DNA of 64,000 bases from Candidatus Endonucleibacter sp. (ex Gigantidas childressi) (GTDB lineage Bacteria > Pseudomonadota > Gammaproteobacteria > Pseudomonadales > Endozoicomonadaceae): contig JASXSU010000001.1 of the NCBI GenBank assembly GCA_030674875.1, positions 248,001-312,000 of the forward strand, in the 5' to 3' direction. The first letter of the stretch is position 1. Each line of letters opens with the position of its first letter. Made by a program: the position numbers and the translations under genes. This document shows positions 1 to 64,000 of the stretch, in pieces. The notes below the pieces were generated by a model. It had not been told where the DNA came from. It made no database searches and saw nothing but the letters and a program-made list of their open reading frames with translations.

Positions 1-212
1 CGTTCGCTGCACAGGTTGCGGCCGAACGCGCAGGGCGTGCTGCTGCTGAGTATGGTCTGAAGAATCTGGATGTCTGCATTAAAGGACCTGGCCCTGGCCG
101 TGAGTCAGCCGTGCGCGCACTGAACGCTTGCGGGTATAAGATCACTAACATCAATGATGTTACGCCGATCCCTCACAATGGTTGTCGTCCGCCTAAGAAG
201 CGACGTGTATAA
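1..212 (+). CDS. rpsK: 30S ribosomal protein S11, C-terminal part
   Basis: The window opens inside this gene; the frame begins at base 3 and ends with TAA at 210-212. The visible residues include [13 protein letters not shown] and the tail [20 protein letters not shown] followed by RRV, the classic S11 C-terminus. S11 is part of the platform of the 30S subunit, near the mRNA exit and the Shine-Dalgarno helix. Only about 69 residues are present. It is followed after 17 bases by rpsD, as in the usual alpha operon (rpsM-rpsK-rpsD-rpoA-rplQ). Identity is certain; the start lies outside the window. Confidence 0.97.
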
Positions 213-229
213 ACAGGAGACAGTAATAA

Positions 230-850
230 ATGGCTAGATATACTGGTCCTAAGTGTAAATTATCTCGTCGTGAAGGCACTGATCTCTTTTTAAAGAGTGG
301 CGTTCGTCCTCTTGAGTCTAAGTGTAAGGCAGATACCCCACCTGGTCAGCATGGTCAGCGTAGAGGTCGGCTGTCTGACTACGGCGTACAGCTCCGTGAA
401 AAGCAAAAGCTTCGTCGCATTTACGGTGTATTAGAAAAGCAGTTTCGCGCTTACTACAAAGAAGCTGATCGTAGACAAGGTGCTACTGGATCTCATTTAT
501 TACAGCTTCTTGAGTCTCGCCTTGATAATGTTGTTTATCGCATGGGCTTAGGTTCTACTCGTGCTGAAGCTCGTCAGCTGGTTAGCCATAAAGCGATATT
601 GGTGAATGGTAAGTCCGTAAATATTCCATCTTATCAAATTCTCGCCGGTGACGTGATTGCTATTCGAGAGAAGGCAAAAAATCAGCTGCGCATAAATGCG
701 GCTCTTGAAATTGCAGCGCAGCGTGGTTTCTCTAGTTGGGTTGAGGTAGATAGCACTAAAAAGGAAGGTGTTTTCAAGACGCTGCCAGAGCGTAGTGACC
801 TCGCAGCGGACATCAATGAAAACTTGATTGTTGAGCTTTATTCCAAGTAA
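230..850 (+). CDS. rpsD: 30S ribosomal protein S4
   Basis: 206 residues, the same length as Escherichia coli S4. The N-terminus [20 protein letters not shown] is the family signature, and the S4 RNA-binding fold lies around residues 96-156 ([20 protein letters not shown]). S4 nucleates 30S assembly by binding 16S rRNA; in enterobacteria it also represses translation of the alpha operon, and whether it does so here is inference. An AGGAGA ribosome binding site (215-220) lies 9 bases before the ATG. It sits between rpsK and rpoA, the standard order. Confidence 0.99.
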
Positions 851-879
851 GTGAAATAGTTAGGTAGGGTGTAATATCC

Positions 880-1878
880 ATGCAGAATTCAGTAACTGGA
901 TTTTTAACTCCTCGGCATATTAATGTCGAGGAAATTAGCCTGACGCGAGCGAAAGTAACCTTGGAGCCATTGGAACGTGGTTTTGGGCACACTCTGGGTA
1001 ATGCACTGCGTCGTATTTTGTTATCTTCTATGCCTGGCTGTGCCGTCGTAGAGGTTGAGATTGCTGGTGTTCAGCATGAATACAGTACTATTGAAGGTGT
1101 GCAGGAAGATGTCATAGATATTCTTCTAAACCTAAAAGGCTTAGCGATCAATATGACGAGCCGTGAGCAAACGACACTAACTTTGACAAAAACAGGGCTA
1201 GGCGTGGTAACTGCTGCCGACATTCATCAAGATCATGATGTAGAGATCGTAAATCCTGATCATGTTATTGCTCACTTAAATGATAAAGGCACGTTAGATA
1301 TTAAGCTGAAGATAGCTCGAGGTCGAGGTTATGAAACTGCTGATAATCGGCGTGACAATGAAGAAGCTCGTGTTATTGGCTGCCTTCAATTAGATGCTTC
1401 TTACAGCCCAGTGAGCCGTATTTCCTATACTGTGGAAAATGCTCGGGTCGAGCAGCGCACTGATCTCGATAAGCTGGTTATTGACCTGGAAACCAATGGT
1501 ACTTTGGATCCTGATGAAGCTATTCGACGAGCAGCAACTATTCTTCAGCAGCAGTTAGCGGTATTTGTTGACCTACAAAATGAGGTTGAACCTGAGCCCG
1601 TGAAGGAGGAAGATGAAGTCGATCCAATCCTTCTCCGCCCAGTGGATGACCTTGAGCTAACTGTACGTAGTGCTAACTGCCTGAAGGCTGAAAATATTTA
1701 CTACATTGGCGACTTGATTCAGCGTACTGAAGTTGAATTGCTAAAGACGCCAAATCTGGGTAAGAAGTCTCTGACTGAAATTAAAGATATTCTTGCTTCT
1801 CGAGGTTTAAGTCTAGGTATGCGTTTAGAGGGCTGGCCGCCAGCCAGTTTAAAAAGTGCCGACAAGATTTTTGCTTAA
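880..1878 (+). CDS. rpoA: DNA-directed RNA polymerase alpha subunit
   Basis: 332 residues (E. coli 329). The N-terminal domain (about 1-235) makes the alpha dimer that scaffolds beta and beta-prime assembly; [20 protein letters not shown] is the dimerisation signature. An acidic linker ([13 protein letters not shown], about 237-249) leads to the C-terminal domain (about 250-320), where [20 protein letters not shown] carries the conserved arginine that contacts UP elements and activators. It starts 29 bases after rpsD and is followed by rplQ, so this is an undisturbed alpha operon end. Confidence 0.99.
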
Positions 1879-1944
1879 ATTGCTTGAGTTCCAACTTGGT
1901 TTAAATACCTGGTGGGCTCTAGTCGAAAATAGGAAGTTTGTGCC

Positions 1945-2373
1945 ATGCGTCATCGTAAAAGTGGCCGCAAGCTCAACCGGAACAGTTCGCATCGCAAAGC
2001 GATGTTTAAAAACATGACTGCTTCTTTGGTTGAGCATGAACTAATTAAGACGACACTACCGAAGGCAAAGGAGCTTCGTCGAGTTGCGGAGCCTTTGATT
2101 ACCTTGGCTAAGAACGATAGTGTTGCCAACCGAAGGCTGGCATTCAACCGTCTCCGCAATAAAGCAACTGTTGGAAAGTTGTTTGTTGAGTTAGGTCCAC
2201 GCTTTAGAGAGCGTCCAGGTGGCTATGTCCGTATTTTAAAATGCGGATATCGTCACGGTGATAACGCTCCCATGGCTTATGTAGAGTTAGTTGATCGCCC
2301 TTCTGCTAATTCTTCAGAAACTGCTGATACTGCTGATACTGCTGATACTGCTGATACTGTTTCCTCCACTTGA
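1945..2373 (+). CDS. rplQ: 50S ribosomal protein L17
   Basis: 142 residues, against about 127 in E. coli. The N-terminus [20 protein letters not shown] is diagnostic of L17, a component of the 50S exit-tunnel side. The core ends at about residue 118 ([12 protein letters not shown]). The extra C-terminal tail is a low-complexity run of ADT units encoded by an exact 9-bp repeat, so the longer length probably comes from repeat expansion rather than an added domain. AGGAAG lies 9 bases before the ATG. This is the last gene of the ribosomal operon; a GC hairpin and then mobile DNA follow. Confidence 0.98.
2323..2358 (+). repeat. Four exact 9-bp tandem repeats in the 3' end of rplQ
   Basis: Four perfect copies of GCTGATACT run head to tail inside rplQ and encode ADT units. 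Because the unit is 9 bp, copy-number change keeps the frame and only lengthens or shortens the L17 tail. Confidence 0.95.
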
Positions 2374-2380
2374 ACAGTTG

Positions 2381-2396
2381 GGGGGGGCGCCCCCCC
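2381..2396. terminator. GC-only palindrome after rplQ, possible operon terminator
   Basis: Seven G, then CG, then seven C form a perfect 16-base palindrome 7 bases after the rplQ stop. RNA from either strand could fold into a short, very stable hairpin. No U-run follows (the next bases are GAAAAGCAGG), so it is not a standard intrinsic terminator. Position at the end of the alpha operon suggests a pause, terminator or RNA-stability role, which is inference. Long G runs are also sequencing-error prone. Confidence 0.4.
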
Positions 2397-2548
2397 GAAA
2401 AGCAGGAAGGATTGCTACCAACTCCCCTTGAAGGCTTGGCGTTGTTGACTGCCTAACTTTCAAGGAGCAGGAGTATAGAAAACAAATTGAAGCATATTCG
2501 GACGACTATAAGTGAAAATATCTACTCTTCCGGTTCAACTATTACAAT

Positions 2549-2640
2549 GAGACCTTAGCATAACCAACGACTTTAGCCACCGTTATTGAACGCTCCCAGT
2601 TTTTCAATTATGACGAAACGTACTAAGGCGTATAACACAA
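2549..2640 (+). repeat. Dispersed repeat of about 90 bp, family R3, copy 1
   Basis: Shares an ordered set of short blocks with 57531-57625 (same strand) and with the reverse complement of 31355-31442: GAGACC-like start, AGCATAACCAA, GACTTT, a CACCGTTATTGA-like block and a CCAGTTTT block. It is distinct from the ERIC-like family. All three copies are intergenic. The bases between the rplQ hairpin and this repeat hold a possible ERIC scrap (about 2416-2480), and those after it (2641-2728) hold nothing I recognise. Confidence 0.5.
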
Positions 2641-2728
2641 AATTATCTGTTTCACACACTGTTTCTAGTGATTAAAACTAATTTTTACGCACCCTCCCCC
2701 CCCTCCCCGCATAAGCCGAATTAATATA

Positions 2729-3271
2729 GCCGAATTAATATACTAAGTGCGACACCCAATTTAATAAAAACGATGAACTGCGATACCCTTAGTTTTTTGC
2801 TCCAATCACGAAGTAAAAACCTATGAAGTATCAACAGTTCACCGAGCGCTAAAATGGCAAGGATTAAGTTTTACGGACATTGCCACAGCTATCGGAAAAC
2901 ACCGAAGTACCATATACTGAGAATTTCAACGCAATACTTGTTGGTATAAGGATGGCTCTATCGACCCATCAAGGCACAGCAATCGACAAGAACTAGACGT
3001 CGACGTTCAAGGAGAAACCAATATTTTACAGAAAATGATTACGTGATCATTAGGCAACTCTTACATAAACAATGGAGTCCTGAACAGATTACGGGTTACT
3101 TAAAACGGATAGGTGTACGTTGCTTTAGTCATGAAACTATTTATCGATATATTTGGCGTGATAAAAAGAAAGGCGGCTTGCTATGGAAGCACTTGCGTTG
3201 TGCTCAAAAGCGAAGACGTAAACGCTACAAGGCTTATGATAGTCGAGGCAGGATTGCCAATAAGCGCAATA
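2729..3271 (+). mobile_element. IS30-family element (type b), 5' remnant
   Basis: Near-copy of 29428-30067. It begins at GCCGAATTAATATACTAAG and carries a transposase start (ATG at 2823, MKYQQ) with an internal deletion of about two dozen bases plus a frameshift relative to the other copy. The later part reads WSPEQITGYLKRIGVRCFSH and ETIYRYIWRDKKKGGLLWKH, typical of the region after the helix-turn-helix in IS30-family transposases. The catalytic DDE half is missing because the element stops where IS630 begins. Dead remnant. Confidence 0.75.
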
Positions 3272-3731
3272 GATACCCAAGTGAATTCAAGATGCAGAAT
3301 TGAGTCTCTGAAAATTATCGTTAACTCTACTGACTAACGAAGCCCCAATTTTCGGCAACGTATCATCAAGGAAGTGATTTATTTTCTGTCGAAACTTCGC
3401 CGGTTTCACGAAATATTCATTACTTCGCGCGTGCTCATTCATTACTTTCCACAGTCGTCGCTCAATTGGATTCAAATTTGAACGTAGGTAATGAAGCTTT
3501 ATACCTTGTTTTTCAGCTTATTCAACCACCTCCTTTGAGTGGTGATAACCCGCACCACCAAACACCATATGAATGACGGCCATTGATATATAAGAAGAGA
3601 CCTTTGCATGATAACGCCATTTGACGCCAATTATTAATGAGTTACATTTTTTGACGATAAAAAGGTCAAAAATGACGCCACAGAGGCGAATTTTTTACGA
3701 ATTGCGTCTTACTACCCCACCTTTTCATTTT

Positions 3732-4838
3732 TTAGGCACGGCTTGCCTGCTGTCTCGATAACCCTCGCTTGATGTTGTGCGCAACACACATCATCTCAAA
3801 TCGCGTACGATTCCGATCAAGACCCAGATAACGTGCTTTCGCCATCTAGTAGTGTTGCTTCAAAACACCAAAGACGCGCTCAACGGTACATCTCACTCCC
3901 GAATGTAGCTGATTAAATTTCTTGGATTTTTCGTCTAGCGGCGTATTGCGATAAGTTCGCTTTATCACTCTGTTATCAATGGACCGCTCAGCCAGCCACT
4001 GGTCATGCGACTGGCTGCGGTAAGCACTATCCGCATAAGCCGCAGATTCGTCGCCGCTTAATAACTCGGTAAAACAATTGGAGTCGTGAACATTGCCTGC
4101 CGTGTAATCCGTTGACTTGATGAAGCCATCTTCATCAACATTGATGTGCGCTTTGTAACCGTAGGTGCTTTTACGTTTCCCATCGGAACCAACTTTTACA
4201 TTCCAATCCGCTTCAGGGTCTTGAGTCGAATCACCATGCTTGTTTTTGTTGGGGCGGCATTGCTTGGCCTCAATCACGCTGGCATCGACAATACTGACTT
4301 CTCCCGATTTGATATATACCCAAAGCATTTCAAATTGCTACTAGGCAGCAAGTAAGCGAAGCCCCGTGAGCCTACGAGTAGGTGATCGGGGTGAGCGAAC
4401 GCAGCCAACAACGTAGCAACTTGAAAGGCGACGGGTATAAAGCCATTGCTCACTAAGCTGGGCATTGATCTCGCTGAGCAATCCGTCCATTAAACATAGC
4501 GTGTCCAGTTTCTGTCTAAACCGCCAAAACGTCGAGTGATCCGGCACAGAATCAGAAATATCCAGCCCGGTAAAACGGCGAAATAACAAATCGCGCGCCA
4601 GCTGTTTTTCCAGTGCCAGATCACTGAGCTTGTACCAGCTTTGCAGCAGCAGCGCTTTAAACATCATTAGTGGAGGCCAAACCTTCTCGCCACGCGCTTT
4701 GGAATGAATTTGTGACAGCCGCTGCTCTAACCGTGACCAATCGATAAGTTCGTGCACGGCATCCAGATCTTTGACTGTATCGTGCTCGATCAGCATGACG
4801 TCGGCCAAGCTATGTTGTGTAAGATTTCTCCAAGCCAT
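3732..4838 (-). pseudogene. IS5-family transposase, interrupted by ERIC and a stop codon
   Basis: The N-terminal part (from 4838) reads MAWRNLTQHSLADVMLIEHD and includes GEKVWPPLMMFKALLLQSWY and SVPDHSTFWRFRQ, typical of the IS5 family. The ERIC-like element then interrupts it. The C-terminal part has SIVDASVIEAKQ (first Asp), YADSAYRS (second Asp) and GVRCTVERVFGVLKQHY (Glu). Removing the ERIC element at its TA target gives the continuous reading EQWLYIKSGEVSIVDA. A second defect is a TAG after KQHY, where the copy at 22298-22668 reads GAG (Glu). The gene is dead. Confidence 0.88.
4315..4439 (+). repeat. ERIC-like element inside the IS5 transposase
   Basis: 125 bp from TATACCC to GGGTATA with the central inverted block CCCCGTGAGCCTACGAG / GGTGATCGGGGTGAGCG and the tail TAGCAACTTGAAAGGCG. 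This layout matches the enterobacterial repetitive intergenic consensus (ERIC, usually about 127 bp). Insertion into a transposase gene shows that it moved as a unit. Nearly identical to 30950-31076 but in the opposite orientation. Confidence 0.88.
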
Positions 4839-5748
4839 TGTAGTTCTAGTGGTTTCCGCGTTTTGCTTTCAATCTATTATTCCAGATTATCAACATGGTT
4901 TCCCTGTGTTTCGTGCAAAGGTCTCAAGAAATTCGTACTTTTTTGAAAAATTGGATAATAGCTTTGCCGTTAACTGTCTCAAATTGTTCAAAAACAGCAG
5001 CTGACAGGTTGTTTAACTCAATAGCCCCAATAATATTTATCCTTGTTCGGCTATCGGTTGTATTGATGACTTTCAGCTCTTCATAGTGCTTGACAAACTC
5101 AGCCTGTTTATCCGCATCTGTCTTATAGGGAACACCCTTGGATTGTTTATAGGTGAACCCTTTCTGATGTAGCCACCGATTCATACCTGACACGCTATAT
5201 TGAATTTTCCAACGCTCAGCAATATAAGCGACAATTTGATGGGTATGAGCGTAGGTTTTCTCAGATACATGCCCAATCAATTGTTGAGTTTGTTCATCAT
5301 TTAGATGGCTCTCACTGCCACCATTTTCAGGTTTAAGTTTTTCTTTTTTTATGTAATCTTTGATGTGACGACTGATCGTGAATTCACTTTTTCTCAAAGC
5401 CTGAGCAATAAAAGTTATTGACCACCCTTCAGACCACAATAGTATCGCTTTAATACGGTCACACTCTCGTACATCCCACAATATTTTATGGCGAGATTCC
5501 AAGTCCATTTTTTACTGTTGGGTCAGGGTGAATTTTGACACTAATGTAGTCTGAAGAAAAATCACTAAAAATAAAGCATCTTCAATACACTTGGGTATAT
5601 TCCCTGCAAGAAGTAAGAGCTCGACATCAGGAATGATTGGAGATGCAGCCAGGTGGAAAAAGAGTGAAACCGCTTGATTCTATAAAAAGAAATGATTGGT
5701 ACTGACTTGGCTGGTACCAGTCAAAACTGAAAACTACATCAAAGGATA

Positions 5749-7773
5749 TTAACCATCAATAGATTTATATAGCGCTTCTAGGCCTATTTTTCCAGCCATT
5801 TTCTTTTGCTCAATAGGGGTATCTTCATTGAATCCACTGTAGATTAAGTCTTCTTTGGGTAGTTCATCGATAAAACGACTGGCCGTTGTATCCACCATCT
5901 CTCCAAATTGTTTGCGTTTACCAGCTAAAGTCATGGTGAGGGTTTTGCGTGCTCTAGTAATTCCCACATAAGTAAGTCGTCTTTCTTCTTCTATGTTATC
6001 TTCTTCAATACTAGTTCGATGAGGTAATATATCCTCTTCCATACCCATCATAAAGACATGAGGATATTCAAGACCCTTGGATGCATGGAAAGTCAAAAGC
6101 TGAACACGATCTGCATCGTCTTCTTCTTCTTGCCTTTCTAGCATGTCTCTTAATATCAATCTGCTCACGGCATCCTCAATACTCATGGGCTTCTCATCTG
6201 GCTCCATGGTGCGGTCAATAGTTTTCTGTAGAGAATCAATCAAAAACCAAACATTGGCTATACGCTTCTCGGCAGCGGCAGGTGTGCTACTATTTTGCTT
6301 TAACCAATTTTCATAATCACTGTCTGTTATCATTTCACGAACGATTTGAACGGGGTCGTCTTCTGTTTGTATCAAGCGGAATACCCCAGCTATCCACTTG
6401 GTAAAACGACGCAGCTTTTCTATGTATTGCGGTTTGAGTATTTCTTCAATACCTAGCTCAGAGCAAGCTTGATAAAGACTGATATTGCGATGATTGGCAT
6501 ATCTTCCCAATTTTTCCAGAGTTGATGTACCGATCTCCCGGCGAGGAACGTTTACTATCCGTAGAAAAGCATTATCATCAGCATGGTTAATCAGTAAGCG
6601 CAGGTAAGCCATAATGTCTTTGACTTCGGTACGAGCAAAAAATGAGGTGCCACCGGTGATATGATAGGGTATCTGATGGTGCTGCAGTTTCATTTCTAGC
6701 AGTCGCGATTGAAAATTTCCTCTGTATAGTACAGCATAATCTTTATAGTGTGTGTCAAGGCGTAACTTGTGAGACAGGATTTCAACAGCAATTCTCTCAC
6801 ACTCCATCTCATCGTTCCGGCAGCGTATAATTCTGATTTCATCTCCAAGACCAAGCTCGCTCCACAATGACTTATCGAAAATATGAGGGTTATTAGCAAT
6901 TAAAGTATTTGCTGCTTTAAGAATTCGACTAGTAGATCGATAATTTTGTTCCAGTTTTATGACCTTTAAGCTTGGATAATCTTCTTTCAGCTGCATCAGA
7001 TTTTCTGGTTTGGCACCACGCCACGCATAAATGGATTGATCATCATCACCAACTACGGTGATTTTACCCCGTGTGCCAACCAGTATTTTAACAAGGTTGT
7101 ACTGACTAGCATTAGTGTCCTGATACTCATCAACTAATAGGTAATGGACTTTGTTTTGCCATTTTTCAAGAATATCAGGGTTACTGTTTAATAACATGAC
7201 CGGCTTGAGGATAAGGTCATCAAAATCTACTGCGTTATAAGCTTTAAGGGTGCGATCATAATGTTCGTAGACTCTTGCGGAGCTCATATCTGCCGGTTGC
7301 CTGGCTTGCTCTAGGGCTTGCTGGGGAGTGATCATGTTGTTTTTCCAGCTTGAAATAGACTGTTGAATGTGGTCAGCCGTTTCATCATCAGCCTCAATGT
7401 CTCGCATCATCAACTCGCTAATAAGCGTTTTTGCATCTTGGGAGTCAAAAATAGAAAAACCTAGCTTATAGCCAAGAGCCTGATGCTCTTTGCGAATAAT
7501 ATTTAACCCAAAATTGTGGAAGGTTGATACGGTTAACCCACGAAACACCTTACCTTTTACTAGTAGCCCTACGCGCTCTTTCATCTCCCTAGCCGCTTTG
7601 TTCGTAAACGTGACTGCAACTATATGCTTGGCCTTAATTCCACACTCTTTTATTAAGTAGGCAATTTTGGTGGTAATAACACTAGTTTTTCCACTTCCAG
7701 CACCAGCAATTACCAACAATGGGGTGTTGATATATTTTACGGCTTCATCCTGCCTTTTGTTAAGTCTCTGCAC
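5749..7773 (-). CDS. rep: ATP-dependent DNA helicase Rep
   Basis: 674 residues (E. coli Rep 673), UvrD/PcrA superfamily 1 helicase with 3'-5' polarity that clears proteins ahead of replication forks. Motifs in order: AGAGSGKT (about 23-30), FTNKAAREMKERV, LLVDEYQDTN, VVGDDDQSIYAWRGA, EQNYRST, LLTFHASKGLEYPHVF and EERRLTYVGITRARKTL. The choice of Rep over UvrD rests on the length and on LGYKLGFSIFD and QNKVHYLLVDEYQDTN, which track E. coli Rep closely. The start is GTG at 7771-7773, preceded by a weak AGGTAG. It stands alone between mobile DNA and marC. Confidence 0.96.
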   Translation of the reverse strand: MQRLNKRQDEAVKYINTPLLVIAGAGSGKTSVITTKIAYLIKECGIKAKHIVAVTFTNKAAREMKERVGLLVKGKVFRGLTVSTFHNFGLNIIRKEHQALGYKLGFSIFDSQDAKTLISELMMRDIEADDETADHIQQSISSWKNNMITPQQALEQARQPADMSSARVYEHYDRTLKAYNAVDFDDLILKPVMLLNSNPDILEKWQNKVHYLLVDEYQDTNASQYNLVKILVGTRGKITVVGDDDQSIYAWRGAKPENLMQLKEDYPSLKVIKLEQNYRSTSRILKAANTLIANNPHIFDKSLWSELGLGDEIRIIRCRNDEMECERIAVEILSHKLRLDTHYKDYAVLYRGNFQSRLLEMKLQHHQIPYHITGGTSFFARTEVKDIMAYLRLLINHADDNAFLRIVNVPRREIGTSTLEKLGRYANHRNISLYQACSELGIEEILKPQYIEKLRRFTKWIAGVFRLIQTEDDPVQIVREMITDSDYENWLKQNSSTPAAAEKRIANVWFLIDSLQKTIDRTMEPDEKPMSIEDAVSRLILRDMLERQEEEDDADRVQLLTFHASKGLEYPHVFMMGMEEDILPHRTSIEEDNIEEERRLTYVGITRARKTLTMTLAGKRKQFGEMVDTTASRFIDELPKEDLIYSGFNEDTPIEQKKMAGKIGLEALYKSIDG

Positions 7774-7825
7774 CTGAATTATATCTACCTGAGTGAAAAG
7801 TGGTATTTATGTACATGTGTAACCA

Positions 7826-8434
7826 TTATAATTTCATCCAGTGTGAAACACCGATGGCTGTCATAATCATTTCTACAGACAGTGCCGCCAAAATCATGCC
7901 CATCACTCGAACAATAATAGCTGAACCATTGTGACCAAGCACCCTAAAAATTGAATTAGATAGAAGCATCAAGCAGCAGGTTGTTAGTAGAACAAAAAAT
8001 AGAACTCCTGTAGTCATTGCTTGCTGAGTAATGTCATACACCTGGTTGTCAGATGACACAATAACCGCCATAATTGCACCGGGACTGGCAATAGACGGGA
8101 TTGCTAAGGGAAAAACAGCAAGCTCATGCCCTGGTTCCTCACCATCACTCGTGTATGCTGGGTTTGTGAATATCATTTGAAGACCAAATAAAAATAGAAT
8201 AACGCCTCCTGCTAGCTGCAGCGAAATCATCTGAATATCCATAGCCTTGAGAAGCACCTGCCCAATCATCAAGGCTGAAAATAATATCAAGAAAGCATAA
8301 CATGTTGCTTTTATAGCTGTTTTATAACGTTGAGTTGGGGTGAGCTTGGCTGTAAGAGCGGTGAAAAGAGCTAAAGTACCAACAGGATCTATAGTGGACC
8401 ACAGAATAATTAAGTCTTTTATTAACTTTTCCAC
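7826..8434 (-). CDS. MarC family integral membrane protein (YhgN-like)
   Basis: 202 residues, about six hydrophobic segments. The N-terminal LWSTIDPVGTLALFTALTAK and the mid-protein LQLAGGVILFLFGLQMIF are the MarC-family (UPF0056) signature. The length and the IDPVG motif resemble E. coli YhgN. The family sits in the inner membrane; its function is unknown, and an early link to multiple antibiotic resistance was not upheld. It lies 52 bases upstream of rep on the same strand and could be cotranscribed. Confidence 0.85.
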   Translation of the reverse strand: MEKLIKDLIILWSTIDPVGTLALFTALTAKLTPTQRYKTAIKATCYAFLILFSALMIGQVLLKAMDIQMISLQLAGGVILFLFGLQMIFTNPAYTSDGEEPGHELAVFPLAIPSIASPGAIMAVIVSSDNQVYDITQQAMTTGVLFFVLLTTCCLMLLSNSIFRVLGHNGSAIIVRVMGMILAALSVEMIMTAIGVSHWMKL

Positions 8435-9084
8435 AATAGTATCCTTATAATTTTAATATTGAGCTTGCTCTAACGAGGTTGAAGTAAGGCACAAATACCT
8501 TCCCTCATATCGTTATCATTAAAATCGTGTTAGCTGTCTCATTCGCTCAAATCACCTATTGTTCGTGGGCTCATAGAGATTAGTTCGCTTATTGTCTACC
8601 CATGCCTTCAATGGAGTGTTATGCTTCCCGTGAAAAGCGGCCGCTGTAATGGTGCGTCTGCGTGCTTTCATGAATGAAGGTATGAGAAGGTCTGTTCTAA
8701 GATAACTTACCAAGCGTACCACTATCTTGGCAGTTATCCTAGCCTGAGGTTGTTTTATGCCAATTACCTTTCAATGTGAGGTTGTTTACTACTTTTCTTT
8801 CCGGTGTTGTCAAGATAGTTGTCGCCTCAGTTCAAGCTGATTTTTTAAGTTTATTGGATAAATATTTGTCTGGATTAAGCCATACCTCGTGAATTAAATT
8901 CCAGTTTTTTGTGGCCTCCTACCCGTAGTTCAGGGTGGTATGTTGTCTGCTTGTAAACCTTTCGCTGGTTATCCATGAGTACATCAGACTTGATCATGCG
9001 TCAGAAATTTCAGTCCGCTGTACTTGTGTTCTTCGTTGTACTATCGTACAAAGCTATGTACTCAGTTTCGTGCTGCTTTAATAC
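8435..9084. other. Gene-free stretch with a decayed ERIC-like scrap
   Basis: No convincing gene. About 8530-8618 resembles a worn ERIC-like element in reverse (CATTCGCTCAAATCACCTAT, then CCATGCCTTCAATGG). The rest, including a small open frame at 8975-9166 without a recognisable product, shows nothing I can name. Confidence 0.5.
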
Positions 9085-9330
9085 GCGCATTCAAATTCCA
9101 AGTGCATCACAGCTTAAGCTGCTAACGCAGCCCTGTGTTCACCCATTATCAGGGCGAGTGTTTTGAAATTCAAAGCTTCTCTTGGCCGAGAATTAAGCCG
9201 CATCAATGCTAACTTCACCTATCTGACCGACCTTCTTGAAGTCTGTATTCTTTGGAAAATATTGTCGTAGCAAGCCATTGGTGTTCTCATTTAACCCTCG
9301 CTCCCAATAGCTGCAGGGGTGCGCAAAGTA
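9085..9330 (-). mobile_element. IS30-family element (type c), terminal fragment with transposase C-terminus
   Basis: The left end GCGCATTCAAATTCCAAGTG is a near-match to the ends of the miniature elements at 11353 and 27946. The minus strand reads AEVYFAHPCSYWERGLNENT then NGLLRQYFPKNTDFKKVGQI and ends in SIDAA, the C-terminal part of an IS30-family transposase including the catalytic Glu (NENTNG). The rest is absent past about 9330. This is probably a relic of the full-length parent of the miniature elements. Confidence 0.75.
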
Positions 9331-9505
9331 AACCTCCGCCGATAATGCTTGGCTGATTTTCAGAAATTTTTATCCAGAAAATTTTGAGTTTTGGTTAGGG
9401 TGTGCTCGGTAGCCTTTATATGTAATAGGATAAGGAGTCTCTTTGAGTGTCAGAACTCTAAGAAGAGGTGAAGTTTTTATCGCCATCACTAAAGGAGTTA
9501 TAACA

Positions 9506-9601
9506 ATGTCTGACTATACAGTTATGATAATAGAAGTATTGATGCTTGTACTAATCTTACCAGTTGTGATAGATAGAGTGTTTGGTTACTTAATAGATTA
9601 G
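9506..9601 (+). CDS. Possible 31-residue membrane miniprotein
   Basis: Short ATG-TAG frame encoding MSDYTVMIIEVLMLVLILPV followed by VIDRVFGYLID. AAGGAG (9492-9497) sits 8 bases before the ATG, a strong ribosome binding site. The product would be one hydrophobic helix of about 17 residues with a polar N-terminus and an Asp/Arg after the helix, the shape of small single-span membrane proteins. I do not recognise a family, and the region around it has no other gene, so it could also be chance. No promoter was identified. Confidence 0.4.
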   Translation: MSDYTVMIIEVLMLVLILPVVIDRVFGYLID

Positions 9602-9914
9602 CGAGAGTAAGGAAGAGAATGACATTAAGCTGTGTGTGAAGTGTAGAAGATAAGCGATGAGAGTTATCGGCGCTCCTGCTCACCTGCACTCATGGAGATA
9701 CTCTCACTTGCCTTAAATCCACGACTTCAACAGAAGCGAGAATACATCTTTAATTGCTGCGATTAACTATAGAATCAAGTAAGTCATGACTTAACCAGCA
9801 AGTATAACCCAGATCATTTCCCAATAGCCAAAACTGATGATAGAGTTAGTAGATATCATGCAAATAAAAGCATTCCGTAAACTCTTTCAATAAACTACGA
9901 CAAAAATAACCACC

Positions 9915-10478
9915 ATGAAACAATATCACTTACAAATTACTGTAATACTATTACTCACTTTTTTCATCCAAATCACTGAGGCAAAAGTTTACACAACCAT
10001 GGATAACGATGAAACAATCAGGTTTTCCGACACTCCAACAAACTCAGAGCAAGAAAAAGAAGTGGAAATAGAGCCCACTAACACCTATAAAGCGATAACA
10101 CCAACTATAGTTATAGAAAAAGAAAAAAAGAAAATAGTTAAAATAACTTACAAGAAACTTGTGATTACAGAGCCTGAAAATGGTATCACCCTTAACGGAT
10201 TAAGCAGCATCACTGTTAACACTGTCGTTACTCCACCTCTCCATAAAAATCACAATATGGTGGTATTACTAAATGGCAAGCAAGCTTCCAAACCCAAACA
10301 TACAACTAAGTTTACGCTACAAAACCTCCATCGAGGAGAGCATAATATAACGGTTCAGATCCTAAACAAGAAGGGAGAAAATATTATTGAAGCCAGTAAT
10401 ACTATTTATATATTCAAGCCCAGACCCATAATTCTCCGAAATCTTCCTCATTCAGACCCCATCATCATTGAGCCTTGA
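9915..10478 (+). CDS. Secreted DUF4124-type protein
   Basis: 187 residues. A signal peptide of about 23 residues (hydrophobic ITVILLLTFFIQ, cleavage near TEA-KV) is followed by KVYTTMDNDETIRFSDTP, the pattern of DUF4124, a short N-terminal domain common in exported gammaproteobacterial proteins. The second half (about 75-170: ITEPENGITLNGLSSITVN, VVLLNGKQ) looks like an Ig-like beta domain of the sort found at penicillin-binding protein C-termini. Likely periplasmic; function unknown. The ATG has no clear ribosome binding site. It stands alone. Confidence 0.7.
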   Translation: MKQYHLQITVILLLTFFIQITEAKVYTTMDNDETIRFSDTPTNSEQEKEVEIEPTNTYKAITPTIVIEKEKKKIVKITYKKLVITEPENGITLNGLSSITVNTVVTPPLHKNHNMVVLLNGKQASKPKHTTKFTLQNLHRGEHNITVQILNKKGENIIEASNTIYIFKPRPIILRNLPHSDPIIIEP

Positions 10479-10744
10479 CTCAGAGTCATCCTTCTACAAC
10501 TCTTGCACTTCCTATACCTTCATCATGACTGGTGCGAACAAACTACCGAACAAAACCCCCACTAGTCGACGAGTAATTGGTCGTTGAGGCGAGCAGGAGC
10601 CGTCAACAACCTCCCTTCGTTAAGAAGACATAGGTATTGGATAAAAGATAGAACACAAACCAAGTATCAGAATATCAGCCATGCCAACTTGAATTTTTTG
10701 TCTATACTTTATTTAGAAACGCAGTAACAAATGGAGTTGTAAAC

Positions 10745-11290
10745 ATGAATGTTTCATATAGAATAACCGAGAAAAATAGGTTTTTATTATTATCCGGCAT
10801 ATTTAGTGTCGTATTATTGACACCTGTCGATATTTTATCCTCTACGGGCCAACTTGGCAACACCTCAAGCGCAACAATGAAGATTAGCCTAATTATCCAC
10901 CCCAAGCTAGAGACAAAAATACCTCCAAAAATAGCACTAAGCTCTCCAGCAGAGACACTCTCAACCACCTCGCTTAATACAGTGATACCACTTTGCATTA
11001 ACGGTAATGGGTTAGCTCATTATAGTGTTACCGCTAAAGGACACCTTGATACAGGTGACTTTGCTTTAACAAATGGTGACAGTTCTCTTCCTTACAGTGT
11101 CTTACTCTGGAAAAATATCAGCAGTGCACCTCAAACACTGAATAGCGGCCAACCTAGCCAAAATTTACAGCCACTAAACAAAAGTGCAAGCTGCAAAGGG
11201 TCGCCCAGACTAGCATTACAAGCAGATCAATTACCTGACCCCAGCCAGCCTCTATATGGCGCAATAAATCTTACACTCAGCGCCCACTGA
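10745..11290 (+). CDS. Exported pilin-like protein
   Basis: 181 residues with an N-terminal hydrophobic stretch (FLLLSGIFSVVLLTPVDIL) that would act as a signal peptide. The body is Ser/Thr-rich and ends in a beta-strand-like GAINLTLSAH; a Cys pair (PLCINGNG and SASCKGS) could form a disulfide. This resembles small fimbrial or spore-coat-U-type subunits, but I cannot assign a family firmly. GGAG precedes the ATG by 8 bases. The fimbrial-type chaperone gene at 12271 on the same strand supports a surface-fibre role; an IS30-derived element separates them. Confidence 0.5.
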   Translation: MNVSYRITEKNRFLLLSGIFSVVLLTPVDILSSTGQLGNTSSATMKISLIIHPKLETKIPPKIALSSPAETLSTTSLNTVIPLCINGNGLAHYSVTAKGHLDTGDFALTNGDSSLPYSVLLWKNISSAPQTLNSGQPSQNLQPLNKSASCKGSPRLALQADQLPDPSQPLYGAINLTLSAH

Positions 11291-11352
11291 ACTTTAATAA
11301 CTCTCACCCATAATTAACCTCATCCAAAGAATGAGGTTAATTATAACAACTC

Positions 11353-11867
11353 GCGGATTCAAATTCCAAGTGCATCACAGCTTAAGCTGCTAACGCAGCC
11401 CTGTGTTAACCTATTGTCAGGGCTCGTGTTTTGAAATTCAAATCTTTTCTTGGCCGCGAATTAAGCCGCATCAATGCTCGCTTCGCCTCTATCTGACCGA
11501 CCTTCTTGAAGTCTGTATTCTTGGAAAATATTGTCGTAGCAAGCCATTGGTGTTCTCATTCTACTCGCCCGAGCCGACCGCCTATCTGTTCGGCCTTGTG
11601 CTTGCCTATGCCTATATTCACGTTCACCAGTATTCCTTGCCAACTCACGATTCACCGTGGACTGGCTGGTGCCAATGATCTCCGCTATCTACCTTTGGCT
11701 GCAACCGCTTTTCTTTAGTGCGGAAATCTGGCATCGTTGTTCGTAAGCCAGTTGTTGGTAAGTTATCGTCATCACTTCATCTCTTGCCGGAGAAAGGGGT
11801 AGGAGCTTACCTTCAGCTGACCCTTTCTTCTACCTAGTAAAGTGATGCACTTCAGATTTGAATCCGC
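11353..11867. mobile_element. Miniature IS30-derived element, 515 bp
   Basis: Inverted ends GCGGATTCAAATTCCAAGTG and (reverse complement of the right end) GCGGATTCAAATCTGAAGTG bracket 515 bp. The minus strand keeps pieces of an IS30-family helix-turn-helix (NRELARNTGEREYRHRQAQG) joined out of frame to the transposase C-terminus (RTPMACYDNIFQEYRLQEGR). The catalytic middle is deleted, so the element is non-autonomous. Related copies: 27946-28417 and the fragment 9085-9330. Confidence 0.8.
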
Positions 11868-11959
11868 CACTGTTTACCTTAGTTCATTATCATAATAGAA
11901 TGTATTTTCAAGGATTTGGAATTGCAACTCAGCGATAAGTGATAGAAGTCACAAAATTT

Positions 11960-12029
11960 TGAGGGCATTAAACGGCTGCGGTAAGATAACGATGAAAACA
12001 AAGTAGCAACTTCGAAGACAATGGGTATA
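11960..12029 (+). repeat. ERIC-like element, right half only
   Basis: Ends with GTAGCAACTTCGAAGACAAT followed by GGGTATA, the right-hand part of the ERIC-like consensus. It runs directly into the complete element that follows, sharing the TATA junction. Confidence 0.55.
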
Positions 12030-12149
12030 TACATCTACCATTGAGCGTATAGGAGACAAACGAGCAAGCTACTATGAACCTACGCGCAGCAGATAGCTTG
12101 GGTAGTAAGAACAGTTAATATCCCCATGCCTTCAAGGAAAATGGGCATA
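12028..12149 (+). repeat. ERIC-like element
   Basis: TATACATCTACCATTGAGCG at the left; GCCTTCAAGGAAAATGGGCA then TATA at the right; a central part with GACAAACGAGCAAGC and AACAGTTAATATC. Same order of blocks as the other copies but diverged. It lies about 120 bases before the fimbrial-type chaperone gene. Confidence 0.7.
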
Positions 12150-12270
12150 TAACCCAAACACAAAAGGAACTGGAGCGTATGAGCCATCTCAGCCACTACT
12201 TTAAAAAAGTAACATAGGCATAGCTAGGACTAAACATCATCTCTTTCAGACAAAAAAGGCACTTAGTCGT

Positions 12271-13044
12271 ATGTTTACGCGATCTACATTCTACCTACTA
12301 TTGACATCATTAATATTTAGCACAAATATTTTTGCCGCCCTTTCTCTGGACCGAATAATCATATACTTTTCTCCCAGCGAGCAAGTACAAGATATCACTG
12401 TCACCAATCCAGACAAAGACACCTTATTTCTGCAAACAGAAGTTTATCTAGTATCTAACCCTGGTCGTACAAATGAAAAAAGAGTTAAAATCACCGATCC
12501 TGATAAGATGGGCCTACTAGCTACTCCTAGCAAAGCCGTTATTCCCACCAATTCTCACAAAACCTTGAGACTCATCAGCCTTGAAAAACCAATAAAAAAT
12601 GAACAAGTTTATCGAGTCACATTCAAACCCATAGTAGGAGACCTTAAAGCCAGTAATACCGCGATAAAACTTCTAATCGCCTATCAGGCTCTAGTCTTTG
12701 TTCGCCCTAACAAACCACATTATGATGTCTCCGCAAAACAAAAAAACAACCAGCTGACATTCACCAATTCAGGCAATATTAATGCTATCATGCGCAACGG
12801 CCAATACTGCACCAGCAAGAAGGATGATAGCTGTAAACCCCTTACACAAACAACTCGCCTTTATGCAGAGCAAAGCTGGACACTGGATATTCCACTGGGT
12901 TCAACACGCATAAAATATGGACTATTTGATGGCGATCATGAAAAAACGCATACATTTTCAATAACCAGTCCTACACAACCGGCAGAACCTGAGAATCTCA
13001 AAAAAGACAGAAAACGCCAAAGGCCCGCAGGTAGAAGTGGATGA
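12271..13044 (+). CDS. Fimbrial-type periplasmic chaperone (PapD-like fold)
   Basis: 257 residues. A signal peptide of about 22 residues (YLLLTSLIFSTNIFA) is followed by an Ig-like domain: LSLDRIIIYFSPSEQVQDIT, then KAVIPTNSHKTLRLISLEKP, YRVTFKPIVGD and LIAYQALVFVRP. The layout of strands is that of pilus chaperones, nearest the CS1/Ecp-type class. Such proteins donate a strand to pilin subunits and deliver them to an outer-membrane usher. No usher is present nearby, and the C-terminal 25 residues are basic and disordered (NLKKDRKRQRPAGRSG). With the pilin-like gene at 10745 this may be a reduced locus. Confidence in the fold is fair, in its activity low. Confidence 0.68.
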   Translation: MFTRSTFYLLLTSLIFSTNIFAALSLDRIIIYFSPSEQVQDITVTNPDKDTLFLQTEVYLVSNPGRTNEKRVKITDPDKMGLLATPSKAVIPTNSHKTLRLISLEKPIKNEQVYRVTFKPIVGDLKASNTAIKLLIAYQALVFVRPNKPHYDVSAKQKNNQLTFTNSGNINAIMRNGQYCTSKKDDSCKPLTQTTRLYAEQSWTLDIPLGSTRIKYGLFDGDHEKTHTFSITSPTQPAEPENLKKDRKRQRPAGRSG

Positions 13045-13195
13045 GAATATAGTCGAAAAGCATAGATCTGATGATCCGCTATCGTTTATTGAAGTATTCC
13101 AGCAACGGTACAAAGTCCCAAGTCTACCAAGTCTGCCCCATTTTTATGGTGGGGTCGTTACTCTATAATTGGTCTACCATGCCGCACATTGTTGA

Positions 13196-13305
13196 GAATT
13201 ACCGGTAATCATCTTCAGGTAGATGACAAACAAGCGAAACCTCATGACCCTACGAGGGGTGAGCGATAACAGTCAAGAACCACCATCTTCAAGGATAGTG
13301 GGTAT
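13196..13305 (+). repeat. ERIC-like element
   Basis: Blocks GATGACAAACAAGCGAAAC, CTCATGACCCTACGAGGGG, TGAGCGATAACAGTCAAG and ATCTTCAAGGATAGTGGGTA in the ERIC order. It shares its right TATA with the next element. Confidence 0.7.
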
Positions 13306-13433
13306 ATCCCGCTGCCTTTGCAGGTACTACTTTGTTGCAGGTACTTGTTCACCACAGTCGTTTGGCACTCCTAATCTTCTGTGGAGTCCCTCACGTGTAA
13401 CCGCGTAGCAACTCTAGATCCTTTGGGTATATA
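13305..13433 (-). repeat. ERIC-like element, second subfamily
   Basis: Contains the core CACCACAGTCGTTTGGCACT / CCTAATCTTCTGTGGAG, a different central stem from the main ERIC-like set, and ends with the shared GCGTAGCAACT and GGGTATA. Sister copies lie at 16205, 26133, 33183 and 60610. Together with the preceding copy it fills the gap between the chaperone gene and pit. Confidence 0.55.
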
Positions 13434-13482
13434 CCTGCATTTCGAAACAATTTGCTGCCAAAACGAATTCGTCGCTACAATT

Positions 13483-14754
13483 TCAGGAAAATGCCATCTT
13501 GATAATATAAAAAAATATAATGGACAAAATAGCTCCAACAGGTAGTGTTATCAACCATGACATAAAAATAGTGCCAATAACTCTAAGATTAAGCGCCCCT
13601 ATTCCTCTTGCTACCCCTACACCTAATACTGCACCAACAAGAGTATGTGTGGTGGAAACCGGAAGCCCTACCCCAGAAGCTAGAACTACTGTTGATCCTG
13701 CTGCCAATTCTGCGGCAAAGCCTCGGCTGGGTGTCAACTCTGTAATATGAGTACCAACAGTCGCCATAACTCGGTAGCCATATGTAGTTAAGCCAACCAC
13801 AATACCTATCCCTCCCAACAATAGTATCCATTCCGGCATAATAGCTTTACTGGCAATTTCTCCTCCTGAACCAATAATGCTGACAATCGCGGCCAAGGGG
13901 CCTACCGCATTAGCAACATCGTTCGAACCATGAGCAAAAGCCATTGCGCAAGCAGTAAAAATCATCATTACACCGAAAACTTTTTCAACATTGGAAAATT
14001 GAAATTTTCTGTCAGATTGGGGTACTTCTACTACCTTGGACAAGGCATACTTGCCAACCAGCATAATCAGTAAACCCATCAGTAATGCTAAAATAACGCA
14101 GCTACTACTATCAATCGGCAACCCAACATGCTTCAGCCCTTTAGTTAAGGTAACCATAGACATAATAAAGCCCATGACAAACATATAGAAAGGTACATAT
14201 TTCTTAGCGCTTTTAAAAGGATTATCCGTATCTAAAATCAGCTTTTGAACACTCATAAAAATCAAGAAGGCAAGTGATCCGGAAAGCAATGGGGATACCA
14301 CCCAGCTAGCGACAATAGACGACACTTTACTCCAATCAACCGCCGCAGGAGCAATACCAACAGCGGCAAAACCAACAATCGCACCAACTATAGAATGTGT
14401 TGTCGATACCGGCCAAGCATAATGAGTTGCGATCAACAACCAAGTACCTGCGGCCAACAGCGCGGCCAGCATTCCATAAGCCAGTAGCTCAGGATTTGCG
14501 CGCAGTTCCAGCATATTCGGGTCAATTATTCCTTTCCGGATAGTTTCCGTCACCGACCCTCCCGCCAGATATGCTCCAGCGAACTCAAGAATCACCGCAA
14601 TTATAATCGCTTGCTTAACTGTCAAGGCACCGGAACCTACCGAAGTCCCCATGGCATTTGCTACATCATTTGCTCCGACACCCCAAGCCATAAAAAAACC
14701 AAAGACACAGGCCAAAATAAGTATGATCGTTCCATACTCAGCGATAATATCCAT
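13483..14754 (-). CDS. Inorganic phosphate transporter, PiT family
   Basis: 423 residues, about ten membrane spans. The internally duplicated PiT signature is present twice: GANDVANAMGTSVGSGALTV near the N-terminus and GSNDVANAVGPLAAI in the second half, each followed by a PVSTTH motif (WPVSTTHSIVGAIVG and LPVSTTHTLVGAVLG). PiT proteins import phosphate as a metal-phosphate complex with protons or sodium. It starts 18 bases after the DUF47 gene on the same strand, the common pairing for regulated PiT systems. No Pho box was searched for. Confidence 0.93.
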   Translation of the reverse strand: MDIIAEYGTIILILACVFGFFMAWGVGANDVANAMGTSVGSGALTVKQAIIIAVILEFAGAYLAGGSVTETIRKGIIDPNMLELRANPELLAYGMLAALLAAGTWLLIATHYAWPVSTTHSIVGAIVGFAAVGIAPAAVDWSKVSSIVASWVVSPLLSGSLAFLIFMSVQKLILDTDNPFKSAKKYVPFYMFVMGFIMSMVTLTKGLKHVGLPIDSSSCVILALLMGLLIMLVGKYALSKVVEVPQSDRKFQFSNVEKVFGVMMIFTACAMAFAHGSNDVANAVGPLAAIVSIIGSGGEIASKAIMPEWILLLGGIGIVVGLTTYGYRVMATVGTHITELTPSRGFAAELAAGSTVVLASGVGLPVSTTHTLVGAVLGVGVARGIGALNLRVIGTIFMSWLITLPVGAILSIIFFYIIKMAFS

Positions 14755-14772
14755 GAATTAAATTCTCTGCAA

Positions 14773-15453
14773 TTAACGGGCTAGAAGAAGCTGTAAACGA
14801 TTACCTACTCGATAGGCACGGTCGGCAAGATCGCCAACCCAATCGATAATTTTATATAAAAAGATGACATCAACAGGAGGTAAATTTTTTTCCAATTTAT
14901 ATAGTGACAATCGAACCTGAATCTGTAGTTCATCTGTTTCACTTTCTATTCTATCAAGATCTTTAATCAACTCCTCAACCAGATCAACTTCCCGCCCCTT
15001 AAAGCCTGCTTCCAGTAACACATCCAGCTCATCCATCGCACGCAGCGCTTGAAATGAAGTAGCAATAGAGCGACGGAGGTACTCAAAAAATACAATACGA
15101 ACTTCTTCCGGAATACTCATTTTACGGCCAATGACAATACCAGCAATATCCTTAGCACGATTAGCCACTTTATCCTGAGCAGTAATAATTTCAAGAAGAT
15201 CAGAGCGAGGAACCGGCAAAAAAAGACTTTTTGGTAGTGAAAGCCTTATGCTTTTTTTGATATCATCAGCTTTTTGTTCCAATTCAGAGATAATTTGCTG
15301 AATGGCGAGAGCCTTTTCCCAATCATCGTTAAAAGTTGCGTGAAAAAAAGGCTCCAGCTCCTGTGCACACTTATGCACAACAGCCATATGTTTTTGTATC
15401 GGACCGATAGGCGAGCGGCCAAATACACTTGCGATCAAATTACTTGTTGACAT
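14773..15453 (-). CDS. DUF47 (PhoU-like) Pit accessory protein
   Basis: 226 residues, almost entirely helical, without membrane segments. The N-terminal SVFGRSPIGPIQKHMAVVHK and the conserved ISELEQKADDIKKSIRLSLP and TAQDKVANRAKDIAGIVI are typical of the TIGR00153/DUF47 family. Members bind metal ions like PhoU and are usually next to PiT genes, where they are thought to regulate or stabilise the transporter. It precedes pit by 18 bases, so the two are likely one transcript. Confidence 0.9.
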   Translation of the reverse strand: MSTSNLIASVFGRSPIGPIQKHMAVVHKCAQELEPFFHATFNDDWEKALAIQQIISELEQKADDIKKSIRLSLPKSLFLPVPRSDLLEIITAQDKVANRAKDIAGIVIGRKMSIPEEVRIVFFEYLRRSIATSFQALRAMDELDVLLEAGFKGREVDLVEELIKDLDRIESETDELQIQVRLSLYKLEKNLPPVDVIFLYKIIDWVGDLADRAYRVGNRLQLLLAR

Positions 15454-15554
15454 AAAATAACTCCATTACCTAAAAAAGGAATTATACAGTCATCAGAAAA
15501 CATGCTCCACTTTTATAATGAGTTCTGAGTACCAGAGTCTATTGAGTGAGTTAA

Positions 15555-16178
15555 ATGAGCCAAGAAATTGAATTAAAACTATCTGTACCAAAAAATCAAG
15601 CAACGTTACTGGCACAACTGCCATTTTGGAATGAGTACTGCCGCAATGATAGTCTCCGCTTTCATTTAATAAACACCTATTTTGATACGCCAGATCTGTA
15701 TCTAAGAAAATCGCATATTTCACTAAGGATTAGAGAAAAGCAAGGCGTATTCTATCAGACTCTGAAAACTAGCGGTTCTAGCAAGAATGGCTTAACTAGG
15801 CGAGGAGAGTGGGAGTGGCCCTTAAGGAAACCTGAACTTGATTATTCTTTGTTAGAAAGCCTTGATTTAGCCCCGTTAAAAGCCACTCAGTTTAATCAGC
15901 TAACTCCTCTGTTCAAGACAGATTTTCAGAGAACCTGCTGGAATCTTACTTGGATTACGCCATTAGCTCATATAGAGGCTGCTCTTGATATCGGTGAAGT
16001 ACAAGTTCAGGAAAAAAAACATCCTATTTGTGAGATGGAACTGGAGTTACTCGAAGGAGACGAGGAAGCCCTGATGGTAGTTGCCAAGCACCTCCAACAA
16101 ATGATCAATTTAACTCCTTGTGACAGAAGCAAATCCAGCAGAGGTTTTGAATTGCTAGGTCATACCGGAAAAACATAG
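15555..16178 (+). CDS. CYTH-domain inorganic triphosphatase-like protein
   Basis: 207 residues. The N-terminus MSQEIELKLSVP holds the ExExK signature of the CYTH tunnel fold. Basic and acidic residues that line the tunnel follow (FDTPDLYLRKSHISLRIR, GLTRRGEWEWPL, CEMELELLEGDEEAL). Compared with E. coli YgiF it lacks the C-terminal CHAD domain. Likely activity is hydrolysis of inorganic triphosphate or a related polyphosphate in the cytoplasm, based on the family. It is divergently oriented from the DUF47-pit pair, 101 bases away; joint control with phosphate transport is speculation. Confidence 0.85.
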   Translation: MSQEIELKLSVPKNQATLLAQLPFWNEYCRNDSLRFHLINTYFDTPDLYLRKSHISLRIREKQGVFYQTLKTSGSSKNGLTRRGEWEWPLRKPELDYSLLESLDLAPLKATQFNQLTPLFKTDFQRTCWNLTWITPLAHIEAALDIGEVQVQEKKHPICEMELELLEGDEEALMVVAKHLQQMINLTPCDRSKSSRGFELLGHTGKT

Positions 16179-16204
16179 TCAAAATAATTATACTTGTCGC
16201 CTTT

Positions 16205-16292
16205 GTTATAACGTTCGCTCACCACAGCCCCTTAGTACTCCTAAACTTCTGTGGCTTAGCTTGCTTGCCTCCGCGAATTCTATGGATATAGT
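16205..16292 (-). repeat. ERIC-like element, second subfamily, worn
   Basis: CGTTCGCTCACCACAGCCCC, TAGTACTCCTAAACTTCTGT and CTTAGCTTGCTTGCC match the second-subfamily core at 26133-26232; a degenerate right end reads TTCTATGGATATA. Confidence 0.5.
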
Positions 16293-16410
16293 TTTAGTTA
16301 GCGACAATAGATAGAAACTCCAGTAGGGTTGGAAACTGGTATATAATGGACGAGCGTTTACATTTCGTTTATTCAAAGGCCTTCTTAAAAGGAACTTCCA
16401 GGAGAGCATT

Positions 16411-18192
16411 TTGGTAGCCCCAGACTCAAACCCCAACCTAACAGCATTAGATTCCCCTAACTTGTTGCAAGATCTAGTAGATAGCTCTCTTCTTAGCCCC
16501 CATGACAGGAATAAGGCTTTGAAGTCGGAAGAATTTATTCAACATCCTAAGACAAACCCTTTAGAGCTCCTGGCATCCCTAAGCCTTCAAAACCTTTCCG
16601 AGCCAAGTAAAACTCTGGATATAGAGCAACTATTTAGCTGGTTGGCGAGTCGCGTAGGCCAACCTTTTTTTATTATTGATCCATTAAAAATAGATGTTAC
16701 ATTTGTTACTTCAGTCATGTCCCATGCTTACGCCAAAAGACATGAAATTCTAGCGGTTGCAGCAGTCAATAACAGCATAGTGATAGCGTCTGCACAACCT
16801 TGGAATCAAAGCTGGGAAGAAAGCCTTCAACATGCTAATGGCAAAGATATTAAACGCGTCATTGCCAATCCCATTGATATTCGTCGTTATACCGAGGAAT
16901 TTTACCAATTATCCCAGTCCGTTGACGGCGCTTTAGGCAGTAAAAATTCAGCATCCGATACTAGCAATTTTGAACAACTGTTAGAGCTAGGAGCAAATAA
17001 AACTTCTGAAGCTAACGATCAGCATATTGCGAACATTGTAGAATGGCTGCTGCGATATGCCTTTGAGCAACGAGCCAGCGATATCCATATTGAGCCACGA
17101 CGGGAACACTGCTATTTACGATTTCGCATAGATGGTGTACTTCATCATATCTATGAAATGCCACCAGCCGTCGCCAGCGCAATGATAAGCAGACTGAAAA
17201 TATTGGGACGAATGAATCTTGCTGAAAAGCGCAAACCCCAAGACGGACGACTGAAAACTCTAACCACAGACGGTCAAGAGACAGAGCTGAGATTATCAAC
17301 AGTGCCTACTGCCTTTGGTGAAAAATTGGTGATGCGGATATTTGACCCTAAAGTGTTGGTACAAAGTTTATTTGACTTAGGTTTTTCCACAGTTGATAAG
17401 CAGCGATGGCGATCCATGAGTAAGCGTACCCACGGACTTATATTGATCACAGGGCCAACTGGCTCTGGAAAAACAACGTCTCTGTACTCAACATTGAAAT
17501 ATCTGGCTACTCAAGAGGTTAATGTCTGTACCATTGAAGACCCTATTGAAATGATAGAGCCCAGCTTTAATCAGATGCAAGTACAGCATAATATCGATCT
17601 GAATTTTGCTACTGGATTAAGGGCTTTGTTAAGACAGGATCCGGATATTATCATGGTGGGTGAAATTAGGGACTCAGAAACTGCTGAAATGGCAATACAA
17701 GCGGCTCTAACGGGACACTTGGTACTATCAACCATGCATACCAACGATGCACCGTCTGCGATCCTCAGGATGAGAGAGCTAAATATTCCAGCCTATCTTT
17801 TGAGATCTTGCCTCCTCGGTGTTATGGCGCAGCGACTGGTGCGAACACTTTGCTCTAGCTGCAAAAACGAAATTATTCTTAACGAAAAAGAATGGACCAA
17901 ATTGATCAGTCCTAGTTTTTTAGAGTTTCCCAAACAAGTATTTGAAGCCACTGGCTGCTCGAACTGTAGGAATACCGGATATAACGGTCGTGTCGGTCTA
18001 TTTGAAATCATGCTGCTCGAAGGAGATTTGCTGAATTTTATAAATGAGAATGTAAATATTAATGATTTACGTCAACAAGCGATAAAACAGGGCATGAGAA
18101 GCCTGAGGCTATCTGGTGCAGAAAAAATAGCAAAGAGCCTTACCTCCGTGGAAGAAGTCTTACGCGTTACGTCTGATCAGTTTCAATCCTGA
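16411..18192 (+). CDS. gspE: GspE/PilB-type secretion ATPase, solitary
   Basis: 593 residues. The N-terminal part (1-190) carries a degenerate GspE-N domain. The ATPase core holds ASDIHIEPRREHCYLRFRID, Walker A GPTGSGKT (about 348-355), the Asp box EDPIEMI, Walker B DPDIIMVGEIRD (about 410) and TGHLVLSTMHTNDAPSA. A zinc-type tetracysteine loop follows (CSSC about 480, CSNC about 515). These hexameric motors power type II secretion or type IV pilus assembly. GspE is my preferred call because of LNFATGLRALLRQDPDIIMV; a PilB or MshE relative is possible. The start is TTG with AGGAG 6 bases upstream. No other secretion gene is adjacent. Confidence 0.82.
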   Translation: MVAPDSNPNLTALDSPNLLQDLVDSSLLSPHDRNKALKSEEFIQHPKTNPLELLASLSLQNLSEPSKTLDIEQLFSWLASRVGQPFFIIDPLKIDVTFVTSVMSHAYAKRHEILAVAAVNNSIVIASAQPWNQSWEESLQHANGKDIKRVIANPIDIRRYTEEFYQLSQSVDGALGSKNSASDTSNFEQLLELGANKTSEANDQHIANIVEWLLRYAFEQRASDIHIEPRREHCYLRFRIDGVLHHIYEMPPAVASAMISRLKILGRMNLAEKRKPQDGRLKTLTTDGQETELRLSTVPTAFGEKLVMRIFDPKVLVQSLFDLGFSTVDKQRWRSMSKRTHGLILITGPTGSGKTTSLYSTLKYLATQEVNVCTIEDPIEMIEPSFNQMQVQHNIDLNFATGLRALLRQDPDIIMVGEIRDSETAEMAIQAALTGHLVLSTMHTNDAPSAILRMRELNIPAYLLRSCLLGVMAQRLVRTLCSSCKNEIILNEKEWTKLISPSFLEFPKQVFEATGCSNCRNTGYNGRVGLFEIMLLEGDLLNFINENVNINDLRQQAIKQGMRSLRLSGAEKIAKSLTSVEEVLRVTSDQFQS

Positions 18193-18258
18193 CCATACCC
18201 GTTGTGCTTGAATGACTTCACTCTCTTACTATCCCATACGCCTCCAAGACAGTGAACA

Positions 18259-18915
18259 TCAAAGATGTGGGCTATCCACCCACTTCAAAAAACTCTTCCG
18301 AACATCTTCGTCTGCTTTTTTGAACCAGTATTTCAAATTGTTTTCAGCCATACTCGCAGACTCTTCGTTCTGGTCTTGTGTTAACGGTAATGGCGAAGTG
18401 CCAGAGATTGCTTGAATCAGCGATGGTAGTGCCGCTGCGTGGGAAGATCCATTAAATTCCCTAGTCTCATCCACGATATCTCTTCCAAACTGCATACCCG
18501 GCTTTTTCAGAATAGCCAATTGATACGAGAGGGGTTTATTCTCCTCATTCGACAAAACTAATGTTCTCATAGGCTCTTTGGCAAATTTATCAGCATCCTT
18601 AACATCATGGAATTTCATACCTTTAAACTGATAATTCTGATTCCCTGCCAAAACAAATGTGACAACGTAAATAGCAGAGTGATACATGGATAAAGAGTTA
18701 CCCTTAGCCGAGTCTTTAAGTAAAGACTTATACTGGAAAACAACCTGATGCTGACCATTAGATAGTTTTACACTTTCATTGCCATCTTTTGCTGCCTTTC
18801 CATCAAGCACTATTATTTCAGTCTGCCCAGGAAATTTAAGGTTGTTACTTGCCAGCACAACAGCAGACACCATATATAAAACAACAGCACACAACAAACG
18901 ATTCACAGACATCAA
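18259..18915 (-). CDS. Exported DUF2057 family protein (YccT-like)
   Basis: 218 residues. A signal peptide of about 22 residues (LCAVVLYMVSAVVLA) precedes NNLKFPGQTEIIVLDGKAAK, and then SVKLSNGQHQVVFQYKSLLK, the pattern of the DUF2057/UPF0319 family (E. coli YccT). The family is periplasmic and of unclear role; YccT has been linked to control of curli assembly in enterobacteria. The C-terminus has KYWFKKADEDVRKSFLKWVD. It converges on gspE with 66 bases between. Confidence 0.75.
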   Translation of the reverse strand: MMSVNRLLCAVVLYMVSAVVLASNNLKFPGQTEIIVLDGKAAKDGNESVKLSNGQHQVVFQYKSLLKDSAKGNSLSMYHSAIYVVTFVLAGNQNYQFKGMKFHDVKDADKFAKEPMRTLVLSNEENKPLSYQLAILKKPGMQFGRDIVDETREFNGSSHAAALPSLIQAISGTSPLPLTQDQNEESASMAENNLKYWFKKADEDVRKSFLKWVDSPHL

Positions 18916-19057
18916 AACTCCAACAGTTTTACCGGCATTACCAGATAATTACACAAGAAACACAATTGACATCATTTCCGCATAGTCAATAATGATCAGT
19001 AGTATACCATTATTTAATCAAGCCAAAATAAAAACTCAGCTTTTTGCCCAGTAGCTT

Positions 19058-19183
19058 TACACCCGTTACCATTGAAGATGGGGGTAGGCGACAAACAAGA
19101 GAAACCCCATGAGATTACTATCCGTAGACGATTGGGTTAGTGAGAGCAGTCAACATCCCACACCTTCAATGGCAATGGGTATA
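19058..19183 (+). repeat. ERIC-like element
   Basis: 126 bp: left TTACACCCGTTACCATTGAA, middle GGCGACAAACAAGAGAAACC and GAGAGCAGTCAACATCCC, right ACCTTCAATGGCAATGGGTA then TA. Ends 29 bases before the HAD phosphatase start, so it may carry or disturb the promoter of that gene. Confidence 0.8.
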
Positions 19184-19212
19184 GAATTTCAACTAAAAAC
19201 GAGTACAAATTA

Positions 19213-20853
19213 ATGCTTAAACATTTTTTCCAGTTATTGATAATCGCGACCATCAACACGTCAACCTTCGGTAGCCAAGCTCCAACATACTCTCAACAAG
19301 ACTTGAATGATGAGACAGTGATTGCTGCTTACTGGATGCAAAATTCTCCGGAATACCGCGCCCTTACTTATCAAGGATTCAATATCGCTGCAGACCAACT
19401 AAAAGAAAAACTAGCACTTACCCCCAAAAACTCTTATCCAGCCATTATCATCGATATTGACGATACTATTTTAGGAGGAACTCCTCTTTTTTCCAGTCTT
19501 GCTGATACGGGGGACGTACTCACTACAAAGCGATATATAGCCTGGTGGCAGGATAAAGATAAACAACTCGAAGCTTTACCTGGTGCTGTCGCTTTCATTA
19601 AAAAAGTAGCTAATCTTGGCGTTGAAGTCTTCTATAGTAGCGAGCGTCATCACAACGTTATGAAGCAAACTATAAAGACATTACATCGTCATGGTTTTCC
19701 CTTTGCTAACAAGGACCACATTCTGTTACAACCTTCCGAAGGTACGCCTACAAGCAAAGAAGAACAATATAACAGAGTTAAAAGCAAAGGTTTTAATACC
19801 CTTATGGTTATCGGAGACCAGCTTGAAGACATGGCCACTCTCCCGCCACATTTCTATACAAAACCTCAAGCATGGAGCGATATACACTCCGAAAAATTTG
19901 GCAACCAGTGGGTAATGATGCCCAACCCATTGTACGGTCCTTGGGAAAGTTCTCTCATAAATAACTACAACAGCTTAACCAATCACGGCAAACATAAAGT
20001 ACGCTTGGAAAAACTCAATACATCTCTTGATACCACCAATGATCCACAGTTCAGACAGCATATGATGCAAGCTGCCATCTGGCAAAACTTTTCTGGCAGT
20101 TGCCGAGCACTTAACTATCAAGCCTATAATCAGGCTATTTGGCAACTAAAACAAATCGCTAAAGACGCAAAAACCAACCTTCCAGCAATAGTCGTTAACG
20201 TAGATGGCACGGTTCTGAACATTGCTGACGACCTCAGTTTATTAAATATAAAAAATAATATTAACAACCGGGATAAAAAACTACTGCACACTGAGAACAC
20301 TTTGATCAATGGTGTCAAGCCCTTTCTACAACAGGCACAAACCTTAGGATTCGAGATATTCTATATATCCAACCGCCCTATATCCTCCAGTCGAAAAAAT
20401 CAATCTGACGATATTGAAAGGGCAACCATCAATAACCTAAAAAAACACGGATTACCAAACGCAGACACAGATCACATTTTATTCGCTGCTCATTACTGCC
20501 CAAACAAAGGTCCCAGTTGTGATAAAGCATTCAGCAGAAAGGCGATTGAGAGCGGCTATATAAAAGGAAAAAAACATCAAATTGTCCTTCTTATTGGCGA
20601 CAAATTGGATGACTTTGATCTGACAGAGAAAAAACTCGATCCAAGACTTGTAACAACCGCGGATAAAGTAAAATCACAATTTGGAAGAAAATATATACTA
20701 GTACCTAACCTACTTAGTATGCCCGACATTAGGCGTGTTCTCAGGGAGGCTGCAAACAATAAAAAACTCGAACTAATGACTGAAGAAGAATTAGCAAAAC
20801 TGCGGATCAATCAGCTAAAAGGCTGGCCAGGAAAACCAATTACCAGCAAGTAG
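19213..20853 (+). CDS. Exported tandem HAD phosphatase, class C acid phosphatase / e(P4)-like, second domain mutated
   Basis: 546 residues: a signal peptide (FFQLLIIATINTSTFGS, no lipobox Cys) and two related domains of about 250 residues. Domain 1 has WMQNSPEYRALTYQGFNIAA, the nucleophile motif IIIDIDDTILGG and GDQLEDM. Domain 2 repeats this with RALNYQAYNQAIWQLKQIA, but its motif reads VVNVDGTVLN, so the nucleophile Asp is replaced by Asn, while FYISNRP and GDKLDDF remain. Family members hydrolyse nucleotides and other phosphomonoesters in the periplasm or outer membrane. Domain 1 is probably active and domain 2 probably not; a binding or structural role for domain 2 is inference. Confidence 0.85.
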   Translation: MLKHFFQLLIIATINTSTFGSQAPTYSQQDLNDETVIAAYWMQNSPEYRALTYQGFNIAADQLKEKLALTPKNSYPAIIIDIDDTILGGTPLFSSLADTGDVLTTKRYIAWWQDKDKQLEALPGAVAFIKKVANLGVEVFYSSERHHNVMKQTIKTLHRHGFPFANKDHILLQPSEGTPTSKEEQYNRVKSKGFNTLMVIGDQLEDMATLPPHFYTKPQAWSDIHSEKFGNQWVMMPNPLYGPWESSLINNYNSLTNHGKHKVRLEKLNTSLDTTNDPQFRQHMMQAAIWQNFSGSCRALNYQAYNQAIWQLKQIAKDAKTNLPAIVVNVDGTVLNIADDLSLLNIKNNINNRDKKLLHTENTLINGVKPFLQQAQTLGFEIFYISNRPISSSRKNQSDDIERATINNLKKHGLPNADTDHILFAAHYCPNKGPSCDKAFSRKAIESGYIKGKKHQIVLLIGDKLDDFDLTEKKLDPRLVTTADKVKSQFGRKYILVPNLLSMPDIRRVLREAANNKKLELMTEEELAKLRINQLKGWPGKPITSK

Positions 20854-20997
20854 ACTCTACGCCGATCCGCTTACTTTATTTTGAAGATGCAGTAAAAGAC
20901 TTCATCCTTTTGTCGTCTAATTGCATTTTCAAAGACTTTGGATTTACACCTCCCTTAAAGGTGTCGGCTACCGACTGTTATTACCTTCAACGATTAC

Positions 20998-21215
20998 TAT
21001 ACCCAAGTGTATTGAAGATGCTTGATTTTTTAGTGGTTTTTCTTCAGACTACGTTAATGTCAAAATTCACCCTGACCCAACAGCAAAAAATAGACTTGGA
21101 ATCTCGCCATAAAATATTGCGGGATGTACGAGAGTGTGACCGTATTAAAGCGATACTATTGTGGCCTGAAGGGTGGTCAATAACTTTTATTGCTCAGCCT
21201 TTGAGAAAAAGTGAA
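20998..21215 (+). mobile_element. IS630-family element, left-end fragment
   Basis: Starts TATACCCAAGTGTATTGAAG and runs through MSKFTLTQQQKIDLESRHKI to FIAQPLRKSE, then stops where the IS30 element at 21216 begins. The remainder of the transposase is not found on the far side of IS30, which instead continues into IS5 sequence. Confidence 0.85.
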
Positions 21216-22293
21216 GCTGGGTTCAAGCAATAAGTGCAATCGGCTGTCCTGTGTAGACTTCGAGTGGTGTCCACCCTCCTAAAACTTTCCTAGGCATGGT
21301 ATTGATCAACATTTCCATTGTCCTCACATCGCCTTCTGTCAGATGACTCAACGCCATTTTTTTAGGCCAGGTTCTCCGAATGATGCCATTGGTATTTTCG
21401 TTAGTTCCCAGCTGATAACTAGCATAAGGCTTGGCAAAGTAGATATCTGCATTCATTGCTTTTGCTACTTTCTCATGGGCTGCAAACTCACCACCATTAT
21501 CTAGGGTGACTGTGCAGACCGATGACACCCGCTTCAGAAGCTTGATCATACTTTCAGCAACAACTTCGGCGTGTTTTGTATCAACTTTCCCTATTAAAGT
21601 TAACCGACTCTTGCGGTCTACAAGGGTGACCAGATGGGCGTCCTGTCCATAAATCGTATCACCCTCCCAATCGCCTAGACGAGACCGCAGATCAACAACT
21701 GCGGGCCGATAGGAAGTATCGACGCGGCCTGGGATCGTGATACGCCCAGCCTTACGCTTACCACCGTTGCAGCGCCTCTTGCCAAAGCGGGGTAGATTCT
21801 TATACAAAGAGCCTCCTAGCACGTTGTTAGTAGCAACACGTTTATAAACAGTGGTGTGGCTGAGTGCGATGTCGGGCACTTCCACCTTCATCCGGAAACT
21901 GATATTTTCAGGAGACCAACCAAGCAATAGCCTCTTCTTTATTATGGGCATGTGTCGTTCATTTGTTTTGCTAAACTTTGTAGCTGTCACTCTACGCTGA
22001 CTGGCTAGTGCGTGGGCGCTCTCAGCACCGTAGCCATCATCATTGGCATTACGACTCAACTCTCGTGATAAAGCACTCTCACTGATACCTACTGACACTG
22101 CGATTTCTTTCTGCATGTAGTCTGTTCTAAGAAGAGCCTCAATCTGATACCGTTGCCCTTGAGTCAGCTGCTTGTATTGCCTAGTTTGAGTGCTCATTCT
22201 TGGCTTCCATTTTTAGTGTTATAGCTACAAATATACCGGCAGCTGGCTCACCTATAAAATTTCAGTCAATTGCACTTATTATCTTAATCTAGC
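21216..22293 (-). mobile_element. IS30-family element (type a), complete with intact transposase
   Basis: 1078 bp between ends GCTGGGTTCAAGCAATAAG (left) and, as reverse complement of the right end, GCTAGATTAAGATAATAAG. Two decayed copies lie at 50642-51718 and 62432-63507. Flanks are IS630 on one side and IS5 on the other with no clear target duplication, so this copy marks a recombination junction. Confidence 0.88.
21223..22197 (-). CDS. IS30-family transposase, apparently intact
   Basis: 324 residues with an N-terminal helix-turn-helix (YKQLTQGQRYQIEALLRTDY, KEIAVSVGISESALSRELSR) and the full DDE core: GDWEGDTIYGQDAHLVTLVD (first Asp), VTLDNGGEFAAH (second Asp) and LGTNENTNGIIRRTW (Glu). 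The IS30 family inserts via circular intermediates, usually giving 2-3 bp duplications. It is the only transposase frame in the window without an obvious lesion, so it could supply activity to the two broken type a copies. Confidence 0.93.
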   Translation of the reverse strand: MSTQTRQYKQLTQGQRYQIEALLRTDYMQKEIAVSVGISESALSRELSRNANDDGYGAESAHALASQRRVTATKFSKTNERHMPIIKKRLLLGWSPENISFRMKVEVPDIALSHTTVYKRVATNNVLGGSLYKNLPRFGKRRCNGGKRKAGRITIPGRVDTSYRPAVVDLRSRLGDWEGDTIYGQDAHLVTLVDRKSRLTLIGKVDTKHAEVVAESMIKLLKRVSSVCTVTLDNGGEFAAHEKVAKAMNADIYFAKPYASYQLGTNENTNGIIRRTWPKKMALSHLTEGDVRTMEMLINTMPRKVLGGWTPLEVYTGQPIALIA

Positions 22294-22803
22294 ATTACAC
22301 GGCAGGCAATGTTCACGACTCCAATTGTTTTACCGAGTTATTAAGCTGCGACGAATCTGCGGCTTATGCGGATAGTGCTTACCGCAGCCAGTCGCATGAC
22401 CAGTGGCTGGCTGAGCGGTCCATTGATAACAGAGTGATAAAGCGAGCTTATCGCAACACGCCGCTAGACGAAAAATCCAAGAAATTTAATCACCTACATT
22501 CGGGAGTGCGATGTACCGTTGAGCGCGTCTTTGGTGTTTTGAAGCAACACTACGAGATGGCGAAAGCACGTTATCTGGGTATTGATCGGAACCGTACGCG
22601 ATTTGAGATGATGTGTGTTGCGCACAACATCAAGCGAGGGTTATCGATACAGCAGGCAAGCTGTGCCTAAAAAATGAAAATGTGGGGTAATAAGACGCAA
22701 TTCGTAAAGAATTCGCCCCTATGGCGTCATTTTTGACCTTTTTATCGTCAAAAAATGTAACTCACTAATAATGGGCGTCAAATGGCGTTATCGTGCAACT
22801 GTC
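22294..22803 (+). mobile_element. IS5-family element, right-end fragment
   Basis: Begins mid-transposase (reverse complement of the copy at 3597-4925). The stretch 22298-22668 encodes CDESAAYADSAYRSQSHDQW, then TVERVFGVLKQHYEMAKARY and IKRGLSIQQASCA before TAA. The outer end GTGCAACTGTCTC is a slightly changed version of the IS5 terminus. The upstream half was lost at the IS30 junction. Confidence 0.85.
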
Positions 22804-23059
22804 TCTTAATCCTTAACCCACTCCACTTGTTGCATTATTCCATCTACATTTCAAAATTAGAACCTAAGAAATAATAGGAAAGAGCGCTTGACAATGAGAG
22901 CTATCAGGGTATGATAATTGGCTTAATGTCGTATATACCAAAATGGTTTGGAATTGTTACACTCCGATAAGTGGAGGAAGCTACAGTCGCTTAGTAACAC
23001 TCATCTACTGTGGTGAGAGAACACTGTAATAAAGTAGCACCTCTTACTGATATATATCA
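22804..23059. other. Gene-free spacer
   Basis: AT-rich spacer between the IS5 fragment and the next ERIC-like element. No gene or repeat recognised. Confidence 0.5.
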
Positions 23060-23172
23060 TATACCATGAAGGCTGGATGGCATAAACAAGCAAAGCTCCA
23101 TGAGCCTACTAACAGTATGTTTGGAGCGAGTGGAGAGCAGCAACCCCGCACCTTCAATTGAGGTGCGGTATA
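23060..23172 (+). repeat. ERIC-like element
   Basis: 113 bp: TATACCATGAAGGCTGGATG, CATAAACAAGCAAAGCTCCA, TGAGCCTACTAACAG, GGAGAGCAGCAACC and a right end CACCTTCAATTGAGGTGCGG then TATA. Block order matches the others. Confidence 0.75.
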
Positions 23173-23364
23173 GATGCTGTAAGTAGACTACCGGCAAATT
23201 CATGGGTGGAATCATGCTCAACAAGCAACAAGATTTCTTGCGTGAGAATATCCTTACGACGTTATTGCACTAGCCAAGACAACGCTTGGCATCAAAGGCA
23301 AATCAACAAAATAAACGAATAAAGTCGTTTGTTTTATATAATATTTAACTACACGGTGGTATGT

Positions 23365-26034
23365 ATGAAAGCTACTTTCTTTTTTTTAAAGAGTTCGCAG
23401 ATTAAAAGACAGTTTACGTGTTTCTTAGCATTTCTTTCAGGTGTTTTTTGCCCATCAGCTTTTCCTGTTTTATTTGAAAACTGGACTGAAACCGGTACTG
23501 TTTATTTGCTGGATATTTCATCAATAGAGAATGATGAGGAACATCCTGATAAGAAAAAGATATCTTTTTCTTATCAGTCGGATAATACAAAATGGAGTAA
23601 AAGTAGTAATGAGAGTAATGAGAGTAATGAGTTTAGCAATATACAGCGATTCATGGCACCACAAGATGAGGAAGATCATCATCATTTTGAGAGTATAGAT
23701 GGTGCTCTTGAAAATTGTCAGTTTTCAGCCTGCTGCCCTTCTTCTACACAAGGCAACAACTTGGAGATAGATTTTGTTTCGAAAAATAAGGATTCATATA
23801 AAACAAGGGAATGCTTAAATGATATTAGCGCGTCTTCATGTACAAAAACAAATAAGACTCTTTTAGATGCTCCTGGCGAGAGTATTGAGCTTCTCATGGG
23901 CGCCGATTGCTCATTCTACGCAGTCATAAGAGGGTTAGATCACCCTTATAATTCATATACCTTTGAGAAGATGATCTCTACACTGGGGAAGTCTTATGAT
24001 ATCGGACAGACAGTACTTTGCCACAGGCCTTTTTGGACAAAAGATGTTATTTCTTGTGATCAGAATACAAACGTTACTGAAGATTTTGATACATATATAA
24101 AAAATAATTTTTGCGATAGACCAAGTGGCCCTCAAAAAAAATATGATTGTTTTGTATTTAAGCTGAAATTAAAAGACGAAGATACTAATGAAATACGAGA
24201 TAACTTAAATGATAACCGCAATGCACTTATATCATCATCCACTATGACACTTATTCTCAAACAAACTGATAGGAGGAGAGCGTTTATACAAGCAGGAAAT
24301 AATGTCCAAAAAAGAGAGCAAAGAGGATACAAGTATGCGTGGACTTATGGTAGTTATGCCTCTAGTGATGAGCGTATACAAGGCAACGATATATTTGTGT
24401 TTAATCGAGACCTATTTTGTCAAGAATACATTCATATTCCAGCAATAATTAATATGAAACATAAAGTACTTAAGAATGCATCAGAAAAATATCCTGTTCA
24501 TTTTTACATAAAATACTTCGATAACAGCAAAAAAGAACTTCTAGTGGATGTTTATATTGAGCCCTGTGGCGACAATAGTCCCGTTCAAACAATGGGAACT
24601 GTCCAGGCTTGCTTGAAAACAACCATAATAAACAGCTCTGATGAAAATATAGAGGGAGCAAATAGTGACACTCAAGATTCTTTCGATAATTACCAGAATG
24701 GCCATCTCATAAAGGAGGCATATGAGGAGGGAGAGAAACTTCATTATGCTTTTCGTATTAGCCCGAACTTAGTCAAACATATAAAGCAAAACAGCTCTAT
24801 TGGCTTCAGCTTTAATTGGCATGAGGATTCTAAAAATACATGGAAAATACACGCTGAAGATGAAGCTACAGGCAAATGGGAACTATCTGGAGGGACACTT
24901 CCTGGCTACCGCTTAACTGAATTCCCTGTTGATTGGAGTGGAATAGTAGAACATCATACTCATTTTTCATCAGATGAGGCTTATGGAAAAATGAAGACTG
25001 ACACCAAATTATGTACTGGAAGCATGAAATTTGTGATCAGTGAAGATGACACTAATCATGACCAAACTTCCAAAACTCATAATTTGAAGTGCTTAGCTTC
25101 TCTTTCTGATAATGATAAGTCAGGAAATGTGGTAACAGCTGTTTGTCTAAGTGTTCGTAATGTTGAAGGAAATGATGCTCCTGCAAAAAAATCCATGGTG
25201 ACTAGACTCTTATCGATGAAGCTCGCCGAGAAAAGCAAAAAACAGCCTAAAAGCAACAGCAACAGCAACAGCAACAGCAAGACCAACGTCAACATCGAAC
25301 ATAAACGGATATGGTGTAAGTCTAATAGTCTCGATCAAACACCATTATTTCTCGATCACTTGTCACAAAATGATGTCAGCCGTGGGTATATGAAAGTAAG
25401 GATAGCCACAGTAGCTATGAGCATAGAAGAGGAGCAGTCGAAAACAACCTGCCTTCTTGGGACAGCCTCCAAAACCAGAACAGTTACCTCTCAGAAGCTA
25501 CTTCTCATTAACCCGGAACGAATAAATGGCGAAGTACTTAAACAATTACCCTCTGGTACTATACAAATGGCCTTCACACGCATAGGTGAACATGAAGTAG
25601 TCACTGCTAATTTTAACAGTCTACAGAAAGATGTCATAAACGTGTCAATGCATAACAATAATGGCATCTTTACAACTGGAAGTCCGGAAAAAAATACAGG
25701 CTCGATAACACTGAGCATTCCCCATACCTCTAATAATAATATGTATTTCGCAACCATTCAAAGTGAACGTATTAGTGTAGATGCAAAAGAACTAGCCACT
25801 CAAAAGGCGGTAGAGCTACAGAGTAATGCACTAAGCCTCCAAGGCAAAAAAGTAACAAATACTCAACGTCAGGAAATGACAGAAAAGATAATGGGAGGAA
25901 CAGTAGGACCGCAAACAGGTAAAAAAACACTATTTAAAGATCCAGAAGAAAAGATTGAATCTAAAACCTGGTGGCCAAGAATGTTCGGCAGCAGCACCCC
26001 CAAAGCAATTCAGTCGAGCTCTGATCATGAGTAG
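23365..26034 (+). CDS. Large exported protein, unrecognised
   Basis: 889 residues from the ATG at 23365; the open frame reaches back to 23329. The N-terminus KATFFFLKSSQIKRQFTCFL followed by AFLSGVFCPSAFPVLF looks like a signal peptide. The rest is rich in Asn, Ser, Asp and Lys with many scattered Cys (for example CQFSACCPSS, GADCSFYAVIRG), suggesting disulfide-bonded exported domains. Two low-complexity runs are seen: SNESNESNEFSN near residue 83 and NSNSNSNSNSK near residue 630. No family or catalytic motif is recognised. It stands alone between repeats; a secreted or surface protein is the most one can say. Confidence 0.6.
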   Translation: MKATFFFLKSSQIKRQFTCFLAFLSGVFCPSAFPVLFENWTETGTVYLLDISSIENDEEHPDKKKISFSYQSDNTKWSKSSNESNESNEFSNIQRFMAPQDEEDHHHFESIDGALENCQFSACCPSSTQGNNLEIDFVSKNKDSYKTRECLNDISASSCTKTNKTLLDAPGESIELLMGADCSFYAVIRGLDHPYNSYTFEKMISTLGKSYDIGQTVLCHRPFWTKDVISCDQNTNVTEDFDTYIKNNFCDRPSGPQKKYDCFVFKLKLKDEDTNEIRDNLNDNRNALISSSTMTLILKQTDRRRAFIQAGNNVQKREQRGYKYAWTYGSYASSDERIQGNDIFVFNRDLFCQEYIHIPAIINMKHKVLKNASEKYPVHFYIKYFDNSKKELLVDVYIEPCGDNSPVQTMGTVQACLKTTIINSSDENIEGANSDTQDSFDNYQNGHLIKEAYEEGEKLHYAFRISPNLVKHIKQNSSIGFSFNWHEDSKNTWKIHAEDEATGKWELSGGTLPGYRLTEFPVDWSGIVEHHTHFSSDEAYGKMKTDTKLCTGSMKFVISEDDTNHDQTSKTHNLKCLASLSDNDKSGNVVTAVCLSVRNVEGNDAPAKKSMVTRLLSMKLAEKSKKQPKSNSNSNSNSKTNVNIEHKRIWCKSNSLDQTPLFLDHLSQNDVSRGYMKVRIATVAMSIEEEQSKTTCLLGTASKTRTVTSQKLLLINPERINGEVLKQLPSGTIQMAFTRIGEHEVVTANFNSLQKDVINVSMHNNNGIFTTGSPEKNTGSITLSIPHTSNNNMYFATIQSERISVDAKELATQKAVELQSNALSLQGKKVTNTQRQEMTEKIMGGTVGPQTGKKTLFKDPEEKIESKTWWPRMFGSSTPKAIQSSSDHE
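25252..25280 (+). repeat. In-frame 6-bp microsatellite
   Basis: About five AACAGC units inside the 889-residue exported protein, encoding alternating Ser and Asn. Copy-number change would keep the frame and alter linker length only. Confidence 0.85.
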
Positions 26035-26132
26035 AGATTTACGCCCTTGTGGTGATAAAATCACTAGCACGATGAGTAGATCGTTAAGTGTATGAAGATG
26101 CAATATTAAAACTCAAATAAGTTACTACTTGC

Positions 26133-26232
26133 GTAGGCATTCGCTCACCCCAGCAGCTTAGCACTCCTAAGCTGTTGGGGCTTAGCTCACTCGCCTCTGC
26201 GCAACAACTCCAAATCCTTTGGATATATAGCC
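26133..26232 (-). repeat. ERIC-like element, second subfamily, best copy
   Basis: CATTCGCTCACCCCAGCAGC, TTAGCACTCCTAAGCTGTTG, GGGCTTAGCTCACTCGCCTC then CTTTGGATATA. The central part folds as a long stem around TTAGCACTCCTAAG. Abuts the next element. Confidence 0.6.
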
Positions 26233-26357
26233 GTTACCATTGAATACTTGGATAAGCGACAAACTAACTAATCTCCATAAACCTACAAGTAGTAGCTTAT
26301 TGGGCTGAGATAGGAGAGAGCCCCCCACACACAACTTCAAGGGGAATGGGTATATAC
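26229..26357 (+). repeat. ERIC-like element, main type
   Basis: Left CCGTTACCATTGAATACTTG, middle AAGCGACAAACTAACTAATC, right ACTTCAAGGGGAATGGGTAT. It shares TATA with the second-subfamily copy on its left and meets the IS630 relic on its right, giving three elements end to end. Confidence 0.75.
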
Positions 26358-27046
26358 CCAAGAGAGATCAAGATGCATGCGCAATAATATCAAAATTGTC
26401 ATTAATTCTGCTAACCAATGAAACACCAATTTTGGATACAGTTTTATAGAGTAAATAATTGGTTTTTTGTCGAAACTCCTTAAGTAGTTACGAAGTATTC
26501 ATCATTTCTGGCATATTTATTCATGACCCCCATAATCGCTCAACAGGGTTCAAATTTGGCAGTAAGACGCAAGGTATGTAGCTTTAATTTTCAATTTTTT
26601 AGCTTCCTCAACCAGCTCCTTTAAGCAATGGTAGCCAACACTACCAAGAACGATATGAATAACTTCCATTGATATAAGCGAGAATCTGGTAGATGTGAGC
26701 ATAGGTATGCTCAGAGACATGCTCGATCAATTGCCGTATTGACTCGTAATTCAAGCTACTTTTGCTACCACCATTTTCAGGAATCAGCTTTTCCTTTTTC
26801 AGGCAGTCATTCAGGTAGCAGTTTATGCTGGATTAGCTATTTATCAAAACTTTAACAATAGAGGATACAGGCCAATCTTAGGACTTTAACAATATCGCCG
26901 TAATACTGTCGCACTTTCGGACATAACGCTTTTTCTTATGGCGTAACTCCAAGTCTATTTTTGCTGTGGCACAGGGTAATTTTTGGCATGAACAGATAAT
27001 GCAGAAAAACATCTTCAAAATAAAGCATCTTCAATGATCTTGGGTA
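26358..27046 (-). mobile_element. IS630-family element, heavily decayed
   Basis: About 690 bp. The reverse complement keeps scraps of the transposase: the C-terminal region with PNLNPVERLW-like remains near 26540 and the N-terminal GVTP-free stretch near 26940 that parallels ESRHKILRDVRECDRI. Right end CATCTTCAATGATCTTGGGT then ATA matches the IS630 terminus. Internal deletions and many stops are present. Confidence 0.65.
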
Positions 27047-27173
27047 TATACCCGCAGCACGTGAAAGCGTGAGGTTATTGATTGCTCTCACTTCCCATAA
27101 TCACCTACACTCATAATCTCAGGAAGCTTCGCTCGTGTGCATCTAACCCACGCCTTCAATGGTAACTGGTATA
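27047..27173 (-). repeat. ERIC-like element, 127 bp
   Basis: Exactly 127 bp: TATACCCGCAGCACGTGAAA at the left; CACGCCTTCAATGGTAACTG then GTATA at the right; the centre has GCTCTCACTTCCCATAATCA. Reverse orientation. Ends 23 bases before the CDP-alcohol phosphatidyltransferase start. Confidence 0.8.
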
Positions 27174-27196
27174 AACTACCTTAGGCTTGAAAAATC

Positions 27197-27829
27197 ATGC
27201 TAGACCAGTGGACAATTCAGTGGATTCGTCCACCTATTGAAAAAACAGCAATACTGCTAAACAGCAAAGGTATTCGTCCCGACCAAGTGACACTGGCAGG
27301 GTTTCTAATAGGTCTGACCGCTATTCCTCTATTAGCTTGGCAGTGTTACGTTACTTCTCTAGTAATGATATTACTTAATAGAATCATGGATGGTATTGAT
27401 GGTGCCCTCGCTCGCTTGCAACAGCCTACCGATGCAGGTGGTTTTTTGGATATTACTCTAGACTTTATTTTCTATTCAAGTGTCGTACTAGGCTTTGCCG
27501 TGGCCGACCCATCGCGAAATGCTATTGCGGCAAACTTTCTACTTTTCTCATTTGTAGGCACGAGTGCTAGCTTTCTTGCCTATGGAATTATGGCTGAAAA
27601 GAACTGTTTAACGCATCCCCAGTTTGCATACAAATCACTCTACTATTTAGGTGGTCTGGCAGAAGGAACGGAAACCATTCTGTTCTTTACCGTATCATGC
27701 TTGATGCCTGCATATTTTCCTGTTTTGGCATTTAGCTTTTCTTTTATTTGCATGATAACCACTATTAGTCGGATCTGGACTGGTTATAAAACAATTAAAT
27801 CCTCGGCGAATAAAGTTTTTATCAGGTAA
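27197..27829 (+). CDS. CDP-alcohol phosphatidyltransferase family protein
   Basis: 210 residues with about six membrane spans. The signature is complete: MDGIDGALARLQQPTDAGG then FLDITLD gives D-xx-DG-xx-AR...G-xxx-D-xxx-D, the metal and CDP-binding residues of the family. Members transfer a phosphatidyl group from CDP-diacylglycerol to an alcohol in the inner membrane. The acceptor cannot be told from the sequence; GIRPDQVTLAGFLIGL fits the phosphatidylglycerophosphate/inositol-type branch loosely. It stands alone between an ERIC-like element and a miniature IS30 element. Confidence 0.85.
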   Translation: MLDQWTIQWIRPPIEKTAILLNSKGIRPDQVTLAGFLIGLTAIPLLAWQCYVTSLVMILLNRIMDGIDGALARLQQPTDAGGFLDITLDFIFYSSVVLGFAVADPSRNAIAANFLLFSFVGTSASFLAYGIMAEKNCLTHPQFAYKSLYYLGGLAEGTETILFFTVSCLMPAYFPVLAFSFSFICMITTISRIWTGYKTIKSSANKVFIR

Positions 27830-27945
27830 GAGTGTGTCACTTATGCTGGGAATCTAGGACCGATTCAGACTAGAACCAAGTTTCCCTGCATCGACATCCA
27901 AACCCTATGAGCTTTAAATGGCAAAATATACCTTGAATTCATGAC

Positions 27946-28417
27946 GCGGATTTAAATTCCAAGTGCATCACAGCTTAAGCTGCTAACGCAGCCCTGTGTT
28001 CACCCATTATCAGGGCGGGTGTTTTGAAATTCAAATCTTTTCTTGGCCGAGAATTAAGCCGCATCAATGCTCGCTTCACCTCTATCATTTTTGGCGTCAT
28101 TCTACTCGCCCGAGCCGACTCTGTACGCCGCCTATCTGTTCGTCCTTGTAGCTTGCCTTGCCTATAGCCACGTTCGCCAGTACTCCTTGCCAACTCACGG
28201 CTCACCGTGGACTGGCTGGTGCCAATGATCTCCGCTATCTACCTTTGCCTGCAACCGCTTTTCTTTAGTGCGGAAATCTGGCACCGTTGTTCGTAAACCA
28301 GTTGTTGGCAAGTTATCGTCATCACTTCATCTCTTACCGGAGAAAAGGGTAGGAGCTTACCTTCAGCTGGCCCTTTCTTCTACCTAGTCAAGTGATGCAC
28401 TTCAGATTTGAATCCGC
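27946..28417. mobile_element. Miniature IS30-derived element, 472 bp
   Basis: Ends GCGGATTTAAATTCCAAGTG and (reverse complement of the right end) GCGGATTCAAATCTGAAGTG. The right 300 bp are nearly the same as in 11353-11867; the internal deletion differs, removing more of the transposase C-terminus. The minus strand shows SRELARSTGERGYRQGKLQG from the helix-turn-helix region. Confidence 0.8.
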
Positions 28418-28502
28418 CCAATGTAGAAAGTCTTTTGCATTGCCTGAGACCTGCGTACTAGTCCACCATAGAAAAATACTATTCCGTTGTCGTGTTATTT
28501 GC

Positions 28503-28532
28503 ATAACCCAGCATAACCCAGCATAACTCCAA
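28503..28532 (+). repeat. Short 11-bp tandem repeat
   Basis: CATAACCCAG occurs three times in near-perfect head-to-tail order (the last unit drifting to CATAACTCC). Noncoding. Confidence 0.7.
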
Positions 28533-28642
28533 AGCTACCACTACTGATATAGCTCAACAGTAGCAATGTATCGAGTACAAATTCATAGGAATGCCATTCT
28601 ACAACAATGTGGGTCACATAACAAAACTCAACCACCAGCAAA

Positions 28643-28758
28643 ACCGATACCTATTGAGGGTGTAGGTAGACGATAAACGATCTAAGTCTTATATATTTTC
28701 AGACAATAGGTGATTGGAGTGAGTGAGATGTCAAGCAACTTCAAGGCTAAATAGGTTT
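28643..28758 (+). repeat. ERIC-like element, diverged
   Basis: GATACCTATTGAGGGTGTAG, GTAGACGATAAACGATC, TAGGTGATTGGAGTGAGTGA and CAAGCAACTTCAAGG in ERIC order; the right terminus has decayed. It lies just after the folA stop. Confidence 0.6.
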
Positions 28759-28769
28759 AATTCGAAAAG

Positions 28770-29282
28770 TTAACTACTAGGCTTCCTATCCATGACTAAG
28801 TGACTATATGTAAGGTACGGTACTTCATCAGTGACATGATCTTCCCTTGATGTTTCTTGCCACTGACTGTCATTAAAATCAGGAAAAAATGTATCTCCTT
28901 CAAAACTATGATACACACGAGTTAAGTATAACCTTTCCGCTTGCGGTAGCGCCTGTCGATAAATTTCAGCACCACCAATAACAATCAACTCATCAACACC
29001 ATCAGTAGTAGCGATATCCACTGCCAATGACAGCGCATCAGAAAGACCATGGACAACATGAATACCAGCATGCCAATAAGATTCATCCCGACTAATCACG
29101 ATATTGACTCTACCAGGCAGAGGCCTACCCAGCGATTCAAAAGTCTTCCTACCCATAATAATGGGCTTCCCCATAGTGACAGCTTTAAAATACTTCAAAT
29201 CACCCGGCAAATGCCAAGGCATCTTATTATTCATTCCAATTGTATTATTCTCCGCCACAGCGGCAATCATCGCAACTTTCAT
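28770..29282 (-). CDS. folA: Dihydrofolate reductase
   Basis: 170 residues (E. coli 159). MKVAMIAAVAENNTIGMNNK, MPWHLPGDLKYFKAVTMGKP, IIMGRKTFESLGRPLPGRVN and ELIVIGGAEIYRQALP are the full set of DHFR motifs; the catalytic Asp is the D of LPGDLKYFK and the NADPH site is IGGAEIY. The enzyme makes tetrahydrofolate with NADPH, the target of trimethoprim. A single gene flanked by mobile DNA. Confidence 0.97.
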   Translation of the reverse strand: MKVAMIAAVAENNTIGMNNKMPWHLPGDLKYFKAVTMGKPIIMGRKTFESLGRPLPGRVNIVISRDESYWHAGIHVVHGLSDALSLAVDIATTDGVDELIVIGGAEIYRQALPQAERLYLTRVYHSFEGDTFFPDFNDSQWQETSREDHVTDEVPYLTYSHLVMDRKPSS

Positions 29283-29427
29283 AAACTATCCCAACACTGC
29301 TTCAGAGCTCAAAAATATGTGTAATCCTATCCACTTTGAAGGCAAGGTAGTGTTGCCTGAGCTCTCATCTCCCGTCATCACTTCTAGGCTTACGGTACTT
29401 GCTCGTTTGCAGTCTACTCACAATTTC

Positions 29428-30067
29428 GCCGAATTCATACACTAAGTGCGACACCCAATTTAATAAAAACGATGAACTGCGATACCCTTAGTTTTTTGCT
29501 CCAATCACGAAGTAAAAACCTATGAAGTATCAACAGCTCACCGAGGGTGATAGATATATGATAGTCGCGCTAAAATGGCAAGGATTAAGTTTTACGGACA
29601 TTGCCACAGCTATCGGAAAACACCGAAGTACCATATATCTAGAATTTCAACGCAATACTTGTTGGCGGATGGCTCATATCGACCCATCAGGGCACAGCAA
29701 AGGACAAGAGCTCGACGTCGACGCTCAAGGAGAAACCAACATTTTACAGAAAAGGATTACGTATCATTAGGCAACTCTTACATAAACAATGGAGTCCTGA
29801 ACAGATTACGGGTTACTTAAAACGGATAGGTGTACGTTGATTTAGCCATAAAACTATTTATCGATATATTTGGCGTGATAAAAAGAAATGCGACTTGCTA
29901 TGGAAGCGCTTGCGTTGTGCTCAAAAGCGAAGACGTAAACGCTACAAGGCTTATGATAGTCGAGGCAGGATTGCCAATAAGCGCAATATAGCAGACCGAC
30001 CAGCTGAAGTAGAAACGCGTGAAACACTAGGTCATTGGGGAATAGATACCGTGATGGGTAAAGTGTC
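29428..30067 (+). mobile_element. IS30-family element (type b), 5' remnant, better-kept copy
   Basis: Starts GCCGAATTCATACACTAAGT. Transposase ATG at 29522 gives MKYQQLTEGDRYMIVALKWQ then GLSFTDIATAIGKHRSTIYL, a clear IS30-type helix-turn-helix. Frameshifts follow near 29757 and a stop (TGA) in the RIGVR block at 29838. The frame resumes as WKRLRCAQKRRRKRYKAYDS and RETLGHWGIDTVMGKVS, reaching the first catalytic Asp before IS630 cuts it off. No right end is found. Confidence 0.8.
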
Positions 30068-30126
30068 TATACCCAAGTGTATTGAAGATGCTTGATTTTT
30101 TAGTGATTTTTCTTCAGACTACGTTA

Positions 30127-31270
30127 ATGTCAAAATTCACCCTGACCCAACAGCAAAAAATAGACTTGGAATCTCGCCATAAAATATTGCGAGATGTACG
30201 AGAGTGTGACCGTATTAAAGCGATACTATTGTGGTCTGAAGGGTGGTCAATAGCTTTTATTACTCAGGCTTTGAGAAAAAGTGAATTCACGATCAGTCGT
30301 CACATCAAAGATTACATAAAAAAAGAAAAACTTAAACCTGAAAATGGTGGCAGTGAGAGCCATCTAGATGATGAACAAACTCAACAATTGATTGAACATG
30401 TATCTGAGAAAACCTACGCTCATACCCATCAAATTGTCGCTTATATTGCTGAGCGCTGGAAAATTCAATATACCGTGTCAGGTATGAATCAGTGGCTACA
30501 CCAAAAAGGCTTCACCTATAAACAACCCAAGGGTGTTCCCTATAAGACAGATGCGGATAAACAGGCTGAGTTTGTCAAGCACTATGAAGAGCTGAAAGCC
30601 TCGCTACAAAAGGATGAAGTGGTTCTGTTCATGGACGCAGCACATCCAACTCAAGCGACTAAGATCACAACAGGACGGATTCGCACAGGAGTTGATAAAG
30701 TCATCAATACAACCGGTAGCCGAACAAGGCTAAATATTATTGGGGCTATTGAGTTAAATAACCTGTCAGCTGCTGTTTTTGAACAATTTGAGACAGTTAA
30801 CGGCAAAGCTATTATTCAATTTTTCAAAAAAGTACGGGCTTCTTATATATCAATCATATGGTGCTTGATGGTGTTGGTTATCACCACTTAAAGGAGGTGG
30901 TTGAAGAAGCTGAAAAACAAGGTATAAAGCTTCATTACCTACCTCCGTATATACCCTCGCCTTTCAAGTTGCTACGTTGTTGGCTGCATTCACTCACCCC
31001 GATCACCTACTACTCGTAGGCTCACGAGGCTTCGCTTACTTGCTGCCTAGTAGCAATTTGAAATGCTTTGGGTATAGTGCAAATTTGAATCCAATTGGGC
31101 GACTGTGGAAAGTAATGAATGAACACGCGCGAAATAATGAATATTGCGCGAAACCGGCGGAGTTTCGACAGAAAATAAATCACTTCCTTGATGATACGTT
31201 GCCTAAAATTGGGGCTTCGTTAATCAGTAAAATTAACGACAATTTTCAGAGACTCAACTCTGCATTTTGA
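30127..31270 (+). pseudogene. IS630-family transposase, frameshifted and split by ERIC
   Basis: From ATG 30127: MSKFTLTQQQKIDLESRHKI, the helix-turn-helix region, then EVVLFMDAAHPTQATK with the first catalytic Asp. A frameshift near 30845 follows, then MVLDGVGYHHLKEVVEEAEK (second Asp) and KLHYLPPY. The ERIC-like element interrupts. Removing it gives PPYSANLNPI and then GRLWKVMNEHARNNEYCAKP. The catalytic Glu of NPIE is changed to Gly in this copy, while the copy at 3287 keeps Glu. The gene is inactive on three counts. Confidence 0.88.
30950..31076 (-). repeat. ERIC-like element inside the IS630 transposase, 127 bp
   Basis: Exactly 127 bp, TATACCC to GGGTATA, reverse orientation relative to 4315-4439 and nearly identical to it. 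The central stem is CTCACCCCGATCACC / CTCGTAGGCTCACGAGGC. The host reading frame CCG-TAT-AGT-GCA is restored by removing the element with one TA copy, direct evidence of TA-targeted insertion. Confidence 0.92.
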
Positions 31271-31354
31271 ATTCACTTGGGTATATACAGGATAGGTACG
31301 TTAAAAATCAGTCCGAAGCACTAAAATCAGTGTATGGAACAAATGATTTGATGT

Positions 31355-31442
31355 TCAACACCCTAGAAAGCTTCGTAATGGCTGACAAAACTTGGCAATT
31401 TCAATTACCGTGACCAAAGTCGTTGATTACACTGGGGTCTCT
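31355..31442 (-). repeat. Dispersed repeat of about 90 bp, family R3, copy 2
   Basis: Reverse complement reads GAGACCCCAGTGTAATCAAC, GACTTTGGTCACGGTAATTG and CCAAGTTTTGTCAGCCATTA, matching 2549-2640 and 57531-57625. It lies about 85 bases before glnA and may overlap its promoter. Confidence 0.55.
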
Positions 31443-31526
31443 AAGAAATAACTCTATATTCACCTATGGTAATATAAGCGAATATCTCTCAGACAAACAG
31501 TCAATTAAACTCTCAGGAGACAAATA

Positions 31527-32930
31527 ATGTCAAATACAACCAATTTAGTCAAAAAACATGACATCAAGTGGATTGATATGCGCTTTACTGATTCCATGGG
31601 TAAGGAGCAGCATGTTTCCATTCCTGCCAGTGAGGTCGACAGCGAGTTTTTTGAAATAGGAAAAATGTTTGACGGCTCATCTATTAGTGGCTGGAAAGGT
31701 ATCAATGAATCAGACATGCTCATGCTCCCAGATGACTCCACTGCAGTCATTGACCCCTTCACTGATGAACCTACCCTGAATATTCGCTGCGATATCATTG
31801 AACCCTCCACCATGCAAGGTTATGAACGTGACCCTCGGTCCGTTGCCAAAAGTGCCGAAGAGTTTCTGAAATCTACCGGTATAGCCGATACGGCTTTCTT
31901 TGGACCAGAACCAGAGTTTTTTATTTTTGACGATGTAAAGTGGAATACTAATATCTCTGGTAGCTCTTATGAAATTAACTCTGAAGAAGCAGCTTGGTCT
32001 TCTTCCAGCAAATTCTCTGGTGGTAACAGCGGTCATCGTCCAAAAATAAAAGGTGGCTATTTCCCTGTCCCACCGGTCGACTCTCTCCATAACCTCCGCG
32101 GAGCAATGTGTAAAGCCATGGAAGCTCAAGGCCTACAGGTTGAGGTTCATCATCACGAAGTCGGAACGGCAGGGCAGTGTGAAATAGGGGTCAAATTCAA
32201 TACTCTGGTAAAAAAAGCTGACGAAGTTCAAATTCTAAAATACAGCGTGCACAATGTTGCTCACTCCTATGGTAAAACCGCCACCTTTATGCCCAAACCT
32301 CTGGTGGGCGATAATGGAAGTGGAATGCACGTTCATATGTCCCTAAGCAAAAATGGTAAAAACTTATTTGCCGGTGATGGTTACGGTGGCTTAAGTGAAA
32401 TTGCACTATATTACATTGGCGGCATCATCAAGCATGCAAAAGCACTTAACGCTTTCACCAATGCCTCCACCAACTCGTACAAGCGTTTAATTCCAGGTTT
32501 TGAAGCACCTGTTATGCTAGCCTATTCCGCCCGTAACCGCTCTGCCTCTATTCGCATACCCTATGTCAACAGCCCTAAGGCTAGAAGAATAGAAGTACGC
32601 TTCCCCGACCCAACGGCAAACCCTTACCTAGCATTTTCAGCCATGCTAATGGCAGGCTTGGATGGCATCAAAAACAAATTACACCCTGGCGATGCTGCAG
32701 ATAAAGATCTTTATGACCTACCGCCGGAAGAAGCCGCAGAAATCCCCACCGTTGCAGAATCTTTTGAAGAAGCATTGACGGCACTGGAGAATGATCATGA
32801 ATTTTTAACCACCAACGGCGTATTCACCGACGATATGATTAATGCCTACATTGAACTCAAAAAAGTAGAGTGCCTGACCATATCCCAAAAAACCCACCCA
32901 GCAGAATTCGATCTGTATTACAGTGTTTAA
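31527..32930 (+). CDS. glnA: Glutamine synthetase type I
   Basis: 467 residues (E. coli 469). The family signature [17 protein letters not shown], the ATP-binding [20 protein letters not shown] and the adenylylation site LYDLPPEEA are present; the modified Tyr is in DKDLYDLP. The dodecameric enzyme condenses ammonia and glutamate using ATP, and the Tyr implies GlnE control. AGGAGA lies 8 bases before the ATG. No ntrB/ntrC follows; repeats and then the T3SS operon do. Confidence 0.98.
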
Positions 32931-32978
32931 TCTGTTCAGAAATATGAGTAAGTAAGTCAGCAAAAAAGCATCTCTCAA

Positions 32979-33089
32979 TACCCATTACCATTGGAATCGT
33001 GAGTAAGCGACAAACAATAGAAGCCCCATGATTTTGTAAGGCGTGGGGTAAGCGACAGCAACCAGCAACCTTAAGGGGAAATGGATATA
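32979..33089 (+). repeat. ERIC-like element
   Basis: TACCCATTACCATTGGAATC, AAGCGACAAACAATAGAAGC, CCCCATGATTTTGTAAGGCG, TGGGGTAAGCGACAGCAACC and GAAATGGATATA. Follows glnA. Confidence 0.75.
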
Positions 33090-33182
33090 AAATTATCACG
33101 GTAGAGCTCAAGCACATTTTCAATCAAAGGTACAGCTCGATTTAGAGGAATTTGCCTTGCAGTGAGGCGTGATATTACCAAA

Positions 33183-33285
33183 GAATTTGACGCTGGCAAA
33201 TAAGCGAGGCCGCAAAAGCTTAGGAGTACTAAGTAACTGTGCTGAGCGCAAACTGACAATAAAGTAACAACTTCAAATCCAGCTG
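33183..33285 (+). repeat. ERIC-like element, second subfamily
   Basis: AATAAGCGAGGCCGCAAAAG, CTTAGGAGTACTAAGTAACT, GTGCTGAGCGCAAACTGAC and TAACAACTTCAAATC. The stem around CTTAGGAGTACTAAG is the mark of this subfamily. The rest of the gap to sctL (33286-33483) shows nothing I recognise. Confidence 0.55.
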
Positions 33286-33483
33286 CTGGACTTCGTGCCT
33301 AGCATATTGACTGACTTGATTAGTCTATTTGAATATACTCAAACTATTAGCAACAGCGACCACCAACTCCACCTGATCGCTCAATAGCGTAACCAGCAAT
33401 CCACTAAAGGCGCTGATTTAAATAGTACGTTACACAGAATTATTTACGGACTCTCAAACTCGTTCCGTAGCTCATAAAGATAA

Positions 33484-34134
33484 TTAGAGAGTATCAGAAT
33501 CGTTGTGTAAACCTGCAACGGACGCGTTTATTTTTTCAAAGCGCTTCTGAAGCGCTCGCAACTGAACATCCACGCTTGTTTCCACCAAGCCGATTTCACT
33601 TTCCATAATGCAGTCACCCATGGTAAGTCTCTCATCAGCAACTAGGTCAATAAAACCAACACCTGCATATTCTTCCAAGATTTCACTAACTCTACCCTTA
33701 ATCATACTGTACTGACTCTGAGGAACACGAATGGTTACCTGCTTCTCATTTCGTACATGCTGCAGCGCACTCTTCACCAAACTAACAGCTACTTCTTCCT
33801 GATCAAAATCACCAATAATCTTCTTTACTCCCGTCAGCAATATATCCACCATTGATTTTTCAATGCCTGCTAGATAATTAATAGTTCTACTGACAACCGT
33901 TAATATTTGTTCAGCCTGCTCGAACTGACTTTCTTCCAAGCCTGCTAAATATCCCTTCTTTTTTTCCTGCTGGAAAGCTACTTTTGCTTTTTCAGCAATA
34001 TCTACGGCTTGAGCACTGCCCTGTTCAATAACTTTCTTTGCCTCAAGATAAGTTAAGTAATCATTGCCCTTTAACATCTTGCATGCAGGATCTACACAAA
34101 GATTACTTGCTGTTAGGAGAAAAGGTGTCGCCAT
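33484..34134 (-). CDS. sctL: T3SS stator protein SctL (YscL/HrpE family)
   Basis: 216 residues. The helical N-terminal half is charged (EAKKVIEQGSAQAVDIAEKA, FQQEKKKGYLAGLEESQFEQ), like the FliH/YscL stator arm. The C-terminal part QEEVAVSLVKSALQHVRNEK and VADERLTMGDCIMESEIGLV, followed by ETSVDVQLRALQKRF, is the conserved V-ATPase-E-like end. SctL holds the SctN ATPase under the export gate together with SctK and SctQ. It overlaps sctK by 22 bases, so translation is coupled. Last gene of the visible operon; no sctN follows. Confidence 0.88.
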   Translation of the reverse strand: MATPFLLTASNLCVDPACKMLKGNDYLTYLEAKKVIEQGSAQAVDIAEKAKVAFQQEKKKGYLAGLEESQFEQAEQILTVVSRTINYLAGIEKSMVDILLTGVKKIIGDFDQEEVAVSLVKSALQHVRNEKQVTIRVPQSQYSMIKGRVSEILEEYAGVGFIDLVADERLTMGDCIMESEIGLVETSVDVQLRALQKRFEKINASVAGLHNDSDTL

Positions 34135-34808
34135 TGACTGTTCACCTCTTTATAGCTTTTTATTAATAGACTGAGTCCCTGCTCTTTCGAGACAATGTCA
34201 CTCTGCGAACTCTTCAAATGATTACGCCAAGATCTTGGTAATTTCAACAAAAGTCTTTTCCTAAAGGCTTGAGTCATATCAGCATATACAATAGCCAAAA
34301 CCTGCAAGCCATTAATCATTAAAAATGATTTAAATTTATCGGTATTCTTCCAATCAATCAAAATACTAGGAGCATTAACTTGACTAGGACGTATTAAAAA
34401 TTGAGCTTTTTTTACCGCGAAATAATAAGCATCTTCACCAAGACACTGCTCCAACTTGACTCTATCATCGCGCCTGACAACAGACCTTATAACGCTTTCA
34501 TTAAGGATAATGCCAATATACAAAACAAGCTGCATTAACTCTTTGCTGCTGGCTAAAGCCACTCTCTTTTCTACTATACCAAACTCATAATCAAAATCTT
34601 CATTCAACCCAAAGTGCTCTAGCAAATACTGAGACAAGTAGTTATAGCTCTGGTCTTGCTCTCGCAACACCTTCACCAATTCCGCATACTGCAGCTTCTT
34701 CAGCCAAGATCCATGAATATATCGAATCGGACATAAATTAAACTCAATAATTAGCTCCAGCAAATTATTGCTCATTGGATCTGTTGTTATCGAAGACGTT
34801 TCTTCCAT
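34113..34808 (-). CDS. sctK: T3SS sorting-platform protein SctK (YscK family)
   Basis: 231 residues. LLELIIEFNLCPIRYIHGSW and SWRNHLKSSQ fit the poorly conserved YscK/PscK family. Its place between sctJ and sctL is exactly that of yscK and is the main support. SctK links the inner-membrane ring SctD to the SctQ pods of the cytoplasmic sorting platform. The start codon overlaps the sctJ stop in a TAATG arrangement, and the 3' end overlaps sctL by 22 bases. Confidence 0.8.
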   Translation of the reverse strand: MEETSSITTDPMSNNLLELIIEFNLCPIRYIHGSWLKKLQYAELVKVLREQDQSYNYLSQYLLEHFGLNEDFDYEFGIVEKRVALASSKELMQLVLYIGIILNESVIRSVVRRDDRVKLEQCLGEDAYYFAVKKAQFLIRPSQVNAPSILIDWKNTDKFKSFLMINGLQVLAIVYADMTQAFRKRLLLKLPRSWRNHLKSSQSDIVSKEQGLSLLIKSYKEVNSQWRHLFS

Positions 34809-35641
34809 TAGTCTTTCTCTATCTGCATATCATCGTCTAAATCATCTTCATCATTATTATTGGATTTTTTCCGGAACAATGAAGTCACAGACTTAAATGC
34901 TTTTTTATTAGATACAAAGAAAAGTGCGCCTAACAATACAATGCCAATAAAAAGAATAGCACTAAATATCAGTATTTTACTGTACGCGCCTGCATTCTGA
35001 TCCACAGCGCGCCCTCCTGCTTGAACATTAGCTCCTACCTGACTAATTCGTCTAGCAGGAAATAACGAAACAGCAATTTTATCAAGGGCAAGCCCATCAA
35101 TACTATTAGCTACTAACGTTTTTACTTTTGGAATAAAGCCTGACAATTCCAGCTCAGGTGTATACTTAACAAATACCGATGCCGACGCTGGATAGGTTAT
35201 TTCTGTCAGAGAGTCAGTTTTTTGCGGTAATACTACATGAACACGTGCAGTGATCACACCATCAATCATTGACAAAGTTGACGATAATTCCTGAGACATA
35301 GAATAAGTATAACGAGCCTTCTCTTCAGTAGGAGACGAGATCAACCCTTCTTTCGGGAAAATATCGACAGTAGATAAAAACTTCTCTTTCGGGTAGCCAT
35401 AACTTTTCAATAATTTAATAGCTCTTGCCACATCATCAGACTTTATTAATAGAGTAACGTTTTTATCTTTATCCTGAATTTTGTCCGTCGAAATACCACC
35501 ATCCAGCAAAATAGCCAGCATTTCATTACCTTCAGATTCACCCAGTCCAGTGTACAGGTCGACCTTACACCCAACAAGAAGCAAAGCCATAAATAATATG
35601 ATAAAATTTCCAAACACTGATCTAGTCATTCTACTTTTCAT
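34808..35641 (-). CDS. sctJ: T3SS inner-membrane ring lipoprotein SctJ
   Basis: 277 residues. The signal peptide ends in a lipobox (LLLVGCKVDLY), as in YscJ/PrgK. The ring-building motifs follow: LYTGLGESEGNEMLAILLDG, SMSQELSSTLSMIDGVITAR, VHVVLPQKTDSL and PASASVFVKY. One transmembrane segment near the C-terminus (ILIFSAILFIGIVLLGALFF) is followed by a cytoplasmic acidic tail. SctJ forms the inner-membrane ring of the needle complex with SctD. Tightly packed between sctI and sctK. Confidence 0.96.
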   Translation of the reverse strand: MKSRMTRSVFGNFIILFMALLLVGCKVDLYTGLGESEGNEMLAILLDGGISTDKIQDKDKNVTLLIKSDDVARAIKLLKSYGYPKEKFLSTVDIFPKEGLISSPTEEKARYTYSMSQELSSTLSMIDGVITARVHVVLPQKTDSLTEITYPASASVFVKYTPELELSGFIPKVKTLVANSIDGLALDKIAVSLFPARRISQVGANVQAGGRAVDQNAGAYSKILIFSAILFIGIVLLGALFFVSNKKAFKSVTSLFRKKSNNNDEDDLDDDMQIEKD

Positions 35642-35653
35642 ATGTATGCAACC

Positions 35654-36283
35654 CTATTGGTTACGTAATAAAGTATCAAATGCCTGAGTCCCTTTGCTAA
35701 CAATCTTGCCAATAAAGTCTTCAGTGATCATCAAGTTGGTCATTGCCCATTGCGTGTCAAACATCTCACGCATACTCATCACTTCATTTTTTGGCTGCAA
35801 ATTCAATTCAACCTCTCTGGCCCCATTTTCCACCTGCTCCCGAATCCCCTGCATACCTTTTAAAATCTTGTCTCCCAGAGTGCCTGGACCAGATACCACT
35901 TCGATATTTTCCCCTGCAGGCGAATCGTTATCAAACGCTTCTTTCCCGGTATCACCCCAAATACGGCTACCTACATCTTCGTTGTTTTTTACCTCTATGG
36001 AGTCCGTAAAAGCATCCCGCCCTTCACCAAAACTAGCTTGCTCGCTATCTCCAGATTGCTCAACCGGAGGCAATGCTTCATAACCTTGCTCCAGCTCAGC
36101 AAACTTAGCTGGTGGCAAAATACTTTTTTGAGACTCTCTAAAACCTTCTTCCCCACTATTTGCAAGTAGTCCAGAAAACTGCTCAGCCAACATATCATCT
36201 GGCTGCTCTGCAACAACAAAATCATTTGCTGACTTCATGCCCTTTTCTACAATACCTATTGGGTTACTAACGCTATCGGCCAT
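35654..36283 (-). CDS. sctI: T3SS inner rod protein SctI, long form
   Basis: 209 residues; usual SctI is about 85-115. The last 45 residues (MREMFDTQWAMTNLMITEDF, IGKIVSKGTQAFDTLLRNQ) show the YscI/HrpB-like helical end that joins rod to export gate. The first 150 residues are acidic and disordered without recognisable domain. AGGGAG sits 8 bases before the ATG. It precedes sctJ by 12 bases, the yscI-yscJ order. The identity rests on the C-terminus and position. Confidence 0.75.
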   Translation of the reverse strand: MADSVSNPIGIVEKGMKSANDFVVAEQPDDMLAEQFSGLLANSGEEGFRESQKSILPPAKFAELEQGYEALPPVEQSGDSEQASFGEGRDAFTDSIEVKNNEDVGSRIWGDTGKEAFDNDSPAGENIEVVSGPGTLGDKILKGMQGIREQVENGAREVELNLQPKNEVMSMREMFDTQWAMTNLMITEDFIGKIVSKGTQAFDTLLRNQ

Positions 36284-36397
36284 TTTAGTGCTCCCTTAAG
36301 CCCTTAACATAAATTTAGTAAAGAGATAACTCTTAGCTCTTTTCCTGTTTTACTTCTCATATCAAAACTTCTATCTGTACACATCTATATAACAAGC

Positions 36398-36772
36398 TCA
36401 CATAGAAGTAATATTATCAAACTGCTCGCCCATCATTTTAATAACACCTTCAATATTAGGCCTACTAAAAGATTCATTAATCAGAAATGAACATAAAAAC
36501 AGATCATCATCCCCCTGCATACCAGGCAGCAATGTAAATCTAGTAGATTGTGAATAATGACAGCTCTGCAGCACTGCTGTTAACACCTCTAAACGATCAT
36601 AACTAGATACTTTCCTAATAAGATAAAATAATACTCCATCCTCACGGGTTTCAATATACACATCACCTCGTCTCTCAAATTCTAGCTTAATAACACCACT
36701 ACCACTGAAATCTAACTCTTCCAGCCCCATTCCCCGACCAGCGTCGGCAATCATCTGATCTCTCCAGTCCAT
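36398..36772 (-). CDS. T3SS class I chaperone, SycN-like
   Basis: 124 residues from the second ATG (MDWRDQMIADAGRGMGLEEL), chosen because AAAGGAAAG lies at a better distance from it than from the ATG six bases upstream. The size, acidic character and strand pattern (VIKLEFERRGDVYIETREDG, VLFYLIRKV) suit a CesT-fold homodimeric secretion chaperone. The spacing of motifs resembles SycN, which with YscB escorts YopN. Its place straight after the YopN- and TyeA-like genes supports that role. Partner specificity is inference. Confidence 0.7.
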   Translation of the reverse strand: MDWRDQMIADAGRGMGLEELDFSGSGVIKLEFERRGDVYIETREDGVLFYLIRKVSSYDRLEVLTAVLQSCHYSQSTRFTLLPGMQGDDDLFLCSFLINESFSRPNIEGVIKMMGEQFDNITSM

Positions 36773-36799
36773 AATCATCTTTCCTTTTTATAAATTATA

Positions 36800-37657
36800 T
36801 CAATCAGGTACTGTTGTTGAAGGACCTTCAGCAGAAGCAGAATTTATTAACTTACCACTATCAGAATTGGATGACATAAGGTTAAGGTCGCCTATCACTT
36901 CGCCCACAACACCAAATCCCAACTCAACATCTAGCAACCCTTCAACTTCTTCTTCTGCCTCCTCCTCAATAAATCCGTCAAGACTTTCCTGAGACGAGGC
37001 AAGCATATTTTGTTTTGTTTCCTTATTATTAAACATTTCCTCCGGCATCAACCTAACCAGCCCAACTATCTTAGTCATAATAAATATTTTGGCAGTTAAC
37101 TCTTCAACTCCCAATTTTGATGGCAGTTGATCAAAGTCAGCTTCCGTCACCCACTGTTGCTCAACTAAATTCAACATTTGCCTGAGAATATCATTACTTT
37201 TTATCTTATTTATCGTATCTTTATTATTTACAACACTGTTTTTCGGCGTATGACTACTACATCCATATTCAAAAGAATCCTTACTTTCTTTTTTATCTTT
37301 CCATATCTTTTCACCAGCTGGTGACGAAGTACTACCACTAATCATACCGAAGAGATTACCAAAGCTTTCATTAAATCTAACAGCTTTATTTACTTCTTTA
37401 TCCACCATCTCTGAAACTTCACACTCCATACTTTCAATAACATCCTGGATTTGCTCAACATCGCATGTATATTCAGGAAGGTGATCTTTTAACTGGCATA
37501 ATGTATTCCTAAGCAAACTGAGTTCACTTACTTGCCCTTTAAGATTTTTAATATCATTTCGGTAAAGCTCTTTATCAAAACAACCATCATTAACATCCTT
37601 CTCTATTTTATTAAGAATATCTACAGCAGTAATATCTTTATGATCAGTATCATTCAT
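36800..37657 (-). CDS. TyeA-like T3SS gatekeeper subunit with long flanks
   Basis: 285 residues from the ATG with GAGG 9 bases upstream; an ATG 39 bases earlier (37696) has no ribosome binding site. Residues of the middle third (ILRQMLNLVEQQWVTEADFD, QLPSKLGVEELTAKIFIMTK, IVGLVRLMPEEMFNNKETKQ) align well by eye with Yersinia TyeA, which is only 92 residues and binds the C-terminus of YopN to plug secretion. Here about 130 extra residues precede it (two coiled-coil-like stretches) and about 70 acidic residues follow. Lies 53 bases after the YopN-like gene. Confidence 0.7.
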   Translation of the reverse strand: MNDTDHKDITAVDILNKIEKDVNDGCFDKELYRNDIKNLKGQVSELSLLRNTLCQLKDHLPEYTCDVEQIQDVIESMECEVSEMVDKEVNKAVRFNESFGNLFGMISGSTSSPAGEKIWKDKKESKDSFEYGCSSHTPKNSVVNNKDTINKIKSNDILRQMLNLVEQQWVTEADFDQLPSKLGVEELTAKIFIMTKIVGLVRLMPEEMFNNKETKQNMLASSQESLDGFIEEEAEEEVEGLLDVELGFGVVGEVIGDLNLMSSNSDSGKLINSASAEGPSTTVPD

Positions 37658-37710
37658 TCCATTATCCTCTGCCAAAACAATTTCACTCCCAGTCATTTAT
37701 TATTAAAGTA

Positions 37711-38646
37711 TTAAGCTACAACTTCTTCCTGACCTCCTGAAAAGTCCATCCTATTATAATACATAGCCACTTCATCACACTCATCCACTATAGAAAGAAA
37801 AATTCTTGCTGTTAATAATTCTGTAATATTAGCCTGAAGCCGCATTTTATCATTACCAGCCTGATCTACCCGAATTCCAATTTCTTTAACTCTCAAGGCT
37901 ACAACCTGTTTAATATCAGCATTTTTAAATTTGGATTCTAGGTCATCAAAGAGTTTTTTCGGAGTATTAATAAACTCTTTGGATGACTCAGCCACAACTG
38001 CTTGCTTCACTATATTTGGACTTATCCGTGATGATAAATCAGCCAACCCCTTCCAAAAACCTTTATCTACAGGAGTACCTTTTTCTTCAGATGACTCTAG
38101 CAATCTTTTTAATTCATTTATATCATTAGTAGAATTTCTTACTTCCTCTTCCGTCTGCTCTATGCTCAGTACTGCGACAACTTCTTCCAGTAATTTTTTA
38201 CCTGCCCCATTAAAGTCATCTGCCATGCCATCCAGAAGGTCATCTTTTTCTTCATCGGTCAGCTCTTCTTCATTACTTAATTTCTTTAAGAGACTTTTTA
38301 GAAGACTTGCTCTTTCTTCCGCAAACTCGCTGGCATCAGTTCCAGACGCACTCCCTGCGCCTCCCGCCTCATCTTTCCTTTCACCCTTATTAACTTCTCT
38401 CTCTTTTCCATTTCCAGATTTAATATTTAATTTCCGACTTTGCTTATTCCCAATATTCCTAGCAATTTCTTCAGCATCACCAACATCGGCACCAGGATTG
38501 CTAGATATAGCAGACGAGGCATTAGTTTGAGCTCTCACCACCTCACCATTCATTCTACCCATTTGAGCGCTCTTACCTACCGACGAAGGAGTTGAGCCCT
38601 GAGTGCTAGTTACCACTGCATGCTGAACTCGTGATGCACCGTCCAT
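37711..38646 (-). CDS. sctW: YopN/SctW-type T3SS gatekeeper (HrpJ domain)
   Basis: 311 residues from the ATG at 38646, which has AGGGAG 8 bases upstream; the open frame extends further but without a start signal. The N-terminal 90 residues are Ser/Gly/Asn-rich, like a secretion signal and chaperone-binding region. Then AEERASLLKSLLKKLSNEEE, LTDEEKDDLLDGMADDF and LLTARIFLSIVDECDEVAMY suggest the HrpJ-like helical bundles. SctW proteins control the switch from translocators to effectors. A separate tyeA-like gene follows, as in Yersinia and unlike the fused forms in Salmonella or Shigella. Confidence 0.72.
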   Translation of the reverse strand: MDGASRVQHAVVTSTQGSTPSSVGKSAQMGRMNGEVVRAQTNASSAISSNPGADVGDAEEIARNIGNKQSRKLNIKSGNGKEREVNKGERKDEAGGAGSASGTDASEFAEERASLLKSLLKKLSNEEELTDEEKDDLLDGMADDFNGAGKKLLEEVVAVLSIEQTEEEVRNSTNDINELKRLLESSEEKGTPVDKGFWKGLADLSSRISPNIVKQAVVAESSKEFINTPKKLFDDLESKFKNADIKQVVALRVKEIGIRVDQAGNDKMRLQANITELLTARIFLSIVDECDEVAMYYNRMDFSGGQEEVVA

Positions 38647-38762
38647 ATTAATTCTCCCTACAAAGAAACAATAATATTTAATCACAATAAAAAGCAGCCT
38701 GCATAACTGCCGACTGCTGCTATCAACTACATGAGTACTGCTATTCACTAATCCAGAACTAA

Positions 38763-40721
38763 TTAACCTCTGGATAAAGTTTTGAGCGTATCGAAAGTAA
38801 TTCGATTAATCTCTTCAATTTTACTCTGAGCGTTCTTAACTTGATCTTGCTGTAACTGCATCCACTCATTCCAAGACTGCGCAGCATTTTCATGGGTTTT
38901 TTGAATAGCTTCATCTTCTTTTTGTTCCGCTGTTTCACCCGCTGCCGCAAACCTAAATAAACCACCAGCAGCTTGCCCAACACCAGTAAAGATAGAGTTT
39001 GCAGCCATTGCCTGCCCTTGTCTACGCCCCATATCATTCTGTAGCTTCTGCTGTCTATTTGAGTCAAGACCTGCAGCCTTGCTTTGATCTGCCTGTTTAT
39101 CCTGATCAATTGTAACTTCTTTCTTGTTTTCCTGGTTCTGTTGAATGTCATCTTGCTTATCATCTAACTTTCCTTCAGACTTTTTCTTAGCAGATGCACT
39201 AGCATCTTGCTCAGCTTGCCGCTTAGCCTTCGTATTTGATTTCGCCTTATTATCAGTATTTTTGATTCTAGATGTCGTAACATCATCACCTTTACCAGAA
39301 GAACTCTTACCAGTTTTCTTCTTAGATTTAGCGCCACCAGCCTCAACACCTTCATCTGCTGCACCAGTTATGCCACTACTTTTAGAATCTGGCGTTGACT
39401 TTTTCACTTCAATGTCATCAATTTTAGAGCCTGCACTACTTTTACCGCCTTTCCCGCCCTTAGACAATTTCGTTCCTGAAGCCCCAGCTTTCATTGATAA
39501 AGCGCCGCCTGCGATAGACATACTTCCTTGAACCACATCTGCAACCAAAGTCAATACTGCGGCAGACTTTATATGATCAACTTGCTTTAACACTGACTGC
39601 TTAGCGGACTCATATTCAGCACTACGGGCTTCTCTGGCAAAACGCCTCTGCTGAACACTCATTTTATGAATCAATTCCAACACCAGAAATATATCAGCTA
39701 GCTGCTTTAAGTGCTCTTCTAAAAATGCTTTATTAGGCGAGTCAGCTATTTCTTTAGTATTCGCAGCAAGCAATAACATTTTTTGACTAACCTCAGGATA
39801 GCCTTCCAGCCTGTTCAGCAGAGAAAGCTGCTCTTTAAGTTTATCAGCACTGCCAGTAGCAATAAGAATCTTCGCTTCCTTCTCCCCAAATCCCATCCGC
39901 CCAAGCAACTGTATCGTTTTCTCACTACCAATCAATGATCCTTTTGTCGTCACACCTTTATCAACAAGACTTAGCAATTCTTTAATTTTATTTTCATCAA
40001 AGCCTATATCAATTAACTTTTTTGCTTCAGGGTTATTACTGAATAACTTCTTTAATTGACCTTTACTTAAATCATTATTACTTAAGCTATCATCACTCAA
40101 CGAAAGCAACATATCAGCCTGATTGTCATCATACCCCATGCCTATCAGATCTGCTTTTCTCTGACTATACGCATCACCATGCTTTTCCTTAGCACTGGCT
40201 TGAAAAGTCCCAGTATCACTTCGTGAGCCTAGCAAGTCACCTATTTGCTCATCATTAAACCCCTGACCTCCGAGCAAAGCCTGCTTATCCCCTGTTGTCA
40301 ACTGATCTTGATCTTTAAACAAGGATTCGATATAATTAGCAGCACCTCCTAATAGTTTTGTATTCCTTTGTAATACCTCTTGATCTTGTGGTGTTTGAAT
40401 TCCCAATTGAACACGAACCATTGTCACTGCCGTTTCCTGAGACGCCGATTCCACGGATTTCCCCAATCCAAGCAAATCTGCACTTGCTGCCTGATGGGCT
40501 GCAGCTTGTGCCTGCATACTCATCTCTTTGGGAGCGCTTAATGAAGGCCTATGTGCTAGCGGAGAATAAGCTACAGCGTTCTGACCTGCTATCATTTGCA
40601 ATTTAGCATCACCACCAATCAATCCTGCGCTGACAATTTCTTTAATCTCATCATCATTACCTATAACAGGCAATCTATAATTAACAGGCTGATTTCCTGC
40701 TCCCTGTATTCCATCTGACAT
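38763..40721 (-). CDS. T3SS minor translocator SctB-like (YopD position), very large
   Basis: 652 residues from the ATG at 40721 (GGGAGA 7 bases upstream); YopD is about 306 and IpaC/SipC about 363-409. Hydrophobic patches are LTLVADVVQGSMSIAGGALS (about 395-415) and AMAANSIFTGVGQAAGGLFR (about 590-610). Between them lies a Lys/Ser/Gly/Asp-rich disordered stretch (residues about 420-570). The C-terminus QSWNEWMQLQQDQVKNAQSK is amphipathic coiled-coil, as in YopD. The N-terminal part has helical repeats ending in LGMGYD-like and GFDE motifs. Gene order (tip, chaperone, YopB, this) is the reason for the call; alternative is a secreted effector. Confidence 0.62.
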   Translation of the reverse strand: MSDGIQGAGNQPVNYRLPVIGNDDEIKEIVSAGLIGGDAKLQMIAGQNAVAYSPLAHRPSLSAPKEMSMQAQAAAHQAASADLLGLGKSVESASQETAVTMVRVQLGIQTPQDQEVLQRNTKLLGGAANYIESLFKDQDQLTTGDKQALLGGQGFNDEQIGDLLGSRSDTGTFQASAKEKHGDAYSQRKADLIGMGYDDNQADMLLSLSDDSLSNNDLSKGQLKKLFSNNPEAKKLIDIGFDENKIKELLSLVDKGVTTKGSLIGSEKTIQLLGRMGFGEKEAKILIATGSADKLKEQLSLLNRLEGYPEVSQKMLLLAANTKEIADSPNKAFLEEHLKQLADIFLVLELIHKMSVQQRRFAREARSAEYESAKQSVLKQVDHIKSAAVLTLVADVVQGSMSIAGGALSMKAGASGTKLSKGGKGGKSSAGSKIDDIEVKKSTPDSKSSGITGAADEGVEAGGAKSKKKTGKSSSGKGDDVTTSRIKNTDNKAKSNTKAKRQAEQDASASAKKKSEGKLDDKQDDIQQNQENKKEVTIDQDKQADQSKAAGLDSNRQQKLQNDMGRRQGQAMAANSIFTGVGQAAGGLFRFAAAGETAEQKEDEAIQKTHENAAQSWNEWMQLQQDQVKNAQSKIEEINRITFDTLKTLSRG

Positions 40722-40767
40722 AAATCGTTCTCCCATATAACTTCTTAACTTCAGGATTAAACTACCG

Positions 40768-42303
40768 TTAGCCTGCTTTTATATTTGCACTCAATTGTTT
40801 TTTCGTATCATCGTTACTACTCATAATAGCAGCTATTCTTGAATGTCCAGTCTGCAGCTCTTCTAATGCCGACTGCAAAGACTCCGTAGCATCATCTATC
40901 GCTTGCTGTAGACGCAACATAAAGGCCTGAATATCTTTTGACTCAGCTGTGAGTGTCGTACTTTCATAAGAATAAACACCCGTAGCAACCTGCGCAGCCC
41001 CTGATGCTATCTCCGCTGCACCTCCTGCAATCTGACCAATCTTAGATGCTACCTCCGCGACCTTAGCTCCCAGTTTTGATGTGATACCTGCTGCACCTGC
41101 TGAAGACGCTCCACCAGATGCCACAGCCAAAACAATCATTACCACCAGCACTATAGCCATAGCAAGATAACCAGCCGCCTCTTTACTAAGACCAAGACCC
41201 TCTAGCGCCGACGTCAACGGCTTAGTTATTAGTGCTCCATCCATTTCTTGATCAACCATCATAGTCGCAGAAACAACCAGAGCTGCAATCATAAATCCTG
41301 CGGCAACCGCTCCTACCCCAGAAGCAATCATTACCACTGTAACAACAGCCATAACAGCCAACGCTATATAACTAAATATCTTTGAAATAAAGCTAGCATT
41401 TGCAGCCTCATCAGCTTTTTTAACGGATTCTTTGAGTTTTGCTATTGACTTTTTACTCATCATCTCCTTCTCGGCCATCCCAATCTTTATAGTCTCCTGA
41501 TCAAATACAAGTCGATTATCCTGCATTTTACCCTGAAGAGTACTTAACATAGTTGTCAACATATCAGTATCCCAAAGTTGATCACCTTTGAGAATTAGAC
41601 TGGAAATTTTCTGATAATCACTTTTTATTTCGTCGACTAGCCCCTTTGGACCATTAGTAAGAGCATTAACTCTAACTGTAGCATCAGCAAAACCATCCTT
41701 TCCGAATGTAAGATTAAATACTTTTTCAGCTTGTTTTAAACCTGCTTTCTGATCATCAGTCAATTTTACAGAAAGACTACCATCAACATTTTTCGTATCA
41801 CCAACATTTTTAACTTGTCCATCAACTGATTGCCAAATACTTTCCCATGCTTCGTCAGCGGACTCCGCCTCACTAGATAAAGGTGTCGTAATCAGTTCTA
41901 CTAATTCACTCTTAGTTGACTGGTCAAGCTCCTTCCCTGTCATAGTTTCTAATTTTTGAATCCCCAGTATAACTTTAACGTTATCTTCCAAAGCTTTGAC
42001 TTCAGGACTTAACTTTTCACTAACGTTTTGAAGATCTTCCTGCTTAATACTTGTAGCCCCGCTCTTTTCGGACAGTTTTTTAAACGTTTCCAGATTTGCG
42101 CCCTTTGCTGCGCTTGCCACCGGCTGATCTAAACGGTGCTGAAACTGTAACTTATTTTCCTGCCCTATATCACGACGAGACTGCGATGAGGCTTCATCGT
42201 AACCTCTCTTGACACTATCCTTTACAACATTATCTGCCGGCAAATGCCCTATATTATCTTGGTTTACAACACTATTAACACCTGACTGTCCTATAGATGA
42301 CAT
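40768..42303 (-). CDS. sctE: T3SS major translocator SctE (YopB/IpaB family)
   Basis: 511 residues. Two hydrophobic hairpin segments mark the pore-forming domain: ALAVMAVVTVVMIASGVGAV, continuing AAGFMIAALVVSATMM, and YLAMAIVLVVMIVLAVASGG. They are separated by MDGALITKPLTSALEGLGLS, the polar inter-helix loop typical of YopB and IpaB. The N-terminal 280 residues are helical coiled-coil, and the C-terminus has KIGQIAGGAAEIASGAAQVA and an amphipathic helix. SctE inserts into the host membrane with SctB. It follows its likely chaperone gene by 31 bases. Confidence 0.88.
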   Translation of the reverse strand: MSSIGQSGVNSVVNQDNIGHLPADNVVKDSVKRGYDEASSQSRRDIGQENKLQFQHRLDQPVASAAKGANLETFKKLSEKSGATSIKQEDLQNVSEKLSPEVKALEDNVKVILGIQKLETMTGKELDQSTKSELVELITTPLSSEAESADEAWESIWQSVDGQVKNVGDTKNVDGSLSVKLTDDQKAGLKQAEKVFNLTFGKDGFADATVRVNALTNGPKGLVDEIKSDYQKISSLILKGDQLWDTDMLTTMLSTLQGKMQDNRLVFDQETIKIGMAEKEMMSKKSIAKLKESVKKADEAANASFISKIFSYIALAVMAVVTVVMIASGVGAVAAGFMIAALVVSATMMVDQEMDGALITKPLTSALEGLGLSKEAAGYLAMAIVLVVMIVLAVASGGASSAGAAGITSKLGAKVAEVASKIGQIAGGAAEIASGAAQVATGVYSYESTTLTAESKDIQAFMLRLQQAIDDATESLQSALEELQTGHSRIAAIMSSNDDTKKQLSANIKAG

Positions 42304-42334
42304 ACTGTACTCCTAAATCAGTTAATTCAAAAAA

Positions 42335-42811
42335 TCATTCAAAATTTGCAAGCATGCCTTCTGCACGCTGCTTTTCCTGTAAATATTCAGGATTATTCCC
42401 AGCCCATTCAATAGCCGTACTATAAGAATGCTTCGCCTTTTCATCATCTCCCAAGGCAAGGTGACAATCACCAATGTAAACTAGAGGTCTAGGATCGTCA
42501 GAATCAAGAACATTAGCTAATGAAAATATTTCTAGCGCACCCTTAAAGTTTTTTAAAACTTGCAGGCATGCACCTAACCCCATAAAATATTTTTTATTAA
42601 AATGATCATAAAAGCATAGAAACTGAAATATTTTCAATGACTCATCATACTTACTACTTTGATAAAGACTATGAGCTATTGAGTAAATTGCCTCCATTGA
42701 TTCTTCACTAATATTTTTCAAACTTTTGAACGTACCTCCTTTACCGAAGAACTCAAATGCTTGACCTTCCATACCGTCATCACCATCTGCCATTAACTTT
42801 TCAATATCCAC
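42335..42811 (-). CDS. T3SS translocator chaperone, SycD/LcrH (TPR) family
   Basis: 158 residues with tandem tetratricopeptide repeats: IYSIAHSLYQSSKYDESLKI, FMGLGACLQVLKNFKGALEI and PLVYIGDCHLALGDDEKAKH. This is the length and repeat layout of class II chaperones (LcrH, IpgC, SicA), which bind the N-terminal part of YopB/YopD-type translocators. Located between tip and translocator genes, as lcrH is. Confidence 0.9.
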   Translation of the reverse strand: MDIEKLMADGDDGMEGQAFEFFGKGGTFKSLKNISEESMEAIYSIAHSLYQSSKYDESLKIFQFLCFYDHFNKKYFMGLGACLQVLKNFKGALEIFSLANVLDSDDPRPLVYIGDCHLALGDDEKAKHSYSTAIEWAGNNPEYLQEKQRAEGMLANFE

Positions 42812-42854
42812 TTTTACTTCTCCTTATATTAAAGTAGAACAACATGAACTATAT

Positions 42855-43763
42855 TTACCTAAGATTCTGTATTACTGCATTCAGTGATTGATAATACTTG
42901 TTAATAAAATTAGAAAGCATTTCAAATGACTGATTATATTTATTTATCGTTTGTTGCAACTTCGTAGTCTCAAGCTGCGACTGACTGGTTAACGCCTCTA
43001 TTTTGGCTTTCAATCCTTCTATATCAACATCCCAGTCTGCTGAGTTATGTGACAAACCGTCAAGAGTTCCTGTTCTGTTTGTACGCTGGTATTCAGCTCC
43101 CAAGCTCTCCCAGTAGGATCTAAATTCATTACTAAATAAAGAATTCCCACTGGTACCTGCATTAGCTTTTTGCTCCTTGGCCCTAGTTAACCAAACGTTT
43201 GCTGTTTCAAGCTCTTTATTTTTTTGCTGAATCGAGGCAATTTGTTCCCGCAACTGAATTTCTATTATTTCAGCTCGCTCACTTAAAATAGCCGTGACTA
43301 AAGCATCAAGACTGAGATTTGCAGGGTCCAACTGCGGATCAAGGCCGTCCAAGGGCAAAGTAGCTGCAGCTTTGGGCTGTACAAAAGCACTAATAGCCAT
43401 AGCTCCGGGCCCTATATACTCATCCTTCTGCCAATTGCTGGGATTACTCACTTCTGACATCATTGCAACCGGTGCCCTAGTTGCCACCAGTTTTTTAGCA
43501 AGAGCACTAAGCGGCCCAGATTTTTGCAACGCATTCAGGGTTTCTTTATTGGCCGAATTAAACTCAGCTGATGATAAAAAATTATCAGCATTATTGCTAT
43601 CTTTCATTGCTAACCATGCATCCAACTGACTATCATTGAGACCCAGCTCTTTTCGAAGATTAGCACGTAAATCAGGCTCAACAATAATGGGAGAACTATT
43701 TATGTCGTCACCTTTTGTAAGTGACACCAAAATAGGGTTAATATTTGTATCTGAATTTTCCAT
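42855..43763 (-). CDS. sctA: T3SS needle-tip protein, LcrV/PcrV-like
   Basis: 302 residues from the ATG at 43763 (AGGG 10 bases upstream), the size of LcrV/PcrV. The C-terminal helix ETTKLQQTINKYNQSFEMLS and NFINKYYQSLNAVIQNL matches the LcrV pattern of RYNSAIEALNRFIQKYDSV. The central EIQLREQIASIQQKNKELET is the second long coiled-coil helix of the dumbbell fold. LcrV-like proteins cap the needle and scaffold the translocon. It is the first gene of the visible operon; no lcrG-like gene was seen upstream. Confidence 0.8.
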   Translation of the reverse strand: MENSDTNINPILVSLTKGDDINSSPIIVEPDLRANLRKELGLNDSQLDAWLAMKDSNNADNFLSSAEFNSANKETLNALQKSGPLSALAKKLVATRAPVAMMSEVSNPSNWQKDEYIGPGAMAISAFVQPKAAATLPLDGLDPQLDPANLSLDALVTAILSERAEIIEIQLREQIASIQQKNKELETANVWLTRAKEQKANAGTSGNSLFSNEFRSYWESLGAEYQRTNRTGTLDGLSHNSADWDVDIEGLKAKIEALTSQSQLETTKLQQTINKYNQSFEMLSNFINKYYQSLNAVIQNLR

Positions 43764-43796
43764 AAACAGGATCCCTGCCAATTCTAGACCTGCCAT

Positions 43797-44328
43797 TTTG
43801 TAGCAGGATAAAAATACATTCCTTCTCCTTTATTACCTAATTACCTTTTCTTTTAATTGATTTTAATAAGTAGATATAAAGAATCACGAAACCTATACAT
43901 TTAACTGTAGATCAAAAAAACCAAACATCGTTAAATAAATCTTACTTTATTTCAAATAATAAGATCTATTCCCATGAAAAGTAGCCAGCTAGTATAAGAT
44001 CAAATATTTTTTACCGGAAATATTATAAATGTATACTACTCTAGTCATCATTGAACATGATTTATTTTAAAACCATATTCTCCACTCTTGGATTATGCTA
44101 AAATCTGAATACGTGACTAAAAATCAGAAATAACGATCTAGACCAAAAACAGCGTTTTGCCTACAAGATAAAATACGCTTTGCTCGGTATTTCACCTATT
44201 GGGTAAGTTTTAGTAAAAGTTGAACAGCTTGACATTGAATTTCATACTCCGACAATAGGTCCTATTTCATCAGCTATGTCATAAATCAGACAACAACTCT
44301 AAATAAAATCCTGCACTCTGCTAACAAA
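43797..44328. other. Upstream region of the T3SS operon, gene-free
   Basis: AT-rich. It should carry the promoter for the minus-strand T3SS operon in its left part, but I could not fix a -35/-10 pair or activator site. The last 190 bases may be worn IS1380 sequence. Confidence 0.4.
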
Positions 44329-44945
44329 AGTCATGGTATTCCTAATATTGAATTTATTCGAGTATACAGTGATCTGCTGGCAACAGATAAAAGATATTTT
44401 GATGCCATAGAAAATATTCGCAACGATGACCGGTTCAAACACTTCATGGAAATTAGGAAAGTGACATTTTCCAGTCGTTTACGGCAGAGGCTTGATAAAC
44501 ATTATCGCACTCATGTCCCTTATTAATTGCACGATGCGTAGGTTATCGTTAATCTTAATTCTCCAGTCAAAGCCCTCCCGAGTAGACTGGATAAACGCCG
44601 TAACATTGCCCTTGATATTTATGCTTCCCCATGGACAACAGTGACACCAAAAAGAAATATGTCGTCTACATATAAATATCATGATGGCTATATACCACTA
44701 TCACCGCCTACTTAGGGCAGTAATGTTTGCGTCTTGACTGCGATCTAATTACTAGCTCTCGGCACTCACAGAAATAATTCATGTCCTTTTTGAAGCAGGC
44801 GTTTACAGAGTAAGGCGCATCGCCAAAACTCTAGCCCTGATAAGGCTTGGCAGCGTCCATAATGCCGAGAATACCAGCAAGGAAGTGGCACGTAACAGCG
44901 ATATGGTTCACATCATCAAACTCAACCCCAGCAGAACTTATACGA
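44329..44945 (+). pseudogene. IS1380-family transposase, fossil
   Basis: Fragments in different frames: SHGIPNIEFIRVYSDLLATD, then AIENIRNDDRFKHFMEIRKV and SSRLRQRLDKH (N-terminal third, ending at TAA 44524-44526). Later PMDNSDTKKKYVVY and ITAYLGQ match the catalytic-core pattern MDNSKTKKEGV...YLGQEGY of IS1380-like transposases. Many stops and frameshifts; no ends recognised. The only trace of this family in the window. Confidence 0.6.
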
Positions 44946-45083
44946 TATATTAGTTTTTCACTTGCTCATATACTCAACAGGAAATAGCATGAAATTGTGC
45001 CTATATGAAATAATAGTTGATGTCTTTTATTAATGTTTGCTATCGTGATTAAAATTCATAGTAAGTAAAAGCTAATACAGAAT

Positions 45084-47666
45084 TTGCTGAAAAAAGTATC
45101 TACCAATACAGATGGTATGGCTATGCTAAAAACGTTATCAACTCGCATCGCATTGGAACGCCCCAAAACAGTTTATGCGGCTATATTGTTTCTAGTGCTA
45201 GCATGCACTGCCATGATTCCCTTTTTGAATATCGATACCGATCCTGAGAACATGCTCTCAGAAAACGACCCTGCCAGGATATTTCACAACGAAGTAAAAC
45301 AACAGTTTGTTATGCCAGATATGATCGTAGTAGGTGCCGTGAATGAAAAAAGCATCTATAACTTACAATCGTTAAAAGCATTAAACATTCTGTCAGAGCA
45401 GATTTTGAATTTGGACGGCGTCATTAAGCAAGATCAAATGGCTCTTAATACCGTTGATAATATAACTCAGCAAGGGTTAGGCACTCTGCGCTTTGAGTGG
45501 TTAATGAAAGAAGCACCCACCACCCAAGCTCAGGTGGATGCTGTGCGTAATGCGGTAAAACGTTTACCCATGTTGAACAATACTCTGGTGTCCGGAGACG
45601 GAAAGGCAGCAGCCATTTATGTGCCTATTACCGCCAAGGATATCAGTTACCGCACAGCAGAATCCATTAGAGCTCTGACCCGTACCCTAGACAGTCATGA
45701 TCAATATTTCATCACCGGTCTCCCGGTCGCAGAAGATCAGTTTGGCGTTGAGATGTTTGTGCAAATGGGTATTGCTGCACCTTTGGCAGGATTGGCTATT
45801 TTCCTTTTAATGTGGTTTTTTTTCCGCAGCATCCCATTAGTAATCGCACCCATGATTGTCGCTATGTCCACCGTGTTAATTGTTATGGGCCTGTTAATTG
45901 GCATGGGATTTACGGTTCACATCATGTCATCGATGATTGCTATCTTCCTGATGCCCATCGCCGTGGTAGATTCAACCCATATTCTTTCCGAATTTGCAGA
46001 TCGTTTTCGTCCTGGTGAAGACCCCAAAAAAATTATCTCGTCCGTTATGAAGCACCTGTTTACACCTATGCTGTACACCTCCATTACTTCTTCGGTTGGT
46101 TTTCTATCATTAATGTTGACCCCTATCCCCCCTGTGAAAGTCTTTGGTGCTTTTATTGGCCTTGGTATTACCCTCGCTTTTCTGCTCACTATATTATTTA
46201 TACCAGCGTATATTTCCCGCATGAAACCGGAAGCACTGGCATCTATGCAGGCAGCCATGCATCGATTGGACGACGGTGGATTGTTAGGCCGATGGTTGCC
46301 AAAACTTGGCCGTCTAACAATAGGGTCGCCATATGTGATACTACTGGCTTTCTCTGGGCTGTTTGCTGTCAGTGTGATTGGCGTTACCAAGATACAAATA
46401 AATGACAATCCGGTAAACTGGTTCAAGGCCAATCATGAAATTCGTGTGGCCGACAAGGTTATGAACGAGCACTTTGCCGGCACTTACGATGCTTGGCTGG
46501 TACTTAAAAATAACGCTAACCATAATGTAATGAATAGCTTTCTAAAAGCTTACCACTCGATCATAGCAGAGGTAGATAGCGATAATATTGACCCCATGCA
46601 TTTTGAAGAGTTGCTGCCAAAACTGGAAAACCATAATCTATCATCCTACCTAAGTCAGCTAGCTAATCGTTTGGATGATCGTATATTTGACTCCGATAAT
46701 AAAGATAGTTTGTGGCTTGAAAAATTATTAACGCTAACGGAAAAAACGCAGGAATCTTTACGCGTTTTCCAAAATCCAGCTGTTTTGAAATGGATGGCAT
46801 CTTTACAACAATCATTAGTAGACAGCGGCCTCGTTGGCAAGGTTAATGGTCTTCCTGATATTGTAAAAACGGTAAATCGTGAACTGCACAGTGGTGCAAG
46901 CACAGATTTTCGGTTACCAGCCACGGCCAATGGTATTGCTCAAACATTATTGCAGTACCAGTCGTCCCACCGTCCCCAGGACCTCTGGCATTTTGTCACC
47001 CCAGACTACCGCCGAAGTCTAATGTGGCTGCAACTTACCAGTGGCGACAATCATCACATGTCACAGGTGGTTGATTTTGTTGATAATTACATATCTGACA
47101 ACCCATTACCAGAAGGCTTAACCCTTGGATGGGCAGGTAAGGCGTACTTAAACATTGTCTGGCAAAACGCCATGGTAAACGGCATGATTGATAGCCTTTT
47201 GTCTTCGTTTGCAGCGGTATTTCTCATAATGATATTACTGTTTCGATCAGTTAAGTATGGTGTGCTGGCCATGCTACCACTGACTTTCACAATCACTTTT
47301 ATCTATGGCCTAATTGGTTTTATAGGTAAAGATTACGATATGCCCATCGCAGTATTGTCGGCATTAACTCTGGGATTATCCGTAGATTTCGCCATTCACT
47401 TTTTAGAGCGAGTTCGAGAAATTCACAGGCAGACAAATTCAGTGTCCGAAACCATGATGGATATGTTCCAAGAACCGGGACGTGCTATTGCCCGCAACGC
47501 TATCGTCATAGCCGTAGGATTCACTCCTCTATTGTTCGCCCCTCTTGTACCTTATATCACTGTCGGTATTTTTCTGGCCAGTATCATGGCAGCATCAGCA
47601 ATAGTAACTTTAATGTTATTACCTGCGGTATTAACCACCGGCAAGTCATTCATGTTCAAGCCATAA
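45084..47666 (+). CDS. RND/MMPL-superfamily exporter
   Basis: 860 residues, about twelve membrane spans in two halves: a first helix (TVYAAILFLVLACTAMIPFL), a large periplasmic loop, five helices (MGIAAPLAGLAIFLLMWFFF to LLTILFIPAYISRM), then the same plan again (VILLAFSGLFAVSVIGVTKI, GMIDSLLSSFAAVFLIMILL). It is shorter than AcrB-type pumps and resembles the MMPL/hopanoid-type branch. The start is unsure: TTG 45084 opens the frame, ATG 45117 or 45123 are equally weak. The next two genes on the same strand suggest a lipid or lipoprotein export pathway across the envelope. Confidence 0.85.
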   Translation: MLKKVSTNTDGMAMLKTLSTRIALERPKTVYAAILFLVLACTAMIPFLNIDTDPENMLSENDPARIFHNEVKQQFVMPDMIVVGAVNEKSIYNLQSLKALNILSEQILNLDGVIKQDQMALNTVDNITQQGLGTLRFEWLMKEAPTTQAQVDAVRNAVKRLPMLNNTLVSGDGKAAAIYVPITAKDISYRTAESIRALTRTLDSHDQYFITGLPVAEDQFGVEMFVQMGIAAPLAGLAIFLLMWFFFRSIPLVIAPMIVAMSTVLIVMGLLIGMGFTVHIMSSMIAIFLMPIAVVDSTHILSEFADRFRPGEDPKKIISSVMKHLFTPMLYTSITSSVGFLSLMLTPIPPVKVFGAFIGLGITLAFLLTILFIPAYISRMKPEALASMQAAMHRLDDGGLLGRWLPKLGRLTIGSPYVILLAFSGLFAVSVIGVTKIQINDNPVNWFKANHEIRVADKVMNEHFAGTYDAWLVLKNNANHNVMNSFLKAYHSIIAEVDSDNIDPMHFEELLPKLENHNLSSYLSQLANRLDDRIFDSDNKDSLWLEKLLTLTEKTQESLRVFQNPAVLKWMASLQQSLVDSGLVGKVNGLPDIVKTVNRELHSGASTDFRLPATANGIAQTLLQYQSSHRPQDLWHFVTPDYRRSLMWLQLTSGDNHHMSQVVDFVDNYISDNPLPEGLTLGWAGKAYLNIVWQNAMVNGMIDSLLSSFAAVFLIMILLFRSVKYGVLAMLPLTFTITFIYGLIGFIGKDYDMPIAVLSALTLGLSVDFAIHFLERVREIHRQTNSVSETMMDMFQEPGRAIARNAIVIAVGFTPLLFAPLVPYITVGIFLASIMAASAIVTLMLLPAVLTTGKSFMFKP

Positions 47667-47690
47667 TGGCTTTATTACGAGTTCTACATT

Positions 47691-48503
47691 ATGAAAAGCA
47701 CAATAAAAAATACGCTTACCGTGATATGGCTTATAAAAGGTCTTTTACATACTCAGGCTTGGGGAAGCGCCGACTTAACCAATGCCGATGACATTGCTAA
47801 ACAAGCAAATATTGCGTCTTATTATGCAGGGAAAGATGGTCGAGCAGAAGCCAGAATGACAATCATCGATAGTCAGAAACGTGAGCAGATCCGGCAGTTT
47901 ACCATTTTACGTAGAACTCAGGATACTGGAGGCAAACAGGATATGCTGGTATTTTTCAGCCGCCCTAGTGATGTTAAAAACACAGTTTTCCGCGTTACTC
48001 GACAACCAGGCAGTAATGATAATCGTTGGCTCTATTTACCTAGCCTTGACTTAGTTAAACGAATTTCAGCCGGCGATCAGCGTACATCGTTTGTTGGGTC
48101 CGACTTCTTTTATGAGGACGTTTCTGGCCGTGATCCCACAGTCGACACCCATAAAATTTTAGAAACAACAAAAGAATCTTATGTATTAAAAAGCGTTCCC
48201 AAAAATCATGGAACCGTTGAATTCAGTTACTATACTAGTTGGATTGACAAAGAAACGCTGTTACCAACAAAGGTAGAGTACGCTGATAGTCGCGGAAAAA
48301 TATATCGGCGCATGGTAGTTCAAGAAGTCAAAGTAATCCAAAAACACCCCACTGTACTTCGTGCCACTATCAGCAATCTGGAGAGTAACAGCAGTACTCA
48401 GATGCAGATACGCGGAATTAGTTATGATCTGGGACTACCCATATCAATCTTTAGCGAACGCAGTCTGCGCACACCTCCAACTAAGTGGTTACGAGGCAAG
48501 TAA
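47691..48503 (+). CDS. LolA-like outer membrane lipoprotein-sorting protein
   Basis: 270 residues with a signal peptide (VIWLIKGLLHTQAWGS). YYAGKDGRAEARMTIIDSQK, LVFFSRPSDVKNTVFRVTRQ, NRWLYLPSLDLVKRISAGDQ and RTSFVGSDFFYEDVSGRDPT are the pattern of the LolA-like family that is habitually coupled to RND/MMPL exporters. The hydrophobic half-barrel would carry a lipidic substrate through the periplasm; the substrate is unknown. It starts 24 bases after the exporter. Confidence 0.82.
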   Translation: MKSTIKNTLTVIWLIKGLLHTQAWGSADLTNADDIAKQANIASYYAGKDGRAEARMTIIDSQKREQIRQFTILRRTQDTGGKQDMLVFFSRPSDVKNTVFRVTRQPGSNDNRWLYLPSLDLVKRISAGDQRTSFVGSDFFYEDVSGRDPTVDTHKILETTKESYVLKSVPKNHGTVEFSYYTSWIDKETLLPTKVEYADSRGKIYRRMVVQEVKVIQKHPTVLRATISNLESNSSTQMQIRGISYDLGLPISIFSERSLRTPPTKWLRGK

Positions 48504-48505
48504 AC

Positions 48506-49924
48506 ATGCCTTCTATACTCATCTTCTTTGAACTTGCTATTTTGTTGGCCACACTCATTAATCAAAGAAATTCAGTAAACCTAAAGCTCTGGAGCTTTAT
48601 TAATTTGCCGTCGCATAGAAACTTTAAACTCATTGAATATAGAATATGTCTTCACTTTATCCTGATACTGATTGTAGGCTTCCCTTACTTAGTGCTCGCA
48701 GATAGTGATTATTTAGGAGACGACAACTGGACCTCAAGCTGGGAGGACGACACAGCTTCACCATGGTATTGCAAAGGTTTTATTGAGAGTGCTTATGGTA
48801 GACGATTACAAAATGACTATGCTATCAGCAAGAGTGATACACTGAGTGAAATCCGTGGTCGTCTAGAGATTGAATATACATCAGACTCATTCCATCTGAA
48901 CGCCAAGGTAGATGCGTTGCACGACGATGTACTAAAAAACAGTAAATGGCAACCTAGAGAGCTGTTTCTGTCGTTCAGTCCAACAGACCGGATGGATATC
49001 AAGGCTGGCAGACAAATCATGACCTGGGGGACCGGAGATTACGTTTTTCTCAATGATCTTTTCCCCAAAGACTGGCAATCCTTCTTTTCCGGTAGGAGTG
49101 ATGAGTACTTGAAGGCGCCATCAGATAGCTTAAAAGCCAGCTGGTTTGCAGACCGCTTCAGTGTAAACCTAGTCTGGTCGCCAAAATTTACGCCCGATAA
49201 CACATTAACTGGTGAGCGCTTTTCATTTTTCAGCCCAGTAGCTGACGGCAACATCGCGCCAGATCCCGCATTAAACCCCAAAGAACCTTCTGGCGGCACT
49301 TGGTCTGCCCGTCTAACTACCAGCTATCAAGATATAGAATACGTATTTTATGGTTATAAAGGTTACTGGACCATGCCGCTAGGCATAAACAACCAGGGAC
49401 GGATGATTTACCCGAAAATGAACAGTTTTGGTGCAAGTTTGCGAACTGCTGTAGGCAAGGGTTTGTTGAGTTCAGAATTTTCTTGGTATGACAGCCAAGA
49501 AGACCGCAAAGGCAGTGACCTAAACATTCCTAACTCTCAGCTACGCTGGCTGCTTGGCTACGAGCAAGAAGTTGTCGCAAACCTGACTGCTAGCGTGCAG
49601 TATTATTTAGAATCTACACAGAACTACGCAGCGCTAAAAGAAAATTCACCACATCCGCAGTATTTACCAACACAACATCGCCAACTTCTTACCCTTAGGT
49701 TGAGCTGGCTGACATTACAGCAAAAGCTGATCTGGTCTATATTTACCTTCTGGTCACCCAGCGATAGAGACGCTTATCTCAAACCCAGTATAACCTACCG
49801 AGTAAACGATAACTGGTCTGTAGCGACAGGTGCAAATATATTTTGTGGTAATGAAAAATACACTTTCTTTGGTCAGCATGAAAACAACAGTAATGCTTGG
49901 ATACGGGTACGATTCAGCTATTAA
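48506..49924 (+). CDS. Outer-membrane beta-barrel protein, DUF1302-like
   Basis: 472 residues from the ATG at 48506 just after the preceding stop; the N-terminus is unusually long before a signal-like ICLHFILILIVGFPYLVLA. The body shows alternating strands with aromatic ends (DRMDIKAGRQIMTWGTGDYV, FLNDLFPKDWQSFF, SWFADRFSVNLVWSPKF) and ends in phenylalanine-type WIRVRFSY, the outer-membrane sorting signal. The GRQIxxWGxGD motif is typical of the DUF1302 barrel family. With the two preceding genes it forms a trio (inner-membrane exporter, periplasmic carrier, outer-membrane barrel). Confidence 0.75.
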   Translation: MPSILIFFELAILLATLINQRNSVNLKLWSFINLPSHRNFKLIEYRICLHFILILIVGFPYLVLADSDYLGDDNWTSSWEDDTASPWYCKGFIESAYGRRLQNDYAISKSDTLSEIRGRLEIEYTSDSFHLNAKVDALHDDVLKNSKWQPRELFLSFSPTDRMDIKAGRQIMTWGTGDYVFLNDLFPKDWQSFFSGRSDEYLKAPSDSLKASWFADRFSVNLVWSPKFTPDNTLTGERFSFFSPVADGNIAPDPALNPKEPSGGTWSARLTTSYQDIEYVFYGYKGYWTMPLGINNQGRMIYPKMNSFGASLRTAVGKGLLSSEFSWYDSQEDRKGSDLNIPNSQLRWLLGYEQEVVANLTASVQYYLESTQNYAALKENSPHPQYLPTQHRQLLTLRLSWLTLQQKLIWSIFTFWSPSDRDAYLKPSITYRVNDNWSVATGANIFCGNEKYTFFGQHENNSNAWIRVRFSY

Positions 49925-50641
49925 GAAAAGGGCAATAAATAGATTGAAAACTCAACATAACCCAACAAAATCAATTATCTTCTGATACAGTTTCGACATG
50001 CAAAAAACACTTCGTCTCAGCCACTGATCTAAATAGTACAATTCTGCGTAGCCCAAATGGCATATGAACGTTGCTGAAATGATCATATTGCCGCCCTTAC
50101 TCTATACCTTTAACACAGGACGCCCCAGTTTTTCTCTACTGACTATGTTTCTGCGATCACTCTTCGATGGTATCAATTATTCAATGCACAGTTGAATCAG
50201 CACTTATAACCTTAGAGGTGGGGGGGTAGGCTACAAACTAGCGCAACCATATGAGCCTACGAGTATTAGGTGAGTGATAGCAGTCAACAATTACACACCT
50301 TCGGGTATAGAGACCTCTGTTTCGCAAGCTTTGTCACCTTTAGCTCTACGGAGAAGTCCCATAAATCTCCTCGGTGGGACAATTCCGTCCACGACTGATC
50401 TGAACACTATCTGCGAAATCAATGAATTAGCAGAGCCCCCCTGATGCAGTATTATGAGCGCCGAAGAAACTTCCCGGAACAGGCTAGAAAGTGACAAGAA
50501 ATCTCTTTATGATCAAATTCTCAAAGTAATTGGATGCACATATTAAATATGTACGATTAAACATAATTATTTACAGGCTAAATTAAACCCCCAGTCCAAA
50601 ACTTCAACTCATTTCAACCACACCTTACTGACCTATAATAC
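49925..50641. other. Gene-free stretch with one ERIC-like element
   Basis: No gene recognised. It holds an ERIC-like element (listed separately) and ends at the IS30 insertion; the last bases before IS30 (TATAATAC) encode, on the minus strand, the displaced 3' end of the gene at 51701. Confidence 0.5.
50203..50309 (+). repeat. ERIC-like element, right end worn
   Basis: ACTTATAACCTTAGAGGTGG, GTAGGCTACAAACTAGCGCA, ATGAGCCTACGAGTATTAGG, TGAGTGATAGCAGTCAACAA and CACCTTCGGGTATA. A G7 run lies in the left arm. Confidence 0.7.
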
Positions 50642-51718
50642 GCTGGATTAATATAATAAGTGCAATTGACTGAAATTTTATAGGTGAGCCAGCTGCCGGT
50701 ATATTTGTAGCTATCACACTAAAAATGGAAGCCAAGAATGAGTACTCAAACCAGGCAATACAAGCAGCTGACTCAAGGGCAACGGTATCAGATTGAGGCT
50801 CTTCTTGGAACAGACTACATGCAGAAAGAAATCGCAGCGTCAGTAGGTATCAGTGAGAGTGCTTGATCACGAGAGTTTAGTCGTAATGCCAGTGATGATG
50901 ACTACGGTGCTGAAAGCGCCCACACACTAGCCACTCAGCGTAGAGTAACAGCTACAAAGTTCAGCAAAACAGATGAACGATACACGCCCATAATAAAGAA
51001 ATGGCTATTGCTTGGTTGGTCTCCTAAAAATATCAGTTTCCGGATGAAGGTGGAAGTGCCCGGCATCGCACTCAACCACACCACTACTTATAAACGCGTT
51101 GCTACTAACAAAGTGCGCGGAGGCTCTTTGTATAAAAATCTACCTCGCTTTGGCAAGAGGCCTGCAAAGGTGGTAAGCGTAAGGCTGGACGTATCACGAT
51201 CCCAGACCGCGTCGATATTTCCGATCTGCCCGCAATTGTTGATCTGCGGTCTCGTCTAGTAGATTGAGAGGGTGATACGATTTATGGACAGGACGCCCAT
51301 CTGGTGACCCTTGTAGACTGCAAGAGTCGGTTAACTTTAATAGGGAAAGTTGATACAAAACACGCCGAAGTTGTTGCTGAAAGTATGATCAAGCTTCTGA
51401 AGCGGGTGTCATCGATCTGCACAATCACCCTATATAATGGTGGTGAGTTTGCAGCCCATAAAAAGGTAACAAAAGCAATGAATGCCAATATCTACTTTGC
51501 CAAGCCTTATGCTAGTTATCAGCGGGTAACTAACGAAAATACCAATGACATCATTCGGAGAACCTGGCCTGAAAAAATGGCGTTGAGTCATCTGACAAAA
51601 GACGATGTGAGGACAATGGAAATATTGATCAATACCCTGCCTAGGAAAGTTTTAGGAGGGTAGACGCCACTCAAAGTCTACACAGGACAGTCGATTGCAC
51701 TTATTGCTTGGATCCAGC
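50642..51718 (+). mobile_element. IS30-family element (type a), decayed copy
   Basis: 1077 bp, ends GCTGGATTAATATAATAAG and (reverse complement of the right end) GCTGGATCCAAGCAATAAG. AC on both sides is the likely 2-bp target duplication. Inserted into the last codons of the gene at 51701 in the opposite direction. Confidence 0.88.
50738..51718 (+). pseudogene. IS30-family transposase, broken
   Basis: ATG 50738 reads like the intact copy at 21223 but has a TGA in the SALSRE block (50864-50866), a frameshift near 51160 after PRFGKR, a TAG in the GDWEGD block (51259), and a TAG at the GGW position (51661). The DDE surroundings survive in part (ITLYNGGEFAAH has Asp replaced by Tyr). The normal stop is also lost (TGG for TGA). 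Confidence 0.88.
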
Positions 51719-53233
51719 ACTCTCTAAAGCATCCACTATCGTCTGGACAGTAAGTTTCTTAGTGTCATTGACTCCTGGCATCGCACTCGTCTGTTTAAGT
51801 ATTTCCACAGTTTTCTTAGCAGCGACTTCCCCCTCAATAAATTCGCTCGAAATCATTCCCTCACCACCTGATAAGCTATACTCGGCCTCCTCATTATGCT
51901 GCATACCAGTATCTTCATTAATATTATTATTGCTGTCAGTCTTGTTTCCGTCAGCATTATGGCTCTCAGTATTGTGGCCATTAGCACCGTTATTGTTGTT
52001 AGTAATATTGTTAATCACAATCAGAGGGCTTCCCTTTGGCGCCATGGTGTTTGGCCCCATCCAATGTGCTGGCGTAGCATGCTGAAACAAACCACCGTCT
52101 ACTCCAGGCAAATTATGTAAATTGGCAGTATTCGGAACCACTCCTTGCCCATTTGCCTGAACGCACTGATCTACAAAATTCTGAGCCAAAGGAATATTCA
52201 TTAATTGTGCTGGATTCTGTGCCCGACTGGGAGATAAACTCGACAAGTGTGTTGCACAACCATTCATAAATCTATTAGCCGTCTGACCAGGCACACCCAT
52301 CGCAGTTACTGCATCGTATACACCACCAAAACCTGGCCCAAGATACCCAGGCTTTAAACGTGGAGGTGGGACTGGCTTAACGCCTTCTGGAAACTCCAAC
52401 TTTCCTCCGGAAAAGTCTATAGGCCGCGCAATAAATTCCCCCTCTGCCTGCTGTTTATATATACCATCTTTCGCATCCTCTTCTGCATCCTCTTCTGCAA
52501 CCTTTTTCGCATTATTTTTCGCATTATCTGCTATACTCTCTGCTTTTTTTCTCTCCTCGTCCCCAGACAAATCCACTCCCTCGCCCTTCTTAGCGTCAGC
52601 AACATTGCTCTCTGTTTTCTTTTGATCATTTTCCTTTTTATTTTCTGGCTGATTTGCCTCCTGACCTCCTGCACCAGAGTCATCTAGCTCGTTATCACTC
52701 GCTTCAACAAAAGACCACGTATATGCCATCAAACCCATAGTAAAAAAAGGAATACCTAAGATCCCAGGAGGTATAGCCAATAATACAGTCCCTAACGTAA
52801 ATAAAGCAGCCCCACCAAACATATAACCCCTGTGATGGTGCGGTTTCGACTTTACGCTATCCGATCGAAGCGCATTCTTTACTTTCTGAAAAATACTGGA
52901 CTTAGGTTTACCATATATATCTGTTGCCGTCTCCTTGTCATCAGGTTGTTCACCCAGCCCATCTACTTCTTGCTCTGGCATATCTATATCTAGCTCTTCT
53001 ACCAGCTGATCATCTGCGCTTGGTTCGTTTGCAGACGAATTATGAGATAATGCCTCTTCATCAGTCGTTACGCTTCGGTCACCTAGACTAGTCTGATGCA
53101 TAGCACCACTATTTCTAGGAGTCTTATTTTCAACATCAACCGGCTTAGGACCCCCAGCATTATCTGGTGCCACTGTATGACCCGCTTGCGAAACTAACTG
53201 CCCACCACTTGATCCATCTATTTTACTATTCAT
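51701..53233 (-). CDS. Candidate T3SS effector: proline-rich protein with membrane hairpin
   Basis: 510 residues from the ATG at 53233 (the frame runs 13 codons further up). Residues 1-120 are Ser/Asp/Glu-rich and disordered, like a secretion signal. A hydrophobic pair follows at about 140-180 (GYMFGGAALFTLGTVLLAIP, GILGIPFFTMGLMAYTWSF), then a charged helical stretch (about 215-275) and PVPPPRLKPGYLGPG, which fits the PxxPxR SH3-ligand pattern. The C-terminal third is Asn-rich. No family is recognised. The last residues AGSKQ and the stop are encoded by the end of the IS30 element; the ancestral end was probably IIGQ. Effector role is inference from composition and the nearby T3SS. Confidence 0.5.
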   Translation of the reverse strand: MNSKIDGSSGGQLVSQAGHTVAPDNAGGPKPVDVENKTPRNSGAMHQTSLGDRSVTTDEEALSHNSSANEPSADDQLVEELDIDMPEQEVDGLGEQPDDKETATDIYGKPKSSIFQKVKNALRSDSVKSKPHHHRGYMFGGAALFTLGTVLLAIPPGILGIPFFTMGLMAYTWSFVEASDNELDDSGAGGQEANQPENKKENDQKKTESNVADAKKGEGVDLSGDEERKKAESIADNAKNNAKKVAEEDAEEDAKDGIYKQQAEGEFIARPIDFSGGKLEFPEGVKPVPPPRLKPGYLGPGFGGVYDAVTAMGVPGQTANRFMNGCATHLSSLSPSRAQNPAQLMNIPLAQNFVDQCVQANGQGVVPNTANLHNLPGVDGGLFQHATPAHWMGPNTMAPKGSPLIVINNITNNNNGANGHNTESHNADGNKTDSNNNINEDTGMQHNEEAEYSLSGGEGMISSEFIEGEVAAKKTVEILKQTSAMPGVNDTKKLTVQTIVDALESAGSKQ

Positions 53234-53378
53234 ACGAAATCCATATCCTAAAAATAAACGTTCTACATACAAAGTTTAGATTAAACACCAGAAAAAGCAT
53301 TTATTTTTATTTTAAATGTATTATCACGGCTTTAACCAAGCCAGCTTCACCAACACTTTTATGAGTTTTAAAAGATTA

Positions 53379-53590
53379 TATACCCCCTTACAATTAAAGA
53401 TGCTTGACCTTGAGCTATTTTCTACACTCTTCGCTTATAATACACGTCACACTCACCACACAACAAAAAGCAAGATTAGAATCACGCCATAAAAAATCGT
53501 GTCATGTTCAAGAGTGCAGCCAAGTTAAGGTGGTGTTACTGACGTCGGAAAGTAGATTATCTAAACGCCATATTATACTTTAATTCAAGG
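53379..53590 (+). mobile_element. IS630-like left-end fragment
   Basis: TATACCCCCTTACAATTAAA followed by GATGCTTGACC and, further on, RLESRHKKSCHVQECSQVKV in translation, an alignable but diverged version of the IS630 transposase start (ESRHKILRDVRECDRIKAIL). It degenerates after about 53590. The remaining gap up to 53702 and from 53830 to 54096 shows no recognisable gene. Confidence 0.6.
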
Positions 53591-53702
53591 TAACTCTAAA
53601 CTAATGAGAGGCGTGCAGCGTACCCACAAGAATTTGCCACCTTAATACACTCACTCATCATTTTGCTTCATCCACTGTATTTTTATTACAATTATTGCCT
53701 CA

Positions 53703-53829
53703 TATACCCATCTCCCTTGAAGGCGCTAGGGTCGTTAACCACTCTCACTCTCCCCCAATAACCTACTAGAAATTTCATGCGGCCTCGCTCGCTTGCTTCC
53801 TGCCAACGCCTTCAATGGTAACGGATATA
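53703..53829 (-). repeat. ERIC-like element, 127 bp
   Basis: Exactly 127 bp: TATACCCATCTCCCTTGAAG at the left; CGCCTTCAATGGTAACGGAT then ATA at the right; the centre has CCACTCTCACTCTCCC and CATGCGGCCTCGCTCGCTTG. Reverse orientation. Confidence 0.85.
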
Positions 53830-54096
53830 TAACCAAAATGCAGGCTAGAACAAAGATCTCAACACTTTATTCCTTATGGGAATATATCGCATCTATTTTA
53901 TAATCAAAAAACCCACTACAATCAAACGGCAGATATACGCACAAGATCTTAGATATCTATTTTTAAGTAGCTTTACAAAAGCCATAGAATAATCTAAAAA
54001 CCCAGTTCGGCGAAGAATTTAAAGCTTTCTGGAAATATTATTCAGAAAATCAAAATACTTCATAAAACCCATTAATACTCGGCCTTATAAAAACAA

Positions 54097-54750
54097 ATGC
54101 TTGAAATATTATATATCCTTGCAGTCACGGTAGAGGCCATGTCTGGTGCTATTACCGCCGGAAAAAAGAACATGGACCCTTTTGGAATCCTAATCATCGC
54201 CAATAGTACAGCTTTTGGCGGGGGAATAGTACGAGACGTTATTCTTGACAATCACCCTCTAGTATGGGTAGCTAATCCTAACTTAATTATTATAACATCC
54301 GCAGCTGCGCTGCTTATTATTGTTATACGACCATGGGTACACTCCTTATCAAAAGCGTTTCTAACTCTTGATGCTATTGGACTCATTACTTTCAGCATTA
54401 TAGGCGCATTGCAAACCCTCAAACTAGGCCACGGTTATATTCTAGCGTCCATAATGGCCGTTTTTACCGGAGCCTTTGGCGGAATTATCCGTGATATATT
54501 TTGCAGCCAAGTACCTCTAGTATTCAAACATGAACTATACGCCAGTATTGCTTTCTGCTCTGCTTGGCTTTATATAGTATTATGTTGGACACCTATGACC
54601 CACAGCTCTTGCATTATCACAACACTTCTAATAGGATTTTCTTTACGAATTGCAGCCATTCATCTGAAACTAGGACTACCAAAATACAACTTTAACCAAC
54701 AAGCAAGCAAGCACCATAGCACCAGAAAAGATAGTGATCCAAGCGTATGA
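54097..54750 (+). CDS. TRIC-type cation channel family protein (UPF0126, YicG-like)
   Basis: 217 residues, seven hydrophobic segments. The two half-repeats each carry the family signature: FGGGIVRDVILDNHPLVWV and FGGIIRDIFCSQVPLVF. EAMSGAITAGKKNMDPFGIL is the first-helix motif. Bacterial and archaeal members form trimeric potassium-permeable channels; E. coli YicG and YadS are relatives. The C-terminal tail is polar (NQQASKHHSTRKDSDPSV). It stands alone, with no clear ribosome binding site. Confidence 0.87.
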   Translation: MLEILYILAVTVEAMSGAITAGKKNMDPFGILIIANSTAFGGGIVRDVILDNHPLVWVANPNLIIITSAAALLIIVIRPWVHSLSKAFLTLDAIGLITFSIIGALQTLKLGHGYILASIMAVFTGAFGGIIRDIFCSQVPLVFKHELYASIAFCSAWLYIVLCWTPMTHSSCIITTLLIGFSLRIAAIHLKLGLPKYNFNQQASKHHSTRKDSDPSV

Positions 54751-54772
54751 CAGCTTATACTACCACACTTCC

Positions 54773-54887
54773 TATACCCGCTTCCAACACAGGTAAGCGA
54801 AGCCCTATGATCCTATGCTATAAGTAGTAGATAACTGATTTGCGTAAGAACAGCTAACAACACACGCTTCCAACGGAAACGTGTATA
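54773..54887 (+). repeat. ERIC-like element
   Basis: 115 bp: TATACCCGCTTCCAACACAG, GTAAGCGAAGCCCTATGATC, GAACAGCTAACAACACACGC and TTCCAACGGAAACGTGTATA. Ends 25 bases before ppa. Confidence 0.75.
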
Positions 54888-54911
54888 AACACCTCTAATG
54901 AAGGTTTATAT

Positions 54912-55439
54912 ATGAGCTTTACATCCATTCCTTCCGGTAAGGATCTTCCCAACGATATCTATGTAATTATCGAAATCCCTGCTAATGCTGCCCCTATAAA
55001 ATATGAAATTGATAAGGATATGGATGCGCTGATGATAGATCGCTTCATGTCCACCCCCATGTTCTACCCTGCTAACTATGGTTTTATCCCTAAAACCTTG
55101 GCTGATGATGGCGACCCCTTGGATGTATTGGTGATCACCCCATACCCAGTCACTCATGGCTCAGTAATTCGTTGTCGTCCGGTTGGCATGTTAAACATGT
55201 CTGATGAGAAAGGTCAGGATGAAAAACTAATTGCTGTACCACACAACAAACTCACCCCACTTTACAATAATGTGAAAGAGTACACTGATCTACCTGCATT
55301 ACTAATCAAACAGATTGAGCATTTTTTTAAAAACTACAAAGATCTTGAAGAAGGCAAATGGGTCAAAATTGACGGCTGGGAAAAGACCAAGGCGGCATGC
55401 AGCGTGATTATCAAATCAGCAGCCAACTATAAAAATTAA
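54912..55439 (+). CDS. ppa: Inorganic pyrophosphatase
   Basis: 175 residues (E. coli 176), family I. The active-site block [15 protein letters not shown] holds the metal-binding Asp residues; [16 protein letters not shown] and [20 protein letters not shown] are also diagnostic. The soluble hexameric enzyme splits pyrophosphate and drives biosynthetic reactions. AAGG precedes the ATG by 8 bases. Confidence 0.97.
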
Positions 55440-55488
55440 AAATCACACTATAGAGCTGCGTCTGAAAAACACAAATCTCGCTCGCACC

Positions 55489-55540
55489 TATACACCCAGC
55501 AATTAAAGGTGTGAGTAGACTACAAACGAACGATTCCCAG
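55489..55540 (+). repeat. ERIC-like element, left half
   Basis: TATACACCCAGCAATTAAAG, GTGTGAGTAGACTACAAACG and AACGATTCCC, then no right half. A truncated copy between ppa and dsbD. Confidence 0.5.
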
Positions 55541-55710
55541 TAGCAGCTGGATAATAACATGTAAATAAACCGGCTACATTTACAAGCCTCACCAAGCGAC
55601 TATACAATAAATCAATATCTTTCTTTGACCAAGCAAAAAAATAATCTACACTGAACTATTGACAATAATCTATTAATCTAAGCAAACAAAATCAAAATAA
55701 GAAGGCTTCC

Positions 55711-57525
55711 ATGCTTAACTACATTTATCGCTACCTACTAGCAGTGATTCTGACTCTTTTATCTACCTACGCACTGGCAAGCATTGGCAAGATAATGAGC
55801 AATACCCCACCAAAAGATGCTACATTCCTACCAGTAGAGGAAGCATTTTCAGTAACTGGGCGCATAGACGGTAATTACGCCTATATTGATTTTAACGTAG
55901 CACCAGATCATTACCTTTATAGAGATAGCTTCATATTCTTCGAAACATCAACAATACAGCCCTTCGGACAACCGCTATATCCAGCAGGGCAAACAAGGTT
56001 CGACCCTAGCTTCAACACGTTTCTTAGAGTTTTCCCGAATAGCATCACCATCAAATTACCTGTAAAGATTTCAGGAGACAAACCGGAAATACTAATTAGC
56101 TTTCAGGGTTGTGCAACCGCAGGTCTTTGCTACCCCCCACATAAGATCTCCGTGCTACTGACAAAAAGCCTCTCCACCGATAATGACTTGACCAGTTCAA
56201 ACTCCACAGATAAGAGATCAACAGTATCCGACGAGCACTACTATACAGATCAACTAAAAACATCTGGCACTTTGCTTGCAATATTCTTGTTTCTTTTAGC
56301 AGGCATAGGCCTCAGCTTTACACCCTGCGTACTTCCCATGATACCAATCATATCCAGCCTTATTCTGGGAAAAAAGAATATCAGCCGCTCCAAAACCACA
56401 AAGCTGACCTTGACGTACATTTTGAGCATGTCTACCACTTTTGCTATAGCCGGAACATTGACCGGTTTCTTTGGGGCAACATTTAATCTTCAGGCCAAAC
56501 TACAGTCCCCATGGCTTATAGCGCCATTTTCATTTATGTTCATAATTCTAGCGCTTAGCATGCTTGGACTCTTTGAACTGCAACTACCTACATTCATACG
56601 CGACAAATTAAGTGGCCCCCAAGAAAAACAGGGCAGCCTAGCCAGTGCCGCATTACTAGGTATATTTTCCGCATTAATTGTATCGCCCTGTGTATCAGCA
56701 CCTCTTGCGGGCTCACTAATCTATATCAGCACTACAGGTGATGCATTTCTTGGAGGGATGTCTTTATTTGCTCTTGGCATAGGCATGGGAACACCATTGA
56801 TGGCTATTGGCCTAGGAGGGCCTCATATTCTACCCAAGTCAGGAAACTGGATGAATCACGTTAGAACATTTTTTGCCATGTTACTACTCGGAGTAGCAGT
56901 ATGGATGCTAGACAGGATTATAGAACCTCAAATCATGCTAGCTCTGTGGGGAATATTACTAATAACCTCTGCTATTTTCCTCGGAGCTCTGAGCGTCAAC
57001 AAAGAACAAGAAGGGTACCATGCTTTCAGACAGGCAGCTGCGCTGACCTTACTAATCTACGGTATTTGCTTAGTTATTGGCTTCGCTAAAGGCAATAGCA
57101 ACCCATTCAAACCTCTAGCCTCATTAGAGCACACGCAATCGGAAAATATTTATTCCACCCCAACCTTTCAAAGTGTTACCACGCAAGCAGCACTTACCAG
57201 CGCATTAGCTCACGCAGCCTCGCAAAAAAAATCTGTCATAGTGGATATTTACGCTGACTGGTGCGTGTCATGTGCAACAATCGAGAAAAGGCTCTTAACA
57301 TCGCCACAAATCACACCCTTATTAGCTCCACTCACTTTGATCAGGCTTGATATCACAGACTATACCGATGAGCATAATAAGTTTCTAGACAAAAACCAAA
57401 TTTTTGGCCCTCCGGCGCTTCTTTTCTATGATTCAAAAGGAAATAATCAATCTCACCTCAAAATCACTGGAATACCTTCAATAATTTTTTTACAAGAAAC
57501 ACTATCTCTATTGGACAAAATGTAA
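55711..57525 (+). CDS. dsbD: Thiol:disulfide interchange protein DsbD
   Basis: 604 residues (E. coli 565). A signal peptide, then the periplasmic N domain with the CATAGLCYPP Cys pair (about 133-139). Eight membrane spans carry the TPCVLPMIPI (about 205) and SPCVSAPLAG (about 326) cysteines. The C-terminal thioredoxin domain has DWCVSCATIEKR (about 517) and a cis-Pro GPPALLFYD. It carries electrons from cytoplasmic thioredoxin to periplasmic DsbC/DsbG and cytochrome maturation. AAGG lies 7 bases before the ATG. Confidence 0.96.
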   Translation: MLNYIYRYLLAVILTLLSTYALASIGKIMSNTPPKDATFLPVEEAFSVTGRIDGNYAYIDFNVAPDHYLYRDSFIFFETSTIQPFGQPLYPAGQTRFDPSFNTFLRVFPNSITIKLPVKISGDKPEILISFQGCATAGLCYPPHKISVLLTKSLSTDNDLTSSNSTDKRSTVSDEHYYTDQLKTSGTLLAIFLFLLAGIGLSFTPCVLPMIPIISSLILGKKNISRSKTTKLTLTYILSMSTTFAIAGTLTGFFGATFNLQAKLQSPWLIAPFSFMFIILALSMLGLFELQLPTFIRDKLSGPQEKQGSLASAALLGIFSALIVSPCVSAPLAGSLIYISTTGDAFLGGMSLFALGIGMGTPLMAIGLGGPHILPKSGNWMNHVRTFFAMLLLGVAVWMLDRIIEPQIMLALWGILLITSAIFLGALSVNKEQEGYHAFRQAAALTLLIYGICLVIGFAKGNSNPFKPLASLEHTQSENIYSTPTFQSVTTQAALTSALAHAASQKKSVIVDIYADWCVSCATIEKRLLTSPQITPLLAPLTLIRLDITDYTDEHNKFLDKNQIFGPPALLFYDSKGNNQSHLKITGIPSIIFLQETLSLLDKM

Positions 57526-57530
57526 CCTTA

Positions 57531-57625
57531 TGAAATCTCAGCATAACCAAGTACTTTAACCATCATTACACTTTTCCAATTTTGTAAGCCGTTATAAATA
57601 TTACTAGCAGTCTGCCGGACTTAAC
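57531..57625 (+). repeat. Dispersed repeat of about 90 bp, family R3, copy 3
   Basis: GAAATCTCAGCATAACCAAG, ACTTTAACCATCATTACAC and CCAATTTTGTAAGCCGTTAT match copies 1 and 2 block by block. It begins 6 bases after the dsbD stop. Confidence 0.5.
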
Positions 57626-57646
57626 CAACAAAAAAGAAGAAAAATT

Positions 57647-57681
57647 TTGACTAAAGCAATCATTATGATTGCTTTAGTCAA
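57647..57681. promoter_or_regulatory. Perfect 17-bp inverted repeat after dsbD
   Basis: TTGACTAAAGCAATCAT, one T, then its exact reverse complement. It could be a bidirectional terminator (on the minus strand it is followed by a T-rich run, AAAATTTTTCTTCTTTTTT-like) or a dimeric repressor site. It contains TTGACT, close to a -35 box, in both arms. Not part of the ERIC-like or R3 families. Confidence 0.6.
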
Positions 57682-57855
57682 ATAATGATTCTATTGAATG
57701 CAAATCAGTATAAAAAGGACAGTGGGTACACAGCATTAAGTCAGATAGACTGTCGAACTTGGTTTCAAGCCATAAATTGTAATTTATTTGGATTGGATCT
57801 TCTGGCTAAATGCACCGGTTACTTTGATAAAAGACAATACCTGTCAACAACGTGG

Positions 57856-57912
57856 GTAAGTGAAAGTAGCAAACCGTCTAATTCCTCAAGAGGTAATGGA
57901 TATAACTTTTGT
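57856..57912 (+). repeat. ERIC-like element, right end
   Basis: GTAAGTGAAAGTAGCAAACC then CCTCAAGAGGTAATGGATAT and A, the right-hand part of the consensus. A 76-residue open frame over it (57685-57915) is not counted as a gene. Confidence 0.45.
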
Positions 57913-57988
57913 TAAAGTGTGATAACATGCATAAGCTGGACTATTCTCCTAAAATCCTGCATAATTCCTCCTATCAATAAGGATTTCT

Positions 57989-58429
57989 ATGGCCACCATA
58001 CTCGTTCTACACGGTCCAAACCTGAACCTCTTGGGTTCCCGTGAACCCAGTGTTTATGGTATGGCAACATTAAAACAAATTAATGAAAACCTTGGAAATA
58101 TGGCGGACAAACAAGATCATCATATATTGACATTTCAAAGCAATTCTGAACAAGCCCTAATCGAGAAGATTCATAGCGCTCTAGGTAAGCATGTAGAGTT
58201 CATTATAATAAACCCCGCAGCTTTTACACACACCAGCATTGCACTTAGAGATGCTTTACTTGCTGTATCAATTCCCTTTATCGAAGTACATTTATCCAAT
58301 ATTTACAAAAGAGAAGCTTTCAGGCATCACTCCTACTTCAGCGATATTGCCGAAGGTGTAATAAGCGGGCTAGGTCCACAAGGTTATGAACATGCTCTTG
58401 CATCTGCGATTGAGAAACTACAACAATGA
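57989..58429 (+). CDS. aroQ: 3-dehydroquinate dehydratase, type II
   Basis: 146 residues. [20 protein letters not shown] holds the catalytic Tyr loop; [20 protein letters not shown] and [20 protein letters not shown] complete the active site. The dodecamer catalyses step 3 of the shikimate pathway. AAGG precedes the ATG by 8 bases. It lies upstream of accB and accC, the usual gammaproteobacterial aroQ-accB-accC cluster. Confidence 0.97.
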
Positions 58430-58544
58430 CCAAGCATTTTACAAAACCGGTACACTTGAACTATACGCCCCACCTAGCACCAACTAGGACAATCACTAAC
58501 CATCAAGGTGAAAGCTCACCAATACACATTACCCGAGACTAACA

Positions 58545-58994
58545 ATGGATATCAGAAAAGTAAAAAAACTCATTGAATTGCTTGAAGAATCCGGAATTGA
58601 TGAACTGGAAATTCATGAGGGCGAAGAGTCTGTTCGTATTAGCCGTCACTCACAAAAACAGCCCACAGTCACCATGCCATATCAAACATATTCTCCACCA
58701 CCACAGCAGACTGCACCTGAATCCACACAAAACTTTCAACCAAGCCCTGCCGCCTCCCAAGACCCACAAGTCAAATCACCTATGGTCGGAACCTTTTATT
58801 TAGCACCTTCGCCTACCTCACCGAACTTCGTTGAAGAAGGACAACGTATTTCAACAGGAGATGTACTCTGCATTGTTGAAGCGATGAAAATGATGAATCA
58901 AATTAAGGCTGAAACATCTGGTACAATCAAAGCCATTTTAGTTAAAAACGGCCAGCCGGTTGAATATGACCAACCTCTGTTCACCATTGCCTGA
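58545..58994 (+). CDS. accB: Biotin carboxyl carrier protein of acetyl-CoA carboxylase
   Basis: 149 residues (E. coli 156). The N-terminal [20 protein letters not shown], a Pro/Gln-rich linker (about 50-72) and the biotinyl domain with [12 protein letters not shown]; the biotinylated Lys is residue 115. It carries CO2 on biotin between AccC and AccAD for malonyl-CoA synthesis. accC follows after 10 bases. Confidence 0.98.
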
Positions 58995-59004
58995 GAACCA
59001 CACC

Positions 59005-60345
59005 ATGCTCGATAAAGTCGTTATTGCCAACCGCGGCGAAATAGCCTTAAGAATTTTACGTGCCTGTAAAGAGTTAGATATAAAAACTGTCGCCGTTCAC
59101 TCTAAAGCAGACGAAAGCCTTATGCACGTACACTTGGCTGACGAATCCGTGTGTATCGGCCCAAACAAGCCAACAGAAAGCTATTTGAATATCCCAGCCA
59201 TAATCAGCGCGGCAGAAGTCACCAATGCATCAGCCATTCATCCTGGCTATGGGTTTCTTTCTGAAAATGCCGATTTTGCAGAACAAGTAGAGCGCAGCGG
59301 CTTCATTTTCATCGGCCCAACATCTGATATTATTAAAATGATGGGAGATAAGGTTTCTGCAATTCAGGCTATGAAAAAAGCAGGCGTTCCAACAGTACCT
59401 GGCTCAGACGGAGCCCTAGATGACGATACTGAAAATACATTGAAAATAGCTAGAAAAATCAGCTATCCCGTTATTATTAAAGCTGCAGGCGGTGGTGGAG
59501 GCAGAGGGATGCGCGTAGTGCACAGCGAAGCAGACCTTATCGATGCAGTCCATCTTACTCGCTCAGAAGCAAAAGCTGCATTTAACAATGATATTGTTTA
59601 TCTCGAAAAATTTCTCGAAAATCCTCGACATGTTGAGTTTCAAGTGCTCGCAGATAATCACGGCAATGTCATTCACTTGGGAGATCGTGACTGCTCCCTA
59701 CAAAGGCGACACCAGAAAGTAATTGAAGAAGCCCCAGCCCCAAATATATCTGAAGACAAAAGAGCCTCTGTTGCAGCAGCATGCTCCAAAGCTTGCAAAA
59801 ATCTGCACTATCGCGGTGCAGGCACATTCGAGTTTCTTTATGAAAACGATGAATTCTACTTCATAGAAATGAATACCAGGGTACAAGTTGAGCACCCTGT
59901 AACAGAAATGATTAGCGGTATTGATATAGTTAAAGAACAACTCCTCATCGCCAGCGACTCACCACTTAGCATTACCCAAAGCCAAGTAAATATAAAAGGC
60001 CATGCTTTTGAGTGCCGCATCAATGCTGAAGACTCTAAAACATTCATGCCATCACCAGGCAAAGTTCATCAATTTCACGCACCGGGCGGCAATGGTATCA
60101 GGGTAGACTCACACCTCTATAGTGGCTACACCGTCCCCCCCTATTATGATTCACTCATAGCAAAAATCATTAGCTATGGTCCTGACCGCAAAACTGCTTT
60201 AACAAGAATGCGTAATGCTCTGGATGAAATTGTGATTGATGGCATCAAAACCAACATTTCACTGCACCAAGAGTTGGTCAGAGATGAGCACTTCAAGGAA
60301 GATAGCCCAAACATACACTACCTGGAGAAAAAACTATCCAAATAG
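59005..60345 (+). CDS. accC: Biotin carboxylase subunit of acetyl-CoA carboxylase
   Basis: 446 residues (E. coli 449) from the ATG at 59005; the open frame reaches back into accB but [20 protein letters not shown] is the family start. The ATP-grasp domain has [14 protein letters not shown] and [15 protein letters not shown], and [17 protein letters not shown] lies in the C-terminal domain. It carboxylates biotin on AccB with ATP and bicarbonate. Cotranscribed with accB. Confidence 0.98.
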
Positions 60346-60609
60346 TTGAATATGAAGAATACAACTCACTCTGAATTTATAGCCTCCTTAAAACTACCAA
60401 CCAGCTATACTTCATGCTTTTAGATTTATTCTTCCAAAAAATGACAACCAAATCCAAAAAGAAATATTAATAAAAAGCGAAGAGTCACCTTAAAATGATT
60501 TATTTAGAAAACAACTACACAGCCTCGTTCGTTAACCTCAACCACCACTCAAAACTAGATCTGATGAAAACGCAAAATGCATTACAACCAAGAGCCAAAT
60601 GGTTTGAGA
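60346..60609. other. Gene-free spacer after accC
   Basis: AT-rich; nothing recognised apart from the ERIC-like copies that follow. Confidence 0.4.
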
Positions 60610-60718
60610 CTGCTACGAGGCAAAAGATGAGCAAAACCACAGAAGCCTAGAGCACTAGGCCACTGTGGTGAGCAAAAGCTAATCATAAAGTATCACTTTC
60701 AAAGGCGACGGATATACG
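60610..60718 (+). repeat. ERIC-like element, second subfamily
   Basis: GCAAAAGATGAGCAAAACCA, CAGAAGCCTAGAGCACTAGG, CCACTGTGGTGAGCAAAAGC and CACTTTCAAAGGCGACGGAT, ending TATA. It shows the CCACAG/CTGTGG stem with CTAGAGCACTAG at the top, in the opposite orientation to 26133. Shares TATA with the next copy. Confidence 0.6.
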
Positions 60719-60842
60719 CCAGCTTCAACTTAAGGTGCGAGCGGATGACAAACTATCGAAGCCTACGAGAGGAAGGTGATTGAGGTGGAGTGATAGCTAT
60801 AACAACCAACCTCACACTTTCAAGTAGAAATGAGCATACTCT
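60714..60842 (+). repeat. ERIC-like element, main type
   Basis: TATACGCCAGCTTCAACTTA, GGATGACAAACTATCGAAGC, CTACGAGAGGAAGGTGATTG, AACAACCAACCTCACACTTT and TGAGCATAC. Directly adjoins the second-subfamily element on its left. Confidence 0.7.
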
Positions 60843-60927
60843 TCGTTCGAGCACTCAAACAAATCCAAAAGACAACCTAAAGATTCCTAAAATAAAATTG
60901 CACGAGAACCCAGCTTTAACCTGCGCA

Positions 60928-61530
60928 CTAGCTATAAACAATATCGGCATCTGTCTTTACTTTGTCTGTAAATTTATTCTTATTAATTAAAATATCTGCA
61001 TCACTGCCAGTTGCAACAAATGACTCCCTTTGCTCATAACCATCATCCAAATCTACATTATTGATACCATAATTGGACAGTATTTGTCGGCGAAGTGTCT
61101 GGATGTTGCGATAAGGCTTTACATCATACCCCAAGAAAGGAAGATTAGCTAGATTGTATAGCTTACTAAGATCCATCATTTTATTTGTCTTCTTATCCTC
61201 TTGCCCATAAAATGAAATGGCGCACATAACCTCCATATTTTTGCGAGAACAGACAACATAATCAAACGTATCCTTGCTAAACTTAGACAATAGCGACCAC
61301 CCACTGGTAAAGCGTTTAGCTCTAATTATGGTTGCTACTGGGATATTAGGAAAAACAAAAAGATGACTGTTCACAGCCATATCTAACTGCCCGAAAAACA
61401 ATCTATTCGATACATTAAGCAACACCTTGCAATGATCTTACCTTAAGCGCCTTCTCCTTATCCAGAGAAATGCAGGTATAGACGACAGAAAAACAACAAC
61501 TGAAATCAAAAAATAAATCCCATAAAGCAC
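60928..61530 (-). pseudogene. DUF2726-like membrane-anchored protein, frameshifted
   Basis: The main frame (GTG 61425 to TAG 60928, 165 residues) has FPNIPVATIIRAKRFTSGWS, FDYVVCSRKNMEVMCAISF and NIQTLRRQILSNYGI, resembling DUF2726, a domain with a restriction-endonuclease-like look and unknown role. Upstream in another frame (61530-61438) lies VLYGIYFLISVVVFLSSIPA then FLWIRRRRLR, a membrane anchor with a basic stop-transfer as found at the N-terminus of such proteins, ended by TAA. The most economical reading is one gene broken by a small deletion; it could also be a sequencing error or an intact shorter form. Confidence 0.5.
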
Positions 61531-61674
61531 TTGGTAATCCCTATGATAAAATAACAAACAACTAAAACAATAGGTCCAAGATTAATGCAAATAGATTGCC
61601 AAAATATATAGCGTAGAAGAGAGTTAAGAATATCAATTCAAATATTTACATGCCTAATTTAACATTAATAAGAC

Positions 61675-61695
61675 TCCTGCCTCGTAACGGCAGGA
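61675..61695 (-). terminator. Hairpin terminator of cspD
   Basis: Read on the minus strand: TCCTGCC, loop GTTACGA, GGCAGGA, then GTCTTATTAAT. A 7-bp perfect stem about 40 bases past the cspD stop. The U-tract is weak but position fits. Confidence 0.6.
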
Positions 61696-61735
61696 TCTTT
61701 AATGATAAAAACATGATACTACTTGATTAGCAATA

Positions 61736-62005
61736 TCAAGCCAATAATGAGTGCTTTTCTAGCACCTCTGTGCTATCAGCCCCTGCTGCCTGACCATTAT
61801 CTGGAAGGACTTTTGTTGCAATCAGTCCCTTAGGGCCTTGCCCTACATCAAAACTCACAGTTTGACCTGCTTTAAGAGTCTTGAACCCATCCATTTCAAT
61901 CACTGAGTAATGTATTAGAACATCCTGATTTTCAGTTCCTTCTTGAGCTTGAATAAACCCGTACCCCTTCGGATTATTAAACCACTTCACTGTTCCTGTT
62001 AACAT
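61736..62005 (-). CDS. cspD: Cold-shock domain protein, CspD-like
   Basis: 89 residues from the ATG at 62005 (MLTGTVKWFNNPKGYGFIQA); earlier in-frame ATGs extend it by up to 16 residues but the family starts here. RNP1 is KGYGFI and RNP2 is DVLIHYSVI. The tail (DNGQAAGADSTEVLEKHSLL) goes beyond the usual 70-residue cold-shock domain, like CspD of Pseudomonas. Probably binds single-stranded DNA/RNA; in E. coli CspD inhibits replication in stationary phase. Confidence 0.85.
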   Translation of the reverse strand: MLTGTVKWFNNPKGYGFIQAQEGTENQDVLIHYSVIEMDGFKTLKAGQTVSFDVGQGPKGLIATKVLPDNGQAAGADSTEVLEKHSLLA

Positions 62006-62431
62006 AGCTTCCATTTCCCCTTTTTGGTCGCTTCCATACAGCGCTATTCCCATACTAACTACATTGGATTAACTGCCGGGCAAGTGCAACCCCTGTTATT
62101 TTAGTTATTTTAGACTACAACGCACCATCCTTGTTAACACGCCTTTAGCCTACCAGGTTAAGCCTATCTTTCTTTATTTTTCTCAAGATCTGCATCTCTA
62201 TTATAAAACTATATTGCATCGTCTTAACAGCCTAAAACACAAAATTTCTACATTTATCAATAATTGGACACACACACACCACTTCAAACCTTGATACCAT
62301 GCGTATTGCAATACTTACACCTGACCAAAAGAACAAAAACTATCATAACAAAAACTCTTAAAAACATGCTGATATTTTCGTTACCAACTATAAATTGATC
62401 AAAAAAAGATCAGTGATCATAAAAAGTTATG
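62006..62431. other. Upstream region of cspD, gene-free
   Basis: Should contain the cspD promoter on the minus strand; I could not place it. Contains TGATCAAAAAAAGATCAGTGATCA near 62397-62420, a small cluster of GATC palindromes next to the IS30 insertion. Confidence 0.4.
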
Positions 62432-63507
62432 GCTGGATTAATATAATAAGTGCAATTGACTGAAATTTTATAGGTGAGCCAGCTGCCGGTATATTTGTAG
62501 CTCACACACTAAAAATGGAAGCCAAGAATGAGTACTCAAACCAGGCAATACAAGCAGCTGACTCAAGGGCAACGGTATCAGATTGAGGCTCTTCTTGGAA
62601 CAGACTACATGCAGAAAGAAATCGCAGTGTTAGTAGGTATCAGTGAGAGTGCTTTATCACGAGAGTTGAGTCGTAATGCCAGTGATGATGGCTACGGTGC
62701 TGAAAGCGCCCACGCACTAGCCAGTCAGCGTAGAGTGACAGCTACAAAGTTCAGCAAAACAGATCAACGATACATATCCATAATAAAGAAAGGGCTATTG
62801 CTTGGTTGGTCTCCTAAAAATATCAGTTTCGGATGAGGGTGGAAGCGCCCGACATCGCACTCAGCCACACCACTGCTTATAAACGTGTTACTACTAACAA
62901 AGTGCGTGGAGGCTCTTTGTATAAGAATCTACCCCGTTTTGGCAAGAGGCGCTGCAAAGGTGGTAAGCGTAAGGCTGGGCGTATCACGATCCCAGACCGC
63001 ATCGATATTTCCGATCGGCCCTTAGTTGTTAATCTGCGGTCTCGTCTAGGCGACTGGGAGGGTGATACGATTTATGGACAGGACGCCCATCTGGTGACCC
63101 TTGTAGACCGCAAGAGTCGGTTAACTTTAATAGGGAAAGTTGATACAAAACACGCCGAAGTTGTTGCTGTAAGTATGATCAAGATTCTGAAGCGAGTGTC
63201 ACCGGTCTGCACAATCACCCTAGATAATGGTGGTGAGCTTGCAACCCATGAAAAGGTAGCAAAAACAATGAATGCAGATATCTACTTTCCCAAGCCTTAT
63301 GCTAGTTATCATCGGGGAACTAACGAAAATACCAATGGCATCATTCGGAGAACCTGTCCTAAAAAATGGTGCCGAGTCATCTGACAGAAGACGATTTGAG
63401 GACAATGGAAATGTTGATAAATACCAGGCCTAGGAAGGTTTTAGGAGGGTGGACACCACTCGAAGTCTACACAGGACGGCCGATTGCACTTATTGCTTGA
63501 ATCCAGC
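62432..63507 (+). mobile_element. IS30-family element (type a), decayed copy
   Basis: 1076 bp, ends GCTGGATTAATATAATAAG and (reverse complement of the right end) GCTGGATTCAAGCAATAAG. Very similar to the intact copy at 21216 but with frameshifts. Sits between cspD and rpoD. Confidence 0.9.
62528..63500 (+). pseudogene. IS30-family transposase, frameshifted
   Basis: Frame 1 (62528-62836) ends after GLLLGWSPKNISFG because one base is missing in the TTCCGG block. Frame 2 (62833-63384) continues with GDWEGDTIYGQDAHLVTLVD, ITLDNGGELATH and RGTNENTNGIIRR, keeping the DDE residues, until a second shift in the KKMALSH block. Two lesions only, so a recently dead copy. Confidence 0.9.
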
Positions 63508-63581
63508 GCTACTTATTAAAATGTTCAAACAACGACAAGCTCTTAACTTTCTCTCTTCTTCACTATCTGACGGCCATAGCC

Positions 63582-64000
63582 TTACTCGTCAAGAAAGCTA
63601 CGCAAATGATCTGAGCGACTAGGATGACGAAGTTTTCGAAGGGCTTTAGCTTCAATCTGACGAATGCGCTCACGGGTTACATCAAATTGTTTGCCTACCT
63701 CTTCAAGGGTATGATCAGTATTCATATCAATACCAAATCGCATACGTAGAACTTTTGCTTCACGAACAGTTAAACCGGAAAGCACTTGCTGTGTGCACTC
63801 CTTTAGTCCAGAACCAGTAGCTCGATCTACAGGTGACTTCATTATCGCGTCTTCTATAAAGTCGCCTAAATGAGAATCATCATCATCTCCGATCGGCGTT
63901 TCCATTGAGATAGGCTCTTTGGAAATTTTAAGCACCTTACGCACTTTGTCTTCCGGCATTTCCATACGATGAGCAAGCTCTTCTGGCGTAGCCTCCCGAC
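63582..64000 (-). CDS. rpoD: RNA polymerase primary sigma factor, C-terminal part
   Basis: The gene enters from the right edge; about 138 residues are visible. [20 protein letters not shown] (region 3), [20 protein letters not shown], then region 4: [40 protein letters not shown] and [20 protein letters not shown], ending LDE. Region 4.2 binds the -35 element. The frame continues without stop to base 64000. Sigma-70 proper, given the length of the match to gammaproteobacterial RpoD. Confidence 0.97.

Follow-up and report, generated by a model that had tools for sequence, protein, structure and literature searches.

ERIC-family elements inside insertion-sequence genes of a Candidatus Endonucleibacter genome: discrete TA-flanked units that were probably multiplied as passengers

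Work on the TA duplication and the strain-level movement of ERIC elements reportedly goes back to De Gregorio 2005. In the available parts of the published accounts, ERIC is described as a MITE that inserts at TA and has an open frame giving in-frame fusions (PMC2759123), and both its TA duplication and its movement at the level of strains are on record (PMC2759123, PMC6267812). An ERIC relative, MITEPlu5 of Photorhabdus luminescens, is reported in passages of PMC6267812 with 552 complete copies and 47 indels between strains, and its ends are said there to resemble those of the 'CCC-type' IS630 elements ISPlu3/8/19. RUP of Streptococcus pneumoniae, as presented together with IS630-Spn1 in excerpts of PMC2229807 and PMC3049150, is likewise a MITE with IS630-like ends and a TA target, and was found inside more than six IS families.

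The window, by which we mean the whole stretch of 64,000 nucleotides that was analysed, comes from the 3.68-Mb genome (G000) of Candidatus Endonucleibacter sp. (ex Gigantidas childressi), of which 1.37 Mb were read for the comparisons of sites. The features of the window are listed here by their positions in it.

3273–5599, minus strand: IS630 copy broken by the IS5 element with its ERIC, giving a nest of ERIC in IS5 in IS630
3597–4925, minus strand: IS5-family element (site IS5a) holding ERIC element 1, with ends GAGACC...GGTCTC, read by eye
4315–4439, plus strand: ERIC element 1, 125 bp including both TA copies, in the IS5 transposase
21223–22197, minus strand: uninterrupted 324-aa IS30 transposase ORF, with the empty sites S6 and S7
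26226–27173, no strand assigned: ERIC (26226–26354), IS630 (26353–27048) and ERIC (27047–27173), with terminal TAs in common
30068–31285, plus strand: IS630 copy holding ERIC element 2, with ends TATACCCAAGTGTATTGAAGATGC and TATACCCAAGTGAATTCAAAATGC
30950–31076, minus strand: ERIC element 2, 127 bp including both TA copies, in the IS630 transposase

The sequence-only reading had reported two nearly identical TATACCC...GGGTATA elements in opposite orientations within an IS5 and an IS630 transposase, and their sequences and coordinates proved exact; they are 94.5% identical over 128 aligned columns. The domain models agree with the hosts it had named, as Pfam DUF772 and DDE_Tnp_1 exceed their cut-offs in the IS5a transposase, and HTH_33 and DDE_3 in the IS630 transposase. 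Element 1 lies with its GTC-end first along the direction of the IS5 gene, which is split into two ORFs (4838–4341 and 4328–3846). Scored with the best NCBIfam model, NF033581, both of these parts stay under the cut-off of 140 bits, at 95.6 and 136.5. Element 2 sits directly ahead of the conserved SPNLNPIE motif of the IS630 transposase. This IS630 carries an independent 10-bp deletion besides, so that the copy would be broken even without element 2, and in the IS630 copy around IS5a a deletion removed the bases around its own ERIC site. The IS630 at 26353–27048 is a deletion derivative of a second type, with ERICs of inverted orientation directly on both sides. The window holds nine near-full-length ERIC copies and ten partial matches in all, and an Rfam scan of it at the gathering threshold returned no match. 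The sites S6 and S7, empty in the IS30 gene of the window, hold ERIC in other copies. This IS30 ORF is uninterrupted; most IS copies read in the genome are broken. At 30040–30068 of the window, an IS630 begins at the exact IS30-gene TA where three other IS30 copies (L004, L014 and L025) hold ERIC.

The label 'ERIC-like' was borne out more strongly than it had been put. The best match to the E. coli ERIC spans 100% of the query at 72.7% identity (E=1e-7), and judged by this full-length match both window elements are MITEs of the ERIC family. The folds of the two elements give one long hairpin (z of -6.9, -5.9 and -5.0 in three folds). A search of 5426 genomes with the element returned matches in 3197, of which 335 had a place covering at least 80%. 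In the genome, the pattern TATACCC-N100-130-GGGTATA occurs 179 times, compared with 0 for the backward control, which excludes chance for this pattern of ERIC ends. With an nhmmer model built from the local copies we found 265 near-full-length elements in the 1.37 Mb; the length was 128 bp in 77 of 143 near-full-length elements and 127 bp in 25 of them. As other sampled stretches were partly picked around known elements, the density estimate rests on 40 randomly picked stretches, where 126 near-full-length elements in 800 kb extrapolate to about 580 per genome. ERIC is thus present in hundreds of copies, many of them at the same site and in the same orientation within one IS type: 87 of the 265 elements lie at 19 multi-copy sites common to repeated hosts, with no pair in opposite orientation, and at least 12 sites are inside transposase genes. 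There were also head-to-tail arrays with common TAs (five units at G000:C1:219827-220447 and three at C3:1272319-1272696) and 12 tandem pairs in the 1.37 Mb, of which 11 have both units pointing the same way; such arrays may have originated by insertion into the terminal TAs or by unequal recombination.

The genome itself provides empty counterparts. At the IS630 site, five copies (L031, L037, L040, L042 and L048) and the truncated copy L034 read continuously through CTCCGTATAGTCC, where filled copies read CTCCGTA-TATACCC...GGGTATA-GTCC, so that these natural copies without ERIC are missing exactly the element and one TA. The protein of L031 at this place is LPPYSPNLNPI; the peptide LPPYSANLNPI restored in the sequence-only reading departs from it through nothing but a base change peculiar to the window copy. 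That reading had held that both empty sites could be read from the protein, and this stands for IS630. For IS5 no empty copy was found in the genome: among nine matches to the 5′ part of this IS5 all seven that span the site are filled, in the same orientation. The refuting case it had named, homologous IS copies that do not continue across the TA, was not what we found for IS5: the protein of ISAba23, an Acinetobacter IS5, runs straight through the IS5a site (identity of 57% for the C part, 48% for the N part), and the continuity at IS5a is shown only against this distant protein. Across the 1.37 Mb, 19 sites had at least one empty match, gathered at gaps of -8 to 12 bases only, and exactly one TA was left between the flanks in 158 of 169 comparisons of a site with an empty copy; when six rows of ERIC beside ERIC are excluded, 13 sites remain and the count is 121 of 127, as expected from the TA target duplication of ERIC. 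Each element is therefore shown to be a discrete TA-flanked unit, and the host paralogues without ERIC lack this unit and one TA, which upholds the insertion at TA with TA duplication that had been proposed from the two window loci.

The timing that had been proposed, insertion of ERIC after the ISs reached these loci, is not supported in that form. Besides the seven IS5a copies, six IS630 copies with both flanks intact are filled in a common orientation, next to 12 empty-site matches, and at IS5b ten of the 11 sampled copies are filled (two more ERIC-filled IS5b copies, L214 and L215, lie outside the 1.37-Mb sample). With no opposite pair at any shared site, ERIC probably entered each IS type once and was copied along as the IS with its ERIC was amplified. 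The copies in the window may then have landed already filled, and what the two loci bear witness to may be composites (IS::ERIC) that moved as a whole, rather than moves of ERIC. In seven copies a single ERIC links the left flank of S2 with the S5 right flank, the intervening stretch being lost, which looks like recombination between two ERICs; since they were amplified despite the lost part of the gene, amplified copies need no working transposase. The trees built from host IS copies have a star-like shape and long tips, and they do not gather the filled copies into one clade; at S4 the filled or empty label shows weak clustering (as low in 32 to 37 of 500 shuffles). They speak neither for nor against monophyly of the filled copies.

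Two other explanations of the shared sites deserve weighing against the entry of ERIC once per IS type. Each IS type could have a hotspot at one particular TA, into which ERIC was inserted independently in many copies that had already spread. Filled and empty copies are indeed mixed in the star-like trees, and at all five sites that were measured, each with at least two filled copies, the ERICs are slightly closer to one another than their flanks are (0.959 vs 0.940 at S1), which points to repeated insertion at the same TA or to constraint. The consensus ERIC is moreover identical at IS5b, S1, S2, S4, IS5a and in 38 matched single copies; a single young master may therefore have been the source at all these sites. 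Independent insertions would nevertheless have to account for the absence of opposite orientations at every multi-copy site and for the nearly complete filling of IS5b and IS5a, and we regard them as unlikely to explain the pattern. Alternatively, the filled allele could have spread from one IS copy to another by gene conversion or recombination, without any transposition; it would likewise preserve orientation, and the S2–S5 copies suggest that ERICs do recombine. The filled IS630 and IS5 copies, however, have different genomic flanks and their own IS ends, which means that the ISs moved and that conversion could only add to transposition. As a replacement for transposition, conversion seems to us quite improbable.

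A further possibility concerns the open frame of ERIC. In the consensus only one of the six frames is open, a frame that 80 of 143 elements keep free of stops. Five of the 12 coding sites use this frame (binomial p 0.036), among them the multi-copy sites IS5b, S2, S1 and S4, with hand assignment of the frame at four of the 12 sites: that of IS5a was read from the window ORF, that of IS5b was taken from the natural ORFs of L005 and L214 as the sole empty copy is frameshifted, that of S2 was taken from the filled copy (row QERL|IIPVAF) as its own row is degenerate, and that of S7 was set by the direction of the IS30 protein, though another frame is longer. At ten of the 12 sites ERIC points the same way with respect to its host gene (p 0.039). 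L214 encodes a natural, uninterrupted 377-aa IS5 transposase in which the ERIC peptide forms residues 83–124 and which scores 206.6 bits against the cut-off of 140, and in L035 and L044 the frame is likewise open through ERIC. Where ERIC went in with its one open frame in register, the transposase could conceivably still work despite the 42 added residues, and the IS::ERIC composites could have multiplied for this reason. We find this doubtful. Purifying selection on the ERIC peptide was not detected, the ratio of nonsynonymous and stop to synonymous changes being 59:28 at open-frame sites and 122:58 elsewhere (neutral about 2.3), and these counts show a peptide that appears to decay neutrally at both kinds of site alike. 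The difference in copy number gives only p 0.08, IS5a is filled throughout despite its closed frame, and the seven S2–S5 copies lack part of the gene. An apparent signal of selection in the ERIC part of IS5b (39 nonsynonymous to 69 synonymous) was rejected: private changes of the reference had been counted repeatedly, and the signal disappeared once each change was counted once against the group consensus. The broader version, in which the open frame is what lets ERIC multiply, as a tolerated insert of 42 residues in IS5, IS30 and the presumed IS630 driver with hybrids active long enough to copy themselves, strikes us as a long shot.

What would have moved ERIC into these sites is suggested by the IS630 ends. 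An IS630 subgroup with ends that match those of ERIC, intact in the relative G028, is the likely driver. This genome has an intact 342-aa IS630 with the near-identical copies L090, L107 and L112 and shorter open frames in L100 and L116. The candidate driver (P0001), an intact relative of the window IS630, scores 241.9 bits with NF033545 against a cut-off of 100. The IS630 ends start with TATA in most copies; those of the window and the genome are mostly like TATACCCAAGTG-N-ATTCAAGATGC and TATACCCAAGTG-N-ATTGAAGATGC, those of the G028 IS630 are TATACCCAAGTGAATTCAAGATGC and TATACCCGTGACCATTGAAGATGC, and the 150 ERIC elements that both begin and end in TATA have the consensus ends TATACCCAAAGCATTTCAAATTGC and TATACCCGTCGCCTTTCAAGTTGC. 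Beyond TATACCC, ERIC matches the G028 IS630 at 40 of 68 bases (shuffle mean 17.1, with none of 20000 shuffles as high) and the IS630 of its own genome at 37 of 68 (shuffle mean 17.3). In all nine comparisons, of three ERIC sets with three IS630 sets, the match was far above the shuffles (p at most 0.00005, with the two ERIC ends taken as independent, which they are not). At positions 8–14 ERIC and the G028 IS630 agree by side at 4 and 3 of 7 bases and crosswise at 0 and 1 of 7; with the own-genome IS630 there is no such pairing of sides (0 and 3, vs 0 and 2 crosswise). For control, ends were determined for four other groups of IS630 in two relatives that bear ERIC (G020 and G027), six single IS630 loci of relatives being left out, and these ends proved unrelated. 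Six sampled plasmid IS630s (Vibrio, Klebsiella, Enterobacter, Citrobacter), with transposases 59–61% identical, have the same kind of ends and keep TATACC or GGTATA at five of six left and five of six right ends. In the genome sample, 16 of 88 IS630-type ends adjoin an ERIC-like end, where at most 5 of 22 bases were allowed to mismatch, a rough share as some of the 88 are ERIC ends themselves. In the relative G020, several IS630 fragments lie within open frames of great length, as many as 3282 codons, and were perhaps inserted in large repeat proteins.

Against this candidate counts that the ERIC ends of the genome mostly have TTGC where the local IS630 has ATGC. Nor was co-occurrence detected among 56 relatives (both in 2, ERIC only in 9, the driver subgroup only in 4, neither in 41; Fisher p 0.34), a test from which three weaker driver matches (G009, G020 and G049) were left out, with 10 of 57 when any match is counted; the subgroup was found in two of the 11 ERIC-bearing relatives, and G035 and G026 have ERIC and no IS630 match at E<=0.001. 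In the genome itself, no intact ERIC-free IS630 of the driver type was found among the scored matches (47 of 124 candidates, and 56 of 56 in another set). Among the scored candidates of G000, the only stop-free IS630 frames longer than 300 codons in the matched part are those that run through ERIC (409 and 434 codons from stop to stop), which makes present mobility doubtful.

Taken together, we give a probability of roughly three in four to the reading that an ERIC-family MITE was moved in trans by an IS630-type transposase, then spread as a passenger of ISs, and is now largely immobile. The transposase would have acted in trans on TATACCC...TTCAAG(A/T)TGC ends and moved ERIC into TA. Once within an IS, ERIC would have been copied with it, and bursts of the IS would thereby have multiplied it. 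Its movement in this genome would by now have largely stopped, as no intact ERIC-free driver is among the scored matches. One chromosome offers ERIC sites together with their empty counterparts, at 13 sites if ERIC arrays are set aside, and a relative has a candidate driver that is intact. A second route of ERIC spread, as a passenger of other ISs, is suggested, by which ERIC copy number and shared sites need not mean transposition of ERIC. For single loci this calls for caution, as an IS containing ERIC may have arrived already filled.

Compared with ERIC, also known as IRU or RU-1, of E. coli and Yersinia (MITEEc1, MITEYpe1), the elements described here are alike in their length of about 127 bp, the TATACCC...GGGTATA ends, the TA duplication, the hairpin and the match over the full length. 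They differ in that the host family, which includes Endozoicomonas and Parendozoicomonas, is outside the Enterobacteriaceae and Vibrionaceae named in the available part of PMC10969869, that many copies lie inside IS genes, and that empty sites are found within one genome. For MITEPlu5, mobility was derived from the comparison of strains, and its insertion into ISs or amplification by them does not appear in the passages on it in PMC6267812. It is fair to say, as the sequence-only reading did, that ERIC mobility is usually argued by comparing genomes. The likeness to RUP is one of description, in the excerpts available, and here there are in addition filled and empty IS copies at the same site and open-frame hybrids. 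In the literature searched, which covered few subscription journals, no paper came up that deals with ERIC in Endozoicomonas or with its amplification inside ISs. The case is mostly a clean example of a known phenomenon, and what it adds is unusually clean evidence from within one genome and a corrected timing of the insertions.
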